Below are positions 1 through 64,000 of a stretch of 64,000 nt of DNA, piece after piece. The position numbers and the translations under genes were made by a program. The stretch lies in the NCBI GenBank assembly GCA_001600635.1, contig BCKL01000016.1, positions 238,449 to 302,448 on the forward strand, read 5' to 3'. Position 1 is the stretch's first letter, and each line of letters opens with the position of its first letter. The notes below the pieces were generated by a model. That model was not told the origin of the DNA and made no database searches. It worked only from the letters and a program-made list of their open reading frames with translations. Source of the stretch: Leucosporidium creatinivorum (Eukaryota; Basidiomycota; Microbotryomycetes; Leucosporidiales; Leucosporidiaceae).

Positions 1-147
1 ACCTAGCACCAGCACACGCTTCGTTTCTGCCTTTGCCGAGCTCATTACCGCGATGTCGAGAATAGCGAGCGAGAACAAGGAGATCAACCTGTAAAGTCGA
101 GGCGTCGGCGCTCTTGCTCCCGCCAACTCGTCTCCGCCCGCCGACAC

Positions 148-3100
148 ATGCTCACACGACCTTTGAGGCGGTTCCCAGCGCCCATCCGCTTGCTGGGAGC
201 TTCTGCTACCCGAGATCACCTACAGACTCGCTTGGCATCCACCGCTGCTCCTTCGCTCGACGACTTGAGCAATCTGCAGCCGAGGACCGAACCTCAGCCC
301 GTGGTGCCGCTCGAGCTCGGAGAGGATCGTCGAACAGCCTTTTTGTACTTCAACAGCGTGTTCCCCATAAGGCTCGGTATCTGGGACCTTGTAAGCTTCA
401 ACCCCGCTCGAGCATCAACAAGCGGAGCTGACCCGTTCTCGCGGTCCCCTGTAGCGTTACCTAGCCGCCAAGATGGAGGAGGAGAAGCTGCTGCAGCAGA
501 TTCGCGACCTAGTGGTGAAGGACTCGATCTACCAGGTTCGCGTCGAGAGCGTCTACCCTCGCGAGAAGGACGGCGGGGCTTTCGTCAAGTTCAGCTACTC
601 GCTGCCCAAGATCCCCTACACCGAGGAGCTGCCCACTGAAGAGGCCGAAGCTACCGACAAGAAGCAAGAGGCTGAAGTCCTACAGATCCTCGAGAAGCAG
701 GCTGTAAGTCGCTGGCGGATCGTAACTCGACCGATGAGGTCATGCTCACTCGCTCTGCTACAGGTCGACTCCATCCGGGCAGCAGGATGGAAGCCCATGA
801 TCCTGCGGTTGACCGAGATGTCTGCAGTCATGGGCAAGCTGAGAACCGCGCCAGCTTTCCTCGTCAAGGCAAGTCCGAGCCCCGGGACCGAAGGCTATCT
901 CGGCGCTGACCTTGGACGCTATCACAGGGCAAGCCATGGATGGAGGATATGAACCGTTTTCCCAACACTACCATCCGTGTTGAGTTTGAGGGTCCCGAAG
1001 TGTGTCGTTGACTCGTCGTCTCCGAATCCTGCGCTGACCTTTTCGCCCTTCAGATCCCTCAAGAAGAGCTCTACGATGTCTTTCGCCCCTACGGTCGGAT
1101 ACACAATATCTTCCCCCAACCCACCTCCAACAAAGACACCCCTCGTTTCGCTACCATCACATACTCGTCGATTCGCGCCGCTGCCAGCGCTCGCAACACC
1201 CTCCACAACGCCGTCATCCCGTCCACCCTCCCTACCGCAACACCACCCCCTCCCACCGTCCTTCGTATCCTCTACGCCGAGCGGCAGCGCGCTCACTACA
1301 TTCGCGACTTCGCCACGTCCCATCCAAGGATCATGCTGCCTCTGGTCGTCGCTCTTCTCGGCGCCGTCTCATACGCCGTCTTCGATCCCATCCGCGAGTT
1401 CTTCGTCAAGGCTCACGTCGAGGGCACTTTCGACTCGGATCGCTGGGTTCTGCTGAGCTGGCTCAAGCGAGAGACGCTGGGAAGGCTGGGGTTGACGAGT
1501 CGGAACGCTCGGACCTCGAGCACCGGCATCGAGAAGGAGAGGGAGGAAGCCAAGGAGAAGATGCGCAACTGGGTCAAGGACGTGCCCGATACGTTTATCG
1601 TGGTGACCGGACCAAAGGGTTCGGGCAAGACTGCGTTGGTAGATGAGGTGCTGGAGGGCGGCAAGTGAGTGGCTCCTTTCAGCCGTCTCACCCGCTATAC
1701 CACTGACTTATCTTTGCGCAGATACACCCTCACGATCGACTGCCACCAACTCTGCAAGAACTCGAGGTCGGAGGCCAAGCTTGTCGCTGTTCGTGGCCCC
1801 CGCCGAACTCGTCGACTTCCCTCGCTGACACCTCTACGTCGCACAGGAGCTCGCCGACAGCGTTGGCTACTTCCCCCAATTCGTCCTCGGTTCTTCCATC
1901 AATAACATGATCGACCTCGCCGCCATGGGACTAATCGGACAGAAGGCCGGCTTCTCGGCTTCGCTTGATGCTCAGCTCAAGGCTGTACGTCCCTCTTCTG
2001 AGGCCATCTTCCCTCGTCATCATACTGATCGCTATCACAGATTCTGGAGGTCACCTCTGCTGCCCTCGCCAAGATCTCCAACGCCGCTCGAGCAAGAGCA
2101 GCAGCAGCGGCGAAGAGCCAGGACGCGCGCAAGGATGCCGAGGTCGACCGCACCAAGGTCGTGGAGCAGTTACAGACGGAAGGAGTCAAGGACGGACGGA
2201 TGGACGCCGTTGCAGGCCTCGGTGCTGTCAGCGAGCTCGGCGTGGGAGTCGAGCCTCCCTCGGCAGACGAAGAAACGTGAGCTGACTTGAAAGCCGAGCG
2301 GTGAAGATCAGCTTACCGACCTTTGCGCATGCTCTAGTGTCATCATCGGACCCAAATCATCTTCTCTCGTCCGCGCTTTGTCTTCCGGTCCCTGCCCCGA
2401 CGAGAAGCTAGATGTCGCTGAGCTGCCAGTCGTGGTTCTCAAGGGGTCAGTTCTTCCTCGCTTCCAGCACCGATACCTTCGCTAATCATCAAATCGGTCC
2501 ACAGCTTCGCTGCCAAGGGAGAGTCCAAGCAGACCGTGCTCTGGGACGTGCTCAGCGAGTGGGCGGCCGTCCTCGTCGAGAATCAGGTCGCGCATGTCAT
2601 CTTCGTCAGCGACAGCGTCACCGTCACTAAGCCTCTCGCTGCCGCTCTTCCCAACAAGCCCTTCAACGCCATCGCCCTCGACGATGCCTCGCCCGAAGCC
2701 TCCATCAACTGGCTTGAGGCCAAGCTCACCGAGTTCGGCAAGGAGCTGCCGGAGGTCTCGAAGAGCTCTGTCGCACGACTCGGTGGTAGGCAGACCGACC
2801 TCGAGCTCCTCGTCAGCAAGATCCACTCAGGCTTCGAGGTCGAGGAAGCCGTGGACGACATCGTCACGCGCTCGGCGACCGAGATTAGGAAGACCTACTT
2901 TGGCGACGACGAATCGGAGGCAAAGAGCCTCAAATGGACGAGGCAACAAGCGTGGAGGATCCTGACGGGACTGACGAAGGACGAGGAGGTGAGTCCAAGT
3001 CACTCGGCTCGCGATGCGATACTCGCTGACCAGCTCCCATCACAGCTCAAGTACGCCGATGTCCTCGTGAACGCGCCCTTCAACTCGGACGAGACTGCCC

Positions 3101-3550
3101 TCCGTGCCCTCGAGAACGCCGAGATGATCACGATCCAGCACCGCGACAGTGAGTGTTTCTACTTCCCGACCGCGCGACTCGAGCTGATCTCGTTTCTCTC
3201 CAGGTCGCCCCTCCGTCATTCGCCCAGGCAAGCCGGTGTATCGCCACGCTTTCGGCCTCCTCCTCTCCGACGACGTCTTCCGCTCCTCAATCGAGTACCA
3301 GAACGTCACCGCCGCCATCAACTCTGCCTCGGCCGACCTCAAGTCCGCTTCTCAGGGGCTCATCGAGCTCTCTCAGCTCTTTGGCAGCGGCAACGGCAAA
3401 TGGGTGTTTGGTGGAGGGACTAGTCTACCGGCAGAGATCGAGGTTCGGGTCACGGCACTACTTAAGAAGATGAGGGAGTCGGAGGAGAAGCTGGGGAAGC
3501 TGGGCAAGGAGAAGGACCAGCTCCTTAAGACGCTTGCCGAGAGGGAGTAG
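148..3550 (+). CDS. YME2: Mitochondrial inner-membrane protein Yme2/RNA12 (mitochondrial escape protein 2)
   Basis: Integral protein of the mitochondrial inner membrane that in yeast affects mtDNA nucleoid organisation and escape of mtDNA to the nucleus. Seen here: a basic N-terminus suited to mitochondrial import (MLTRPLRRFPAPIR), an RRM-like segment around 1054-1300 containing PYGRIHNIF, one hydrophobic membrane segment (LPLVVALLGAVSYAVF, about 1336-1383), then an RNA12-type P-loop domain with Walker A GPKGSGKT near 1612-1635 and IDCHQLCKNS just after the next intron. The C-terminus is a charged coiled coil ending at TAG 3548-3550. At least eight introns interrupt it; 391-454, 704-763 and 1000-1053 are GT-AG and keep frame, while 869-927 is GC-AG. 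The ATG at 148 was chosen because it opens the import-like peptide and joins in frame to all later exons. Family assignment is strong; the exact limits of the exons between 1830 and 2540 are less certain. Confidence 0.88.
869..927 (+). other. GC-AG intron in YME2
   Basis: The exon ends in AAG and the intron opens with GCAAGT and closes with CACAG. The flanking exons join in phase 0 (..FLVK then GKPWMED..), and no GT donor nearby preserves the frame. GC-AG introns with this strong donor context are a known minor class of U2 introns. Confidence 0.75.
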
Positions 3551-4044
3551 GGGATATCGGGGTGGCAGTATTGTGCTTAGTGCTTGTAGTGTACATCAGC
3601 ATCGCGCATGGTGCGCAGGTCCAGAGCCTGGAAAGTCCGCAAGATCGGCCTTGTCGGTGAGCGGAGCCTCAGGCGACTCGCACTTCGGAAGCTCGAAGTG
3701 AAGAGTGCTCGAAGAAGACCCGCCCCAAGACGCTTACCCGCGCTCCCCTGCACCTTTCACGGCCTCAAGAAGCGTGAACTGACCCTGTCCGCTACGGAGG
3801 CGACGAGCTCAAGAGATGTGGAGAGATTGACAGCGAACCCGAGAGGCGCTACAGATTGGGCTGATCAGGTCAAGTAGGCTATACTCCTACACTTTCTGCA
3901 CCTCCGCCATCGCCAAACCAGCTATCGATGTCCCGTGCTCGACTTTCTCCTCCTCCTCTTCGACGGATTCGGCTCGGCGATGGCGGTCCTTTGCGCGCTG
4001 ACGGCGATGAACAGCGCCCGGAAGAAGGCTTAAGAGGAAGCGAA
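3551..4044. other. Convergent intergenic region
   Basis: This stretch lies between the stop of YME2 and the likely stop of the membrane-protein gene on the other strand. The open frames in it show no family features. It probably holds the two facing 3' UTRs. No terminator motif stands out. Confidence 0.5.
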
Positions 4045-5601
4045 TCACAGGACCAGTGCGAGAGGGTGGATGAGGAAATGCCGAAGGGTCGAGCTTGTAG
4101 TGAACGCTGGAGGCGAGCCAATCGCCGAGATCGGGTCAGTCGAAGCGATGCCAGGGAAGGATTCAGACAACTGCTTACTGATTGCAGATGGGAAAGACGT
4201 CGTCGCAAAACTTGATTTGCAGCACGAGAAGCGTGGAAATGAGGATGGCGGCCCACACGAGCCAGAAACGCCCATCGGCCGAGCCTTTGACATCGTCCAC
4301 CATTTCACGTAGCCAGACCAGGGCCATGACAGCGGGGATGAGCTTCTGGGGATAGGTGATGATTTTTGTGAAGCGTAGGGAGTACCATGAGATGCGAAGA
4401 AGCCGCCGCTGCTGCTCGGGTCGGTGATTCTGACGAGCGAGGAGCGTCGCCGAGTGGTAGCAGGCCATCGCGAGGTAGGTTGACTGCTCGGCTGTCGCCT
4501 GGAGGAGAAGGTAGGCGCAAAGTCGGAAGAACTTGGGGCCTAAGATGAACAAGATCGAGTGAGCAACTGGGACGAAGGAAGGACCGCCGAGAGCAGCTCA
4601 CTATGGGTCTTGAAGACGATGATTTGGCCGCAGCCCAGCAAGCCGAGAGTCATGCAGTGGTGAAAGATGACTTCCGGGTTCATGCTTTCGAGGCCAAGGA
4701 GGAAGTCGGCGGCGTAGCAGACGAGAATCGAGCGAACGGCGACGGTGAGGTACCTGAGGTCCTCGAGCCGAAAGGGCATGCCGGGCAGTACAAAGGCTCG
4801 GTAGGCGGCTAGTTGAAGGCCGAGGCCAATTCTTTGAGCTCGCGAGCGATTAGCAGCAAACGCGGAGACGGGGGTCAAGAGAAGCGAAGGGCTTTTACTC
4901 GCCGAGACCGAGAAACGAAGCAACTCACGTTCCGACCACGAAATTCATCGTGTGAGAGATACTAAGGGTGAATCCCATAAGGTTAGTCTTCTGAGGTCTT
5001 GTGACGAGCTTCAGCCACTCACACTAATTTTGCTGGCCGCACGAGCGTGGCCCGAGCGGCCTCGGCGTTCAATTCCGGCTTTTCCTCCTGGACAGCAAGG
5101 TTACGCACACGACTGATACCTTGACGAGTGACCAATACCATGAGGGATACCTTCGCCAACATGGCTAGAGCAAAGGTGCTGTGAAGAGCTTACACGATCA
5201 GCTCACTTCGAGCGAGCCCGAGTGAGGTTCTGTACTCACGTCATGACGGCGTAGAGGTCAGGACTCCACAGCATGCCCAAGTCATACGGTGTCCCACTCT
5301 GGATGAGAGCTACCAGCGTATCATGGTCCGCATGGCGCACGTCGTCGATGGGTAGGAGCGAGATGTAATCGCCGAGCTGAGCGAGATTGGCAGATATCCA
5401 AGTCGCGTTGCTCAACAAGGCGTGCTCCTGAAGCTTGCTCAGTGTAGGAAGGATGAGGCTCGCGTCGGAGGCGAACGAAGCGAGCAGAGGAACGAGCGCC
5501 GCCGTCGAGTTGGAGAGCGCCGAGGGCAGGGTTTGAAGCACCTGGCTGAACGTCGATAGGACGTGAGGCAGCTCGGAGATGGGAGTCGCCATGGTGCTCA
5601 T
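4045..5601 (-). CDS. Multi-pass membrane protein, TLC-domain-like
   Basis: Predicted polytopic membrane protein of unknown function. The start is the ATG at 5601-5599 (MSTMATPISELP); the next in-frame ATG is only three codons on. Exon 1 runs to about 5243 and is a helical, mildly hydrophobic region. Later exons carry several membrane segments: around 5190-5030 (LAMLAKVSLMVLV), around 4830-4610 with an NPEVIFHHCMTLGLLGCGQ segment, and around 4550-4180 (LVWAAILISTLLVLQI). The paired histidines inside a membrane segment and the spacing of helices recall TLC (TRAM-LAG1-CLN8) proteins, but this is a resemblance by eye and lipid-synthase activity is not implied. The C-terminus is uncertain: it either stops at a TAA about 4174 that lies inside a GTAAGC donor, or it splices once more to end at 4045. 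At least four introns. Confidence 0.6.
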
Positions 5602-6011
5602 AGCGTGGTGGCTTGGTGTGAGTAGAGGAAGAGAGGCGGAAGGGCTATCCGCTCTGGCGGGAGGCGAGGACAAGTCTGGAAGGGTGCGGGAGCGGGAGCG
5701 ACCCTTAACCCCGGATTTTCGAGCGATTAGAAATAGGATCAAGTCGCGCCGATCGCAAGGGGATTGTATTGGTGTTTCGAAGCCAAAGCAAGTGCAATAC
5801 AAGGCCCCACTGAGGAGAGATCCCGATTCACGTCGGAGATCCAGTTTCGGGAAGCATGAGATGCGAATGTTTCGAACGGGCAGAGGCTGTCAGAAAGAGT
5901 TCAGCTATTTGTGTTGCTGGCGTATATGAGCTCCCCGGAGAAGCGTCAGCGAGAAGAGGGAGCAGGGTCTTCGGCGCTCATGTCGCCTAGTCTCGGTTAG
6001 CCTCGCCGCTG
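5602..6011. promoter_or_regulatory. Presumed promoter of the TLC-like gene
   Basis: About 410 bp lies between the start codon of the minus-strand membrane-protein gene and repeat copy A. I see no coding sequence and no TATA box that I would defend. The promoter role is inferred only from position. Confidence 0.35.
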
Positions 6012-7133
6012 TGTGTTGACTACAGACGACAGTAAAGAGTTTGGTTGCACTCTGGAGCTGCCGAGCCGCTTGGTAAACCTTGCGGGCATGGCTAAGGTAC
6101 CGGAAGGAAGCCGAGCAGCGTGCTCGGCGATGGTTTCGAGCTGTCGCTGCTTGCGCAACGCTCCTAGTAGCGTCAAATCGTTAGACGAGGTAGGTATAAC
6201 CTATGTGAAGCTGCCACGATGCTCCAGCACACCGCAAAATCCCTTGCTGCATCTCGACAGCGGCTTGAGCTAAAACGGGGGTCCGAGCGTCAAGCCAAGC
6301 TGAGCGCACCCGTAGCTCAGCTGCAGCTCCATTACGCCTCTTTCCTCCTACCATAGCTTGCTCAGCCTTCGAGGAGCGCTCTAGCTCTGATGACAAGGCC
6401 TGTGCTGCTCTCCTACAGCGTTCTAATGTTCTCCCTCCCCTCCCCTCTCCCCCCTTGCCTCTAGCCCTTCGTCTCGCTTCTCCCATCACTCTATTAGCTT
6501 CCTAGCACTGCACTAATGCTACCCCCCACACACCACCCTATACCTGCCCTCCCTCGCCACACGCCTCCCTCTCAGTCAACCCGAGCACGAGCGCCTCCTT
6601 GTGAGGAGGACGACTGCTCTACCCACGGTCCTCGAGCTAGAACACGGTCAGTGTCGCGCGGCTATGTTTTCAGGCAGCCTCAGTGCGTAAGAAGCCTCGG
6701 CTCTTTCCCCCACCCGCTCGCTCACAGAGAGGACCAGGGCGTCAGACCGACTGGGGGATGAGAATCGAGTGGAGCCCGAGGAGTCGCCGAGCCGAGCTTG
6801 AGCAGCATCTGTAGCTGCTCAGGCATGGCTTGGTTGAGTGTGCAAGTTTTGCTTAGCTTCTTGTTTAGCTTACTACCACCAGCCGCAAGCCTACCAAACA
6901 CAACTGGACGGCTCACTTCGGTGAGTCGCCCGCAGAAACCGGCCGCCGAAACAGGGTGAGCCCATGAAGTCGGTCGCGAGGTTTATCTCGCCAATGAAGG
7001 GTGCTGAGCGTACAAGGAGAACACTGAGGCCATGACTAGCCCTTGTCGACCCGCTGTGAGCTTACAGCGAGACCAAGGCAGCCCTCTTCGCCGAGCTCCT
7101 TGGGGTCAGTCTCCCTCGGTCGAAGAGGCTTGA
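6012..7133 (+). repeat. Dispersed repeat, copy A
   Basis: One of four related ~1.1-kb blocks in the window. Shared landmarks with copy B in the same orientation: a TGTTGACTACA left end, GCTTGAGCTAAAACGGGGGT (about 6263), a pyrimidine-rich stretch (6430-6490), a tRNA-like core on the minus strand (about 6570-6645), GACTGGGGGATGAGAATCGA (about 6750), and a hairpin at 6907-6930. Similarity to copy D continues to about 7133 (CGGTCGAAGAGGC). No transposase, reverse transcriptase or other protein domain is visible, and I find no convincing terminal inverted repeats or target-site duplication, so the class (non-autonomous element, solo terminal repeat, or tRNA-related) is open. The left boundary is set by comparison with B and C only. 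Confidence 0.8.
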
Positions 7134-7479
7134 GGCAGAAAAATTGAGGTCTGCAAGTAAGCACCGAGTCTGATAGCACCTGTATATCAGCCGATGACTT
7201 CCATTCCCCTCGACTCGAGCACACGGAGCAGCTTCTCTCTCTCACTCCCCTACCTTCCGTTGTTATCTTCGCTGAACTTCGGTTTCCTCAAAAAGGAGCT
7301 CTGGGGCGCAGCGAAAGCTTCGGAAAAACACTGGATACAAATTGACTTTACATCGTGCCCGTAAAGCAGCCGAAGTTCTCAACTTCAGCTCTCGAAGCCC
7401 GTCCGCTTCTTCGCCGAGCTCGGTCGCAAGTTTCGCTTTTTACATCCAGCTGACCCTCCTTACGCCATACAGCTTCAAG
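7134..7479 (+). promoter_or_regulatory. Copied RPL5 upstream region
   Basis: This lies between repeat A and the RPL5 fragment. The last part has an intron-like end (CAGCTGACCC then CATACAG at about 7447-7472) just before the ATG, as expected of a ribosomal protein gene with an intron in its 5' UTR. That supports duplication from genomic DNA rather than from mRNA. The promoter function is inferred. Confidence 0.4.
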
Positions 7480-8084
7480 ATGCCTTCTGTTGAGACTGTC
7501 AAGAACAACGCGTACTTCTCGAGGTACCATGTGAAGTACCGTCGCCCCCGAGGTTAGTCGTCTGCAGCTTGTTGTGATTGATTTCGGAGCTGATTCGATC
7601 CCTCCCTTCTCCGATCCTCCTCGCCTCGCCACCTCCCTCTCCTCATCACTGGAATACAGAGGACAAGACCTACTACTACGGTCGCAAGCGTCTCGTCGCT
7701 CAGGCCAAGAACAAGTACAACTCCCCCAAGTACCGTCTTGTCGTCCGCATCACCAATATGGACATTATCTGCCAAGTAATTACCACCCTACATTACACCA
7801 ACAGCTCCAGGAGATCATATTGACCTTTCCTGCCGCCACAGATCGTCTCCGCCAAGCTCCAGGGAGACTTTGTCCTCACCGCCGCCTACTCTCACGAGCG
7901 CCCCTCTCGGCGATGGAAATGTGAACAAAAGAGGTCGTTTCTGCGAATGATACTACTACACGCTGGTCGGACTCGCGTCCTCAAAGTATTACGACGACTC
8001 GTCTACAGCTCATCGTCGGCCATCGTCTCGGAGGGCTGTGGAAGCGAAGAGGGTCAGCGCGTAGTCAGGCAAGAGACGTGGTAG
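7480..8084 (+). pseudogene. RPL5: Truncated copy of ribosomal protein uL18 (RPL5)
   Basis: The N-terminal part matches eukaryotic RPL5/uL18, the 60S protein that binds 5S rRNA: exon 1 7480-7552 (ending RYHVKYRRPR), exon 2 7660-7775 ([19 protein letters not shown] and [14 protein letters not shown]) and exon 3 from 7842 (IVSAKLQGDF, AAYSHE). Both introns keep frame and have GTTAGT/CAG and GTAATT/CAG signals, so this is a piece of genomic DNA and not a processed copy. After about position 7898, where the family continues with the conserved centre and C-terminus, similarity stops abruptly; the frame stays open by chance to TAG 8082-8084, giving about 143 codons against roughly 300 in the family. 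It then overlaps the 3' end of exportin-1 on the other strand. It is very unlikely to make a working ribosomal protein; a full copy should exist elsewhere. Confidence 0.85.
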
Positions 8085-11000
8085 AAGCTCACCTTGAGTA
8101 GGCCAGGGACAGCGACCGCACGCTCACGCTCCTCTTGAGCCTTTGCCGCAGCAGCAGCCTCCTTCTCATCCGCGAAGAGCTCTGCGTCTGCCCCTTCCTC
8201 GCCTTGGAACTCGCGAAGGGAGACTGCGAGGGAGTGGGTCAGCGAGGAAGGCGACGACAACGGACGATTCAACTCACTAAGGAAATCACGAAGGGTGACC
8301 TTGAACTTCACGGGGTCGTTGTTCTGCTCGCGAAGAGCGGTGACGAAAGCGTTGACCTGAGCGCTGGAGCGGGAGGAGAGTTCAGCGAAGTCGGCGAGAA
8401 GCAGACCAGTGAACGTACGCCTGGAGATGAGGGAAAGCGCGCTTGAGAAGATCGGCGCAGTAGCTTCGAACCAGATGAGAGGTTAGCTTGATGTAGCGTA
8501 AGGCGGCTGAGGAGCGACCTACTCGGCGACGTATTGAGGGTTACCGCTGGCCGCTGTGGTGGAGGGGTCGTAGAGAGGCGCCTGGATGTCGCCGCTCTCC
8601 ACGAGACGGAAGAGACGAGCAAGGACGATCGAAGTCGACTTGAAGCCGCTTTTGTGGTCGGCTGAGGGGGGAGAACGAGGTCAGCAGGGATTCGAGCTGC
8701 TCAGCGCACTTATCGCTTACCATCGGTGAGGATAAAGAAGCAGTTCTCGAGTATGGAGAGGAAGTACGCCTGGAAGAAGCCGTTCGAGGTCGTTGGGCCA
8801 GCCATGACGATGTTGTCGATCAGCTCGACGGTGATGCTGGCGAAGGGAGGGTCAGCGAGCGTCCTTCGTGCCGGGCGAGCTCCAACTCACTGCAAGCCAA
8901 GATCGGCGATGTCCCTCAGGTGATGCTTGGTAGCCCACACGACACTGTCCATGACGAGCTTGAACTGTTGCGGCGGGATCGCGAGGAGAGCCTCGAAGCA
9001 CTGGACGTTGATGGCGCGGATGAGGCGGTAGAAGGCGACGCGGTGCTCGGGGTACGAGGTGAAGTCCTCCTGGATCATCTGCAGAGTGCACTCGAAGATG
9101 GCGTCGAGAACGGCGGGGATCTTGTCGGTCATGAGGCCCTGCGCGACGAAGAGCCGAAAGTCAGCGACAGAACCGAGCCAGAGACGAGCCGGCGACTCAC
9201 TCCGAGACGAGTGACGATGGTGACCATAACACTGAGCACCTCAGCATCACGAGCAGCGGGGATGTTCTGCTTGTAATCGCCGAGGATGGCCTCGAGTAGT
9301 GGGGGAATGAGGTTCGAGTTGACCTGCTCGAGGTCCTCGGCCTTCTTGATGTAGGTCTCTCCGACGAGCTTGAGTATCTCCTTCTTGATGGTCCTCAGTC
9401 CGCGAACCTTGGGCGTCTTGGTGGCGATCAGGCCCTGCTCGGCGGTGGTCGCAGAGATGATGCCCGAGACGGCGGTGTAGAGGCCGAGGAGGTCCATGTA
9501 GATGCGGGCGATTTGGGGGAGGAAGAAGGTGCCGATCGAGGAGCAGGCCGAGACGTTGGTCTTGAGGACGTTCGAGAGAATCTTGACGTTTTCGGGGTCG
9601 GCGAGGACGTCGGTGCCCGAAGTGGCAGCCTGAGCCATGAGCGCGTCCCACTACAGTCGAGGGAGAGTCAGCGATCGAGTACAGTGATTCGAGCGAAGTA
9701 GCAGGACATACAGCAGCGTTAGGGGCGGCCATGAGGTTGGCGATGAGCTGTTCCTGCTGAGGCTTGTTGGGCTGCGCCGAGATCATGTAGCCGACGGCCT
9801 CGTAAAAAGTGTGAATCTGCAGCGGCGACAGATCGGCTGTGATGCGCTGCAAGTTGCGCAGGATCTCGTCGATGAAGGGCTCCTGCTCGCCCGACTGCTG
9901 CATGACGAAATGGCGACGGCACCTGGGAGCGCGGGGAGGGGATCAGTACACACTCTACGCGCCGGCCGTCGATCGACTCACTTCTGCGCGATCTTGATGA
10001 AGGTGTCGCAAGCCATGTCCTGAACTCCCTCGTGAGTCTCGTGAGCGAACTCGAAGAGCTTGTTGACGACCGTCTTGAGGAACTTCCAGTGGGCCTTGAG
10101 GAATCGAGGGTACTGTCCGACGATGTACATGATGTTGGAGGCGCTGTAAGTGGTCGAAGAGGGTCAGTCGGCTGCTCGGCGATGTCGAAATCCACAGGGA
10201 CTAACACGACGGCCTTGTTGTCCTTGCCCCTCTTCATCTCGGTCAAGCCGAGGAGATCTGTGGATCAATAAACCGTCAGCACGTCCGTTCCTGCTCAGAG
10301 TCGAAGCGAGAGAAGCCCACCTTTGATGACGGTGACCAAGAACCTCTTCTCCGTCTCCTCGTTCATCGCTCCAGAGATCGATCCGATGGCCCAGCAGAGG
10401 GTGTTGAGGTTGGCCCACGACCACTCGGATCCATCGACCTGCTTCGACAGCTTCTCCGTCACTGCGAGGGGTGAGACGGTGTCAGCTCTCAGCGCCGAGC
10501 AAGGCTGACCACGGCACTCACTAATCATCTCGGTATCCACGACATCCAGATGGGTGAGGTAGACGAGCACCTCGCGCATGCTCTTGTACAGCACGATGGT
10601 GTCGATCTCCTTCAAAAACTCCCTCACAATCTCGCCCTCGTCGTTCTCCACAATCAAGACCTCCTCCGGCTTGGCCATGCGCTCGACCATGACCAAGCGC
10701 AGGTTGCTGAGCACCTCGGTGTAGATGCCCCTCCTGCCGCTCGATCCGCTGCCTCCCGCTCCGCCAAAGACGCCCGATCCGCCGAGCGAGAGGTTTAGCA
10801 ACGGGTTGTTCATCTCGTTGGGGAACTTCTGCATCTCGTCGTAAAGGTCGGCGACGAGCTTGGCCCAGTACTCGAGGCAGATCTTGAAGATCTCGCGCTC
10901 CTCGACTTGGGAGATCTTGATGAGGTAGAGGTGGGCGTTGAGGAGGACGTCGCGGTGGGCGGGGGTTTCGAGGATTTGGACGTGCGAGGAGAGGAAGTTG

Positions 11001-12961
11001 GTGAGGAAGAGGGCGAGGTTGAGGACGAGCTCCTGGTCGGCGTCGGTCGAGGCCTCGTAGGCGCCGGCGATGTCGGTGGAAGGAGGGACCATCTTGTTGA
11101 CGGAGGTCATGACCACTGTGTACGAGTAAAGAGGGTCAGCGAGGTGAGCGAGGTAAGAGAGAAGGTAACGTACTGTTGAAGAGGATGATGAACTTGGAGT
11201 TGTACTCGGGGCCGATCTGAAGACCGCCAATCTCGGACAAGCACTTGAGGGTCACGTTGCGGAACTCGGGGACCTCGAGGAACTGCAGTGGAGAGTGGAT
11301 CAGCTGCTGAGAGCTATTCAGATGAGAAGAGAACGTACGCGAGTGATGAGGTGGTCGATGACGGGCGTCTCGAAGATGTAGCCGAGAGGGATCCAGTTGA
11401 GGAATCGCAGCATGGCCTCGAGCGTCGCCTTGATCAAACTAGCCTTGTCGGCCTTCTCCAACACCTCAACACATAAGCTGAACACCTCGGAGAACTCTTG
11501 GCACTGTGATGAGAGGCGAGAGCGTCAGGTCGGCGCTGGCTTCGGTCCGCCGAATCGCACGTACGATCTGAGCCTTGAGCGCCTTGGTCTTGGCCGTCGT
11601 CATCTGCTCTGCACTAAACTCGAAGATCTCCTCGGACAGAAGCTTGAGGATGACCATGTTGTTCTCGCAGATGGAGAGGTTAGCCTGTGACGAGGTAACG
11701 ATCTCGGGGATGAAGGTGGGCCACGAGTGAGGCCTGGGGAGTGGCACAAGGTCAGCAGGGTACTCTCACACCGCACTGCATTCACCACTCACCACTCCTG
11801 CTTGAGGATCTGAACGAGAATGAGGTTGAGCTTGTTGACGTAGGCCTTCTCCTTCCTGAGGGTCGTCTCGTCTCCCGAGCTCTTGACGATGACACCGACG
11901 ATGAAGTTGCGGATGCCGCTCCTCTGGTCCTCGGGCAGGACCTTCCACCGACTCTTGATGAGCTTGTCCATGATCTGAAGGGCGATGTACTTGGTCTGAG
12001 GGTTGCCCGAGCGCTCGAGGATCTCGGGGACCTTCTGCCACGCGTCGGGGTGCTCCTGGAACTGAGTGAGGACGGTTTGCGCTTGTTGTTGCTGTGCGTC
12101 GGCGCGAAGGGAAAGGTTAGCGAGCCGAAATCGAGACGCGTTCAGCAAAGCCGAGAGAACCGAGAGCTTACCTCGGCTCCCGATCCTCCAAGGAAGACCT
12201 GAGCGACCTGGTCGAGAAGTCCTACATCGAGCGGTGCTGCGAAGTTCAAGATGGCCTGTCGGAGGAGAGGAGGAGAAGGGGAGGATAGTCAGTCAGCTTG
12301 TTGTGCGAAGTTGAGCGTTTCGAGCCTGTGGAAGGCGCGACGAGTGCAGTACGGCTGCAAGAAGTCTGGAAGAGTACACAGGACCCTCCTCGAGCGCGGA
12401 AGCCATCCTCGAATGCACGACGAGCGCAACCGCCGCGAGCTATGGTCGCCGTGCTCCGCCGCCCCCATGCTGCTCCGAGCTTAACTCAGGTCTCCTTCCA
12501 AGAAGCCTGCTCAGCAACACTTGAAAATACGCTGCACCGTGCGACGCCGGCCCACGACCCTGCCTGCTGGGCTGCAGCGCGCGCCCTGTTCTGTCGGTGT
12601 CGCTCCTCCTTGATCATCCGGCTGCAGCAGAGCGCGCGACGACGGAGGCTGCTGAGGGAGCAAGACGAGCCAGCAGACCATGTGTTCCACCAGCCCACCC
12701 CTGCGCACGAGCTGCAGCGCTCTACTGACCGCCTCGGCTAAGCAGCACCACCCTCGAATCTTGCCACTCCGTCGTCCACTTTCCTCGCGCTGCAGAGGCG
12801 CTGAGATGCAGCGCTGAGGATAGTAGGAGTCCCACAGAGGTACAGACTAGGTCTAACGCCCCTGCGAGAGTTCCGCCGAGCCTCGAGGGGCGCTCTTTGG
12901 GTAACTCAACCGCAACGCACACGCCGACCCAGCTCGTTCTGCGCGGGCTACTCACCTCCAT
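8003..12961 (-). CDS. XPO1: Exportin-1 (Crm1), nuclear export receptor
   Basis: RanGTP-dependent karyopherin that carries proteins with leucine-rich export signals, and some RNPs, out through nuclear pores. Diagnostic segments: [15 protein letters not shown] near the N-terminus, [15 protein letters not shown] (importin-beta N-terminal region), [18 protein letters not shown] at about 10436-10370 in the HEAT-repeat region that forms the cargo groove, and a C-terminus of PGLLK then [10 protein letters not shown] with stop at 8005-8003. Translation starts with a two-codon exon ATG GAG (12961-12956) followed by a 700-nt intron; exon 2 begins at 12255 and gives [13 protein letters not shown], which fits the Crm1 N-terminus closely. 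More than ten introns follow, each usually with a GCTGAC branch motif. A cysteine is present at the position that leptomycin B modifies in sensitive species. Its 3' end is tail-to-tail with the RPL5 fragment. Confidence 0.95.
12256..12955 (-). other. 700-nt first intron of XPO1
   Basis: It begins GTGAGTAG directly after ATG GAG and ends CCGACAG before GCC ATC TTG. A branch-like GCTGACTGAC lies about 40 nt before the acceptor. Other introns in the window are mostly 45-90 nt, so this one is about ten times longer. I see no open frame with family features and no clear snoRNA boxes in it. Confidence 0.75.
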
Positions 12962-13786
12962 TATGTGGTTGTAGGGGGAGGTTGAGACCTTTGAATCGAA
13001 TGCGAGAAGAGGAAGGAAGTGGTCGCGTGTGGCCTGTAGTCGAGTAGAAGCGCGATGAGCGAGCAGCGCTTGAGGGAGGAGGGAGCGGCCGCTCTTACGC
13101 GTGGGGAGGAAGGGGGAAGAGAAGCCCTAGGCGCTAGCTAATTGTGTAGCTGACTAGAAGCTGTTGAGTACTGTGCTGTAAGTCGACCTTCAGTCGAGGG
13201 GCACGAGCTTGCGAGGTGAGGGGAGGAGCAAGGGCCAAGTCGAAGCATCGAGCTCAGCTCGACCCCCTCCCCTTTTTCCTTTGTCTTGACTTGGACCTGT
13301 ACAGCGGCTTAGCAGAGCTCGAGAATACCTCTGGAAACGCTATCGGAGCTGCTGTACCTCTTCACGCTGCCGCGGCGATTCTCGGCTTCGCTCGCAGCCT
13401 ACCACGTTCCGAAACGATTGTAAGGGATCTTGATACGGTAAAGATACGCCAAGCATCTCGGGTCAGAGAGTGTGTGGCTCGTAGCTCAGTGCCGAGGCGC
13501 TGGGGACGAAAGCGAGCTTGCCAACCATCGCCGAGCAGCGACTCCTCGCTCTTCAAGCTCACTAGCAGGCTCACACGGTCTGTTGGAGCCCAGATAGTAT
13601 GAGACAAGCGTTACAGCTGCTCGTGCGGTCACAAGTTTCGATATGCGACGCTTCTCGGTGATGATCCCCGCTCGGCGAAGGCTCTCGAGTGCCGACTCGC
13701 CTTCGCTGCTCGTCGGAGTCGGTGGGAGGCGAGTATGCAAAAAGCACTGATGAAGATATGCTCTCTCGCTTCCTCCAAGCCCTTGA
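12962..13786. promoter_or_regulatory. Intergenic region upstream of XPO1
   Basis: About 825 bp between the XPO1 start and the stop of the next minus-strand gene. It contains the presumed XPO1 promoter, with GTGTAGCTGAC and GCTGTAAG near 13146-13180. The open frames here look non-coding. No mobile element or RNA gene recognised. Confidence 0.4.
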
Positions 13787-16693
13787 CTACCCAACAATCT
13801 CGACGCTCTCGTCGTCGTCGTCCTCCTTCTCCGCTTCCTCGACGAGGGCCACACGAGGTACAGAATAACCAGGGTCGCTCTTCCAGTAATGTTGATGATC
13901 GGACTGCAAGCCCTGCGGGTGGTAGTGACACAAGTGGCGGACCTGTTGGCATTCGCGAGCGTCAGCGAGACGTAAGTCGAACGAGAAGGGGAGGAGAGCG
14001 AGAGAAGTCGAGAGTACTCACAAGCTCCGACCACACGAAGTCGAACGTCTTGATAGGAAAGATGGCCTTGGGAGGCTCGTTCTGGTATCTGTAGCGATTG
14101 TAACGCATGACCTCGGCGCAATCGGTGCACTCGAAGACCGGGCCCAGGATCTCAAAGTCCTCCTCCTTCACCTCCAACACATTCAAGCCCGTCTGCCCCG
14201 CCATCTCCCGAATGATCTTGAGCCACTTGTACGAGAAGACCGAGTTGGAGGTGGATCCGCCGTGCTTGAGGTCCTCGTGGGCGAAGATGTCGAAGAGGGA
14301 ATGAGCCGAGCAGCAGTCATCGTGGGTGCAGAGAGTTTGGGCGGCGTAGAGGGATAGAATGGGGTCCATCTCTTCGGTCGTGATGTCTGTCGAGCAGTCG
14401 CGCCAGTTCTGGGGAAGGTTCGACCGGTCGACCAGGTCGTGGAGGTCGGCGATGGGTACTCCAGCTCGGCGAAGGACCTTGAGGAGCTTGTGGAAGTGCT
14501 TGACTCGGGCGATGTGCTTGTACTCCTCGATTTCGATCTCGATGTCGGGCTGAGCGGCCTCCCAAGCCTCGACGTCGACCGTCTTCCTCTGCCGAGCATC
14601 GTCCTCCCACAAAGGCTGGACCGAGTCGAATTGGAGGAAGTCCTCCGAGTTGGGGAAGAGAGTTTGATCGAGTCGGGAGAATTGCGCCTCGGAGAGGGTA
14701 GGAAGAAGCCTCCTGATCGAGTGGGCGCGAAATCCACTGCGCTGACTGGCTTCGCTCTGGTCGCGGCGTGCTGCTGCCTTCTCGACATCCTCGATGACGA
14801 CGTCGAGAATGTTCTCCCAGACTGCGACGAAATCATGAGTCGGCGACGGGAGCGAAGGGGCATGTTCGAGGTCGAAGAGCGAGGACGGCATCGAAGAGCG
14901 AGAAAGCCGAAGACGTACTCTGGTCGGTGAGAGGTGTAGTCTGAGCCACGAGCTTATGAGCCTTGTGCCCTTCGAATTGGCAGTCCCGCTCGTCGTAGCC
15001 GAGCTCAATCAAGCGGTCAAGGACTCTGCGGGAAAAAGAGGTCAGCTCGGCGCCAAAACCCGCTCGAGCAACGACGGCTCACGCGAACCATCGCTGTTCT
15101 TTAGCTCGCGTGATAGCAGCGACGCGCTCGTTCTCAGCATCCTCGGCCCACTTGGTGAGGGCTGCACCGTCCTGCGTAATGGTGGGAGGGCTCAGCGAGC
15201 TCGACTAAGACGAGGAAACGACTAACTCACCGCTCGCGCCGTCGCGACAGCCTGCATCAAGTCCGCAAGTAATACGACGAATGGTGTTCCAGCATAGCAA
15301 GTGCACCTCTCTCCGGGATAGCCGTATCGCTGGCATGTGCACGGCTTGGCCTCGAAGCCTCGAAGACGGTCGTCGATGAGGCGCACGTCGGTCAAGCTGT
15401 AGTGTTCTACGATGGGAGGTCAGCGATGTCGGAGCAGCCAGATACTATGAACATACCAGAAATGTTGGTATAACGATTGCCGGCCCATTGGCGGCCTGGA
15501 ACTGGACACCGAGTGTCAGCTCGGCGAGGCTGAGGGACGGTGAACGAAGAGTAACGCACTGGGATGCGACGGGGTGCAGCGCAGTGTCTGGTAGAACAGA
15601 GAGTTCCCGCTCTGAATGAACGCTTTACGGATGGCTTCGATGTCGAGGAAGCTATAGCGGAAATTGTGTGAGTTGTCGGTCGAGTTCGAGGCTGAAGGGA
15701 GCAGGGACCTACTCTTTAGCCTTGCCTGCATGTTTGGAAGGGAGAGAAAAGATGAGCGAAGTCCTGCCTCTCTATGGGACTCTCAAATACCTGCAGCCTT
15801 TGCACCAGCGCTTGCGGAGGTAGTAGTCCACGACGCCAGCTCGGTCGCGGCCACAGCTCTGCGAGAACCACAATTGATTAGCGAAGTGAGCGGACAGAGA
15901 GCCGACGCTATAGTCTCCTACCACGCAGGACTTGTCATAGAGGAAGGCAGCCAGTTGAGGCTCGGAGAGCTTCATCGTCCCCGTGAAGGCCGGCAGTCCG
16001 CTGTTCTGGCGAGCCGAGGACCACAGGTACTTGCTCTGCTTGGTCATGAGCACTCGACGGAAGTTGCGGTCGACTCGGGAGAGCTGTAGGAGGTCGTCGA
16101 GGCCGAGAAGGGAGCAGATCTGTGACAGGACCTGTCAGCGAGCCGTTCGCCGAGCACGTCGAAAGAGCGCCAGGCGCTGCTCACCTCGCTGAGGATATCC
16201 AACGGCATATTCTTGAAGTACTCCGACCGACCAGCATTGCCTCGGAGCTTCCTGGGACCAGAAGGCTGGGAGGTGCGTGCGCGCTTGGGCGCCGGTTTCG
16301 CTACTGGTGAAGAGAGTGGTCAATGAGTTGCTCGAGGGCAGTGAGCTAACGAGAGGGTACCGCTTACCAACCTGAGCCTCCTCGTCGGCCTTCTGCTTGC
16401 TTTTGCCCTTGGCTGAACGAGCTGGAGTGCTGTTGATCTGAGCGGGCGCCTCTCGGACGGCACCTGTACGGGAACAGATCGGTCAGCCAGAGCAGCTCCA
16501 AAACGCTTCCGCAAGACCGTGTACACTACTCACCAGCTGCTACCTTGCCCTTGACTGCAGCAAGGCCTTTGCTGGTCCCCACTTTCGCCTTCTCCTGCTG
16601 CTTCTGTCGCTCGCTGACGGCATCCTCGGGTGCAGAATCGTCCGAAGGTACTTCTCGATAGTTGGCCTTGATCGCTCGACGTCTCGGCGGCAT
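13787..16693 (-). CDS. F-box protein with zinc-binding cysteine motifs, paralog 1
   Basis: Predicted substrate receptor of an SCF ubiquitin ligase. It starts at ATG 16693-16691 (MPPRRRAIKANYREVP), a basic, low-complexity N-terminus rich in Lys. The F-box follows (NMPLDILSEICSLLGLDDLL), then a conserved ARQNSGLPAF block, a CVSCGRDRAG ... RKRWCKGC pair (CxxC-x-CxxC, likely a zinc ribbon), acidic and coiled regions, a CTHDDCCS motif near 14310 and a C-terminal CTDC ... HLCHYH arrangement that could bind a second zinc. It ends EKEDDDDESVEIVG, stop at 13789-13787, on an exon joined after ..VWSEL. About nine introns. The gene at 44054-47107 has the same order of blocks and is a paralog. The F-box assignment is firm; the zinc roles are inferred from Cys/His spacing and the substrate is unknown. 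Confidence 0.8.
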
Positions 16694-17087
16694 GGTGGAG
16701 CTGACTGGACGAAGCTAGACGAAATGTCGGAGGACAACCCAGCTCGAGGCTCTCCGAGAGCCAGGGAGGAGGGGTGCAGACTTTGTGGCGGAGCCGCAGT
16801 GCGTTCGACAGAGTTTCAGGTCAGGACGGAATCATTTCCACTTCTGCATCAGACACGGCGAGAGCAGAGCCGCAGCATAATCATCGCCGAGAAGTGCTCT
16901 CAGGTGAACTTCCTGCTATCTGCAGGGGTAAGCGCGCCCGAACGGAGGGTAAATGTGTAAAGGGCTATGATACAGAGACGCCAGCGACCGCTCTTGGCGA
17001 AGAAAAGGCTTACGTGCAGCAGGAATCCGTGCCGACCTTTGGCCGAGATGTTCGACCGACCTGATTCTTGCTCGCTCGAGCTCAGTG
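16694..17087. promoter_or_regulatory. Region upstream of F-box/zinc paralog 1
   Basis: About 390 bp between the ATG of the minus-strand F-box gene and repeat copy B. I see no gene here. It probably contains the promoter; no specific motif identified. Confidence 0.35.
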
Positions 17088-18160
17088 TTGACTACATAGC
17101 ACGACATGGGAGCTTATGATCCAGCCTGAGCTTGTACAGCAGCGCGACGGCTTTTCGAGCGCGACCGAGTCGAGCTGAAGAGCGCGCAGCTGCTCGGCGA
17201 CGATTTTTGCGCTATTGCTGCTTGCGCAAGGCTTTTATTGGCTTCGAATCGGCAGGGAAGGTAGTTGTACACTTGATAAAGTTACGCCGATGCTCCAGCA
17301 CAGTGCAGAACCGCTTGCTGCATCTCGAGAGCGGCTTGAGCTAAAACGGGGGTCCGAGCGTCAGGCCAAGACGAGCTCGCCTGTAGCTCAGCTGCAGCTC
17401 GGTTTCGCCTCTTTCCCTCCTACCACATCTTGCTCAGCCTTGGCGGAGCGCTCGAGCTCTCATGACAAGGCCTGTGCTGCTCTCCTACAGCGTTCTAATG
17501 TTCTCCCTCCCCCTTCCCGCTCCCCCCTTGCCTCTACCCCTTCGTCTCGCTTCTCCAATCACTCTGTTAGCTTCCTAGCAGTACTGATACCCCCACATAC
17601 CACCCTACACCTGCCCTCCCTCGCCACACGCCTCCCTCTCAGTCAACCCGAGCACGAGCGCCTCCTTGTGAGGAGGACGACTGCTCTACTCACGGTCCTC
17701 GAGCTAGAACACGGTCAGTGTCGCGCGGCTATGTTTTCAGGCAGCCTCAGTGGGTAAGCCCTGCCTCTTCCCCCACCCCGCTAGCTCACATAGAGGACCA
17801 GGGCGTCAGACCGACTGGGGGATGAGAATCGAGTGGAGCCCGAGGAGTCGCCGAGCCGAGCTTGGACAGCATCTGTAGCTGCTCAGGTTTGGCTTGGTTG
17901 AGTGTGCAGGTCTTGCTTAGATTCTTGTCTAGCTTGCTATCACGCCGCAAGGCTACCCAAACACAACTGGGCGGCTCACTTCGGTGAGTCGCCCACAGAA
18001 ACCGATCGCCGAAACAGGGTGAGCCCATGAAGTCGGTCGCGAGGGCTATCTCGCGAATGAAGGGTGCTGGGTACGCAAGCATACTCGCAGATTGGTCAGA
18101 GCTACTTGGCGATGCGCCATGAGCTCCCAGCGGTGCCAGTTGAACCCCCCTCGCCGAGCT
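17088..18160 (+). repeat. Dispersed repeat, copy B
   Basis: Same orientation as copy A and clearly homologous over its length: TGTTGACTACA left end (17088), GCTTGAGCTAAAACGGGGGT (about 17335), pyrimidine tract (17500-17570), tRNA-like core on the minus strand (about 17635-17715), GACTGGGGGATGAGAATCGA (about 17812), hairpin at 17970-17993. Similarity fades after about 18080 and the right edge is approximate. B and C are closer to each other than either is to A: they share a ~95-codon stretch with no stop and almost identical sequence (17786-18082 on the minus strand), which A has lost. Confidence 0.8.
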
Positions 18161-18425
18161 CGGGGGTGTCGATCTTAGTCGCTCCCGAGCTTCGAAGCAG
18201 GGGTTTGGTGACTATCGATCGCTTCTCTTCCTCTCGGGCTCGCTCCTCTCGGCTAGCTACAAACGTAAAGCAACGACAGAGATGATTGTTACAGCAAATC
18301 CGAAGCGAGGGGGAAGGGCGAGGAATATTAGCGCGCCGAAGGAGGAGCTTATAACAGCAAAAACGAGTCGAACAAATCCACTCTGTCCTCCCCAACCCTC
18401 TTTCGTCTCTCGGCCCTCAACCCGC

Positions 18426-20553
18426 CTAATCACTCTCACTTCCGTCGTCCTCGGCTCCTTCGGCTCCCTCCAACACAACCCCCTTCGCCTCGCAAACCTG
18501 CCTCACGGAGAAGCACCACCTCTCACTCCACTTCTCTCCCCCGCTTCCCGTCTTCCCCTCCCTCATCTCGGGCAACGTCAACTTCCTCACAGGCGGCGCA
18601 CCTCCCTCGGCGCAGGGCATCTTGCAGAGGGCGGAGTGGAGGGCGAGGGGAGTGAAGGCGGGGGCGTTGGTGACGAGGAGATGGGTTAGGTTGGTGGAGG
18701 GTTGGAGGAAGATCGCGGGGGAGATGAGGGAGCCCGAAACGTGCAGGAGGCGGAGGTGGGAGAGGGATGGGAGGGAGTGGTCGAGTGGGAAGTTGGTGTC
18801 GTCTGTGGGAGAATGTCAGGGTCAGCGATCTACTTCCGATGTCTCGCAAGCAGAGCTGCTTCTTCTCTCCCTCTCCTCGACCGCCGACCACCGCCGAGAA
18901 AGAAGGAGGGACGGAAGCAAGCAACTCACCTTCCTCCTTCGCCCCAAACCACGATCCTCCCACTCTGAGCTCCACCAAGTTGGGGCACTTCTTCAAGAGA
19001 TGCGTCAGTCCCCTCTTGGAGAGCAAGGACGAGCGCCAGAGGGTGAGCTTCTTGAGCTGCGAAGCGTTACCGAGGAGGTGAAGGAGATCGGAATTGGTGA
19101 TGCTGTAGGCGGAGAAGCGAAGATCAGCTTCGTCGGTCTTTCAACTTGGACAGTGAGGCGAGCGGCGAAGTAGAGAACGGAGAGGAGGCGAGCACAGACG
19201 AGGCGAGACGGCGAGAAAGACCTACTTGACCTCGACGAGCACGACCTCGACCAGTCGACAGTTATGCGGCTGATTCGGTGGGCTGGTACTGGAGTCGGAA
19301 GAGATGCCGCATAGTCGGAGCGTGCGAAGAGAGCGAAGAGTTGCGAGGGGTTTGATGAACTGCGCCGAGGTCCAGAGTTAGCTCGGCGCTTCTTCGCGAT
19401 GGAGGAGGGGGAAAAGGAAAAAGCAGCACACTCACCTGACTGACACTCCACATCGCCTGACCTTTCCCTGCACCTCCTCCTGCATGACCACCTTTGGCCC
19501 TCCATCCAACGTCCATTCCCTCACTCGCTCCGGCACCTTTGCCTTGGTTGGCGGGGAGGACGGTGAGGGAGGGAGAGTCGCTGGGAGATAGGGCGGAAGC
19601 GATGGAGGGTTCCAGGTCTTTGGTGAGAGTGTGGAGGTGCTTGAGCTGTTCGAGTCGGGGGAGTGAGGAGGGATGGAAGGAAGAGGCAGGGAGAGAGAGG
19701 GCGAGGTAAGCTACTCCGAATCGTCGAGACGTCCGCCCGAGAGAACCGCGGAGTAAGATCAAGAGCGAGACTCACATCAACCAAACTTCCACACAAGCTC
19801 TGCGTCCAGGCCGAAGCGTCCGCCGGCAAGTAGAGGGTGAGAGTGAGGAGCTGGCGGCAGGAGCCGATGATGCCGCAGAGGGAGTGGAGCGAGTGGAAGA
19901 GGAACCAGCCTGGTTGACGAATAGTGAGGGTGAGATGGGAGGGCAGGGAGGGGACCAAGTCAGCTCGGCGTTCATTCGCTTGGTGTTTGAGTAAGTGCCG
20001 CCGGCTCGCCCTTCCCACATCCCTCGACCCAGAGAAGGCTACATATCTCACAAGAAGGACTGGAATGTAACTCACCGACCCACTGACTGCTCGTCTTGCT
20101 CATCCTCCCCACGTCGGCCTCGACGCCTCGGACGACCCTAGCCACCTCATTGCCGTGCAGAGTTCGGTGCAGCGCATGCGCATTGACCCTCGTATCTATC
20201 CTGAGCTCCCTGTACATGTGTGTCCTCGCATGTGGGAGCAGCGAGCGCGACACGAGCGAGAAGGCGAAGAGGGAAGGCAAGTCGGGCTCAGCGGGCGGGG
20301 AGAGGTGCGAGAGGATGAGGGCTAGTAGCTCGGAGGAGAGGGGAGAGAGTCGATCTGCTGGTGTAGTCGAACGGGTGGGCTTGCGAGCGGGCGACGGCGC
20401 CCGGCGCTTGGAACGGCGAGTTGAGGTCGTAGGCGGGGCGGGCGGGGCAAGAGGAGGGATGGCAGGAGTAGCGATGGCGGCAGCAGCAGCTTGCTGTAGC
20501 TGTCTAGCATCCTCGGCTGCTTGCTGCGCTCGGCGAGTGGCTCGAGGCGCCAT
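18426..20553 (-). CDS. F-box / leucine-rich repeat-like protein
   Basis: Likely SCF ubiquitin-ligase adaptor. Translation starts at ATG 20553-20551 (MAPRATRRAQQAAEDARQL) and passes an Ala/Pro-rich basic segment with RRSKRRAP. An F-box follows (LSPLSSELLALILSHLSP ... FAFSLVSRSLLPHARTHMYR). The rest is rich in Leu spaced like degenerate leucine-rich repeats (LLTLTLYLPADAS, KKLTLWRSSLL-type strands, KCPNLVELRVGGSWFG) over at least five exons with GCTGAC-type branch sites. The last exon includes LTLPEMREGKTGSG and ends VVLEGAEGAEDDGSESD at 18426. It is divergent from the acetyltransferase gene at 20812, with only 258 bp between start codons. Recognised target: none. Exon joins in the LRR part are approximate. 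Confidence 0.68.
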
Positions 20554-20811
20554 TCGAGAGATGAGAGCTGCGTGGAGTGGGAGGGTGCTGACTTGAGAGA
20601 GTCGAGAAGATGCAGAAGTGGAGAGTAGAGGGTGGGCCAGTGGGTGTAGCTCTGTAGGCTGGTAGGTCGCTGGGCTGGTTGGTAGCTGCTCCTGTTGAGC
20701 TACAGCGAGGGCTCTTGAGAGAGGAGGGATGTGGCGGGAGTCAGACCCATTTCGCCGCTCTCTCTTCCGCTCTTCACTGCTCGTCAACCTGATTTCTGCA
20801 CCTCATCAACC
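20554..20811. promoter_or_regulatory. Divergent promoter, F-box/LRR gene and GNAT gene
   Basis: The two start codons point away from each other with only 258 bp between them, so this interval must contain both promoters. It holds AGCTACAGCG (about 20698) and AGCTCTGTAGGCTGG (about 20648), variants of the GCTGTAG/CTACAGC word that recurs in non-coding DNA of this window. No TATA box seen. Confidence 0.55.
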
Positions 20812-22149
20812 ATGATCTCGACAACCGAGCCGCTCGTACTCCGCCAAGCTACCACTGAGCAATGGCTGCAGTGCACCGCTCACACGCACCCTCAGTGGGG
20901 AGGAGGAGTCTCGTTGGAGCTGTACAAGGACAGGGAGAAGCTGCTGAGGGAGGAGACGGGGGACATGGGAAGTAGCTTGATCTGCTGGTGAGTCCGGGGA
21001 GGCTGCAGGGGCGCATCTCGGCGTTCTGCTAGGAGCTCGTCGGATGAGACGCTGACGCTACATTTCAACAGGGTCCTTCTTCCTGCCTCCGCCTCACACG
21101 ATTCACTCGACTTCTACTCCTCATGTGAGACCTACCTCCGCCCCATCCTCCACCTCTCGCCCTCGCCCTCTCAATCGGCGCCGAGCCCGGGGTCAAAGCC
21201 CAGGAAGGCCGAAAAGGCTACAGCGTACTCGATCGCCTCCGTCTTCACCCCTGCTCAACATCGTCGGAAAGGCTACGCCAGGCAGATGATGCGGCTGCTG
21301 CACGACGAGCTTCGGCGCTCGCCGTCCCCTTCCTCATCCACCCCCTCCGCCGACGAAGGAGCACCTCCCCTTCTTTCCTTCCTCTACTCCGACGTCGGGA
21401 ACTTTTATTCTAGCTGTCCTGACCGAGTTAGCGGAAAGGGCTGGGAGGTGCAGGGCACGGAGAGGACGACTCAGTGGGATCTCTCCAGCTCGCTCCGCTC
21501 CCCTCCTACGTCGCTTGAGTTTCCAGGATGGGGTACGAAGCAGATCACTGTGAAGGATCTACCCGACATCGCCAGCCGAGACGCAGCCCTCCTCACCTCA
21601 TCCTTCTCCTCCGCCGAACCCTCCTCCTCCGACTCGGACAAACATCCCTTCCTCGTCCTCCCCACTCCATCTTCCTCCCTCTGGTCCCTCACTCGATCTG
21701 CATACTCCTTCACCTCCCGAGGGTTCGACGCGCCCAGCGTCTGGGGCTTCGAACTGGCTCGCTCGGCGCCGGCGGCAGGGACGGAGGAGGGCAGCAACTG
21801 GGGCTTCGTCTTGCTGGCGATAGATCAAAAGGAGGCGAAGAGCAAGATCCTTCGTCTCCGCCTCCCTATCCCATCATCAAGCGCCTCGACCACCTCTCCC
21901 TCCCCCGAGCAACTCGGCGCCCAGCTTATACACCTCGCCGCCTCCCTCGCTCGTCAACACGGGATGACCAAGCTCGAAGGATGGAACATCTCTCCCGCCG
22001 TTCTCTCGACGTTGGAGGGTGGCAAGAAGGGAGATGGAGGAACGACGGCCAAGAGGAACGACAGCGAGAGCGCCGTGGCTTGGTATGGCGAGGGAGTGGG
22101 CAAGGGGCAGGTCGAGTGGAAGCTGAATGAGGGGTATGCTTGGTGCTGA
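20812..22149 (+). CDS. GNAT-family N-acetyltransferase, LYC1-like
   Basis: Predicted acetyl-CoA-dependent N-acetyltransferase. The layout resembles fungal LYC1, which acetylates the N6 amine of lysine in lysine catabolism: a short N-terminal half (MISTTEPLVLRQATTEQW, WGGGVSLELYKDRE), then the acetyl-CoA-binding motif A AQHRRKGYARQMMRLLHDEL near 21255-21312 with the R-x-x-G-x-A loop, then a FLYSDVGNFYSSCPDR block and a long C-terminal domain typical of the LYC1 group. One intron (about 20989-21071) splits the Trp codon of SLICW and restores VLLPAS. The rest is a single exon to TGA 22147-22149. The ATG at 20812 gives the expected N-terminus. The substrate is inferred from family resemblance only. 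Confidence 0.75.
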
Positions 22150-22671
22150 GTTCTGTGAGCTGAGGATGAGCGGGGAAGGGTCGAGCGAGGTAGCGAGTAG
22201 GGGCGGCTGTGGCGCCGAGATCTCTCGAAGGATGTAGAGCTGACATCGCCATGTTCATTGTATAGCCATCAAAAGCAGCAGAAGTTCCGGAGAATGTCTC
22301 TTTCCTGGAATTGCGAGGTCCACCTAGCCGGTCTCTGGCTTCCGTTCGAGCTCGATTCTCGGCGCTCGCTTTTCGTCCGCTTCTCATCTTCAAATGCTCT
22401 TTCGCTTTTCTCGCGCTCGCAAGACGCTCGGCGGCCGGAGATACCGGGAAGGAGCGCAATGCTCGTCGATAATATTGCGGAAGAGGGGGAGCGAGGGGAC
22501 AAAGATCGAAAGGGAGTAGGATGCCGAGCAGGCAATGCGACGAGGGGAGACTAACGAGGAGAGATGGTACGAGTGAGGTAACATATAGCGCTTCAGATGC
22601 TGAGAGGTGTGTTATGCGAGAGCAGGGGAGGGTGTCGTGGTGTGTAGAAGAAGGAGAGGATGATCGCTCGG
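22150..22671. other. Convergent intergenic region
   Basis: About 520 bp between two facing stop codons. It contains only shadow open frames. A long antisense frame (21926-22750) crosses it but has no conserved features. Nothing recognised. Confidence 0.4.
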
Positions 22672-23944
22672 TCACTGAGATGACGAGCAGAAGGGTCAGC
22701 TCAGCGCTCCGCGAGTAGAGAACGTGAAGAGAAGCGCACGAGGATGCCATAGCTCATCTTGACGCCGTCCTCCTCGCCATGCTCGGTCATGAAGTGCACG
22801 AGCCTGACGGCCGCCTCCTCGGTCGAGAACGTGCGAGGGCATCCAGCCTTGATGCAGGCCCTCGGTCCAGTGAGCTCGGTTGCCTTGATCCACACGGTCG
22901 TCGTTGTCATCTGTTGGGTGGATGACGTCAGCGAGGGATTGAGCCACGATCGCTCGTCGGCGTCTAACGAGGGAGAAGAGAGGAACGTACCGTGACGGCG
23001 GCCTGAGTGCGCAAGATGGTGCCCAAATCCTCGTCCTGCTTGACTCCCTGCTCGGCAACCGACAACAAGGAGATGGGAGTGGTCGAGTAGGTCGAGTCGA
23101 ACTCGGCGAGAGCGGGGTCGTCGGGCGACATGAGACGGAGGATGCGAGCGGCGATGCAGTTCGGTCCGTCGTATTGTGTCAGAGGTGTGAGAAGTCAGCG
23201 ACGGCGATTACGAAGGTCATCGAAGAAGGGACGGACCGGTATCCCTACTCTCGTAAGCCTCGGTTATGAGCGCGAGAACCTCAGGCAGCCAATCGATCGT
23301 AGAGAACCCTCGACGGCGAGTATCGAGCTCCTCATCGTCATCGTCCACCGCTTGCGCCCCATCATCTCCATTCTTGAACTGCTTCGGCTCTTCCCTCCTG
23401 TGCTGGAACGCGTCGACGAAGGTGGCGTAGAGTCTGCGGAGGCGAGCGAGGTCAACGCCGAGATGCGAAGCGCGATTGGAAGAAACTCACCCAGCCGCGA
23501 CCGTGCCTGCGTTCAGAAACTCCTTGGCCGTACTTGCGTCGATAGCATGGTTGAACATGGCGCTGTAGGACTCGTAGCCGTGTTCGCCGAGCAGGACGAC
23601 GAGACTGCAAGACGAACATCAGCGAGGGCGCCTCCGAAAGGCGACGGAGACGGTGCTCACAGGATGATGAGATACGCAAAGAGAGAGCGCCGACGAGGGT
23701 CTTGATCACGACGACGGAGAAGGCGGTGAAGATCCTGCAAGTAGAGCCAAGCGACCACGAAATGGTTGTGCGCATCGGGAGCGAGAGCATCGTAGAAGTC
23801 CTGCGCCTCTTCTTGCTGCGCTAAGAACCGATCCAGCCGGATGATGAAGCGAGTGACAATATCGTCTGCTCCGGAGTAGGGGAAAGAACCGAAGCACGCG
23901 AACTCTCTGTTAAAGGCCACTAGTGAGATCAGCTCGCCGTCCAT
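22672..23944 (-). CDS. Unassigned protein ending in a C2H2-like finger; possible 3' half of the kinase gene
   Basis: The reading frame runs from an internal ATG at 23944 (MDGELISLVAFNREFAC) or, by an in-frame splice, straight from the kinase exons upstream. Visible parts: a helical region DDIVTRFIIRLDRFLAQQ ... HFVVAWLYLQDLHRLL ... RRSLFAYLIIL / LVVLLGEHGYESYSAMFNHA that looks weakly like a Pho80/Pcl-type cyclin box; an acidic linker (DDGAQAVDDDDEELD); YDGPNCIAARILRLMSP; and a C-terminal finger ELTGPRACIKAGC ... HFMTEH followed by DGVKMSYGIL. The stop TGA (22674-22672) appears to come right after a last intron with a GCTGACCC branch. The same terminal module occurs in the gene at 29733-31119. 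Function unknown; the cyclin comparison is a suggestion only. Confidence 0.55.
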
Positions 23945-23968
23945 CTCGGCGCTGGAAAGCTTAAATAG

Positions 23969-25287
23969 TCACACAACGTACTGCTCAGCTTCTGCAGTGC
24001 TACAGTCGGCCACAGCCGAGCCGAAGTCGATGACCTTGAGTATCGAGACACCTCCCTCGACGACGACGACGAGGTTCGCCGGTTTTAGGTCGCTGCGATG
24101 GAGAAACGGGGGTGAGTTAGCCTCTGCCTCAAGAACCGCACACAGCGACGCACAGGTGGGCGAACTGGGCGCTGTGAAGATGCTGTGCATGGCAAGGAAG
24201 CAGTCAGCGGTAGTTCGGGCCAGCAGAAAGAGGCGCAGCGCACGAGTTGCGCAACGGCGAGTTGTCGCATGAGCTCGGCGGCCTCGCGTAGGAAGAGGGC
24301 TTTGTCCTTCTTGAGCTCTTGCTCGCGACGGTGTAGCCAGTCGAGAAGCGTCTGTGTGTGGGAAGGTCAGCAAGGAGTAGCAAGAAGCGCTCAGTAGCGA
24401 CTTACCTCGTCCGCTAGCTCCATCAAGACGAAGGGTCGCCCTCCTCCTGCTCCGCCGTAGTGGAGTCGGCCACAGACATACGCGGCGAGAATGTGGGGCG
24501 AGGTGACGGCAGTTTGAAGCTCAAATTCCTTGATGAGCTCGTCGAGAGCGGCGTCCTTAGAGTGCGCCGAGATGGTCAGCTCGAACCTCGCAGGCTGGCG
24601 ATGTCCGGTAGCTCACCTCCTCCGACTTGGCGAGCTTGAGGGCGTACTCGATGACCTTGCCGTCCTCGTCGGTCCCTCGTACGCGGTAGACGACACCGAA
24701 CGTTCCCTGCGAGGGGCGCGGTCGGTTCAGCTTCGATGTCCCTCGCGAGCTGGGCGAAGAGTACTCACCTCGCCCAACAGTTCTTCGATCGAGTACTTTC
24801 CTCCATAAGCGAATCTCTCATCCTCAACATCGACGACCTTGCCATCCTCGGCGCCCTTCGTCCGGCATCCGTCCACCTCGGCGGCGATGCGAACGACCAA
24901 GCCCACGCCGGGGAGAGGGGAGGACCTGTTCGTCTCAGCGCCGGTTGTCGCGCTGTCGTGGTGATCGCTAGCGTCGTCCGCTACTGCCCTTCCCTTGCCC
25001 TTGGCAGCCGCTGGGATCCGCTCAGCCGCATCGAAGCTCTCGTCGCCCGAGCTGTCGTCGCCCGAAGTTCCGTCGTCGTGGACCGAATCTTCGTGCGAGG
25101 GATGAGGGCCGGATGCAGGCGTTGGCTGATCGAACACATCGCTTCGGGGATCGTCTTGCAGGTGAGGCGAATAAGGGGAGGCGCGGCGAGGGCGTTTTGT
25201 GCTGTGAGGTGAGGAAGAGGAGGGGGAACGGGAGCGAGCAGAGCGTGGAGGCGGTTTGTTCTCTTTGTTCCTTGGCTGTGGTGCCAT
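23969..25287 (-). CDS. Protein kinase, N-lobe and catalytic loop only
   Basis: Starts at ATG 25287-25285 with a disordered, proline/serine-rich N-terminus including a nuclear-signal-like KRPRR. The kinase part is unmistakable across several exons: glycine loop GEGTFGVVYRV (about 24700), ATP-binding Lys in YALKLAKSEE, FELQTAVTSPHIL, hinge FVLMELADE, catalytic loop HLDLKPANLVV (about 24085) and IDFGSAV. After the DFG segment no activation-segment APE, no D-x-W-x-x-G and no C-lobe helices are visible. The exon then either stops at TGA 23969 (..EAEQYVV) or uses a GTACGT donor and TTTAACAG acceptor to continue in frame into the gene annotated at 22672-23944. I lean towards one joined gene. Whether it is active is doubtful without a C-lobe. 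Confidence 0.7.
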
Positions 25288-26047
25288 GCTTGACGCTGGA
25301 AAGGGTCGAGGAAGCGACGAGTTGCGGCGAGAGTTTGATCGACGGGTGTTTGAACTCGTTGGGCGGCGAAGAGGTGAGAGAGGAAGGTCGAGCGCGGGGA
25401 GGGTGTGACGTGTATCCGATTCGAATAAGGTAGCGTTGAGCCTTTACTGGGCGCAGCGACGGCGGCGAACGAGTGAGTGCAGCGAGCTGGGCTTAGCGAG
25501 CTGTAAGAGCGGTGGGAGGTGTAGGGTGGTAGGAGTGGTCGAAGCGAGGTGTGCGCGATGGTGTTGTAGGTCGATAGAGCTGCTGTTGAGCTGTAGAGGT
25601 GTACGACGAGGGAAAGAGGCGAAGGGAAAGAGGCGAAGGTCAGCTTGAGAGCTTCGAAGGCGCCCGAGCAGCTTGATCTCCTTCCGCTCGCTCGTCTTCA
25701 GCTTCGTTCGCTTCTAATACTCGGCTGAGCTGTTATGTAGTCCATCAGACCCGCCTACGCCCTCAGTACGACCTACAGCCTCAACTACCGACTCCGCTCA
25801 GCTCCACCCTTCGCACGCTGCAGCTGCTCCACCGGCCCTGAGCTTAGATCGACCGCGCTCGACTTATAGGTGGGTACAGCTGTCTCCTGAGCACCGCAAA
25901 AGCAAGCTGATCTCTTGCTTTATCCCTCGGACACGCCCGCGAAATCTGCAAAGCTATGCACCTGCAGCTTACGCGCCCATCGACGCTCGAACCCGCTCTT
26001 CCCTCACATCACTCGGCTCGGACTGCTCCTAAAGACTCGGCCGACAG
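25288..26047. promoter_or_regulatory. Region upstream of the kinase gene
   Basis: About 760 bp with no gene that I can support. It carries GAGCTGTAGAGG (about 25589-25600) and related words near 25500 and 25570. Presumed promoter of the kinase gene by position. Confidence 0.35.
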
Positions 26048-26698
26048 ATGATGAGCTACATCGCATGCTCGGCGTCCGCAGCCGAGCCCTGTAGCGCATT
26101 CCGATTCGACCTCCGGCGCTCTTGCTGTTGTTGCTCGTTGATGGGCGAGATGGCTTCTCGTGTAGTGAGGAAGGGAGGGCGAGGGGCCGGGATCGGCGGC
26201 AAGGGTTCTGCTGGGAGTGCGGTGTCAGGGAGTAGGGAGGCGAAGGGGGTTAAGAGCAGGCGGGAAGGGTTGAATGGCGCCGATTCGGTGAGTCCTCATC
26301 TCGCTTTGCTGAGCGATGGGCGGTGGGTAGCGAGTTGGTGATGGCATGTAGCTGTCAAGAAGTACGAGGCTGACCCGCTGATCAAGTGCAGGTCGTTGGT
26401 GGTGAGCTCCAAGTCTCTCGATTCCCCCGCCGGCGAGGTTTACCTCGTGCTCTCCCTTTTCGCGCCGTTGATCTCTCGCCTCCTCTGTTACAGCTCAGCA
26501 GCGCGGACCTGCACACCTACCACGATGCCCAACACACCTTTTGCCTCCTCCATCGCCAACCTCTCGGGTGCATCCCTCTCCTTCCTCGAACCGACACGCT
26601 CGCCCACGCCTCTTCACTCAACTCGGCGGCTCGTAGACTTCCTGACGGCTCTCGACTACATCAAAACGAGGGGGAGGAGCATCATGTCGATGCAATAG
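26048..26698 (+). CDS. Possible small spliced gene, unassigned
   Basis: A basic, Gly/Ser-rich frame (MMSYIACSASAAEP ... MASRVVRKGGRGAGIGGKG) ends at a good donor GTGAGT (about 26286). A GCTGACCC branch and GTGCAG acceptor follow (about 26370-26392), then a second donor/acceptor pair and a short last exon that could read MPNTPFASSIANLSG ... to TAG near 26698. Splice signals look real, but the phases do not join exon 1 to the MPNTPF frame without assumptions, and I recognise no family. This may be a real small gene whose structure I have wrong, a non-coding transcript, or chance. Confidence 0.25.
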
Positions 26699-29600
26699 GA
26701 GTACACGTGTAACTTTAGAATCTCAGAAATGGTCCAGTGGTCTCGAGGCTCGGCGAAAGGGATCGCCGAGGAGTGAGTCGACTCGAAGGCCCGCCGTCGC
26801 CTACCGCCAACAGGGCGGTGCTCTCCGAGCAGCGGAAGCCCCTCACTGCATAACGGGGGCAGCTCGACCGACTCAGCTCGCCTCATAAAGACCGCTTCTC
26901 AAATCTCAGCAGATCTCAGCCTCCTCGCTCGCGCCGAGAGCAAAGAACAGACGAAACGAGCGTTGCATTCAATAGTGGTGTAGCGTATAGATTGTAGATA
27001 GCTAAACGGTGCGGGGGTAAAACAGTAACTGGACAAATTGAGCCTGACACTCGGCGCTCGGCGCAAGGAGTCACTGGTTCAAACCACCTTGATTACCCGA
27101 CAGCTATCGTTCCTGCGAAAGGACGAGGTCCGTGCGCTACTGTGCAAGGCGGAAGAACCCTCGATTGCGAGCATGCCGGTGGCTTCTCTCGGCGCTCGGC
27201 TCGGCGCTCGTCGTGCGGTCGCTGACCTCCTCATCCTTCCCACCTCCTCCACCGCCAAAGAGCCGTCTCTGATACCTTGCAATACCCGTTTAAGTTATGT
27301 TACTAGCATGTTATGGATTTTTTTGCTCCTGCCATCGCCCTTCCCTTTTCTCCGAGCGAATCGCGAGCAGCGAGCAGCGAGTAGCGAGACCAGCACCGAG
27401 CGAGGCAACGGCTTGCAGGAGACACTCGTTCGTCTTCCGAAGCTGCTCTTGTCGCTCCAGCAGCTTCCTTCGTACAAAAGATATCAATACTTCGCCTGCT
27501 CTGCCCTTGGCCCCTCGCCCTGCTTGTCAGACGCTTTAAGTTTGAGTACGGCTTCGGCGTTGATGCCGCCTTAAACGGCTGAAAGGCCGCCACGACGATG
27601 CATGAGGTCAGAGCAGAGTCTCGTTGAGCTTCAAAGAGTGATTACCACCACCTATGTTGCCTTCGTTGCGTCTCTAAGCCGATGAAGTCGGGCGCGCCGA
27701 GCGCTGTCACCTCGGGCCTCGCCGACAATCGCATGTCGGCAACGAATGAGCTGCCCCTGCGGCTCTAGTAGTAGTTCTTGACTTCTGAGTCGAACCTCAA
27801 CTCGTCCGCTTTCGATCGAAGCGCGTCGGCGAGCTCAGTAGCCTACGCCTGGACCGGTGGGATACGGTGGAGCTGGAGAGAAGACCGAGGCCGAGCGCCG
27901 AGGTCGAGGAGACGGACTTGGACGGACAGCACAGCGACCGACGGGCTGGGTCCGCGGTCGAGGACTTGACTAGCATTGCGTAGCTTCTCCCTTTTGCTCT
28001 CTAACCTCACTCATCCATCTTTGGCTCGCCCGTCGGAGAGGTTCTCCTGCCTCACGCCTCTTTCGCCCCAGGCCTCGGCCAGGATCCCGCTGAACGTGCT
28101 GATGTTAATCGCAGGCAATTATTGAAGATCGAAGACTCCTACACCCTAAGCACTCGCTGATTCGGGTGCCCAAAGGCTCATGAACGCTCTGATCGGTATT
28201 CGCTGGCGGGCGAGATGGACGGGAGCTGGCGCATCAGTTCTCACTACGATGCTTCTGTACGTTTGTCTCCATCTTCTCGTGACCCAGGTCGCCGCTGGCT
28301 CCGGTCTGCCCGCTCTCCGGAGTCAGCCCCAGGGCTTCGCCGAACTCGGACTTGGGCGCTCAGGCGCAGGCGCTCAGGCGTTGGTCTTCCGGGACCTCAA
28401 GTCGGCTCTCCGGAGTCCAGCTCTACTCCGTTAGCGCTGCAGTTCCGGGCCCAGCGCCCTCGCTCTCTCCGGTCAACCACTGACCTCGAGCTTTTCGTCT
28501 CGCAGACCCTCGGTCGTCCCCTTCCTCTTCCTTCGCATGCCTCGAGCGCCCGCGCTTGGGCTTGTTTTGTACCCTGGTACGGCCGCTCAGGCTCCCGAGC
28601 CCGCACCGCAGTCGCTCACGTCCAACCGAGCAGCCATCTCACGCTCGTGTTGAGCGACAAGCCTCGTTGGCTCCAAGAGGCGGTCCAACTCGGTGGGCGA
28701 CGCCAGTCGACTCTTCCTCTCTCTCCTCATCGTCGTCCGTCGTCGCTACTCCANTGCAGGCTCTTCCTGTATGCTTTCATCTTAGCTCGGCGCTCAGGCT
28801 CCTGCTGACTTCGCTCTCGACGCACAGANGCCCGCTCNAGTCGTCCGNCCTCCTCGAGCTCTNCTTCCGCCTTNCCTNGTCTCCTNGACGTAGGTCTTCG
28901 TTCGCTCAGCAGCTCANGCTCTGTCAGCTAACGATCCCTNCTCCTACAGACCGCCCCCGCGCTCTCCNTCTCCGAGATCATCAGCAGCCTCAGCCNTCGC
29001 TTCGCTCACTCAGGTGAGCTCGCGCTGCTCGCGTGGNTGGNCACAGCTGTATCACAGCGTACTAACCACCTTCGCTTCGCTCACTCAGACTCAGAGCAGC
29101 GCCCTCTTCGCTTTTGATCTTCCCTCCCACCNCCCTCTCGCTTNGCTCGACTCTCCTTNCCTCATTTGTGTAGTTCTTTCTCCCCACTCATTCATTTATT
29201 TAGTTATCTCTGCGTAGCTACGCCTTCGAAATGCTCAGTAGGGACCAGTTTGGTCTCGTTTTGCGGTACACTTAGGCCGAACGGTGCTCGTTGTGAGAAC
29301 TTGTTTTATGCCCCTCCCAAGCCTCGCAAGGCTTTCCCTTCGGCGTTGTGACTCTCCAGGCGACCTCGAGCTCCCTGTAGCAAAAATTTGATTTGGTGGT
29401 ATGAAGTCGGCCGCGCTCGCTATGTTGCTCGCATGAGGCTCGCGGAGGAGCTCGGCGGAGAGTCTCAAGACCAACTCGGCGCGCTCCATCCCCTCCTTTG
29501 CTCAAGCCTCTCGTTCTGTAGTTTGACATCTCGCTCTCGTGTGCACGCTGAATCCTCTTTGCTATGCTATCGAGCTGAGTGGCTCATCTTTGACATTGCG

Positions 29601-29732
29601 AAGACAAAATGAAAGGAGCGAGTCGGAGACGGAAAAGCGAAGATGCTTCGAGTGGGGACACTAGGTGTGAGAGGGGGGGGTACAGAACAGGGGGAAAAAT
29701 TGTACGAGGAATCCTGGAGCGTCCCGTCGCGT
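26699..29732. other. Gene-poor region with ambiguous bases
   Basis: About 3 kb without a gene that I can support. It includes a locally AT-richer part (26930-27330), a 178-codon open frame at 27038-27574 that lacks family features, and 28754-29159, where 17 single N bases are scattered. Around 28355-28385 a GGCGCTCAGGC word is repeated. The words CGCTTCGCTCACTCAG recur at about 28999 and 29075. It could be decayed repeat DNA, but no element is recognisable. Confidence 0.5.
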
Positions 29733-31119
29733 CTACCTGACCAGCAACCCGAGAAGCAACGCGGCGGGGATCCTCAATCCGTTGTCGAACTGGAGGCGAA
29801 GCGGGGTTAGCCTGCAGAGCTCGACGAGGTCAGACTGAAGAGTAGAGTACATACCAAAACTCCATAGGCGGCCTTCTGACCATCTTGCACTGAGTGTTCC
29901 TCCCTCAGATGTCCGAGACGGTCGCCCATGCCTTCGGCTGAGAATCGCTCGGGGCAAAAAGGGCAGCGTTTGGAGCCAGTGAGCTCCGACTCGGCAATTC
30001 AGAACAGCTGTTCGATCTCCTGTAGCCATTTAGTGAGGTCAGTCGTCGTTCAGAGCTTTCGGCGCTCTCCACCGAGCACGGTCGTGTTCCAAGTTCGGCA
30101 AGTCGGCGAAGGGAACGGAGCGACTCACCGAGATCCGAGCTGCCGGGTATGACTCTCCCTCTACGTCCCCACCCATGTACTCTCCAATCCCCTCGATACG
30201 TCCCAGCCCACTTCCCTCAGCGCCCGAATCGCCCACCTTGCCCGAGTGAGTGCCGAGAGTAGAGGCGCCGGCGATGGAGGTGCCTTTGCTGGAGCGAGTC
30301 GAGCCGAGAGAGCAAGCGCTGAAGGAGGTGGAGATGAGGGAGGTAGTATCTGAGGGGCGAGTGCGGAACGGGGTAGGTGAAGGAGCTTCGGTGAAGGGCG
30401 AGGGAGGGATGAGGACGGAGGTGCGGTTGACGAGGGGTGAGTCGAGGATGGTGGGGAGCTAATGCATCAAAGCGAGGGTCAGCTTGGGTACCAGGATCAG
30501 CGAACACCTGCGGAGACGTACAGAGGGGGAGCTAGCGCTCTTGAACAGCCTTTTCGATGTCGCAGGCGCCTTCTCGGCGATGGCCTGCGTACGAGAAATG
30601 AACGGTCATCAGCGCGAGATAGCAGCTCGCAAAGAATTGCATAGTATGGACCCGGCTTGCTCCCTTGGTCTTCTTCTTCTTGGGGCTCGACGACTGCGAA
30701 AGAGAGCAACTAGTCAGTTTCGGAGAGGAGAGAGCAGTTGATATAGCGAGGAAGAGCCTCACCTGCACAGCAAGAAGCGCCTCCTGCTGAGTGGCGGTTT
30801 CGGTCGGCTTTGTGGTGGTGACCTCACGCTCCTGCTGACCTACAGAAACGAGCAATCGACGAGGTCAGCTTTCGCGCCTTGACGCTCTCGACGCTCTCGA
30901 CGCTCTCGACGCCTCCCCTAGTCCCACCAGAGCAGAGTAGCACTCACCAGCATGCCCAACAGGTCCATGATTCCTATATCCGCCCTCGCAGCTAGCACCT
31001 CCCCCATCCTGACCAGCAGAAGCAGAACGAGCCGACGCCACGCTCGACGAGCGACCCGAGGACTTGGTGGTTTGACGAGTGGCGCGAGGCGGCTTGCTAG
31101 GGGTGGAGGAGGCCGACAT
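29733..31119 (-). CDS. Disordered protein with relic C2H2-like finger; gene probably shortened by an in-frame TGA
   Basis: Starts ATG 31119-31117 (MSASSTPSKPPRATRQTT), Ser/Ala-rich and basic, then a Thr/Gln-rich exon (QQEREVTTTKPTETATQQ), a Lys-rich exon SSSPKKKKTKG that ends at a GC-AG intron (30660-30585), AIAEKAPATSKRLFKSAS, and a Ser/Thr-rich exon (LPTILDSPLVNRTSV ... ESYPAARIS). After the next intron the frame reads EIEQLF and then TGA (30001-29999). Directly after this, in the same frame, comes ELTGSKRCPFCPERFS ... HLREEH ... DGQKAAYGVL and, past one more intron, a short hydrophobic tail ending at 29733. The finger matches the C-terminus of the gene at 22672, where the TGA position is TGG (Trp). 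Either the protein stops at 29999, or this is a sequence error or an unusual splice. No function recognised. Confidence 0.5.
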
Positions 31120-33174
31120 AGTGTGTCGAGAGTAGTGGAGCGTAATTCGAGTGTAGGAAAGCGACTGTAGCGAGGAAGAAGCGAGACGTAGGAAGCCAAA
31201 AGGCGACTCAGCTTGACCCACTCGACGTCTCTCCCAAGCTCGAACCCTCGAGCCAGTCGGCTCGGCTTCAAAGCTGTGCTTCAGGCGTCTGGGTTGAGCT
31301 GTAGGTCTTTTAAAGTCATCTTGAGATGCTCTTCGTCTTGCCCTTCCGGACATGCGCCGGCTCGCCCCTACGAAACATTTCGTCGCTTTTCGTCCTTCGA
31401 GCTCACGAGCCGGGTGTACACCTATATATTCGGCAATTAAGGAACTGGAAGATCAATCTTAGCATCATAAATCCCCTCTCGCGGGATCCACAACCACGAA
31501 TTGATCACTCGGAGCAGGTTCGCCGAAGGAGCTTGAACCGCCGAGCAGGCCAGGGCAATCTCGTGGGCTCTCTTTAACAGCTCTCAGGGGTCAGAAAGTG
31601 ATCCCAGACCCTTCTGCGATCCCAGGGACCCCGTTCGAGTCGAGGAAAGCTCGCTTAGCCGCTTCTTCCTCAGCAGGAATCATCGCCGAGCAGTTTCGGT
31701 CGCCGCCCTTCTCCAGCGCTCGAGATGAAGGTGCGAGGATAAGACGTCAATCATATTGATTGCCGTCTCTGGAGCCGATTGAATACCTCCGAGCTCTTCT
31801 TCCCAGCACAGATCGCTGAGGATGGTCGCTGGCGATAACTCGGGGAGGCGTTTGAACTTGTGTGGTGAAGCGAGAGGTATCGATGAGGGCAGATATGGCA
31901 TCCAGCTTCCATTCGAGAGTAGTGCGATTTGATGGAGAGCGCTGATTGAAATAGGGAAGAAGGGAGGTGCGAATTGAAACTGGCGGGCGTCCCTGGTTTA
32001 CCCGCGCTATGAGAGATCAAAGGTCAGCTTCGACTCTGCTCTCCATCTCGCCTCATGCTCGACGTACCGACTGGCACCGTCAACATCTCTCGAGCCCTTG
32101 CACCTCTCCACCGCCCGCCATAGCCCGACTTTACCTCGCCTGCTTCACGCCCACTCCCCTGCTCTCGCCGTCCCATTCCTCACCTCGCTCGCGACGTCTA
32201 GCTGCCGTGTAGCCCTCCCAACCCAGCATCGGCTCTCCAATCCAACTTAACGATGCTGATGATGTGACTGGTCCTTGTCGACCCTCGGCGCCGAGGTCGG
32301 AGGTTCGTGCACGGTCCTGCGTTGGAGCTCGGGAGCAGACGCGGCTGCTCAGGTCTGCTGGAGGGTTGCAGCCGATGGTGGAGGGTATGCGAGGTCGCAG
32401 CAGGTGTACTAGCGTAGCTGGAAGGGCGACGGAGACGGAGAAGGCGAGGAGACGGGTCGACCGGCTTGTTGTTGTGGGAGAGGGCGACGAGGGAGGTGGT
32501 GGCTCCTTGCTCCGCTACACACGCGATCGAGCGGCTAGCTGTAGCGCTGTTGGATGTCGATTGGAGGTGAAGAGGTGGAGAGCCGAGCGCCGAGGTGAAG
32601 CGGCAGCAACGTCTGCTGAGCTCCGAGCTGTAGTGGGGATGAGGAGGGGAACAGGATCAGTTCTGGAGGTATCGGCAGAGCATTGCTCTACAGCTGGGGA
32701 TCACTCACCATCTTTACTGAGCCGTCCTGCCTGCTCCCAAGCTTGATATGCCTCTCCCCTCGCTGTAGGCTGCTGAGCGCGTCGAATCGAGTACGAGGAA
32801 GCTGTAGCGAAGTGGTGTAGGGCTCTCATGGGGCTCCGTAACCTTCTGAGCGGGTCGAATGGTACATCTGAACAAGTTCAAGCAGAAGTACAGGACGAAG
32901 AAGGAGGTCAAGAGGGAATCGACTTGGCCGCTCAGAGGTTGGCTTCCTCCCGCTCGCTGCTCGTTTCGATTCGCTTTCGTCGGCTCCGCCTCGGTCGCTT
33001 TTAACGACTACTAGGAGACTTTCTATCGGCCTACAGCTTCTCTTTCGTACAGCTCTACAGCTACAAGTGAGCTCGCTTTCTCCCTACAGCGCCTCGCATT
33101 CCAGAGCCCCAGCCCGCGTCAGTAGCTGACCTCGTCGCCGTCTCGCCGCTCCACAGCTCGCTCGCTCTGCTACA
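31120..33174. other. Intergenic region rich in GCTGTAG/CTACAGC words
   Basis: About 2 kb with no supported gene. An open frame on the minus strand at 31680-31901 and one on the plus strand at 32264-32746 show no family features. GCTGTAG or its complement occurs at 31298, 32538, 32627, 32688, 32762 and 32801, and three times at 33031-33090 just upstream of the next gene, so the right part probably acts as a promoter. Confidence 0.45.
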
Positions 33175-35077
33175 ATGGACCCTAACCCAGCTTCCACTGT
33201 TCCTGCTACCACTACTCGCGCTGCTCCTGCCCCGCCTCCGCCTCCACCACCACCACCTCCGCCTCCTCCCCTTCCCTCGAACTTAAGTAGCGAGCGTTCC
33301 CTGCCTGCGAGGCCGCGCGCGCCGGCTCGCCCTGCTCCCCTTAGTGCAGTGAGTACTGTGTGACTTGTAGCTACACGTACGTCACTGACCTTGTTGGATC
33401 CTACCTTTGCAGCGAGAACGATGGAGCTCGATGCCTTACGACGAGCAAAGGCAGCTTGAGAGCAAAGCGATTCCCGTGCTGCAGGCGATCGTATGTGCAC
33501 CTTACTTCATCTCTTCCCGAGTCTAAGCCGACGCTGGCTCTCACCACACAGGGCAAGCGCGGTCTCTCCGAGCGCATGGAGCTCGAACTCGACTCGATGA
33601 CCGAGACGGACCGTCATGAGCTAATCACGGGGGTTCTCAATGCACTGGTGAGTTGCTCGGCTCTCGATGCTGCAGTACAGAGCTGATCCCCCTCTATCGT
33701 AGGTCAAGATGACCGGCTTCAGCGTGGCTCACCTCACGCGGGACAAGCGCCTCGCCGCCATCCTCCACTGCGAGCCGGCGACGGATGCCCACTGCTCGTC
33801 AGGAAACGCTTCGACCATGCAGGAAACCCTTGCTATGGGCAAGTACATCTCGGTAAGCTTATCTAGCTTGAGCCGACTCGTCAGCTGCGCTGACTCCTAC
33901 CGCTTGAACAGGATCAAGCGCCGGGCCTTGGGCTCGCCTTCATCGACACGGTAACTCTCCCTGAGGGTTTGCCGCTACTGCAGAAGCTGACTCAAACCTT
34001 CTTCGCCAGGTCACTTGCACTGCTGGCTACAACTTCGCCGTCAAACCCCTCGCCACTCTCCTCTCCAGCTTGCACGCCTCGCTCGCCAAGCTCAAAACGT
34101 CAGACGCAGAATCGACCACACGAGAAGTCGCACAAGAAGTGTTCAACACACTGCTACTTCACAGCAACTTCCCTGAACACCTTTACGGGGAGTCGCCCGC
34201 CTTCGACGACGACGAGATGATGCTCTGCACCATCTACCACCTCGCTCAGCTCATTACAACCGTACCGACCCTCGTCTGGAGAAGCTACATGTCGAACGCT
34301 TTTGGAGAAATGGCTCGCCTCATCCAAGCGGGAACCGTCATCCTCGCCGGCCGTCTCGACCGCCTGTGCGACTTCGATGGCCTCTTCCACACCCTCACCG
34401 GCTATCTTTCCAACTTCGTCAACTACATCACGAGCTCAGATCCTCTTGGACCAGACACGCCCCGGCATACCCCTTTCTGGTACGGACAGTACATGCTCGG
34501 GAAGCTGCTCGGCGATTGGGACAGCGCTGAGGGAAAGGAAGGCCGATGTGGTGCAGAGCTCCGAGTGGGAGGCGCTGGGACGTCGTCTCGGAGTCAAAGC
34601 CGACCGAGCGGGCAGCAGCATGGAGCAGAGCATCAAGTCACTCATGATCAAGAATGAAAGGCTGGAGCTGTCGAGGGCTGGCGAGGCGCGGCGCAAGGCG
34701 GTCAAGATCAAGGCGAGTCGGTTGGCGCGCTTCGAGCAAGTGAGCCCGGGAGGGACGCCGGAGGAGACGATGAGGGCTCGGCGCGATCTTTGCGGAGCTG
34801 AGGCGGCGCTCTTCGGTGTCAACCGACCGTGGATCATCACCAGGGAGGTTTCGATCCAGCTCGCCGTGTCGCGGTTCGATGTGACGAGTGGCGCGTTGAG
34901 TGGTGAGTCCTCATCTGTCTATCCTGCTCGACGAGAGCGTTGGCGCTGACCTGCCTCCTTGGCAGTCCTCCTCCAAGCTCTCTCGACGAGTGCGCTGCCT
35001 CGCTTCTTCTCTGTCCTGCGAAACTGACCACTTCTATGTACGCAGGCGATATGAGCTACGAGGTCCGCGACGACTGA
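33175..35077 (+). CDS. Unassigned conserved-looking protein with proline-rich N-terminus
   Basis: Starts ATG 33175 (MDPNPASTVPATTTRAA) followed by a run of 13 prolines. Exons then join in frame: ARERWSSMPYDEQRQLESK, GKRGLSERMELELDSMTET, VKMTGFSVAHLTRDKRLAA, DQAPGLGLAFIDT, and a long helical exon VTCTAGYNFAVKPLATLL ... HLYGESPAFDDDEMMLC ... WRSYMSNAFGEMARLIQAG ... HTPFWYGQYMLGKLLGDWD. A charged helix (IKSLMIKNERLELSRAGEA) and FDVTSGALSG follow; the final short exon GDMSYEVRDD ends at TGA 35075-35077. Six or seven introns, all with good signals. Inside the main exon near 34533-34560 the best continuation (EGKEADVVQSSEWEALGRR) needs a small frame change; a short intron or a sequence error there is possible. 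No family recognised. Confidence 0.6.
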
Positions 35078-35949
35078 GCTACCTGCAATGCTTCTCCTCT
35101 CTGTCCAATCGGACTCGGCGCGATTCGAGGCGAGCCGCGAGCTGGAGAAGCGAGACACAAGAGACGGAAGATGTGATGCGAAGGGCTACAGAGCTCACAT
35201 CGTCGTCAAAGAATCTACAGCTTCGACTACGACAACTTCGACTATGACAGCGAGCTGGTCGCTGCTTCAAGCCTGAGCTCGGCGCGAAGTCTGCTCGGCG
35301 CCGAACTCGACCTCGCTGAGCTTCTGCTGAGCCTCCCTGGGGCTGTACCGGGAGCAGAGCAGAGGTACCAGCTTTCAATGATGCACTATACTTGCCTGAC
35401 GGAGAGCAGGTTGGTACAGTGTCTCTCAGCAGGTTGGTACAGTGTCTCTCGGCGCAGCTCAGACTCGGAGCTCGCCGCCCTTCTCAAGTCCGAGAGCTTC
35501 TGATGAGCTTCAGAACGCACGAGAAACAACTTTTTGCTGCTTTCGAATCGCTGTGGGAGACCGAGACCACTGTGTCGCCGAAGTCGAGTTCGCAGACAGA
35601 GCTCAGTCAGCTCAGGGAGCACGCTCGCCCGCAGCTCTTGCTTCCTACCACATCGCTTCGCCTCTTTCTCAGCTCCAGTGCAAAGTCGCCCCTCTACCTC
35701 AGACCTCGACTAGCATACAACTCGACGGCCTAACTTCCTGCATCCTCTACATCAGCGCTTCGAAGCGGGGAGGAGCGAGCGTCCCAAAACCAGCAGAGGT
35801 GAGCTTTCGCACTCTCCTGCAGCACAGGGAGAGGCTGCAGCTCTGTAGAAGTCCCCGCAGACTGCTGTTATCGCCGTACATGTCTCTGAACAGCCAGCTG
35901 ACCTCCGCTCTCGAACCTCTCGCATCTCGCAGCCGTATCAGCCGGCGCT
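35078..35949. promoter_or_regulatory. Intergenic region upstream of the large disordered-protein gene
   Basis: About 870 bp between two plus-strand genes. It contains a direct repeat of about 20 bp (GGTTGGTACAGTGTCTCTC at 35410 and 35430) and several CTGCAG/CTGTAG words near 35820-35850. Open frames look spurious. Confidence 0.4.
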
Positions 35950-38900
35950 ATGGCGCAGCCCCCTTGGCCAGCATCCAAACAATCGCTCTCTCGCCCCTTA
36001 CCAGCTTCTCCGCCCGCCCCGCTTCCTCCAGCAGCCATCTCGCCAACCAAGCGGAACTGGGATGCGCGCGACACAGGCGACGTGAGCAGCTCGGATGGGG
36101 AGAATGAGGTGGTGGAGCGGTTGCTGAGTAGGAGTATGAGTAGGAGTAGGAGTACGAGCGCCACGTCGCAGGACTTGGAGCAGCTCAGAGCGAGCGCCGA
36201 GTTGGTGGTGAGGGGAGCGTCGTCGAGTGGGATGGGAAGCAGCAGAGAGGGAAGCATGGACCAAGGGCCGAAGAAGAAGAGGCCGATGCAGGAGGCCGTC
36301 ACGAGCTTTGTAGGCGCGGGTGCTGGGAGCAGGAGGGAAGGAAGAGGGAGACCGAGCCTGGACACCATCTTCGGCGCCGACGAGCCCGACATCCCACCGT
36401 CTCGCCTTACAGGGACCTTCCAATCGTCTCTGCAACAACCCCCTCACCCTTCCCTTCCCACCCACGCCCTCCATCAAGCTCAAACCGCAAGACCAGCTTC
36501 TCCACCCTCCTCGGCGCCCTCCCTCTCCATCCAGGCCGACTACAGCGCTCCTAACGTCAAAGATGCTCTCCCCCCTCGCCAAGACGCCGATAACCTCCGC
36601 TCCACCGCCCCTCTCATCAGCTTTTCGTCACCTGGCACCCCCCGAACGACTTATTCACCGCCTTCAGCCCGTCCCCTCCCCTCGCTCGCATCAGCGGCTA
36701 CCTCAGCACCACTTCGGCCCTCCCTCGACGACAGGTCGAGCTCGCAAAGCAGTCCGGGAGGTCCCCAACAACGTTTCGAGTCGGCGCCACCACGCACGGC
36801 TGCCGTCTCCGCGCCATTCGCCTCCTTCGCCGGCTCTCCTCTTCCTCCGTCCGGTCCTGCCGCGCTACCCTCGCACCCTCCACTCCCTTCGGCTCGCCCT
36901 CCTTCGCCGACTCATCGAAGCTCAGGCGACGCGCTCTTCGTTCGTTCCTCCGCCAGGAAGAGTGCCATTTCGCCTTCGCTGCAGGGAGCCAGCGGTCGGC
37001 CGACAGCTCCGAGACCGCTTGGGAGTGGCTACAGTCGCGCTTCGACCAGGTCGCAACCACTCGTCGTATCGGATCAGCATCTCCTCCACCACGGCCTTCC
37101 CGCCTTGGCAGCCTCCCCTTCCTCGACGTCGAGCTCTCGCGCGCCCGCTCCTTCGGCTTCTCATCCGTCCCTCCCGCGCCCAACTTCGACTTCCTCTTTC
37201 GCCAACGGCCAGCATACTCCGACTCCTCACCCACCCTCGTCTGCTCGACGCCTGACCCCTTCAGCCGCCCCTCATCACCTTCACTCCGACGCATTATCTT
37301 CAGCTCGGGCGCCTCGAACTCGGTCGAGCAAGATCCTCGCTGGCGCCGAAGAGCAGCCGCAGAGTAGCTCTGAGGATAGCTATGAGGCGCCGTCTGATCG
37401 AGTCAAACTGCACCAGGCGAGGCCGAGGAAGGCGCCAAGGATCGCAGGGACGACGGCCCTCGTTCATCTACCGGAGCTACAGAAGGCGAAGGAGGAGGGG
37501 AGGAGGAAAATCGAGCGGAGGATGTCGCGCATCGAATCGGACGAGGATGATGCGATGGACGGGAGGAGCATTGGGCTCGGCAAGGGAGAAGGGAGCAGAG
37601 GACCGCGACGAAAGGGCACGAGGAAGATGAAGCCGCCTCCTCTGCCTCTCGAGGAGCCCTCATCGAGTAGCGATGATTATTGTGTCGTCTCGCTGCCGGC
37701 AAAGGACATGTCTGCTCAGACGAGGCTGGATGGGAGGGCGACTCTCGTTCCAACTCGGCAGCTGTGGCAAGAAGTCGATCCCGAGGACTGCCTTGCAACA
37801 GCGTGAGTCCCTTCCCCGATTTGTAGACCTCGGAGTAGCACTGACCGTTGCGATACCTCTAGTCATCACCCCAAGCGCCTCAAGATCTCAGTCTCCTCGG
37901 TCACCTTCGACCGTACCCATGACAACTCCTTGCTGGGGGTCGACCTCTCCTTCTCGCTTCATCAGCACCCCTCGAGCGATCTCGTCGCCCAGGCCTCCCG
38001 TACCAATCTCACCTTCCGCTCAGTCTCGGCCAATCCTGCCTCGCCCAACCTACGCACCTTCCGCCGGCACCCTGTCACTTTCGCCCTCGACTTTCACCCT
38101 TCCCTCCTTCGCTCCACTGCCACCCTCTCGCTGCATATCGCCTGGAAGCATGGACCCGATACCCTCGCCGCTTCAGTTCCCATCACGACTGCCTCCGGCC
38201 GCCTCACCACCTCCCGCCTTCCTTCCAACATCCCCTTCGGCAAAGATCAAGATCCTCGACTTGGGCTGGAAGTGGAGTGGTCGATCGAGTCGGTGGGGGG
38301 TGGGCAAGGGCTAGCAGTGGACGAGTCATTGGAGGAGGCGACGAGGAGGTTGAGGAGAATGGAGGTGGATGAGTCGCCGGTGTGGCTTCCCGATGCTCGC
38401 CCTATCGCTCGGGCGCTCGAGAAGATGAAGGTACCGAAGCTGGAGGGTGGGAGGAGCGGAAGGAGGGCCTTTGACCATCTCGTGCGTTCGACTTCCCCGT
38501 CTGGTTCGCCTAGCCCAGCTGACCTTTGCGCCTTCGCAGACCAAGCACCCATTTCACCCTGGCCGGACAATCGATGATACGTTCGACCTCGAATCGCCGG
38601 TGACGTCTGGAGTGGCTGTCGCGCTGTTCGACCAGGTGAGCTCCGTTCGCTTGTCTCGCACTCGCCGCCAGCTCACTCGGCTCTCGCCCCCAGGAAATCC
38701 GCCGCTCGAACCTCACCTCGGAGGAGCGCATCGTCTATCAGCTTCACTACCGGTGGACCCAGCTTTACCCGTACGTTCTCGCAACTCATTCTGCGAGCGA
38801 GCCGCTCGCTGACTGCTACCTCAACCTCCAGCTTCTCGACTTCGGTGTTCGACCGCGAGCTCGAGTGTTGGAGCTGGTACGCTCCGGTCGTCCATCACTT

Positions 38901-39150
38901 CTCCGCTCGACTCGAACTTTCGATCTACCTTCGGGAGATGGTCGTTCGGGAAGCTCTGCCTTCGGCGCAAGACGCCAAGCGCTCCGGCGGTGGGAAGCGA
39001 AAGGAGAAGCAGGTGGTGTTGAGTGGATTGATGAGTGTGGAGCAGTGGATGAGGCTGCTCCAGGAGTTTGATAGGGAGGTGGAGAAGGTAGAGCGAGGAA
39101 AGAGAGATAACTATGAGGAGTGGAGGGCGAAGGATGAGAAGGCGACGTAG
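35950..39150 (+). CDS. Large protein: long disordered N-terminus, folded C-terminal region, unassigned
   Basis: Exon 1 (35950-37802) encodes about 618 residues, nearly all low complexity: Ser/Pro/Arg-rich with SRSMSRSRSTSATS, PKKKRPMQE and GRGRPSLDTIFGADEPDIP, then basic and acidic tracts before ..LVPTRQLWQEVDPEDCLAT. Exon 2 starts at 37863 (HHPKRLKISVSSVTFDRT), and a beta-rich region follows (GVDLSFSLHQHP, PVTFALDFHPSLLRS, SLHIAWKHGPD). Two short exons (TKHPFHPGRTIDDTFDLES; EIRRSNLTSEERIVYQLHY) lead to FDRELECWSWYAPVVHHFS and a coiled tail ending RAKDEKAT, TAG 39148-39150. All four introns preserve frame. The Lys/Arg clusters suggest a nuclear or nucleic-acid-linked role, but I do not recognise a domain. 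Confidence 0.65.
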
Positions 39151-39437
39151 AGGGTCGACGACGAGGGTCCTAGTACCGTACTTCTCTTGCCGTAACATGT
39201 TGCTCTTACTAGCCCGCCGGTGGTTGATTTCTCGTCTTCTCGGCGCTCGAGAATGACCTCGCCGAACTGCTGACGGCGCGAGGAGGGCTCAGCGCGACTG
39301 AGACCTCTCAGATGATTGATGACGACGACAAGAGGTTGCAATATGGTACAGCTGAGATGCTACACGCGCCTCTCTTCCTCGATCCCCTCCCTCCTCTTCA
39401 TCGCCGAGCTTCTCGCTTGGCCGACCCCGTTCCCTCC

Positions 39438-40148
39438 TCAATGATCGCCGAGCGTCTTGTAGCTCTTCCGCCTCCTTGCTGGTAGCTTGGTGGCCCGCTC
39501 GTCGAACGAGAGGTGCTGTCCAGCAGGCGAAAGCGGGTCTTCATCCTCACTTGTGCGCCGAGAGACACACCAGGTGATGAGGGAGATGAGGAGGAGGACG
39601 GCGATTCCTACTCCAACACAGAGGGCAATCTTGGTTGTCTGAGTAAGATTGGCGAATGGGATGTAGAGCTTGTCGGGGAAGGGAGTGGAGGAAGCGGATG
39701 CGGAAGATGAGATGAGGGTCGCCGAGGTGGTTGCTGCGGCTGCAATAGCGGTAGGAGCGGTAGTCGAAGTTCGTGTAACTACCAGACAGAAGCTGTGTCA
39801 GCGTTTCGAACCTTCAAACTTGCTGTAGACCTGCTCACCCTTTGAGAAGCGAGTGGAGCTGCTCGCTGCCGAAGCCGAGGCTGATTCCTCGGCGATGGCT
39901 GTCGACACGAAGCTTGCCAACGCTTCATCGGCAAGTGCTCTTTTCCTCATGAGATCCCTCTCTCCGACCTTGTGGCCCTGCAGAGCGAGATGAGGGTCAG
40001 CTGGTGTCTCTCGAAGTCGGCTCGGCGGCTCGTCCAGCCATCTTTCGGCGAAGGAGCAGGGATGACCTACAGCGTCTGGGTTGAGGGACATTGCTAGAGG
40101 TGCGAGGAGGAGGGTGAAGAAGAGGGAAAGTGGCGAGGCAGGACGCAT
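39438..40148 (-). CDS. Small secretory single-pass membrane protein, unassigned
   Basis: Starts ATG 40148-40146 with a clear signal peptide (MRPASPLSLFFTLLLAPLAM then SLNPDA); an upstream in-frame ATG at 40178 would add ten residues ahead of it and is less likely. One intron leads to GHKVGERDLMRKRALADEA and a Ser/Ala-rich stretch; a second leads to VTRTSTTAPTAIAAAATTS, a Ser/Thr-rich, probably O-glycosylated stalk. A transmembrane helix (IALCVGVGIAVLLLISLITW) and a short basic cytoplasmic tail (RRKSYKTLGDH) finish it, stop 39440-39438. The layout is that of small plasma-membrane sensors or Axl2/Mid2-like proteins, but nothing identifies a family. Confidence 0.65.
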
Positions 40149-40679
40149 CTCAACGCGCGTTCGAATAGAGGTCGACAAAAGCTGAGCACGAAGGACGGCG
40201 AGGGGGTGGCCGAGCAGGAGCGAGTTGGCGATGCTGAAGAGGTGCAGAGCAAGCTGTTATCACAGTGGTAGGAGGTAGAGGAGAAGACGGACCAGCAAGC
40301 TTTCAGGAAAGATGCAGAACAGCTAATGCCACCCCTCAGAGTCCAGCCGAGAAAGGAAGGAGGCGGGCTCCAAAGACACGCCTGGGTCCACCGAGTTCGC
40401 TTCGGCGAAGGCGAGGAGTGGTGTGCATGAGATGCGATATAAAGTTTAGATGGTGTACAGAATGCCGCGAGGGAATCGTGAGGACATGAGCGAAGGAAGG
40501 AGAGCTGTCATGACTTGGCCGAGAGGGGGGCTGGTAGGCGGCTCGGCGCTAGCTTTCTTCGACCTTCAGCCGGTTGCTGTTCAGGTGCAGCAGCTATGAC
40601 TCCAGGAAACACTCGGATGCTTTAAGCAACGCTTTGGGTCCTCACTGCCTCCTGCAGACCAGCAGAGAGCCCGGTAGCC
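40149..40679. promoter_or_regulatory. Region upstream of the small membrane-protein gene
   Basis: About 530 bp between the start of the minus-strand gene and repeat copy C. No gene seen. Presumed promoter by position. Confidence 0.35.
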
Positions 40680-41765
40680 GTCGAGCCTCGGCGGGCGCCG
40701 TAAGGCCTTGTCCGCCCTGCCGTGAGCTCGCAGCATGTCGACAAGAGCTACTGATGACCTCAGTGCGCTGCCTGTAGGCTCACAAGCACTCATTCGAGAG
40801 ATAGCCCTCGCGACCGACTTCATGGGCTCACCCTGTTTCGGCGATCGGTTTCTGTGGGCGACTCACCGAAGTGAGCCGCCCAGTTGTGTTTGGGTAGCCT
40901 TGCGGCGTGATAGCAAGCTAGACAAGAATCTAAGCAAGACCTGCACACTCAACCAAGCCAAACCTGAGCAGCTACAGATGCTGTCCAAGCTCGGCTCGGC
41001 GACTCCTCGGGCTCCACTCGATTCTCATCCCCCAGTCGGTCTGACGCCCTGGTCCTCTATGTGAGCTAGCGGGGTGGGGGAAGAGGCAGGGCTTACCCAC
41101 TGAGGCTGCCTGAAAACATAGCCGCGCGACACTGACCGTGTTCTAGCTCGAGGACCGTGGGTAGAGCAGTCGGCCTCCTCACAAGGAGGCGCTCGTGCTC
41201 GGGTTGACTGAGAGGGAGGCGTGTGGCGAGGGAGGGCAGGTGTAGGGTGGTGTGTGGGGGTATTATTAGTGCTAGGAAGCTATTAGAGGGACAGTAGTAG
41301 CGAGACGAAGGGGTAGAGGCAAGGGGGGGGAGAAGGGAGGGCAGGGAGAACAGTAGAACGCTGTAGGAGAGCAGCACAGGCCTTTTCATAAGAGCTAGAG
41401 CGCTCCTCGAAGGTTGAGCAGGATGTGGTAGGAGGAAAAGAGGCGAAACGGAGCTGCAGCTGAGCTACAGGCGAGCTCGTCTTGGCCGGACGCTCGGACC
41501 CCCCGTTTTAGCTCAAGCCGCTCTCGAGATGCAGCAAGCGGTTCTGCGGTCCTCTGGAGCACAGATGTAACTTGTCGTACTGTACATCTACCTTCCCTAA
41601 GGTTTTGAAGCCAGTAGGAGCCTTGCGCAAGTGGAGACCGCTCCGAGACCATCGCCGAGCAGCTGCTCCTTTTCCGGCTGCGCTCGCTTACCTTCCTAGG
41701 CTGTCGACTTCACGCGGGGGCTCGAGAGAGGCCCTTATACCTCTCGGAAATGGTTTGCGGTCGAC
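40680..41765 (-). repeat. Dispersed repeat, copy C (inverted relative to A and B)
   Basis: Reads as the reverse complement of copies A and B: hairpin at 40857-40880, then the block containing CTCATCCCCCAGTCGGTC (about 41025), tRNA-like core on the plus strand (41134-41212), purine-rich stretch with an eight-base G run (41324), CCGTTTTAGCTCAAGC (about 41502) and the right edge near 41765, where TGTGTCGACC on the minus strand matches the TGTTGAC end of A and B. The inner part is almost identical to copy B, so these two copies look the youngest or have been converted to each other. No protein domain recognised. Confidence 0.8.
41134..41212 (+). other. tRNA-like core of repeat copy C
   Basis: TAGCTC (41144) and GGTAGAGC (41160) form a D-arm-like GCTC/GAGC pair around an enlarged loop. 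A perfect 6-bp stem GCCTCC/GGAGGC with loop TCACAA (41173-41190) resembles an anticodon arm. CTCGGGTTGACTGAG (41198-41212) resembles a T-arm/B-box that has lost one or two bases. The same block occurs on the minus strand in copies A and B. An acceptor stem is not apparent, so it is not an intact tRNA gene; it may be tRNA-derived. Confidence 0.4.
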
Positions 41766-42033
41766 ACAGAGCACCGAGAAGCGAAAGCCCGGCCAAGCGA
41801 GCTCCTCGACGGAGGGTGACTTTGGCTCGAGGCGACTACGCCAAGGTGCTTGGTAGCTGTAGCCTGGCAGCTCGGCGTTCAGACGCGAGCATATTCTGTG
41901 AGGCATGCCCTGCGAAGCAAGCTCGAGAAGGCCGCTCACAAGCTCGCCGACTTCCTTCGCCGACGTTGCCTCCGCCGAGCAGGAGACGGCAAATCGAGTT
42001 ACAGCAGCAAGTCTCAAGCAATCCACCCGCTCA

Positions 42034-42792
42034 CTACTCCAATACCTTTCGAACCCTCCTCGGCCTCCAGCATCCAGCAGCTCCAACTCGCTCTACTCGT
42101 CCGCCAGCCCCACCGCCACGCCTGAAGAGCACGAAAGGCTTCTCCTCCGTCGCAACGCCTTCCTCCGCACGGATAGTCAACTCTGACAAAGAAGGGTGGA
42201 GACCAAACAGGCTCCGCGCTTCCCTGGCAAGATGCATCCTTTCATAATGGACTCGCCACGCGCCGGGTTCGGTTTGAGTCCTGATCAAGACTTCGGCGTA
42301 GAGGTCGCTGTGCAACGAATGGGTCAGATCAAACTGCGAAGTGGAGTGTAATCTGAGCCCACGTCTTGAACGAGGAGAGAACAGGAAGTTGGTGGATCAA
42401 GTCGCGGAGGCGAATCTGCGCGCGCCGAAAAGCGGGTCAGGCGCAGCTCGGCGGTGAAGAAGGAAGCTCAGCCTACCAGATCCCACTGATGTAGAAGTAG
42501 AAACGTAGAAACGCTAAGCCTGAATCCGAGTACAACATGCTCGAGCTTCCCGCCGAGAGGAAGAAGCCGCTCCAGGGCGCTGAGAGCTTCCGGACGATTC
42601 CCCCATGGCATTGAGTGCAGCTCTAGAGTGGTGAGCGAGTCGAGCTCAAGGGTCGCTTTGAGGAGATCGACGGTACTCTCCTTGCTGGGGATAGCTCGGC
42701 TAGTTGCTTTGTGTGTGAAGGTCGACGATGAGGGTTTCGAGCTCGACTTGCCCTTCCATGCCTGGAGATCAAGGTCACTACCTGGGGGGCAA

Positions 42793-42841
<49 letters not shown>

Positions 42842-43650
42842 GATGGCTTGCTCACCTGAATGATGCTGGTGACGACTTGCGTAGCATCGTCGGGGAGCGA
42901 GCATAGGTCGAGCTTATGAAGCGAAGCGAGCAAGGTCGGACAGAACCAAGTGGAGTCGAACTCGGCGACGTCTTCAAGAGTCAGCTCGTTCAGGGAATGA
43001 AGCGTGCCGTCCTCGCCTGGAGTGATAATGAGACTGACGAGCACGAGGCGGCGCAGCGTGGTCAGGCTTTGGAGCTGGAGGGGGGTTTGGTCGGGGCAGG
43101 CGCAGCAGCCCAGTGCTTCGAGCTCGGGAAGCGCGAGTACAGCGTCCCACACCGAAGATACAAAGGGGACGTAGGTGTCGTATAGTCCTTCGATGACGGA
43201 CTGGACGTCGAAGAGATCAGCGAACGCTCGGCGCGGCGTTGTCAGATCCTCACGGTGACTCACAAGCTGCAGCGTCTTGATCCCTGTAGCTTGACGGAGC
43301 ACAAGCGCAAGTTGACGCATCTCGAGCTCTCCCATCCAAGCCCACTCGCGCACGCCCAGCTCACGCATCAGCTTGCAGCGCTCGGCGTCGGCCGCTAGAC
43401 TCGCCAGCACGCTCTGCACGACTAGGCGGGTCGTCTCCTGCAGCTCTTCGACGTCGCTCGACCACAACTGGACGCTCCTGTACAGCTGGGGCTGGACGGC
43501 ATCCCTGACGAAGCGCGAGGCGAGAGAGAAGCGAGCGAGCGAGCCGAGAGGAAGGTAGGAAGCGATGTCGGAAAGTAGCTCAGGCGGGAGGGAGGTGAGC
43601 GATGTAGCAGCTTCCTCCTGTAGTGAGAGCGAGGCGAGTGAAGCTTCCAT
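42034..43650 (-). CDS. F-box / leucine-rich repeat-like protein 2
   Basis: Starts ATG 43650-43648 (MEASLASLSLQEEAATS) with an F-box directly after (SLPPELLSDIASYLPLGSLA ... FVRDAVQPQLYRSVQLW). Leucine-rich strands follow: TGIKTLQLVSHRED, LPELEALGCCACPDQ, TTLRRLVLVSLIIT, LNELTLEDVAEF, LHKLDLCSLPDD. An intron (42856-42763) follows SIIQ; it contains a 48-base C run on the coding strand, and the frame resumes with AWKGKSSSKPSSSTFTHKA and LELDSLTTLELHSMPWG, LEHVVLGFRLSVSTFLLL. Two further introns give IRLRDLIHQLPVLSSFKT and DLYAEVLIRTQTEPGAW ... LSELTIRAEEG, ending RRVRKVLE at 42034. It would act as an SCF adaptor; the target is unknown. Divergent from the F-box/zinc gene at 44054. Confidence 0.72.
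42793..42840 (+). repeat. 48-base G homopolymer inside an intron
   Basis: Unbroken run of G on the plus strand, with a shorter run of six just left of it. On the gene strand it is a C run between the donor GTGAGCAAGCC and the branch/acceptor GTAGTGACC ... CTCCAG, so it sits where a polypyrimidine tract would be. The true length is uncertain because homopolymers are hard to sequence. Confidence 0.85.
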
Positions 43651-44053
43651 CGTCGTCGTCGTTGAGCTGTTCGAACGTCGAAAGCGATTAGCGGGTCTGA
43701 GCGCGGCGAGTGGGCTGAGAGAGCGGTACAGGGACCTACCTCAAAGCAGCGAGCAGTCGCGGGTAAGCTGTAGCGAAGCAAGCGGTCCAAAGCGAGTCGA
43801 AGCTGTAGACGAGTGAAGCGCAGGAGAGCAAGAGAGCCGACCTCAACCTCACGGTTCGAGCTCGGACTCTCTTACAGCGCTACAAGGTTCGAGCTGGTCC
43901 TGTCGTGTCTGCAGGGCTAGGAGTTCAGCTGCTACCTTATCAACAGGTCGGGCTTTCGAGAGACGCCATCACCCCTTTTCTCAGCCAACTCACTCGACGC
44001 GCCGAGCTGAACTTGTTTGTCTCCTTCGTCATCTCGCCGCCTTCGCCTCCGAC
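43651..44053. promoter_or_regulatory. Divergent promoter of two F-box genes
   Basis: About 400 bp between start codons that point away from each other. GCTGTAG occurs at 43767 and 43802 and CTTACAGCGCTACAAG near 43871. It must contain the promoters of both genes if the start codons chosen are right. Confidence 0.5.
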
Positions 44054-47000
44054 ATGCTACCAAGCCTACAGAAACTGCTCAACGACGAGAACACCAGCAA
44101 GCCCATTCGCCCCCCAGCCCAAGCTGAGCGACAGCAAGGACCGCTACGAGGGAGGAGCGCGTCAGGCGCTCGCTGCTGTTGCAGGGCATGTACAGCCTGG
44201 TGAGTTCGAGGTTGAGGTCGACGGGGGCTACGAAAGTTCTCCGACTGACTGTCCTGCTCTCTTACAGCTACCATCAAGCAGGCGCCCTCAGCGAGCACGA
44301 CAAACAACGCTTCTCGCGCTGGCCCAGCTCCGACCCAAATGAAGGAGACCGTCAAAGCTGTGCCCATTGCTAGTAAGTATAATCTAGAGTCTCGTATGCT
44401 CTTCGGACCACTCGCTGACCTCCTACATTGAGCAGCCAAACCAGCGCCGAAGCGAGCGCGAGTCGCGAAGCCTCCTGCTCCCAAGAAGTACCGAGGCAAT
44501 ATTGGTCGACTGGAATGCTTCAAGAACATGCCTCTCGACATCTTGAGCGAGGTGAGCTCTTCCCTCGCTCCCGTCCAGCCCCGCTCGGCGCTGACGACAC
44601 CCCTTCTCGCTCGCGCAGATCTGCGCCCGCCTCGGCCTGGACGACCTCCTCCACCTTTCCCGCGTCGGCCGAACCTTTCGTCGAGTCTTCATGACCAAGA
44701 ACAACCGTCATCTCTGGACCTCGGCTCGCAAGAACTCAGGCCTTCCTCCTTTGACGGCGACGGATGTTTCGGATCCGGAGTGGGCTTCGCTGCTGTATGA
44801 TTTGACTTGCGTTGTGAGTGGTGTTTGGTTTCGAGGGGCAAGAGGCAGAGCTGACCGAGTCGCTTTTGAGCTGAGCAGGATTGTGGAAGGAACCGAGCTG
44901 GATTCCTCGATTACTACCTTCGTAAGCGCTGGTGCAGGGATTGTGAGTCGTTCCTGCGAAGCACGTCAAGCTTATAAGCTGACTCGAGCTCTCTCCATCT
45001 ACAGGCAAGACCGACGAGTGAGCCTCGCTCTCGCCCGACTCCCTCGGCGACTGCTGACCCTCCTGCACGCTCCAGCTTCGCCAGCGTCGACTCCGTGAAA
45101 GCGACCATGGAACGAGATAACGACTACCTCTACGAGAACACCCTACGCTGCACGTCCTCCAGTCCCGGTGAGTTCCTCCCCGTCTTTCAGCTTCGCCGAG
45201 CAGAGAGACTGACCTCTTCCCCTTCCAGTCGAAGAGTCCCGCTTCTGGGACATGGGCAACGTCCGCACGGTCGGTACGTCCCATACTCCATCCGTCGGAA
45301 CTATGCGCCGACCACTGACGCCCGACCCACAGTCCACTACAGCTTCGACGATGTCCTCCGCACCAACGCCGCCATCGCCAAGCTTCTCCCCGACTGCGAC
45401 CTGGACTGCGACGACGATGATTGTAACGGTAGTTGCAGGCCTTCTTACAAGGAGAAGAGTGCGACATCTAAGCGTGTCATCAAAATTTGGGTGCAGCAGG
45501 CGGCGGCGGCGAGGGTGGTGAGTCCGAGTCGCTTTCTTGGCGCTCGTTGGCGAGCGAGCTGACAAGTCTGGTGGTGATAGGACGGCGCGGCGCATGTCAA
45601 GTGGGCGGAGGAGGTCAAGAAGAACCAGCTGTCGAGCAAGGAGGAAGCCATCAAGAAGCGCCGGCTCGAGTAGGCTCGCTCGACTTCGCTGTTCTGCTCG
45701 GCGCTGAGAGCTGACCGCCCTTCGACGACCGCAGCATCGAAGCCCGCCTCATCGCTCTCGGCTACGACAAGCAAGACCTCTTCTACGAATACGACACACA
45801 CAAGCTGGTGCATCAGGCGAAGCCTTTGACCGATCGGAGTACGTCCTCCCTTCTTCTCCCTCTCTCGGGCGCTGACCCTCGCTGACCCATCCTGCTCTCC
45901 CACCCCAAAGTCTGGACCAACATCTCCCCCAGCATCATCGGCGACGTCTCGTACAATCGTCTTCGCCGTCTTCGGAGCGAGGCTCACCACCGTCGGGAGG
46001 CGCGCCAATCCCACGTCTGGGAGCTTCGGGATGCTTTGATCAAGGAGGAAGCTACGACGATGGGAAAGGCCACTTTCCCCAACTCGACGACGTTTGCCAG
46101 CTCGCCGTCGGTGAGGCCGCGTTGGTATCCCAGCGCCGACTCCGACGCCGACTCCGACGCCGACTCTGACGACGAGGAGGAGGTCGAGGATGATGATGAC
46201 GAGAGGTGCTCGGTCGATATGGAGGAGTGGGAGGAGAGCCTTCCGGAGATTAAGAAGGAAATCAAGGAGGCGCAATACCTCAACAAGGTGTACCAGTTCC
46301 ATCGGCTCGCCCAGCAGCTCCTCGAGGCCAACATCTCCCTCCCCGGCGTCGACTTGGACTCGCTCGTCAAGCGCTCGGAGAGGGTCGGCCCCGAGGATGT
46401 TCGGACCAAGAGGGACGTGGGTATGACGGACCTCACCGACGGCGAGATGGACCCCATCTTCCAGCTGTACCTCACCCGCTCAGTCTGCCGTCACGCCGAC
46501 TGCTGTTCGACGCTCGCTTTCGGCGACGCCTACCAGCATGGGGAGGAGCACAATAGTTACTTCTCCAAGGATCGACACCAAGTCGGATTGTCCGTTGATT
46601 GGATGAGGGTTGTAGGGGGGTTGTGTGAGGGCGTGGGGTTGGATCCGGTGAGCGTGCAGGAGGGGGAGTTGGAGGCGCTGGGAGGGGTGTTTGAGTGTGT
46701 GGAGTGTAAGGCGGTGTACGAGAAGGGACGGGTGCTGCCTATCAGCGTAGGGCCTTTCACTTGGGCTGAGACGGTGAGTTCGAATCGCTTCTTGTCTTCT
46801 GGAGAGGTTCGGCGTTCGCTGACGAGCCTCTCCCTTCCTTCCCTCCCCTTAATCTCCCCTTCTCGCCTCCGACGCTCCACCAAACTTTCGACACTACCTC
46901 TACCATCCATCTCCGCCTCACCTCGACTCTTCTTTCCCCTCCCCTCTCTCCCTCTCGCCTCCTCGCCCTCCCTTTCCCTCCCACCCCCCCCTTCCACCCC

Positions 47001-47107
47001 AACAGCTCCGGCACGTCTCGCAGTACCACGACGCGGTCTTCCGCTCCCCAGCTCTACGTCCCGAGGGGTATAGTCCGCCTGATTTGAGGGTCATTGGAGT
47101 GGAGTGA
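44054..47107 (+). CDS. F-box protein with zinc-binding cysteine motifs, paralog 2
   Basis: Paralog of the gene at 13787-16693. The N-terminus is less certain: ATG 44054 (MLPSLQKLLNDENTSKP) joins in frame if a GTACAG donor is used just before a stronger-looking GTGAGT. Then KPAPKRARVAKPPAPKK and the F-box (NMPLDILSEICARLGLDDLL), TSARKNSGLPPL, DCGRNRAG ... RKRWCRD / CK (CxxC pair, likely zinc), DYLYENTLRCTSSSP, a Cys-rich acidic stretch CDLDCDDDDCNGSC that paralog 1 lacks, an Asp/Ser/Glu tract with a 12-bp tandem repeat (46135-46173), SVCRHADCCS, and CVEC followed after the last intron by LRHVSQYHD. Ends at TGA 47105-47107. About ten introns. Role as ubiquitin-ligase adaptor inferred from the F-box; substrate unknown. 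Confidence 0.78.
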
Positions 47108-47609
47108 GGTGGAGAGGCAGCGCCGAGGCCACTTGAGGGGGTGTAGAAGAAGGCACAGGGCGGGAGGGTGTACATAGAGTTGTATAGGTCATTTGTCATT
47201 ATTCTGTTGAGGCCGGTCGAGTCTTCAAGTCGGTTAGAGCTGCCAAGGCTGTTCGGCTGGAGTAGGTCATCGCCGAGCAGGGAGCTGAAGAGGGCGCTAC
47301 TTCTCTTCAATGCAAGTGAGGGAGCAGCCAGTGAAGCTCTGTACAGCTTCGGATTTACTCGCGCGCTGCCCGAGCTGTAGCCGAACAGCATTCACTCTCT
47401 CACTCGCTCGAACCTCGACGCGCCCAGCCGTGTTGTTGCTTGATCTCCAACTCTCACCTCGTTTCCGCACTTTTACACCGCCTGAGGGCGCAACCTACTG
47501 AGCTACAGTGTACTCTAGTGCTCCTTCTGCAGCCTTATCACCTCTCCCTCTCCCAGCCCATCGACGCACGCTCCCTCAGCCTCGCGTGTCCCTCCCCTCC
47601 TCAGCCGGA
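47108..47609. promoter_or_regulatory. Region upstream of dynactin p150
   Basis: About 500 bp between two plus-strand genes. It contains GAGCTGTAGCCG (about 47376) and GAGCTACAGTG (about 47501). Presumed promoter of the dynactin gene. No other feature seen. Confidence 0.4.
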
Positions 47610-50600
47610 ATGGCCAACACGGCTACCCCTCCTCCGATCCTGTCCCTCTCGACGCGGGTGCAAGTAGCGGCTGGTGCTGGATGTATTCGGTTTGTAGGGC
47701 AAACGTCATTTGCTACAGGGAAATGGGTGGGAGTAGAGTTGGATCAGGCGGGGGGTAAGAATGATGGCAGTGTAGGAGGGAAACGATATTTCAATTGTCA
47801 ACAAGGGAGGGGTGTATTTGTTAGGCCATCTCAGATTAGGCTGTTGTTGAGGGAAGGAGAAGAGGGTACAGAAGAGCAGCGGAGCGAGGTGAGTCGCGTC
47901 TCTCTCTTAGCACGAGCAGCAGGGAGCAGTTCGGGGGCTAGGGGGAGCACAGTACAGTAGAGCAGAGCTAACATCCTACATGTTCATAGTCACCCACCCC
48001 TACTCGTCCTCGACCTTCTTCCTCGCTCACTCGCCCTTCCCTCTCCCTCTCAGCTTCAACTTCAACCTCATCCACCCGTCGCCCTTCCTCTTCCACAGCA
48101 ACAGCAGCCCCACCACCAACAACAACCTCGGGTCGCTCTTCAGCAGCTTCCTCCCATCGAGCTCCTTCTCCTTCTCCTTCTCCAGCTCTCACTCGCCCAG
48201 CCCTCTCCTCCTCCTCTTCTGCTTCCTCAAGCCGACCACCGAGCGGTTTAGCCGCCTCAGCACCCAAACTCTCTCGCCCTCCCTCAACTACAACCACAGG
48301 CAGACCTCCATCTGCTACAGGATCTGTCACCTCCTCTCTCCCCGCCTCATCAGCAAGTAGAAGAGCCTCCATGCTCCCCCCTCCCACCCCCTCCTCAGCA
48401 CTCCGTCGACCACCCTCCTCCACCTCTCGCCCTCCAGCAGCAGCACCATCAACCACGACGAACAACTTTGCCCCTCCCTCAGGTGGCACCTCCCGAATGG
48501 GCACGATGGCCCCTCCCCCACCAGGGAGCGCTATGAAGAGGGGATTGTCGGCCAGTTCGGCGGGCTCGGCGTCGGCGGGAGGAGCGGGTGTGAGGAGGGC
48601 TAGTATGGCTCGCTCACCGCCTCCTCGTCCTCCGAGTGCTTCTCCAGTCGTGGCGAGGACGCAGAGTAGGACAATGGGAAGGGGAGTGGGGCTGGAGAGG
48701 CAGTTGTCGGCGGGAGGAAGCAGTGTCGGAGGAGCGGTTGAGGGGTTGAGGAGTGAGGAAGAGCCTGAGGCAAGGAAGGAGGAGGAGGGAAAGGTGGAGC
48801 GAGAGCAGGAGGAGGAGATGGAGCAGGAGGAGCCGACCGAGGAGAAGAAGAAGGAGGAGGAAGACGACCCCTTCTCCCTGAGGAACGCCGAGCGGAAGAA
48901 GATTGCCGAGGCTGTACGTTTCACTCGCCTCTCTCATCTACTTCCTCTGTACTGACCTCCTCCTCCTTCCCTTCCTCCCTCCCTCCCTCCCTCCCTCCCT
49001 CTCTCCTCATCTCCCCTCGTTCCTCCTCTCCCTCCTCTCCCCTCCCCCCACACAGACCATCCCCCGCCGCACGCACGAAGAGCTCCTCGCCAAACTCCGT
49101 ATCCTCGAATCCCGTCGATCCGAAGATCGGGAACGACTCCGCGAGCTCGAGCGACTGAAGGAGGAGGGGGAGGAGTGGAAGAGTGTGAGGGAGAGGACGA
49201 AGATCAAGGTGGGGGAGCTGGCGGGTGAGGTGAAGGGGTTGAAGGCTCAGGTATGTTCTTCCTCCTCTCCTCTGAACCGAGCGAGGAGAGTAGAGCAGGG
49301 GAGAGCTGATCAGACACCGCCGAGCAGAACGCCGCTTTGAACGAATCCCTCGAACTCCTCCAAGCGCAACATGACGACCTCTCTGAATCCCTCGAGCTGG
49401 CATTACTGGACAAAGAGGTAGCGGAGGAGAAGTATGAGGCTGCCAACGCGGCGTTGGAGGGGGAGAGGGAGAGGTGTGAGGAGCGGGGGGTGGAGGTCGG
49501 GGTGCTGAGGGGGGAGTTGGGTGAGTGGCTTTTACATGTGGGGGGGGGATTAGTGCTGATCTGGTGGTGATGATCCAGAACGCATGGAGGCGCAAGGAGA
49601 CGACGAGATTGCGAGGTCCCGAGCTAGCGGCGCCGAAGGAGGAGATGAGCCCACGCCGAGGAGTTCACTGGCGTTCATCCAGTTGGAGAAGCAGAACGGC
49701 AGGCTCAAGGATGCGCTCTATCGGTGAGCTGTCTTGCCCTTCCTCGCCGCTCCGAAGAGATCGCTGACCCTCCTCGCCGAACCAGCCTTCGAGAACTCAC
49801 CGCCGAATCGGAGGGAGAGTCGCGCAAGAGGATTCATGATCTGGAGAAGGAGTTGGATTTGACGAGTGATTTGCAGGGTGAGTTTTGATGGTCTCGCTCG
49901 GCTATGCTTCGCTGACCCTTCCCTTCCCCCTCCTCTCCCTCTCCCTCTCCTCCCGCCTCGGCCGCTCGCGATCTCCCCCTTCTCTCACCTGCTCTCACTT
50001 CTCCCCACCACTCTCTCACCAACGCGATCCCGCCCTCCCTACAGCCGACTACGAATCGACCCTCATCTCCCTCGACCGCGCCGAGCACCAAATCGAGGAC
50101 CTCAAGACCCAACTAGACGACGCGTTGGGAGCAGAAGAGATGCTCGAGGAGTTGACGGGGCGGAATCTGAATTTGAGCGAGGTGAGTCTTTCCCTCTCCA
50201 TTCTTGGGTCGAGGGTGGAAAGGGAGAGGGGGACAGAGAGCTGACCTTGGGCTTTGAGCGATCAACAGAAATTGGAGGAACTACATGCCACGGTCGAAGA
50301 TTTGGAGGCGCTCAAGGAGTTGAATGATGAGTTGGAGGAATCGCACGTCGAGACGGAGAAGCAGATGCAGGAGGAGTTGGGTACGTCTTCACGCTCACGC
50401 TCCGTCCTCCGCTCCCTTCTTGTCCACCGCTCGCCATGAATCGTTGACTGACCTTCCTCGCCCACCGAACAGACCTCAAAGACCTCCAACTACGAGACCT
50501 CAACCTTCGCGGCGATGCTCTCGAGGAAAGCGTGGCGGATTACGAGACGACGATTGGACAGTTCAGGGAGTTGGTATTGAGCTTGCAGGCGTATGTTGCT

Positions 50601-53418
50601 TCTCCTTTCTCCCGCTCCTCGGTCCTCGCTGACCCAGTCTTCCGCTCCCTCTCCCTATCCCTCGCCCTCACTCGTCCACCGCACAGCGACCTCGACCAAC
50701 TCCGTCAACACCAACAAACGCAGCAAACTGAATCCCAATCCCTCACCTCCCAATCGCAGGCCATGCTCAACTTGAACCTCAAGCTCCAGAGCTCGGTGCT
50801 CAAGGGTCAGGTCAAGACGATCGAGTTGGAGTTGCGAAAGTTGGAGGCGAGGCAGGCGGGGGATATGTTGGGGTTGATCAAGGTGGGTCTGGTCTCTCTC
50901 CCTTCTTCGAGTTCGAGCCCGAGAAGCGCAGGAGAGCTGACGATGGATGATTCGGTTTGGAATAGCCCTACCTCCTCCCCTCCTTCTTCGAGCAAGATTC
51001 CGACGCCGTCGATTCGCTCCTCTTCTTCCAACGACTGGCGTACAAGACGGACCTTATCGCCATGATCATCGAGCAGCGGCACAACGTGACCGACTCGTTG
51101 AACTCGGTCGTGCCCGAGGGACTTGTTGGCGTTTGCGAGGTGCGCTGTCTTTCTGCTCTCATCCCGACCTCTCGCTGACCTCACGTTCTCCCTCACTGCA
51201 CGACACCACACCCCACAACAGACCCGCGCCAAGCTCTCGCACTTCTCCTCCCTCAACAAACGCTTCGCCGCGCAACTCAAGCGTTGCCCGCCCGACGTCT
51301 TCCTCAAGATGGGCAGGATCTACCACGAGGTCCTCCCTGTCGAACGGAGGATGGATGCGTTCGTCGAGCTATTGAGGAAGGAGGAGTTGAAAGAGGTGGA
51401 GTGCGGGAGGGAGGTGGAGGGGTGAGTTCGAGTCTTCGCTTTGAGCTTCTTCACGAGTGGTGCTCATGATTGATGACCGACAGATTCATCGCCCAGTCGG
51501 AGCATCTCGCCGAGGTCCATCTGCAGGGCTCGGTCCTCGACCTCGCCGAGAGGGAGCAGGGATACGTCGCTTCCGTGGACCTCGACTTTGATACTATCGC
51601 TGCTGCTGCTGGATGGACCAAACAGGCGTTGGCGACTATCAGCAGGGATCCTGGTGAGTCTTGAGTATCTGCTAATCAGCGAGGAGCGGGCGAGCTCACC
51701 CCGATTTGATCGCCGAACAGACGTCGAGCGAGAGGATGGAGACGCCAATATCGATGACTCGCTCTTCAAGCCGCTGCAGAACCTCGTCAACCAGGCGAGG
51801 AACGCCAAGGTCGTAACCAAGTGAGCTTTCCTCGCCTCCTTCCCTCTCCGCCGAGCAGCGAGCTGACTCGCCCCTCACAACAGGAAACTCCTTCGTCGAC
51901 TAGATGACCTCGTCTCCAACTCGTCTGCACTCGCCCTCGAGCATGCCCAAGGCTTCGAGACCCTCGCCTACAACTCTTCAGCGATCGCAAGCGCCGCCGC
52001 CAAGGTTCGTTTGCTCCCTCCTTCTCGCGCTCGCTCCCACTCTGACCATATTCTCACCACTCAACAGCTCGCCACCGACACTTCACACTACCTCGCCGAA
52101 GTACGCACCTCGAAGCAGCCCTTCCAGCTCTCGGCCGTCCTCGCCATTGTCAAGGAGATTGCAGCTACCGAGCTCGGCAAGCAGACGCAGAGGCCGTTGG
52201 AGGAGATCAATGCGTTGCTTGCTCAGTTAGTGGAGGACGTTGGGACTACATTGGCTACCGCGGGAGATGGGGAGAGCGTTGTCAAGCGTGAGCCCACTGA
52301 TCCACGTTCGCGAGCGAGGGACCTGAGGAGCAGAGCTGACATTCGTCGACGGCGATGCAGTGGCCTACGACCCGCCTTGGATTGCGCGCGTTGCCGAGCT
52401 GCAGCAGAACGCGGCTATCAACGTCGATGCGGAGAGGAAGGTCGTCAAGCTCAACGAGGAGATGAAGGACTTGGTGCGCGAGATGAGGATCAAGGTGCGT
52501 TCTAGATCGCTTCACGGCCCTAGTCTGCTCCTTTCGTTTCCGAGGCGCTGACTCGCTTCCCTCTCCCCCCTCTCCATTCTTCATCTCCCTTCCCCGTCTC
52601 CGTCGCCGACCCTCTCTGCCCAACCGCCCTTCGACACTACCTCACCACAGGACCAATCCCATCAAGAATCGTCGGTCAAGATCGAGCTCATGGAGAAGCG
52701 GATGGAAGCCGTCAAGAAGCAAGGCGAGGCGATGACCGAGCTCGAGGCCGAGCTGGGCAAGGCCAAGAAGCAGACGCAGGACTATGAGGACGCCATGACG
52801 GTGCTGCAGAAGGATTTGGACGATATGGAGGCCGAGTTGAACAAGGTCAAGCAGGTCGCCGCCACGGTGGACAAGCAGGGTGAGTCGACGAGGAGCAGCG
52901 AGAGCGAGCGCCGAGGCTGACCTTAAATCGGCCAAACAGGTGCAGCACGAGCAGGAGAAGGCGATCCCGTCTCTTACGAGGGCAACATGGAGACCTCCTA
53001 CCTCATCGACCAGATCTCGTCCCTTCGCGGGGCCATTCGCTTCCTTCGGTCGGAGAACTCCTACCTCAAGTCCCAAGACCTCCTCACCGAGCTCGACTCT
53101 CTACCCTCCTACGCCGTCCCATTTCTCACCCTCCCTCCTTCACCACCTCACTCGTCGACCGGTCTACCCTTCACCAAAGCAGCCCCACCTCCCCTCTCCT
53201 TCGCACTCGAATCCAAGCTTCTCCTCCGCGAGGCAAGGCTCCTCTCTTCTACACCACGATTGGTCGACCTCTCCTCCGTCAAGCCCGGTGGACAACGCGG
53301 ATGGCAGCCCAAAGCCAGGGCGCCGAGGAATCAGTGGTTGGCCGAGAAGGAGCGGGCGAGCGTGTTGGGCAGGAAGGTGGAGCGGTTATGGGAGATGCGG
53401 CCTACTATGATGGTGTGA
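47610..53418 (+). CDS. Dynactin subunit p150/Glued
   Basis: Largest dynactin subunit, which links cytoplasmic dynein to cargo and microtubules and acts in nuclear and spindle positioning. ATG 47610 opens MANTATPPPILSLSTRVQ and a CAP-Gly domain (GCIRFVGQTSFATGKWVGVE ... NCQQGRGVFVRPSQI). A long Ser/Pro/Thr-rich basic linker follows (about 47960-48700), then acidic EEEEMEQEE tracts and extended coiled coils over many exons: RTHEELLAKLRILESRRSED, SLELLQAQHDDLSESLE, and the p150 signature DALGAEEMLEELTGRNLNL (about 50122-50178). Later parts include the non-coiled region (HFSSLNKRFAAQLKRCPPDV; KMGRIYHEVLPVERRMDAF) and a second coiled coil (MEKRMEAVKKQGEAMTELE), ending LWEMRPTMMV at TGA 53418. About 18 short introns. 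The homologues are Nip100 (S. cerevisiae), Ssm4 (S. pombe) and Ro-3 (Neurospora). Confidence 0.9.
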
Positions 53419-53711
53419 TTTTTACTCGTTTATTTCGCAGTGCAACGCTAGACTTGATGTCTCGTGTGAGCTTCGTCGTCTTCGCCGAGAGCTAGCGCCG
53501 AAAAGGGTTCGGCGAGGATTGAGCGAGGTGTTACAGAGCGCTCAGTGAGTCGGTGTATACATTAACTACAATTCTGTACCACTGTACGCTCTTTGGCGTC
53601 TCTACCCGAAAATGCACCGCTTCAGGGCAGGTCCGAGGCCTCCGAAGAGGTCGTCCGTACGAAGTCGACGAAGTTGTCTTTCGACCACATCTCGCCTCAC
53701 AGCAAATTAAG
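53419..53711. promoter_or_regulatory. Short intergenic region before the GH16 gene
   Basis: About 290 bp between two plus-strand genes; presumed promoter and 3' UTR. The open frame reading through it into the next gene (from 53553) has no signal peptide and is not used. Confidence 0.4.
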
Positions 53712-56700
53712 ATGCTAGCACTCGCAGTAGTAGCCAGCGCACTGCTGGGAACAGCTGCAGCAGCCGTCGTAGCGACCAACCCAGGCGGCCCCGGAGTCGT
53801 ATTCAAAACGGGCGAGGAGTGCTCGCTGTCGTATGATCTCGACAAGGAGGGGGTGAGTGGAATAGCAAGTAAGAGTTTGGACGATAGCTAACTCATGATG
53901 ACCTGCAGCACTGGAAGAGCATGTCGGTAGATCTCTTCTCGGGGTCCAACACGGCTATGGTGAGTTGAGTTGAGGTGGGAGCCTTCTGCAGGACGATAGC
54001 TGACCTTCAGTATCCTCGCAGGTCAACGTGACGAATGTGGCGTCGGGAATGTGAGCTGTTCGACTTTCACGACCCTGCCGAACCGAGCTGACCTCCCCTT
54101 ATTCGCAGCGACGGCACGAAGGGCGACGGCAAGCTCAGCTGGAAGTGCCCCAATGTGACGCCGAACGCTCCGATTTACTTCTACCGTACGTGAAAAGCTA
54201 TGAGAGCCACTCAACTGCAGCTGAATCACATTTCTCTCCCCACAGAGTTCTCGCAGGAGGGTGCGCCGAGCCCCGTCTGGACGTCTCGCTTCACCATCGC
54301 TGCAGCTAACGGCTCAACGGTACACTCACATAACTCTTACGCCCGCTGAAGGGACCTCACTGACTCTATCCATTGCAGACCGCCGCCGAACACCCAACTC
54401 AACCGGACGGCTCGGCGATTCCTTGGGGCGTCGGCGCTCTCTTCGACCCTCACTTCGCTGCCGATAAAACCCACGACCTCACCAGTGGCCCTCTCCTTCC
54501 ACTCGGAGGCGATGGGCAGTCCAACAGCTCTGCCAACACCACCACGCCATGGAAATGGGGCACCGGCGTCGCCAGCACCAACAGCACCGTCAATAGCACT
54601 GCCATCGGCTTCATCCGAGGCGTAGCGTGCAGCGCTACTTCTCTCTGTCCCGAGAGCGCTCCTTGCTGCTCAGAAGCTGGCTTCTGCGGAACGGGAAGGA
54701 ATTGCCTCGCCGGATGCGATCCTCTTTCGTCGTTCAAGCCGGCTGCCTGTGCGCCTATTCCGGCTTGTGTGGATGCCAAGGTAGGTTTGAGCTGCCTTAT
54801 CGTGCGCCGACGGCACATTCGAAGCTCACTTTCGTGCTCGGCGCTCGCAGTTCAAGTTCACTTCAAAGGATCGCATCCTCGCAGAGGGCAGCTCATGGAA
54901 CGGCGATGGAGTCAAGTACGACTGGATCGTCGACTCTCGTGCGTCTCGAACTCATCGCCCTTCCAGATCTGCCCGCTCACTCCTTGACTCCCTCGAAGGC
55001 GGTTCGAACAAAACCGAGATCATCGAGAAGGACCAGCTCCTCCTCAGCGTCTCCGAGCACGGAAACGGCACTGCTCTCTCTTCCACTCACTCGGTCCTCT
55101 ACGGCAACGTTTCGGCTAAGATGTGAGTTCCCTCGTCTATCGGCCTCGCCGAGCACCGCGCTGACCCTCGTCCGTCAACAGCAAATCTTCGCCGGAGCTC
55201 GGTCTCGTCACCTCTTTCATCCTTCTCTCGGGAACGAAAGATGAGATTGACTGGGAGTAAGCTCCATCGCTGCCCACAGAGCTCGGCGCCCGCTGACCGT
55301 CCTCACTCGGCAGGTTCACCAACAACCTCACTTCGGCGGGCTCGGCTTACTTCTCTCAAGGCAAAGTAGGAGATTGTGCGTTCTTTCCCACCTCTCGTCG
55401 TCGATGGCGCCGGATCTTGACGCCCCCTCGAGCAGATTCGGCTGCTCAAGACTTGCCCATCACGAACCGCTCGGAGGACTTTCATGAGTAGTGAGTGGTT
55501 CCTCGTCATTCTTCCGAATCATCTAACACAGGTTCTCCTGCAGCGGAATCAACTGGACCCCCGAGTGCATCACTTGGTACGTCTCGCCGAGTTGACGAGC
55601 ATCGGCGCTCGCTGATGGTTTTCTCCGCCCGTAGGACTCTCGACGGCGAGCCGCTTCGCAACATCACGAAGAACTCGACTCTTGACACTGCCACAGGAAA
55701 GTACCACTACCCTTCCACGCCTTCGAGGATCCAGCTATTGTGAGTAGCGCTCACAACGAGCTTGGCGATGGCAGCTGACGGATCCATGAGCGCAGGATCT
55801 GGCCCGCTGGCGTCGAGGGAGCGGCCCAAGGAGTCAGTCATATGTTCTTTAGGCTATGAGCCGAGCTGACTTCCCTTCGCTATTGCTCAGACTATCGACT
55901 GGTCCGGCGGAAAGATCGACTACTCGTCGCCGGCGTACAACGAAACGGGCTACTTTGCTTCATACGGCGCGTCCACCGTTTGATACTCTCCTTAATTCGC
56001 GTCGAGCTCGAGCTTACTCTGTACCTCGCCTTGCCATCGCAGTCGAATCCGTCTCGGTCAAATGCTACGACCCCTCCCTCTTCCCCTCCGCCCACCACAA
56101 CTCGACCAACATCACCAGCACTCCCGGCGGCGAAAGCCTCTCGCACCCCTTCTATCCAGCCTCACTCGGCTCCGACGCCACTGGATCGCCCTCCACCTCC
56201 CCCAACGTCGACCCGAACGCCAGCCCCTCCTCTCCACCCACCGCGACCTCCCCGACCCTCTGGTGGACTCCCACCGTCACGGCCTGGTGGACCCCTCCCC
56301 CTGATCCTAATTCTGCTGCAGCTACGCCCGCCCCTCAGCGCAAGCTTCGGCGGTTCGTCGACCTCTTGAGCCTGATGAAGCGAGCGCCCTCGGAGGCGGC
56401 GGTGCAAGCGTACTCGTATGGTGCTCTTGGCAAGGATGGACAGGTCGAAGTTGGTGTAGATGACAAGGTTACGACGCTGAAGGGTGCGGAGAGTACGGGG
56501 TTGAACAGTGAGTTCTTTCGCGCTCGCCGAGCTCGAGCGAGACTGACCGTTGCTCTCCTCGATAGTGAACACCGACTCCAACCCCTCGGAGAAGCCTTCC
56601 GACCCTTCCGCGACCGACAACAACGCTCATGAATCTGCCAGCGACAGCGCTTCCGGTACAAAGACGGCCGACTCGTCGTCAGCCTCGGCGACCGAGTCGG

Positions 56701-57273
56701 GCAAGAACATCCAGCAGAAGTGGGACGGCTTGTCTTCGAAGGCGAAAGTGGGGATCTACGTCGGCGCTGCGTGCGCGGCCTTGGTGAGTCGTCAATGTCG
56801 GCCGAGGGTCGCGGAGAAAGGAGCGCCGAGCTGACCATCGCTCAATTGAACAGTTCCTCGTCGTCCTCGTCGGCTGGCTTTGGTGAGTTCTTCGTCGTCT
56901 GTTCTGATACCCTTGCACTAACCGCTCTCATCATCGCAGGCGAGTCTCCTCCCGCGCCCGCGCCAACAAAGCCGCCCAACAAGGGACCTACTCGCAAATC
57001 GCGAACCAAGGCGAGATGATCCCCTCCGGCCCCATCTACACCGGCACCGGCGAGATCATCAGCGGACAAGATCTCTACGCTGGAGGACAAGCTCCCGCCC
57101 CCGCCCCCGCCCAGCCGAAGCGGACGCCGACTTTTGTGGGAGGCTTCGTTCCCTCGGCGGCGTTGAGGAAGAAGAAGCCTACCGCGGGAGGGCAGCAGGG
57201 TCAGTATATCCCGCCGCCCGAGGCGATGAGGCAGTACATGCCGCCGGGGTATACGGGTGGGGAGAGGTACTGA
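53712..57273 (+). CDS. Cell-wall GH16 transglycosidase with KNH-like and chitin-binding parts
   Basis: Secreted, membrane-anchored glycoside hydrolase family 16 protein, likely acting in wall glucan/chitin remodelling like the Crh enzymes. Order: signal peptide (MLALAVVASALLGTAAAA); Kre9/KNH-like beta domain (NPGGPGVVFKTGEECSLSYD ... PIYFYQFSQEGAPSPVWTSR); N-glycosylation-rich linker (NSSANTTT, NSTVNSTA); Cys-rich chitin-binding-type block (CPESAPCCSEAGFCGTGRNC, about 54648-54707); GH16 domain with catalytic motif DEIDWE at 55240-55257, then FHEYGINWTPECITWTLDGE and IWPAGVEGAAQGTIDWSGG; Ser/Pro-rich stalk; one membrane segment split by introns (VGIYVGAACAAL / FLVVLVGWLW); and a basic Pro/Gly-rich cytoplasmic tail ending YTGGERY, TGA 57271-57273. 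About 15 short introns. Both catalytic acidic residues are present. Exact substrate unproven. Confidence 0.87.
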
Positions 57274-57667
57274 GTGGGAGAGAGCAGGGAGAGAGGGAAA
57301 GGGGGATGATGAGGTGAGGAGGGGACAGCTTAGATAACGATATGACATGACACGAGCGTTCGAATTCCGACTTGGAGATGCCACAGCGAGGAGAGACGGC
57401 GAAGTGGGAGAATCGGAGCGAGACTCAGCCGGCCGCCCTCGCCGAGCAGGGATCGCCGAGCAGGCCCCTTTCCCGGCATTGAAGGAGTCGGAGAGCGCCA
57501 GATTTTGCTGTAGACCGCTATGACCCTATACAGCGATACCTCGTGGCTCCGAATGCGCCTCCGCGGAGAAGTCACCCTCGAATGAAGTGGGGCCTCCCTC
57601 GTCGCGCTTCTTGCCTTCCTGCTCCTCACTTGCCCATCTCATCGCCTCCCAGCACTCTTAAGCATCC
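57274..57667. promoter_or_regulatory. Intergenic region before the SDR gene
   Basis: About 390 bp; presumed promoter of the dehydrogenase gene and 3' UTR of the GH16 gene. It carries CGCCGAGCAGGGATCGCCGAGCAGG (a doubled CGCCGAGCAG word, about 57440-57465). No gene seen. Confidence 0.4.
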
Positions 57668-59079
57668 ATGTCGTACGAGAACAAAGTCGCCATCGTCACC
57701 GGTGCGCTTTAACTATAGCTCTACAGCTCTCCGACTCGCTCGCTCACTCGCTCCCCCCACTGCTTTCAGGTGGAGCAGGAGGAATCGGACTCGGCATCAC
57801 CAAGCACTTGCTGTCCAAGGGTGCCAAAGTAGTCATCGCTGATGTGAATGCTGCTGCTCGCGCCAAGGTCATCGAGGGACTTGATGCAGAGTAAGTCGAG
57901 CCGGACGAAGGAGCGGAGGCGCATCTTCCTGAGCAAGCCGAAGAGCTGGGCGACAGAGCTGCTCTAGCTGAAGCAGCAGCTGACTGCGCTATCTTACTAC
58001 AGAGGGTACGTTGCCTTCTGCGCCACGGACGTCACCTCCTGGACCTCCACCGTCGCCCTCTTCGAGTTCGCCTACCGCACCTTCGGCGCTCGCGTCGACT
58101 ACGTCTTCGCCAACGCCGGCATCGCTCAGATGAAGGAGATGCGCTCTTCCGACCCTACGCACTTCTCCACCTCGGTGCATGATGATTTGAGCACGCTGGC
58201 GGAGAGGCCACCTAGTTTGAAGGTCATCGAGGTGGATCTGAATGGAGTGCTGTATTCGCTGCATGCGGCGCTGGCGTACTTCAGGAAGCAGGAGAAGGAT
58301 CAGGACGGGTGGAGGGGAAAGTTTTTGGCCACGGGCAGTAACGCGTGAGTTCGAGCTTTCGCCGAGCAGCTTCGGCCGAGCTGACCTTCCTCGTGCTCTT
58401 CACAGGTCCTTTTACGTCTTTCCTAACGGTACACCACTCTGCTCTCTTTCACGACACAGCCGAAGCTGAACCTGATGCCACTGCAGACGCCCTCTACGCC
58501 GCCGCGAAGCACGGCATCTGGGGCGCCGTCAAAGCTGTAGGCGTCAAAGTCCTTCCCGAGGGCATCACGGTCAACTGCTTCGGACCCTCTGTCGTTGGTG
58601 AGTAGCTTCAAGCCTTCGCACCCGGTCCAAACTTCGCAAGCTGACTCTCGCTCCCCTTTCCCAGCCTCGGCGCTCGCTCCTCCCGGCTTCAACGAGCGCC
58701 TAACCAGCGAAGGAAGGATCACGCCGCTCGAGACCATCTTTGAGGGCATTGATATCTTCTTGAAGCCCGATAGCAGGCTGACTGGTGCGTTCTTGAGTGC
58801 TCCTTTTCAACTCTCCTCGAGCTTCGGCGCTAACCCTCCCTTCGCTCGCCAACAGGCCAGTGCATCGAGAACTGCGGGACCGAGAACATCTTCAGGCAGA
58901 TCCCTGCTTTCATGGATGATAAGGCGTGAGTCGTCTGCCCTCCTCCTGCTGCCCCGGCTCGAGCTGACCTGCTTCGGCGATGCTCCCTCCCCAGCCGCCT
59001 TAACATGTCCGAATTCCATGACTCCGAAGAGATTGAGAAGGCTACGAGTGTAGAGGGGTATGGGTTGAGGGTGCTGTAG
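57668..59079 (+). CDS. Short-chain dehydrogenase/reductase
   Basis: NAD(P)-dependent oxidoreductase of the classical SDR type, similar in layout to the 15-hydroxyprostaglandin-dehydrogenase-like group common in fungi. ATG 57668 gives MSYENKVAIVTG; a short intron follows, then GGAGGIGLGITKHLL completes the TGxxxGxG cofactor loop. CATDVTSWTSTVALFE and VFANAGIAQMKEM (NAG motif), VIEVDLNGVLYSLHAALAYF, FLATGSNA, and the catalytic YAAAK (about 58497-58511, in ADALYAAAKHGIWGAV) are all present; the stretch VKVLPEGITVNCFGPSVV matches the usual PxG region. The C-terminus is a cap-like part (FEGIDIFLKPDSRLTG, IFRQIPAFMDDKA) ending GYGLRVL at TAG 59077-59079. Six or so introns. The substrate cannot be read from the sequence. 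Confidence 0.85.
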
Positions 59080-59282
59080 ATCTGCAAGCGTAACATATCA
59101 GGGTATCTTGGACTTAGCTGCAAGTCGAGCTCTGCGAAACGGCGGCGACGGAGCCGCACTGCTCTTGGCTTCCCATCGCATCTCAACTTCGCCTCAGTCG
59201 CGCTTCTGCATCACACATCAAACCGCTGCTGCTCTGCCAGGCCACCTAACTCGCTCTGCACCCTTGCAACGCGTCTCAAACA

Positions 59283-62200
59283 ATGGACGCGCGCCTCAAC
59301 TCGCTGCTCAGGCAGCTCGAACAGCGTGAGTTGGGCTGTTCGACTGCAGCGGAGCATAGCTGAAACCTTTCACATGCAGTCGCTACACAGAAGAACGTCA
59401 AGGATGAGCTACAGACGGTGTTAGAGGAGCTGGCGCCCTTGGCTCAGCAACACGGCCTCAACAGTGGTCAAATAGCACGAGGATACGACTTGGCTTTAGG
59501 AGGACATCTCTGTAGGTCATCAGCTTTCACTCGACTGTGCTCTCCGCTGACCTCTGCTCCCCTACAGTGCCGACTCAAGCGCTCTCGCTCCTCCCTTCTC
59601 TCCTCCCTCGCTCGCCTCTCTCCCCTCAGCCCATCCTCCGCATCCTCTCCACCTTAGGCGAACCATCGCACAACAAACCACTGCATCGAGGGAGGGTAGA
59701 CTACAAAGTACAGAAGAGGGCGCTGGGGCAGTTGGTCGTTTGCCTGCAGGTCGGAGCGGTGAGTAGGGAAGGCAGGGACGTGTTGGAGAGGTTGTGGGCT
59801 GTGCTGGAGAGAGGATTGGAGTACAGGGCGCTCAGGTAAGCTCTCTGCTGCTGTGTGATGCGGAGAAGAGGACAGAGCTGACCGCCGAACACGAATAGGG
59901 ACAATTCGGCCCAGTTGCTCTGCCTCATCACCCGCCGTATCCACGTACAAGAAGCTCGCATCTCTCATCTGTACGTCCCTGCTCCCCTGCTTACGCTCCG
60001 TACTATCCCTGACCTACAATCGCGCTCCCTCCGCGCCTCGCAGCCAACACGTGATCCGCTCGACCGAATCCCCTCCATCTTCCCTCTTCCGCCTGCTCGA
60101 CATCTTTCGGTCGTTCTATCCTGAACTAGTCTTACCTTCGGGCGTAGCAAGAGGTGGTGGTGGAGGAGGGCTGGGGAAGGCGTTGGAGGAGTGGAGGGAG
60201 GGCGTGAGGGCAGTGCTGAGAGGGGGAGAAGGCGAGGTGGGCGGCACGGATAGTAGAGAGGTGAGTTAATTGCTCGCGGTCGCGAAGGATCTGGAGACGT
60301 GAGAGCTTATTGGCGGCGATTGTACAGGCCAAGCGGAGGAAGACGACTCAAGCCTATATCCCCCTCGGCGCTTCCTACACCTCTTCCAACACCTCTGTAC
60401 GCTTGTTCCCTCGTTCTTACCTTTTCCTCACTAACTAACTTTGTGTACGCAGTCTTCCACGCCCCTCTCCGATCTCTCTTCGCTCACCTCCCTCGCCTCC
60501 AACCTCAACTCACTCGACCTCCCAAGCCAAGCGGGTAGTGTATTGAGCGCGATACCGGGTGCAGAGAGTACAGAGGCAGTGAGAAGTGAGGAGGATAGGG
60601 TGAAAGCGTGGGCTGTCGTGGTGGGATGTGGGTACGGGGGAGATGGTGAGTTCGGCTCGGCGCTTCCCTGTCCCCGTTCGCGCCCAGTGACCGCTCGCCA
60701 ACCCCTCGAAAGTCGAGCGCTGACATCTTCCTCCTCCTGCTTCCTCCTCCGCCTCTCCCCGCCCATACCTACCTACGCCCTCCACCCAACAGACGGCCAC
60801 CTCCTTCGCCTCGAATCTTTCATCCTCTCCTCCCTTCGACACGAAATTCTGGAGCTGGAACCGAGCGCCGATGGAAGCAAGAGGATTGATGATCTACTGT
60901 GTCGTTTGAGGGAGCTGAGCGGGATGGGTGGGGTGAGTCGAGGTTCCTTACTGCTCGGCGAGCTCGGCGGAGGCGGAGGACGGATAGCTGACGCTGTTTC
61001 TGCGACTGTAGGAGCTCCTTGAGGGACTCGAAACGTGGCTCGCAGAGTATCTACAGACCTGGGATGGAGCAGCCCATCGTCAGGTCATCTTCGATCTCGT
61101 TTCGCTCCTCAAGCCGAGGGCATTCGAAGGTCCGTCCCCCACCTCTTCGCTCGCTCCCTGCTAGCTCAGAGCTGACCTTCTACCATCCAAATAGTCCTGC
61201 AAGCGCACATTCTCGCCCCACTCCACGCTCTCGCCATCAAAGCCAACGCCGAGTGGCTCGCGGCGTTCGTCGATTGTCTGCGGGAGTTGGTGCAGAATTG
61301 GGCGGTGAGGGATGATTGGAGTGGAGATGAGCTGTACGTCTAGCTTGGTCTGGCTCCGTTTCTTGTGCGCTAGCTGACTCGAAGGCGACGAGCAGCAAAA
61401 CCGTCTTCGGCCAAGTCGACGAGGAGGGCGCTCATCTCTCCAGCCTGCAAGCGATATTGGAGTACGCCGACCGATTAATCGAAACTTCTACTCAAGTAGG
61501 CTATCGTCTCCCCTCCTCCCCTTCGCCCGCCGAGCTGACACCCACGCCGAACTCGCCAGACCAACCCTCAATCCCTTCCCCTTCGCTGCGCCGCCCTCGT
61601 TTTCTACGAAACGGCGCTCACTCTACCACTCGAATACGGTTTGGCGGTGGTCATCATCCCGAGTCCGACCTTCACCTACCTCTGCCTCCTCGCCGACGAG
61701 GTCATGAGCGTCAGCCGAATTTCGGGCATCATCCACTCGTCCGCCGCTTACGCCTTCCTTCGCTGCCTTCCTCACGCTGACGATCCGTGCTTCATCAAAC
61801 AGCCTTCGCGAAGTACTCACCGGCGATTCCACCGCCATCGCCAAGAACGACCCTCGCAACCTCTCGCTCGTCACCTTCCTTAACAACTACCTCCGCGATT
61901 TCGTGAATGCACTGTGGCAGAAGAAGTTCTTGGAGAGGAAGGAGACCAAGGCGCTGGATATGACGAGGTGCGTTCGAGGCTCGGCGAGGCTTGCAGAGCG
62001 AGTTCGGCGACGGTGGGGCGTCCAACGAGAGCTGAGCTGACTTTTTCGTCCTTCTACCATTTGACACACAAACAGCGAGCAAATCGCCGCTCTCACCCAG
62101 CTTTGCGCCTCGCGAGATCAGGCGCTCGGAACAGCGGTCGGGTTGACGGTGCACGGCGCGCTGTCGTCGCTGGCGTTGGAGTTCCTTGCTGTACGTTCTA

Positions 62201-62674
62201 TCGACTTAAGCCTGCACTCGAGTCCAAAAGCGATGATGCTGATCGCTCGCTCCCCTGCCTTCTTTTCCCCTACTCTCCGCACCTTCACCCCACGCTACTT
62301 CACCGCCGAGCAGCACCTCGAATCCCTCGCCTCCACTTCACCCCGCTACACCGCCGCCATGCACGGTCCCATCACGACTGCATCACTCAAGGCGCTCTCC
62401 TCGGTACGTCTCCTCATCTGTTTGCCCCCTCCTCCAGCCTCCCGCTGACCCTTGCCCTCCCTCCTCGTAGGCTGGCGGCCTCCAAATCACCTACCCCGAC
62501 TTCCGCGTCTCCTTCCTCGAACACCTCCAATCTCAGGGAGCCGAAGGTGTGCAGATGTTCCTGTTTGCGAGTCTGAGTAAGCTGGCGAGGAGGAGCTCAG
62601 CTGGAGGGAGTCAGAGCCAGAGTCAGAGCCAGGGAGGAGGGCGGGAGGGGAGCGTGATGAATGGGGCGCAGTGA
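59283..62674 (+). CDS. Inner kinetochore protein CENP-I / Mis6
   Basis: Constitutive centromere protein of the CCAN that helps load CENP-A and outer kinetochore parts. ATG 59283 (MDARLNSLLRQLEQ) leads through about 12 exons of helical-repeat sequence: LNSGQIARGYDLALGGHL, VQKRALGQLVVCLQVGAVS, LERLWAVLERGLEYRALR, LLCLITRRIHVQEARISHL, then KRRKTTQAYIPLGASYTSS. The Mis6-family core follows (QVIFDLVSLLKPRAFE, LQAHILAPLHALAIKANAEW, SSLQAILEYADRLIE, LRCAALVFYETALTLPLEYG) with FLNNYLRDFVNALWQKKFLE, YFTAEQHLESLASTSPRY and ITYPDFRVSFLEHLQSQG. It ends VMNGAQ at TGA 62672-62674. Assignment rests on the order and spacing of these blocks, especially the DLVSLLKPRAFE segment, and on the length. Exon limits near 60350-60480 and 61700-61820 are approximate. 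Confidence 0.78.
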
Positions 62675-62807
62675 GAGGGAAATGGAGAGTCTGTGATGCT
62701 TGTTGTAAGGGATTAGTGTAGTATCGCGAGTGAGCGGTGAGGAGAAGCGCCGAGAAGGGCTGAGCGCCGAGCTCGGCTAACATGTCGCCTTGAGCTTCCT
62801 CAGGCCT

Positions 62808-63058
62808 GAGCCAGCTGGGTTACGAGCAAGGGGCGCAGGTTGGAGGTCAAACCGCAGCAAGATGTTGCACCGAGGGTGTTCCTGTTGCTCAAGGGAGTGA
62901 CGCAGGAAGAGAGTGAGGGATGGTGGAGGGCCGAGGAGGTCGATTGGGTCAAGGAGGTCGGCGTTGAGCAGGATAGGTTCGGCGATGAGAAGCTGTTCCG
63001 AGTGCTCGAGTGGGGTGGTATGGAGGCCATCGTGCTAGAGATGTCTCTTTTGAGTTGA
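62808..63058 (+). pseudogene. Gene fragment, 3' part of an unassigned protein
   Basis: An open frame with protein-like composition (RLEVKPQQDVAPRVFLLLKG, ESEGWWRAEEVDWVKEVG, VLEWGGMEAIVLEMSLLS) runs from an in-frame stop just upstream to TGA 63056-63058. It has no ATG near its start and no good upstream acceptor in phase, and it lies between the CENP-I stop and repeat copy D. It looks like the last exon of a gene cut off from its front, or a last exon whose first part I failed to find. No family recognised. Confidence 0.4.
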
Positions 63059-63084
63059 TGCCTGCATTACGAAGTCGATGTGCC

Positions 63085-64000
63085 GTCTCACGCCTCTTCG
63101 ACCGACAGAGCCTGACCTCGAAGAGCTCGGCGAAGAGGGCTGTATCGATCTCGCTGAAAGCTCACAGGGAGTCGCCAAGAGCTACTGATAACCTCAATGT
63201 TCTCCTTGTACACTCAGCAGCACTCATTCGCGAGATAGTCCTCGCGACCGACTTCATGGGCTTACCCTGTTTCGGCGACCGGTTTCTGCGGGCGACTCAC
63301 CGAAGTGAGCCGCCCAGCTGTGTTTGGTAGCCTTGGGGCTAGTGGTAGTAAGCTAAACAAGAAGCTAAGCAAGACCTGCACACTCAACCAAGCCTAACCT
63401 GAGCAGCTACAGATGCTGTCCAAGCTCGGCTCGGCGACTCCTCGGGCTCCACTCGATTCTCATCCCCCAGTCGGTCTGACGCCCTGGTCCNNNNNNNNNN
63501 NNNNNNNNNNNNNNNNNNNNNNNNNNNNNNNNNNNNNNNNNNNNNNNNNNNNNNNNNNNNNNNNNNNNNNNNNNNNNNNNNNNNNNNNNNNNNNNNNNNN
63601 NNNNNNNNNNNNNNNNNNNNNNNNNNNNNNNNNNNNNNNNNNNNNNNNNNNNNNNNNNNNNNNNNNNNNNNNNNNNNNNNACAGAGCGATTGGAGAAGCG
63701 AGACGAAGGGGCAGAGGCAAGGGGGGGAGAGGAGAGGGGAGGGAGAACATGAGAACGCTGTAGGAGAGCTGCACAAGCCTTGTCATGAGAGCTGGAGCGC
63801 TCCTCGAAGACTGAGCAGGATGTGGTAGGAGAGAAAGAGAGGAAACCGAGCTGCAGCTGAGCTACAGGCGAGCTCGTCTTGGCCTGACGCTCGGACCCCC
63901 CGTTTTAGCTCAGCCGCTCTCGAGGTGCAGCAAAGGTTTCTGCGGTGTGCTTGAGCAGTGAGGCAGCTTTATAGAGCTTATATCTACCTCCCCTGCTGAT
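63085..64000 (-). repeat. Dispersed repeat, copy D (inverted; runs off the window, contains the N gap)
   Basis: Same orientation as copy C. Matches begin at about 63085 (the CCTCTTCGACCGACAG edge shared with copy A), include the hairpin at 63291-63314 and the CTCATCCCCCAGTCGGTC block (about 63460), continue after the gap with GCTACAGGCGAGCTCGTCTT (63862) and CCGTTTTAGCTCAGCC (about 63901), and leave the window at 64000. The tRNA-like core expected in the middle falls in the run of N. Confidence 0.78.
63491..63680. other. Assembly gap, 190 N
   Basis: Unbroken N run inside repeat copy D. Compared with copies A-C, about 220-240 bp of repeat sequence would be expected here, so the gap size looks slightly short. 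The assembler probably failed because of the other near-identical copies. Confidence 0.95.

Follow-up and report, generated by a model that had tools for sequence, protein, structure and literature searches.

A small, locally clustered family of non-coding repeats with a conserved 3′ hairpin in Leucosporidium creatinivorum: possible structured RNA genes

Searches of the whole genome (an assembly of 27.7 Mb in 63 contigs) revealed a family of 16 clear copies and one far-diverged copy of a repeat, the counts from the DNA searches being lower bounds. The copies are spread over five contigs, most of them in one of three local groups. The reading that we favour, although we hold its truth to be about evenly balanced, is that they make up a small family of structured non-coding RNA genes that would be undergoing concerted evolution within clusters. 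Such a family would be the best account of the sequence constraint, the strand sense, the non-coding core and the absence of defined ends, again with about an even chance of being right; the case rests mainly on the constraint.

The window, by which we mean the whole 64-kb stretch of DNA that was analysed (C16:238449-302448), was compared with itself. This yielded four copies, A to D, whose matched pieces are 84.4–93.6% identical with E-values of 4e-94 or less, in the orientations and close to the places given in a preliminary description of this DNA (Table 1). The first ~100 bases assigned there to A, B and C are not common to the copies. Copies B and C had been called nearly identical inside, which is true of their 3′ part; 49 identical polymorphic sites follow one another in a single run in this pair, and overall identity is 92.1% over 878 columns. 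The suggestion that A and D are older or have diverged is weak on the measured identities to the other C16 copies (A, 87.0–89.8%; D, 86.5–93.2%; B, 89.8–95.0%; C, 86.7–92.3%).

Table 1. Repeat copies, their conserved elements and neighbouring genes in the 64-kb window
Feature	Window position	C16 position	Strand	Remarks
Copy A	6112-7068	244560-245516	+	3′ homology to some copies extends to 7237
Copy B	about 17180-18069	255628-256517	+	further ~90 bases 3′ common with C16:208028 copy
Copy C	40719-41668	279167-280116	-	5′ homology to C16:357 copy extends to 42008
Copy D	about 63088-64000	about 301536-302594	-	~150 bases beyond window end; match to A reaches 62987
190-N run (assembly gap) within copy D	63491-63680			sequence
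Conserved 3′ hairpin, copy A	6906-6931		+	hairpin pattern, one mismatch to motif
Conserved 3′ hairpin, copy B	17969-17994		+	hairpin pattern
Conserved 3′ hairpin, copy C	40856-40881		-	hairpin pattern
Conserved 3′ hairpin, copy D	63290-63315		-	hairpin pattern
Central conserved block, copy A	6630-6658		+	block pattern search
Central conserved block, copy B	17697-17725		+	block pattern search
Central conserved block, copy C	41125-41153		-	block pattern search
RNA12 (YME2-like) gene, exon pieces	1012-3420		+	upstream of copy A; PF10443
CRM1/exportin gene, exon pieces	8057-11251		-	downstream of copy A, convergent
Local-family ORF	about 13965-15008		-	upstream of copy B, divergent; without clear Pfam match
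Coding-like ORFs	18429-19140		-	downstream of copy B, convergent; without clear Pfam match
F-box protein gene	42781-43740		-	upstream of copy C, same strand

A genome search with the DNA of copy B placed nine copies on C16 between 208 and 400 kb, a region that includes the window, at about 208, 233, 244 (A), 255 (B), 279 (C), 302 (D), 313, 357 and 399 kb; six are on the + strand and three on the - strand. Elsewhere, the same search identified four copies on C1 (1610-1760 kb), two on C14 (642 and 703 kb), one on C63 and, in three pieces, the far-diverged copy on C22. No additional core was found in the genome with the C1, C14 and C22 copies as DNA queries, and the DNA upstream of the C22 copy is without a second core. 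A pattern describing the 3′ hairpin, with up to three mismatches allowed, matched 16 forward sites, every one of them in a known copy, against 1 and 0 in the control; the 16 reverse sites are these hairpins again, in the opposite reading direction. The central block is present exactly in 12 of the 17 copies and nowhere in the control, and a shorter form of the block pattern gave no excess (84 and 65 sites versus 91 and 77 in the control). The preliminary description had extrapolated from the density of copies in the window to hundreds of copies or more in the genome. With about 17 found by DNA and pattern searches of the entire assembly, this is not borne out and a high-copy, genome-wide repeat is not supported; its characterisation of the family as dispersed, unclassified and non-coding, with an ordered set of landmarks, was confirmed. 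An exact search for a 23-base pattern in GTDB genomes and IMG/VR gave no match, a result of little weight since both collections are non-fungal. The portions of the literature covered by our search held no account that we recognised of such a repeat family.

Core identity is 86.5–97.7% within C16, 88.6–90.4% within C1 and 88.7–94.6% within C14/C63, falling to 72.6–82.9% between these groups. In the tree, the C1 and C14/C63 copies each form one fully supported branch and the C16 copies one branch with weaker support (76/99); the C22 copy stands far off, its terminal branch measuring 0.96 changes per column. Among eight C16 copies (D was left out), four pairs contain runs of 149, 58, 49 and 44 identical polymorphic sites, and runs as long arose in 0 of 1000 permutations. 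Moreover, the pair at 208 and 233 kb has 900 middle bases without a substitution between ends that have diverged. These long identical runs and the 208/233 centre are a gene conversion pattern.

The flanks of the copies bear on how the family has spread. The copy at 233 kb is downstream of what seems to be a complete RPL5 gene, whose exon pieces were read by eye from start to stop, and the copy at 208 kb adjoins just the 3′ part of RPL5 with its introns retained; the RPL5 identity comes from Pfam and PDB matches obtained with the homologous ORF at 208. Other pairs too have duplicated neighbours in common, for example a ubiquitin-like domain gene after the copies at 357 and 399 kb. The intron-bearing fragment and the shared duplicated neighbours make an RNA-mediated origin of these flanks unlikely, and the spread of the family looks DNA-based. 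One larger segmental duplication had been raised as an alternative to a repeat family. Some pairs do have longer duplicated flanks, of 1.9 kb at C16:208/233 and 2.1 kb at C16:357/399. In most C16 pairs, however, little is common beyond the core of 0.9–1.1 kb, and the copies are therefore not one large segmental duplication.

The evidence that carries most weight is the distribution of variation along the core. Variability profiles within the C16, C1 and C14/C63 groups, with copy D and the C22 copy left out, covary with Spearman rho values of 0.81, 0.58 and 0.62 in 40-column blocks and 0.55–0.82 in blocks of 30 and 60 columns, correlations to which alignment edge effects may add. One block is without any variation within all three groups. 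Between groups, blocks that are 87–91% identical alternate with blocks near 50% when gaps are counted as differences, and the middle is variable. Of the 480 columns that are the same in six chosen copies, the C22 copy retains 321. Since conversion tracts by themselves would hardly lead three separate groups to vary at matching positions, the likely cause is purifying selection acting on these blocks in each group.

For one hairpin there is a fair structural case. The 12-bp 3′ hairpin hardly varies among 16 copies and is still a hairpin in C22. In the alignment of the 17 copies (10 distinct rows), 97.5% of its 120 cells are paired, and sliding the partner by 1–3 columns leaves 33–48% paired. 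Two pairs are doubly changed, both from C22 alone, a number as high in 6 of 500 shuffles, and C22 also breaks the loop-closing pair; the seven additional pair types do not exceed what shuffles give (332/500). Stems of at least 11 pairs were formed by 45 of 3000 shuffled versions of the C22 stretch and by 26 of 3960 windows of 90 bases taken at random from the region. G-U is found at one pair in 9 of the 10 distinct rows and at another in 7, pairs that become A-C mismatches on the other strand. The two best alifold windows likewise have z values of -2.3 and -3.0 on the + strand versus -0.7 and -1.6 on the - strand; most of the 17 windows have weak z on both strands. Outside this hairpin there is little variation with which to judge pairing, and a long stem predicted at the 5′ side mispairs in three sequences, which are of the C14/C63 type by alignment. 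A covariance model matches C22 at the homologous place with 28 bits (E 6e-8 in 3.2 kb), much of which may be sequence score.

Gene calling used a codon score trained on 974 codons, with a cut-off of 45 for eight C16 copies and 25 for the other nine, and no coding-like segment reached these scores in the respective cores. Pfam searches with two ORFs over copy B returned weak, unrelated matches, none convincing. With neither a coding score nor more than such matches, a protein-coding gene or pseudogene was rejected. A short open frame (MKSVARAIS...) begins in the last conserved 3′ block; as read from the alignments, its length varies among the groups, which makes coding doubtful. Rfam gave 0 matches over the window, a best E of 3.9, with everything below the cut-off, over four loci, and none up to E 1 on C22; there is no tRNA in the window.

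The main rival, a modest possibility in our estimation, is a non-autonomous mobile element making local hops, whose core would consist of structural signals for machinery encoded elsewhere and which would have picked up flanking host DNA. Copies are dispersed singly among unrelated genes, those on C16 in either orientation; where genes were called on both sides, as for 14 copies, they are never a divergent pair; and the intron-bearing RPL5 fragment beside a copy would fit such capture. The C22 copy, moreover, is flanked by two direct repeats of ~240 bp that are 96% identical (C22:398834-399071 and 400592-400828), to which no third match was listed in a genome search and which are either LTR-like or the remains of a tandem duplication. 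No flanking direct repeats were seen around the copies in the window and the C16 region. Against this explanation, homology ends at different points in different pairs, leaving no shared ends; the copies are few and in few places; and the constraint runs in parallel in three groups, which dead copies would lose. As the preliminary description had supposed, terminal inverted repeats are missing: none of at least 14 bases joins both ends of the four window copies with their flanks, and a single 16-base inverted pair, 81% complementary, has one arm within copy C and the other outside.

Nor is transposon machinery evident near the copies. That there is no transposon protein held for the ORFs near the copies that were scanned, in a partial survey of 60 Pfam ORF queries, some repeated, that took in 20 of the 173 window ORFs of at least 120 codons in two of its scans; within the DNA scanned, the core does not run on into a known transposon, the outcome that would have spoken for one. 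A genome search for RVT_1 listed 16 places, of which 15 exceed the cut-off, a count to be taken as a minimum. C16, C14, C22 and C63 have none of those listed, and the sole one on C1 is 1.3 Mb from the C1 copies; the listed places thus lie elsewhere, and copies inside retrotransposon islands were discarded as an explanation. The RVT_1 matches bunch in short islands (C26:156-193 kb, C12:216-254 kb, C24:90-159 kb and C32:159-164 kb) that are perhaps centromeres. A search for Helitron_like_N gave no match in the genome and was positive in no control genome. Helitrons begin with 5′ TC, end in 3′ CTRR just after a hairpin and insert between A and T. The ~60 conserved bases beyond the 3′ hairpin and the varying ends are a poor fit to a Helitron end.

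Analysis of the neighbouring genes showed that the nearest called downstream gene is directed towards the copy in 17 of 17 cases, at a distance of 9.7 kb for D and at most 2.4 kb for all others. The upstream gene is on the same strand in 10 copies and divergent in 4, with none called in 3; at C16:208 it is the RPL5 fragment, behind which lies a - strand gene. Two weak segments at copy edges run contrary to this arrangement, one on the + strand (C16:208971-209180, score 26) and one on the - strand (301381-301479, score 23), both below the C16 cut-off. Ten of the 14 two-sided copies occupy convergent intervals, one of these counting the C16:208 RPL5 fragment. Orientation cannot vary in convergent intervals, and the safe statement is therefore that the divergent intervals yielded no copy. 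A promoter of one neighbouring gene was set aside, since in every case it is the 3′ end of the downstream gene that faces the copy and the upstream strand is inconstant, as was a mating-type locus element, matches to the pheromone receptor STE3 being on C25 only.

This setting could suit a conserved cis-acting element, such as an insulator, terminator, origin or chromosome-organising site, which would act as DNA and which we rank third and think unlikely. The uniform direction of the downstream gene and the prevalence of convergent intervals speak in its favour; information on orientation, however, comes solely from the four tandem cases, of which two are related C1 copies. A constrained stretch of this length is unusual for cis-acting sites, and pairing that tolerates G-U favours RNA.

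Duplicated genes adjoin the copies in several pairs (C16:357/399, the C1 copies and the RPL5 fragment), as would be expected if the repeat were functionless UTR or intergenic sequence carried along as a by-product of local gene-family duplication. We regard this as improbable: many neighbours are unrelated (RNA12, CRM1, F-box, RPL5, an EH/UBA-domain protein, an amino-acid permease and chitin synthase, with a LYC1-type GNAT nearby), the strand of the upstream gene is inconstant and the constraint is seen in three groups.

The region has further features of its own. The local-family ORF (window 13983-14822 in the family comparison) has relatives, ~27-32% identical, at C16:284358-285239 and 310025-310888, and these ORFs are near three repeat copies. 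Two related genes 30 kb apart, at C16:229553-230971 and 259236-260594 (window 20788-22146), are ~43% identical over 389 residues, and the second has a match to the LYC1-type acetyltransferase domain. Within the F-box ORF, 48 consecutive G residues at window 42793-42840 are possibly an assembly or sequencing artefact. In C16:185-385 kb, CGCCGAGC occurs 179 times against 63 expected from a third-order Markov model with the cores masked, a ~3-fold excess.

If the family is one of RNA genes, each copy would encode a structured RNA of ~0.5–0.9 kb on its + strand, that is, on the window + strand for A and B and on the - strand for C and D; we infer transcription, the limits of the RNA and its role as the functional product from the sequence. 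The family would occupy intergenic space and would have spread by local DNA duplication, sometimes with pieces of neighbouring genes, and gene conversion would keep the copies alike within each cluster. As a guess, promoter and start may lie in the conserved block at the 5′ side and the middle rich in pyrimidines, and the RNA may correspond to the hairpin-containing 3′ half. A more elaborate version, in which each contig's cluster has its own form of a chromosome-associated RNA, kept uniform by conversion and marking the region for pairing or silencing, for example, strikes us as very unlikely.

RNA genes of this kind would represent a conserved fungal RNA that matches nothing in Rfam, in an unusual setting of ~17 copies mostly bunched in gene-dense regions and homogenised per cluster. 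They would offer tests of concerted evolution between non-tandem copies and of why a fungus retains so many of them close together. Were the family a mobile element instead, it would combine strong constraint with local spread.

Among known systems, LARD and TRIM elements are non-autonomous retroelement derivatives without coding capacity, and Helitrons have a 3′ hairpin and can capture pieces of genes. Like these and non-autonomous Helitrons, the repeat is non-coding, with a conserved interior and no protein. It differs from LARD and TRIM in that there are no shared ends and flanking direct repeats are seen at the C22 copy alone and at none on C16, and from Helitrons in that a further ~60 conserved bases lie beyond its hairpin. 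At sme2 and other meiotic lncRNA loci of fission yeast (PMC6898681), a fungal lncRNA is reportedly tied to a particular chromosomal site. The repeat, if transcribed, may be likened to sme2, with the difference that it has several paralogous copies per contig. Multicopy families of structured non-coding RNA that undergo concerted evolution include dispersed 5S rRNA and snRNA genes. Although the repeat is without an Rfam match, longer and bunched within a few hundred kilobases on few contigs, it resembles these families, as a candidate RNA gene, in being dispersed, intergenic, non-coding, probably structured at least partly and apparently homogenised by conversion.
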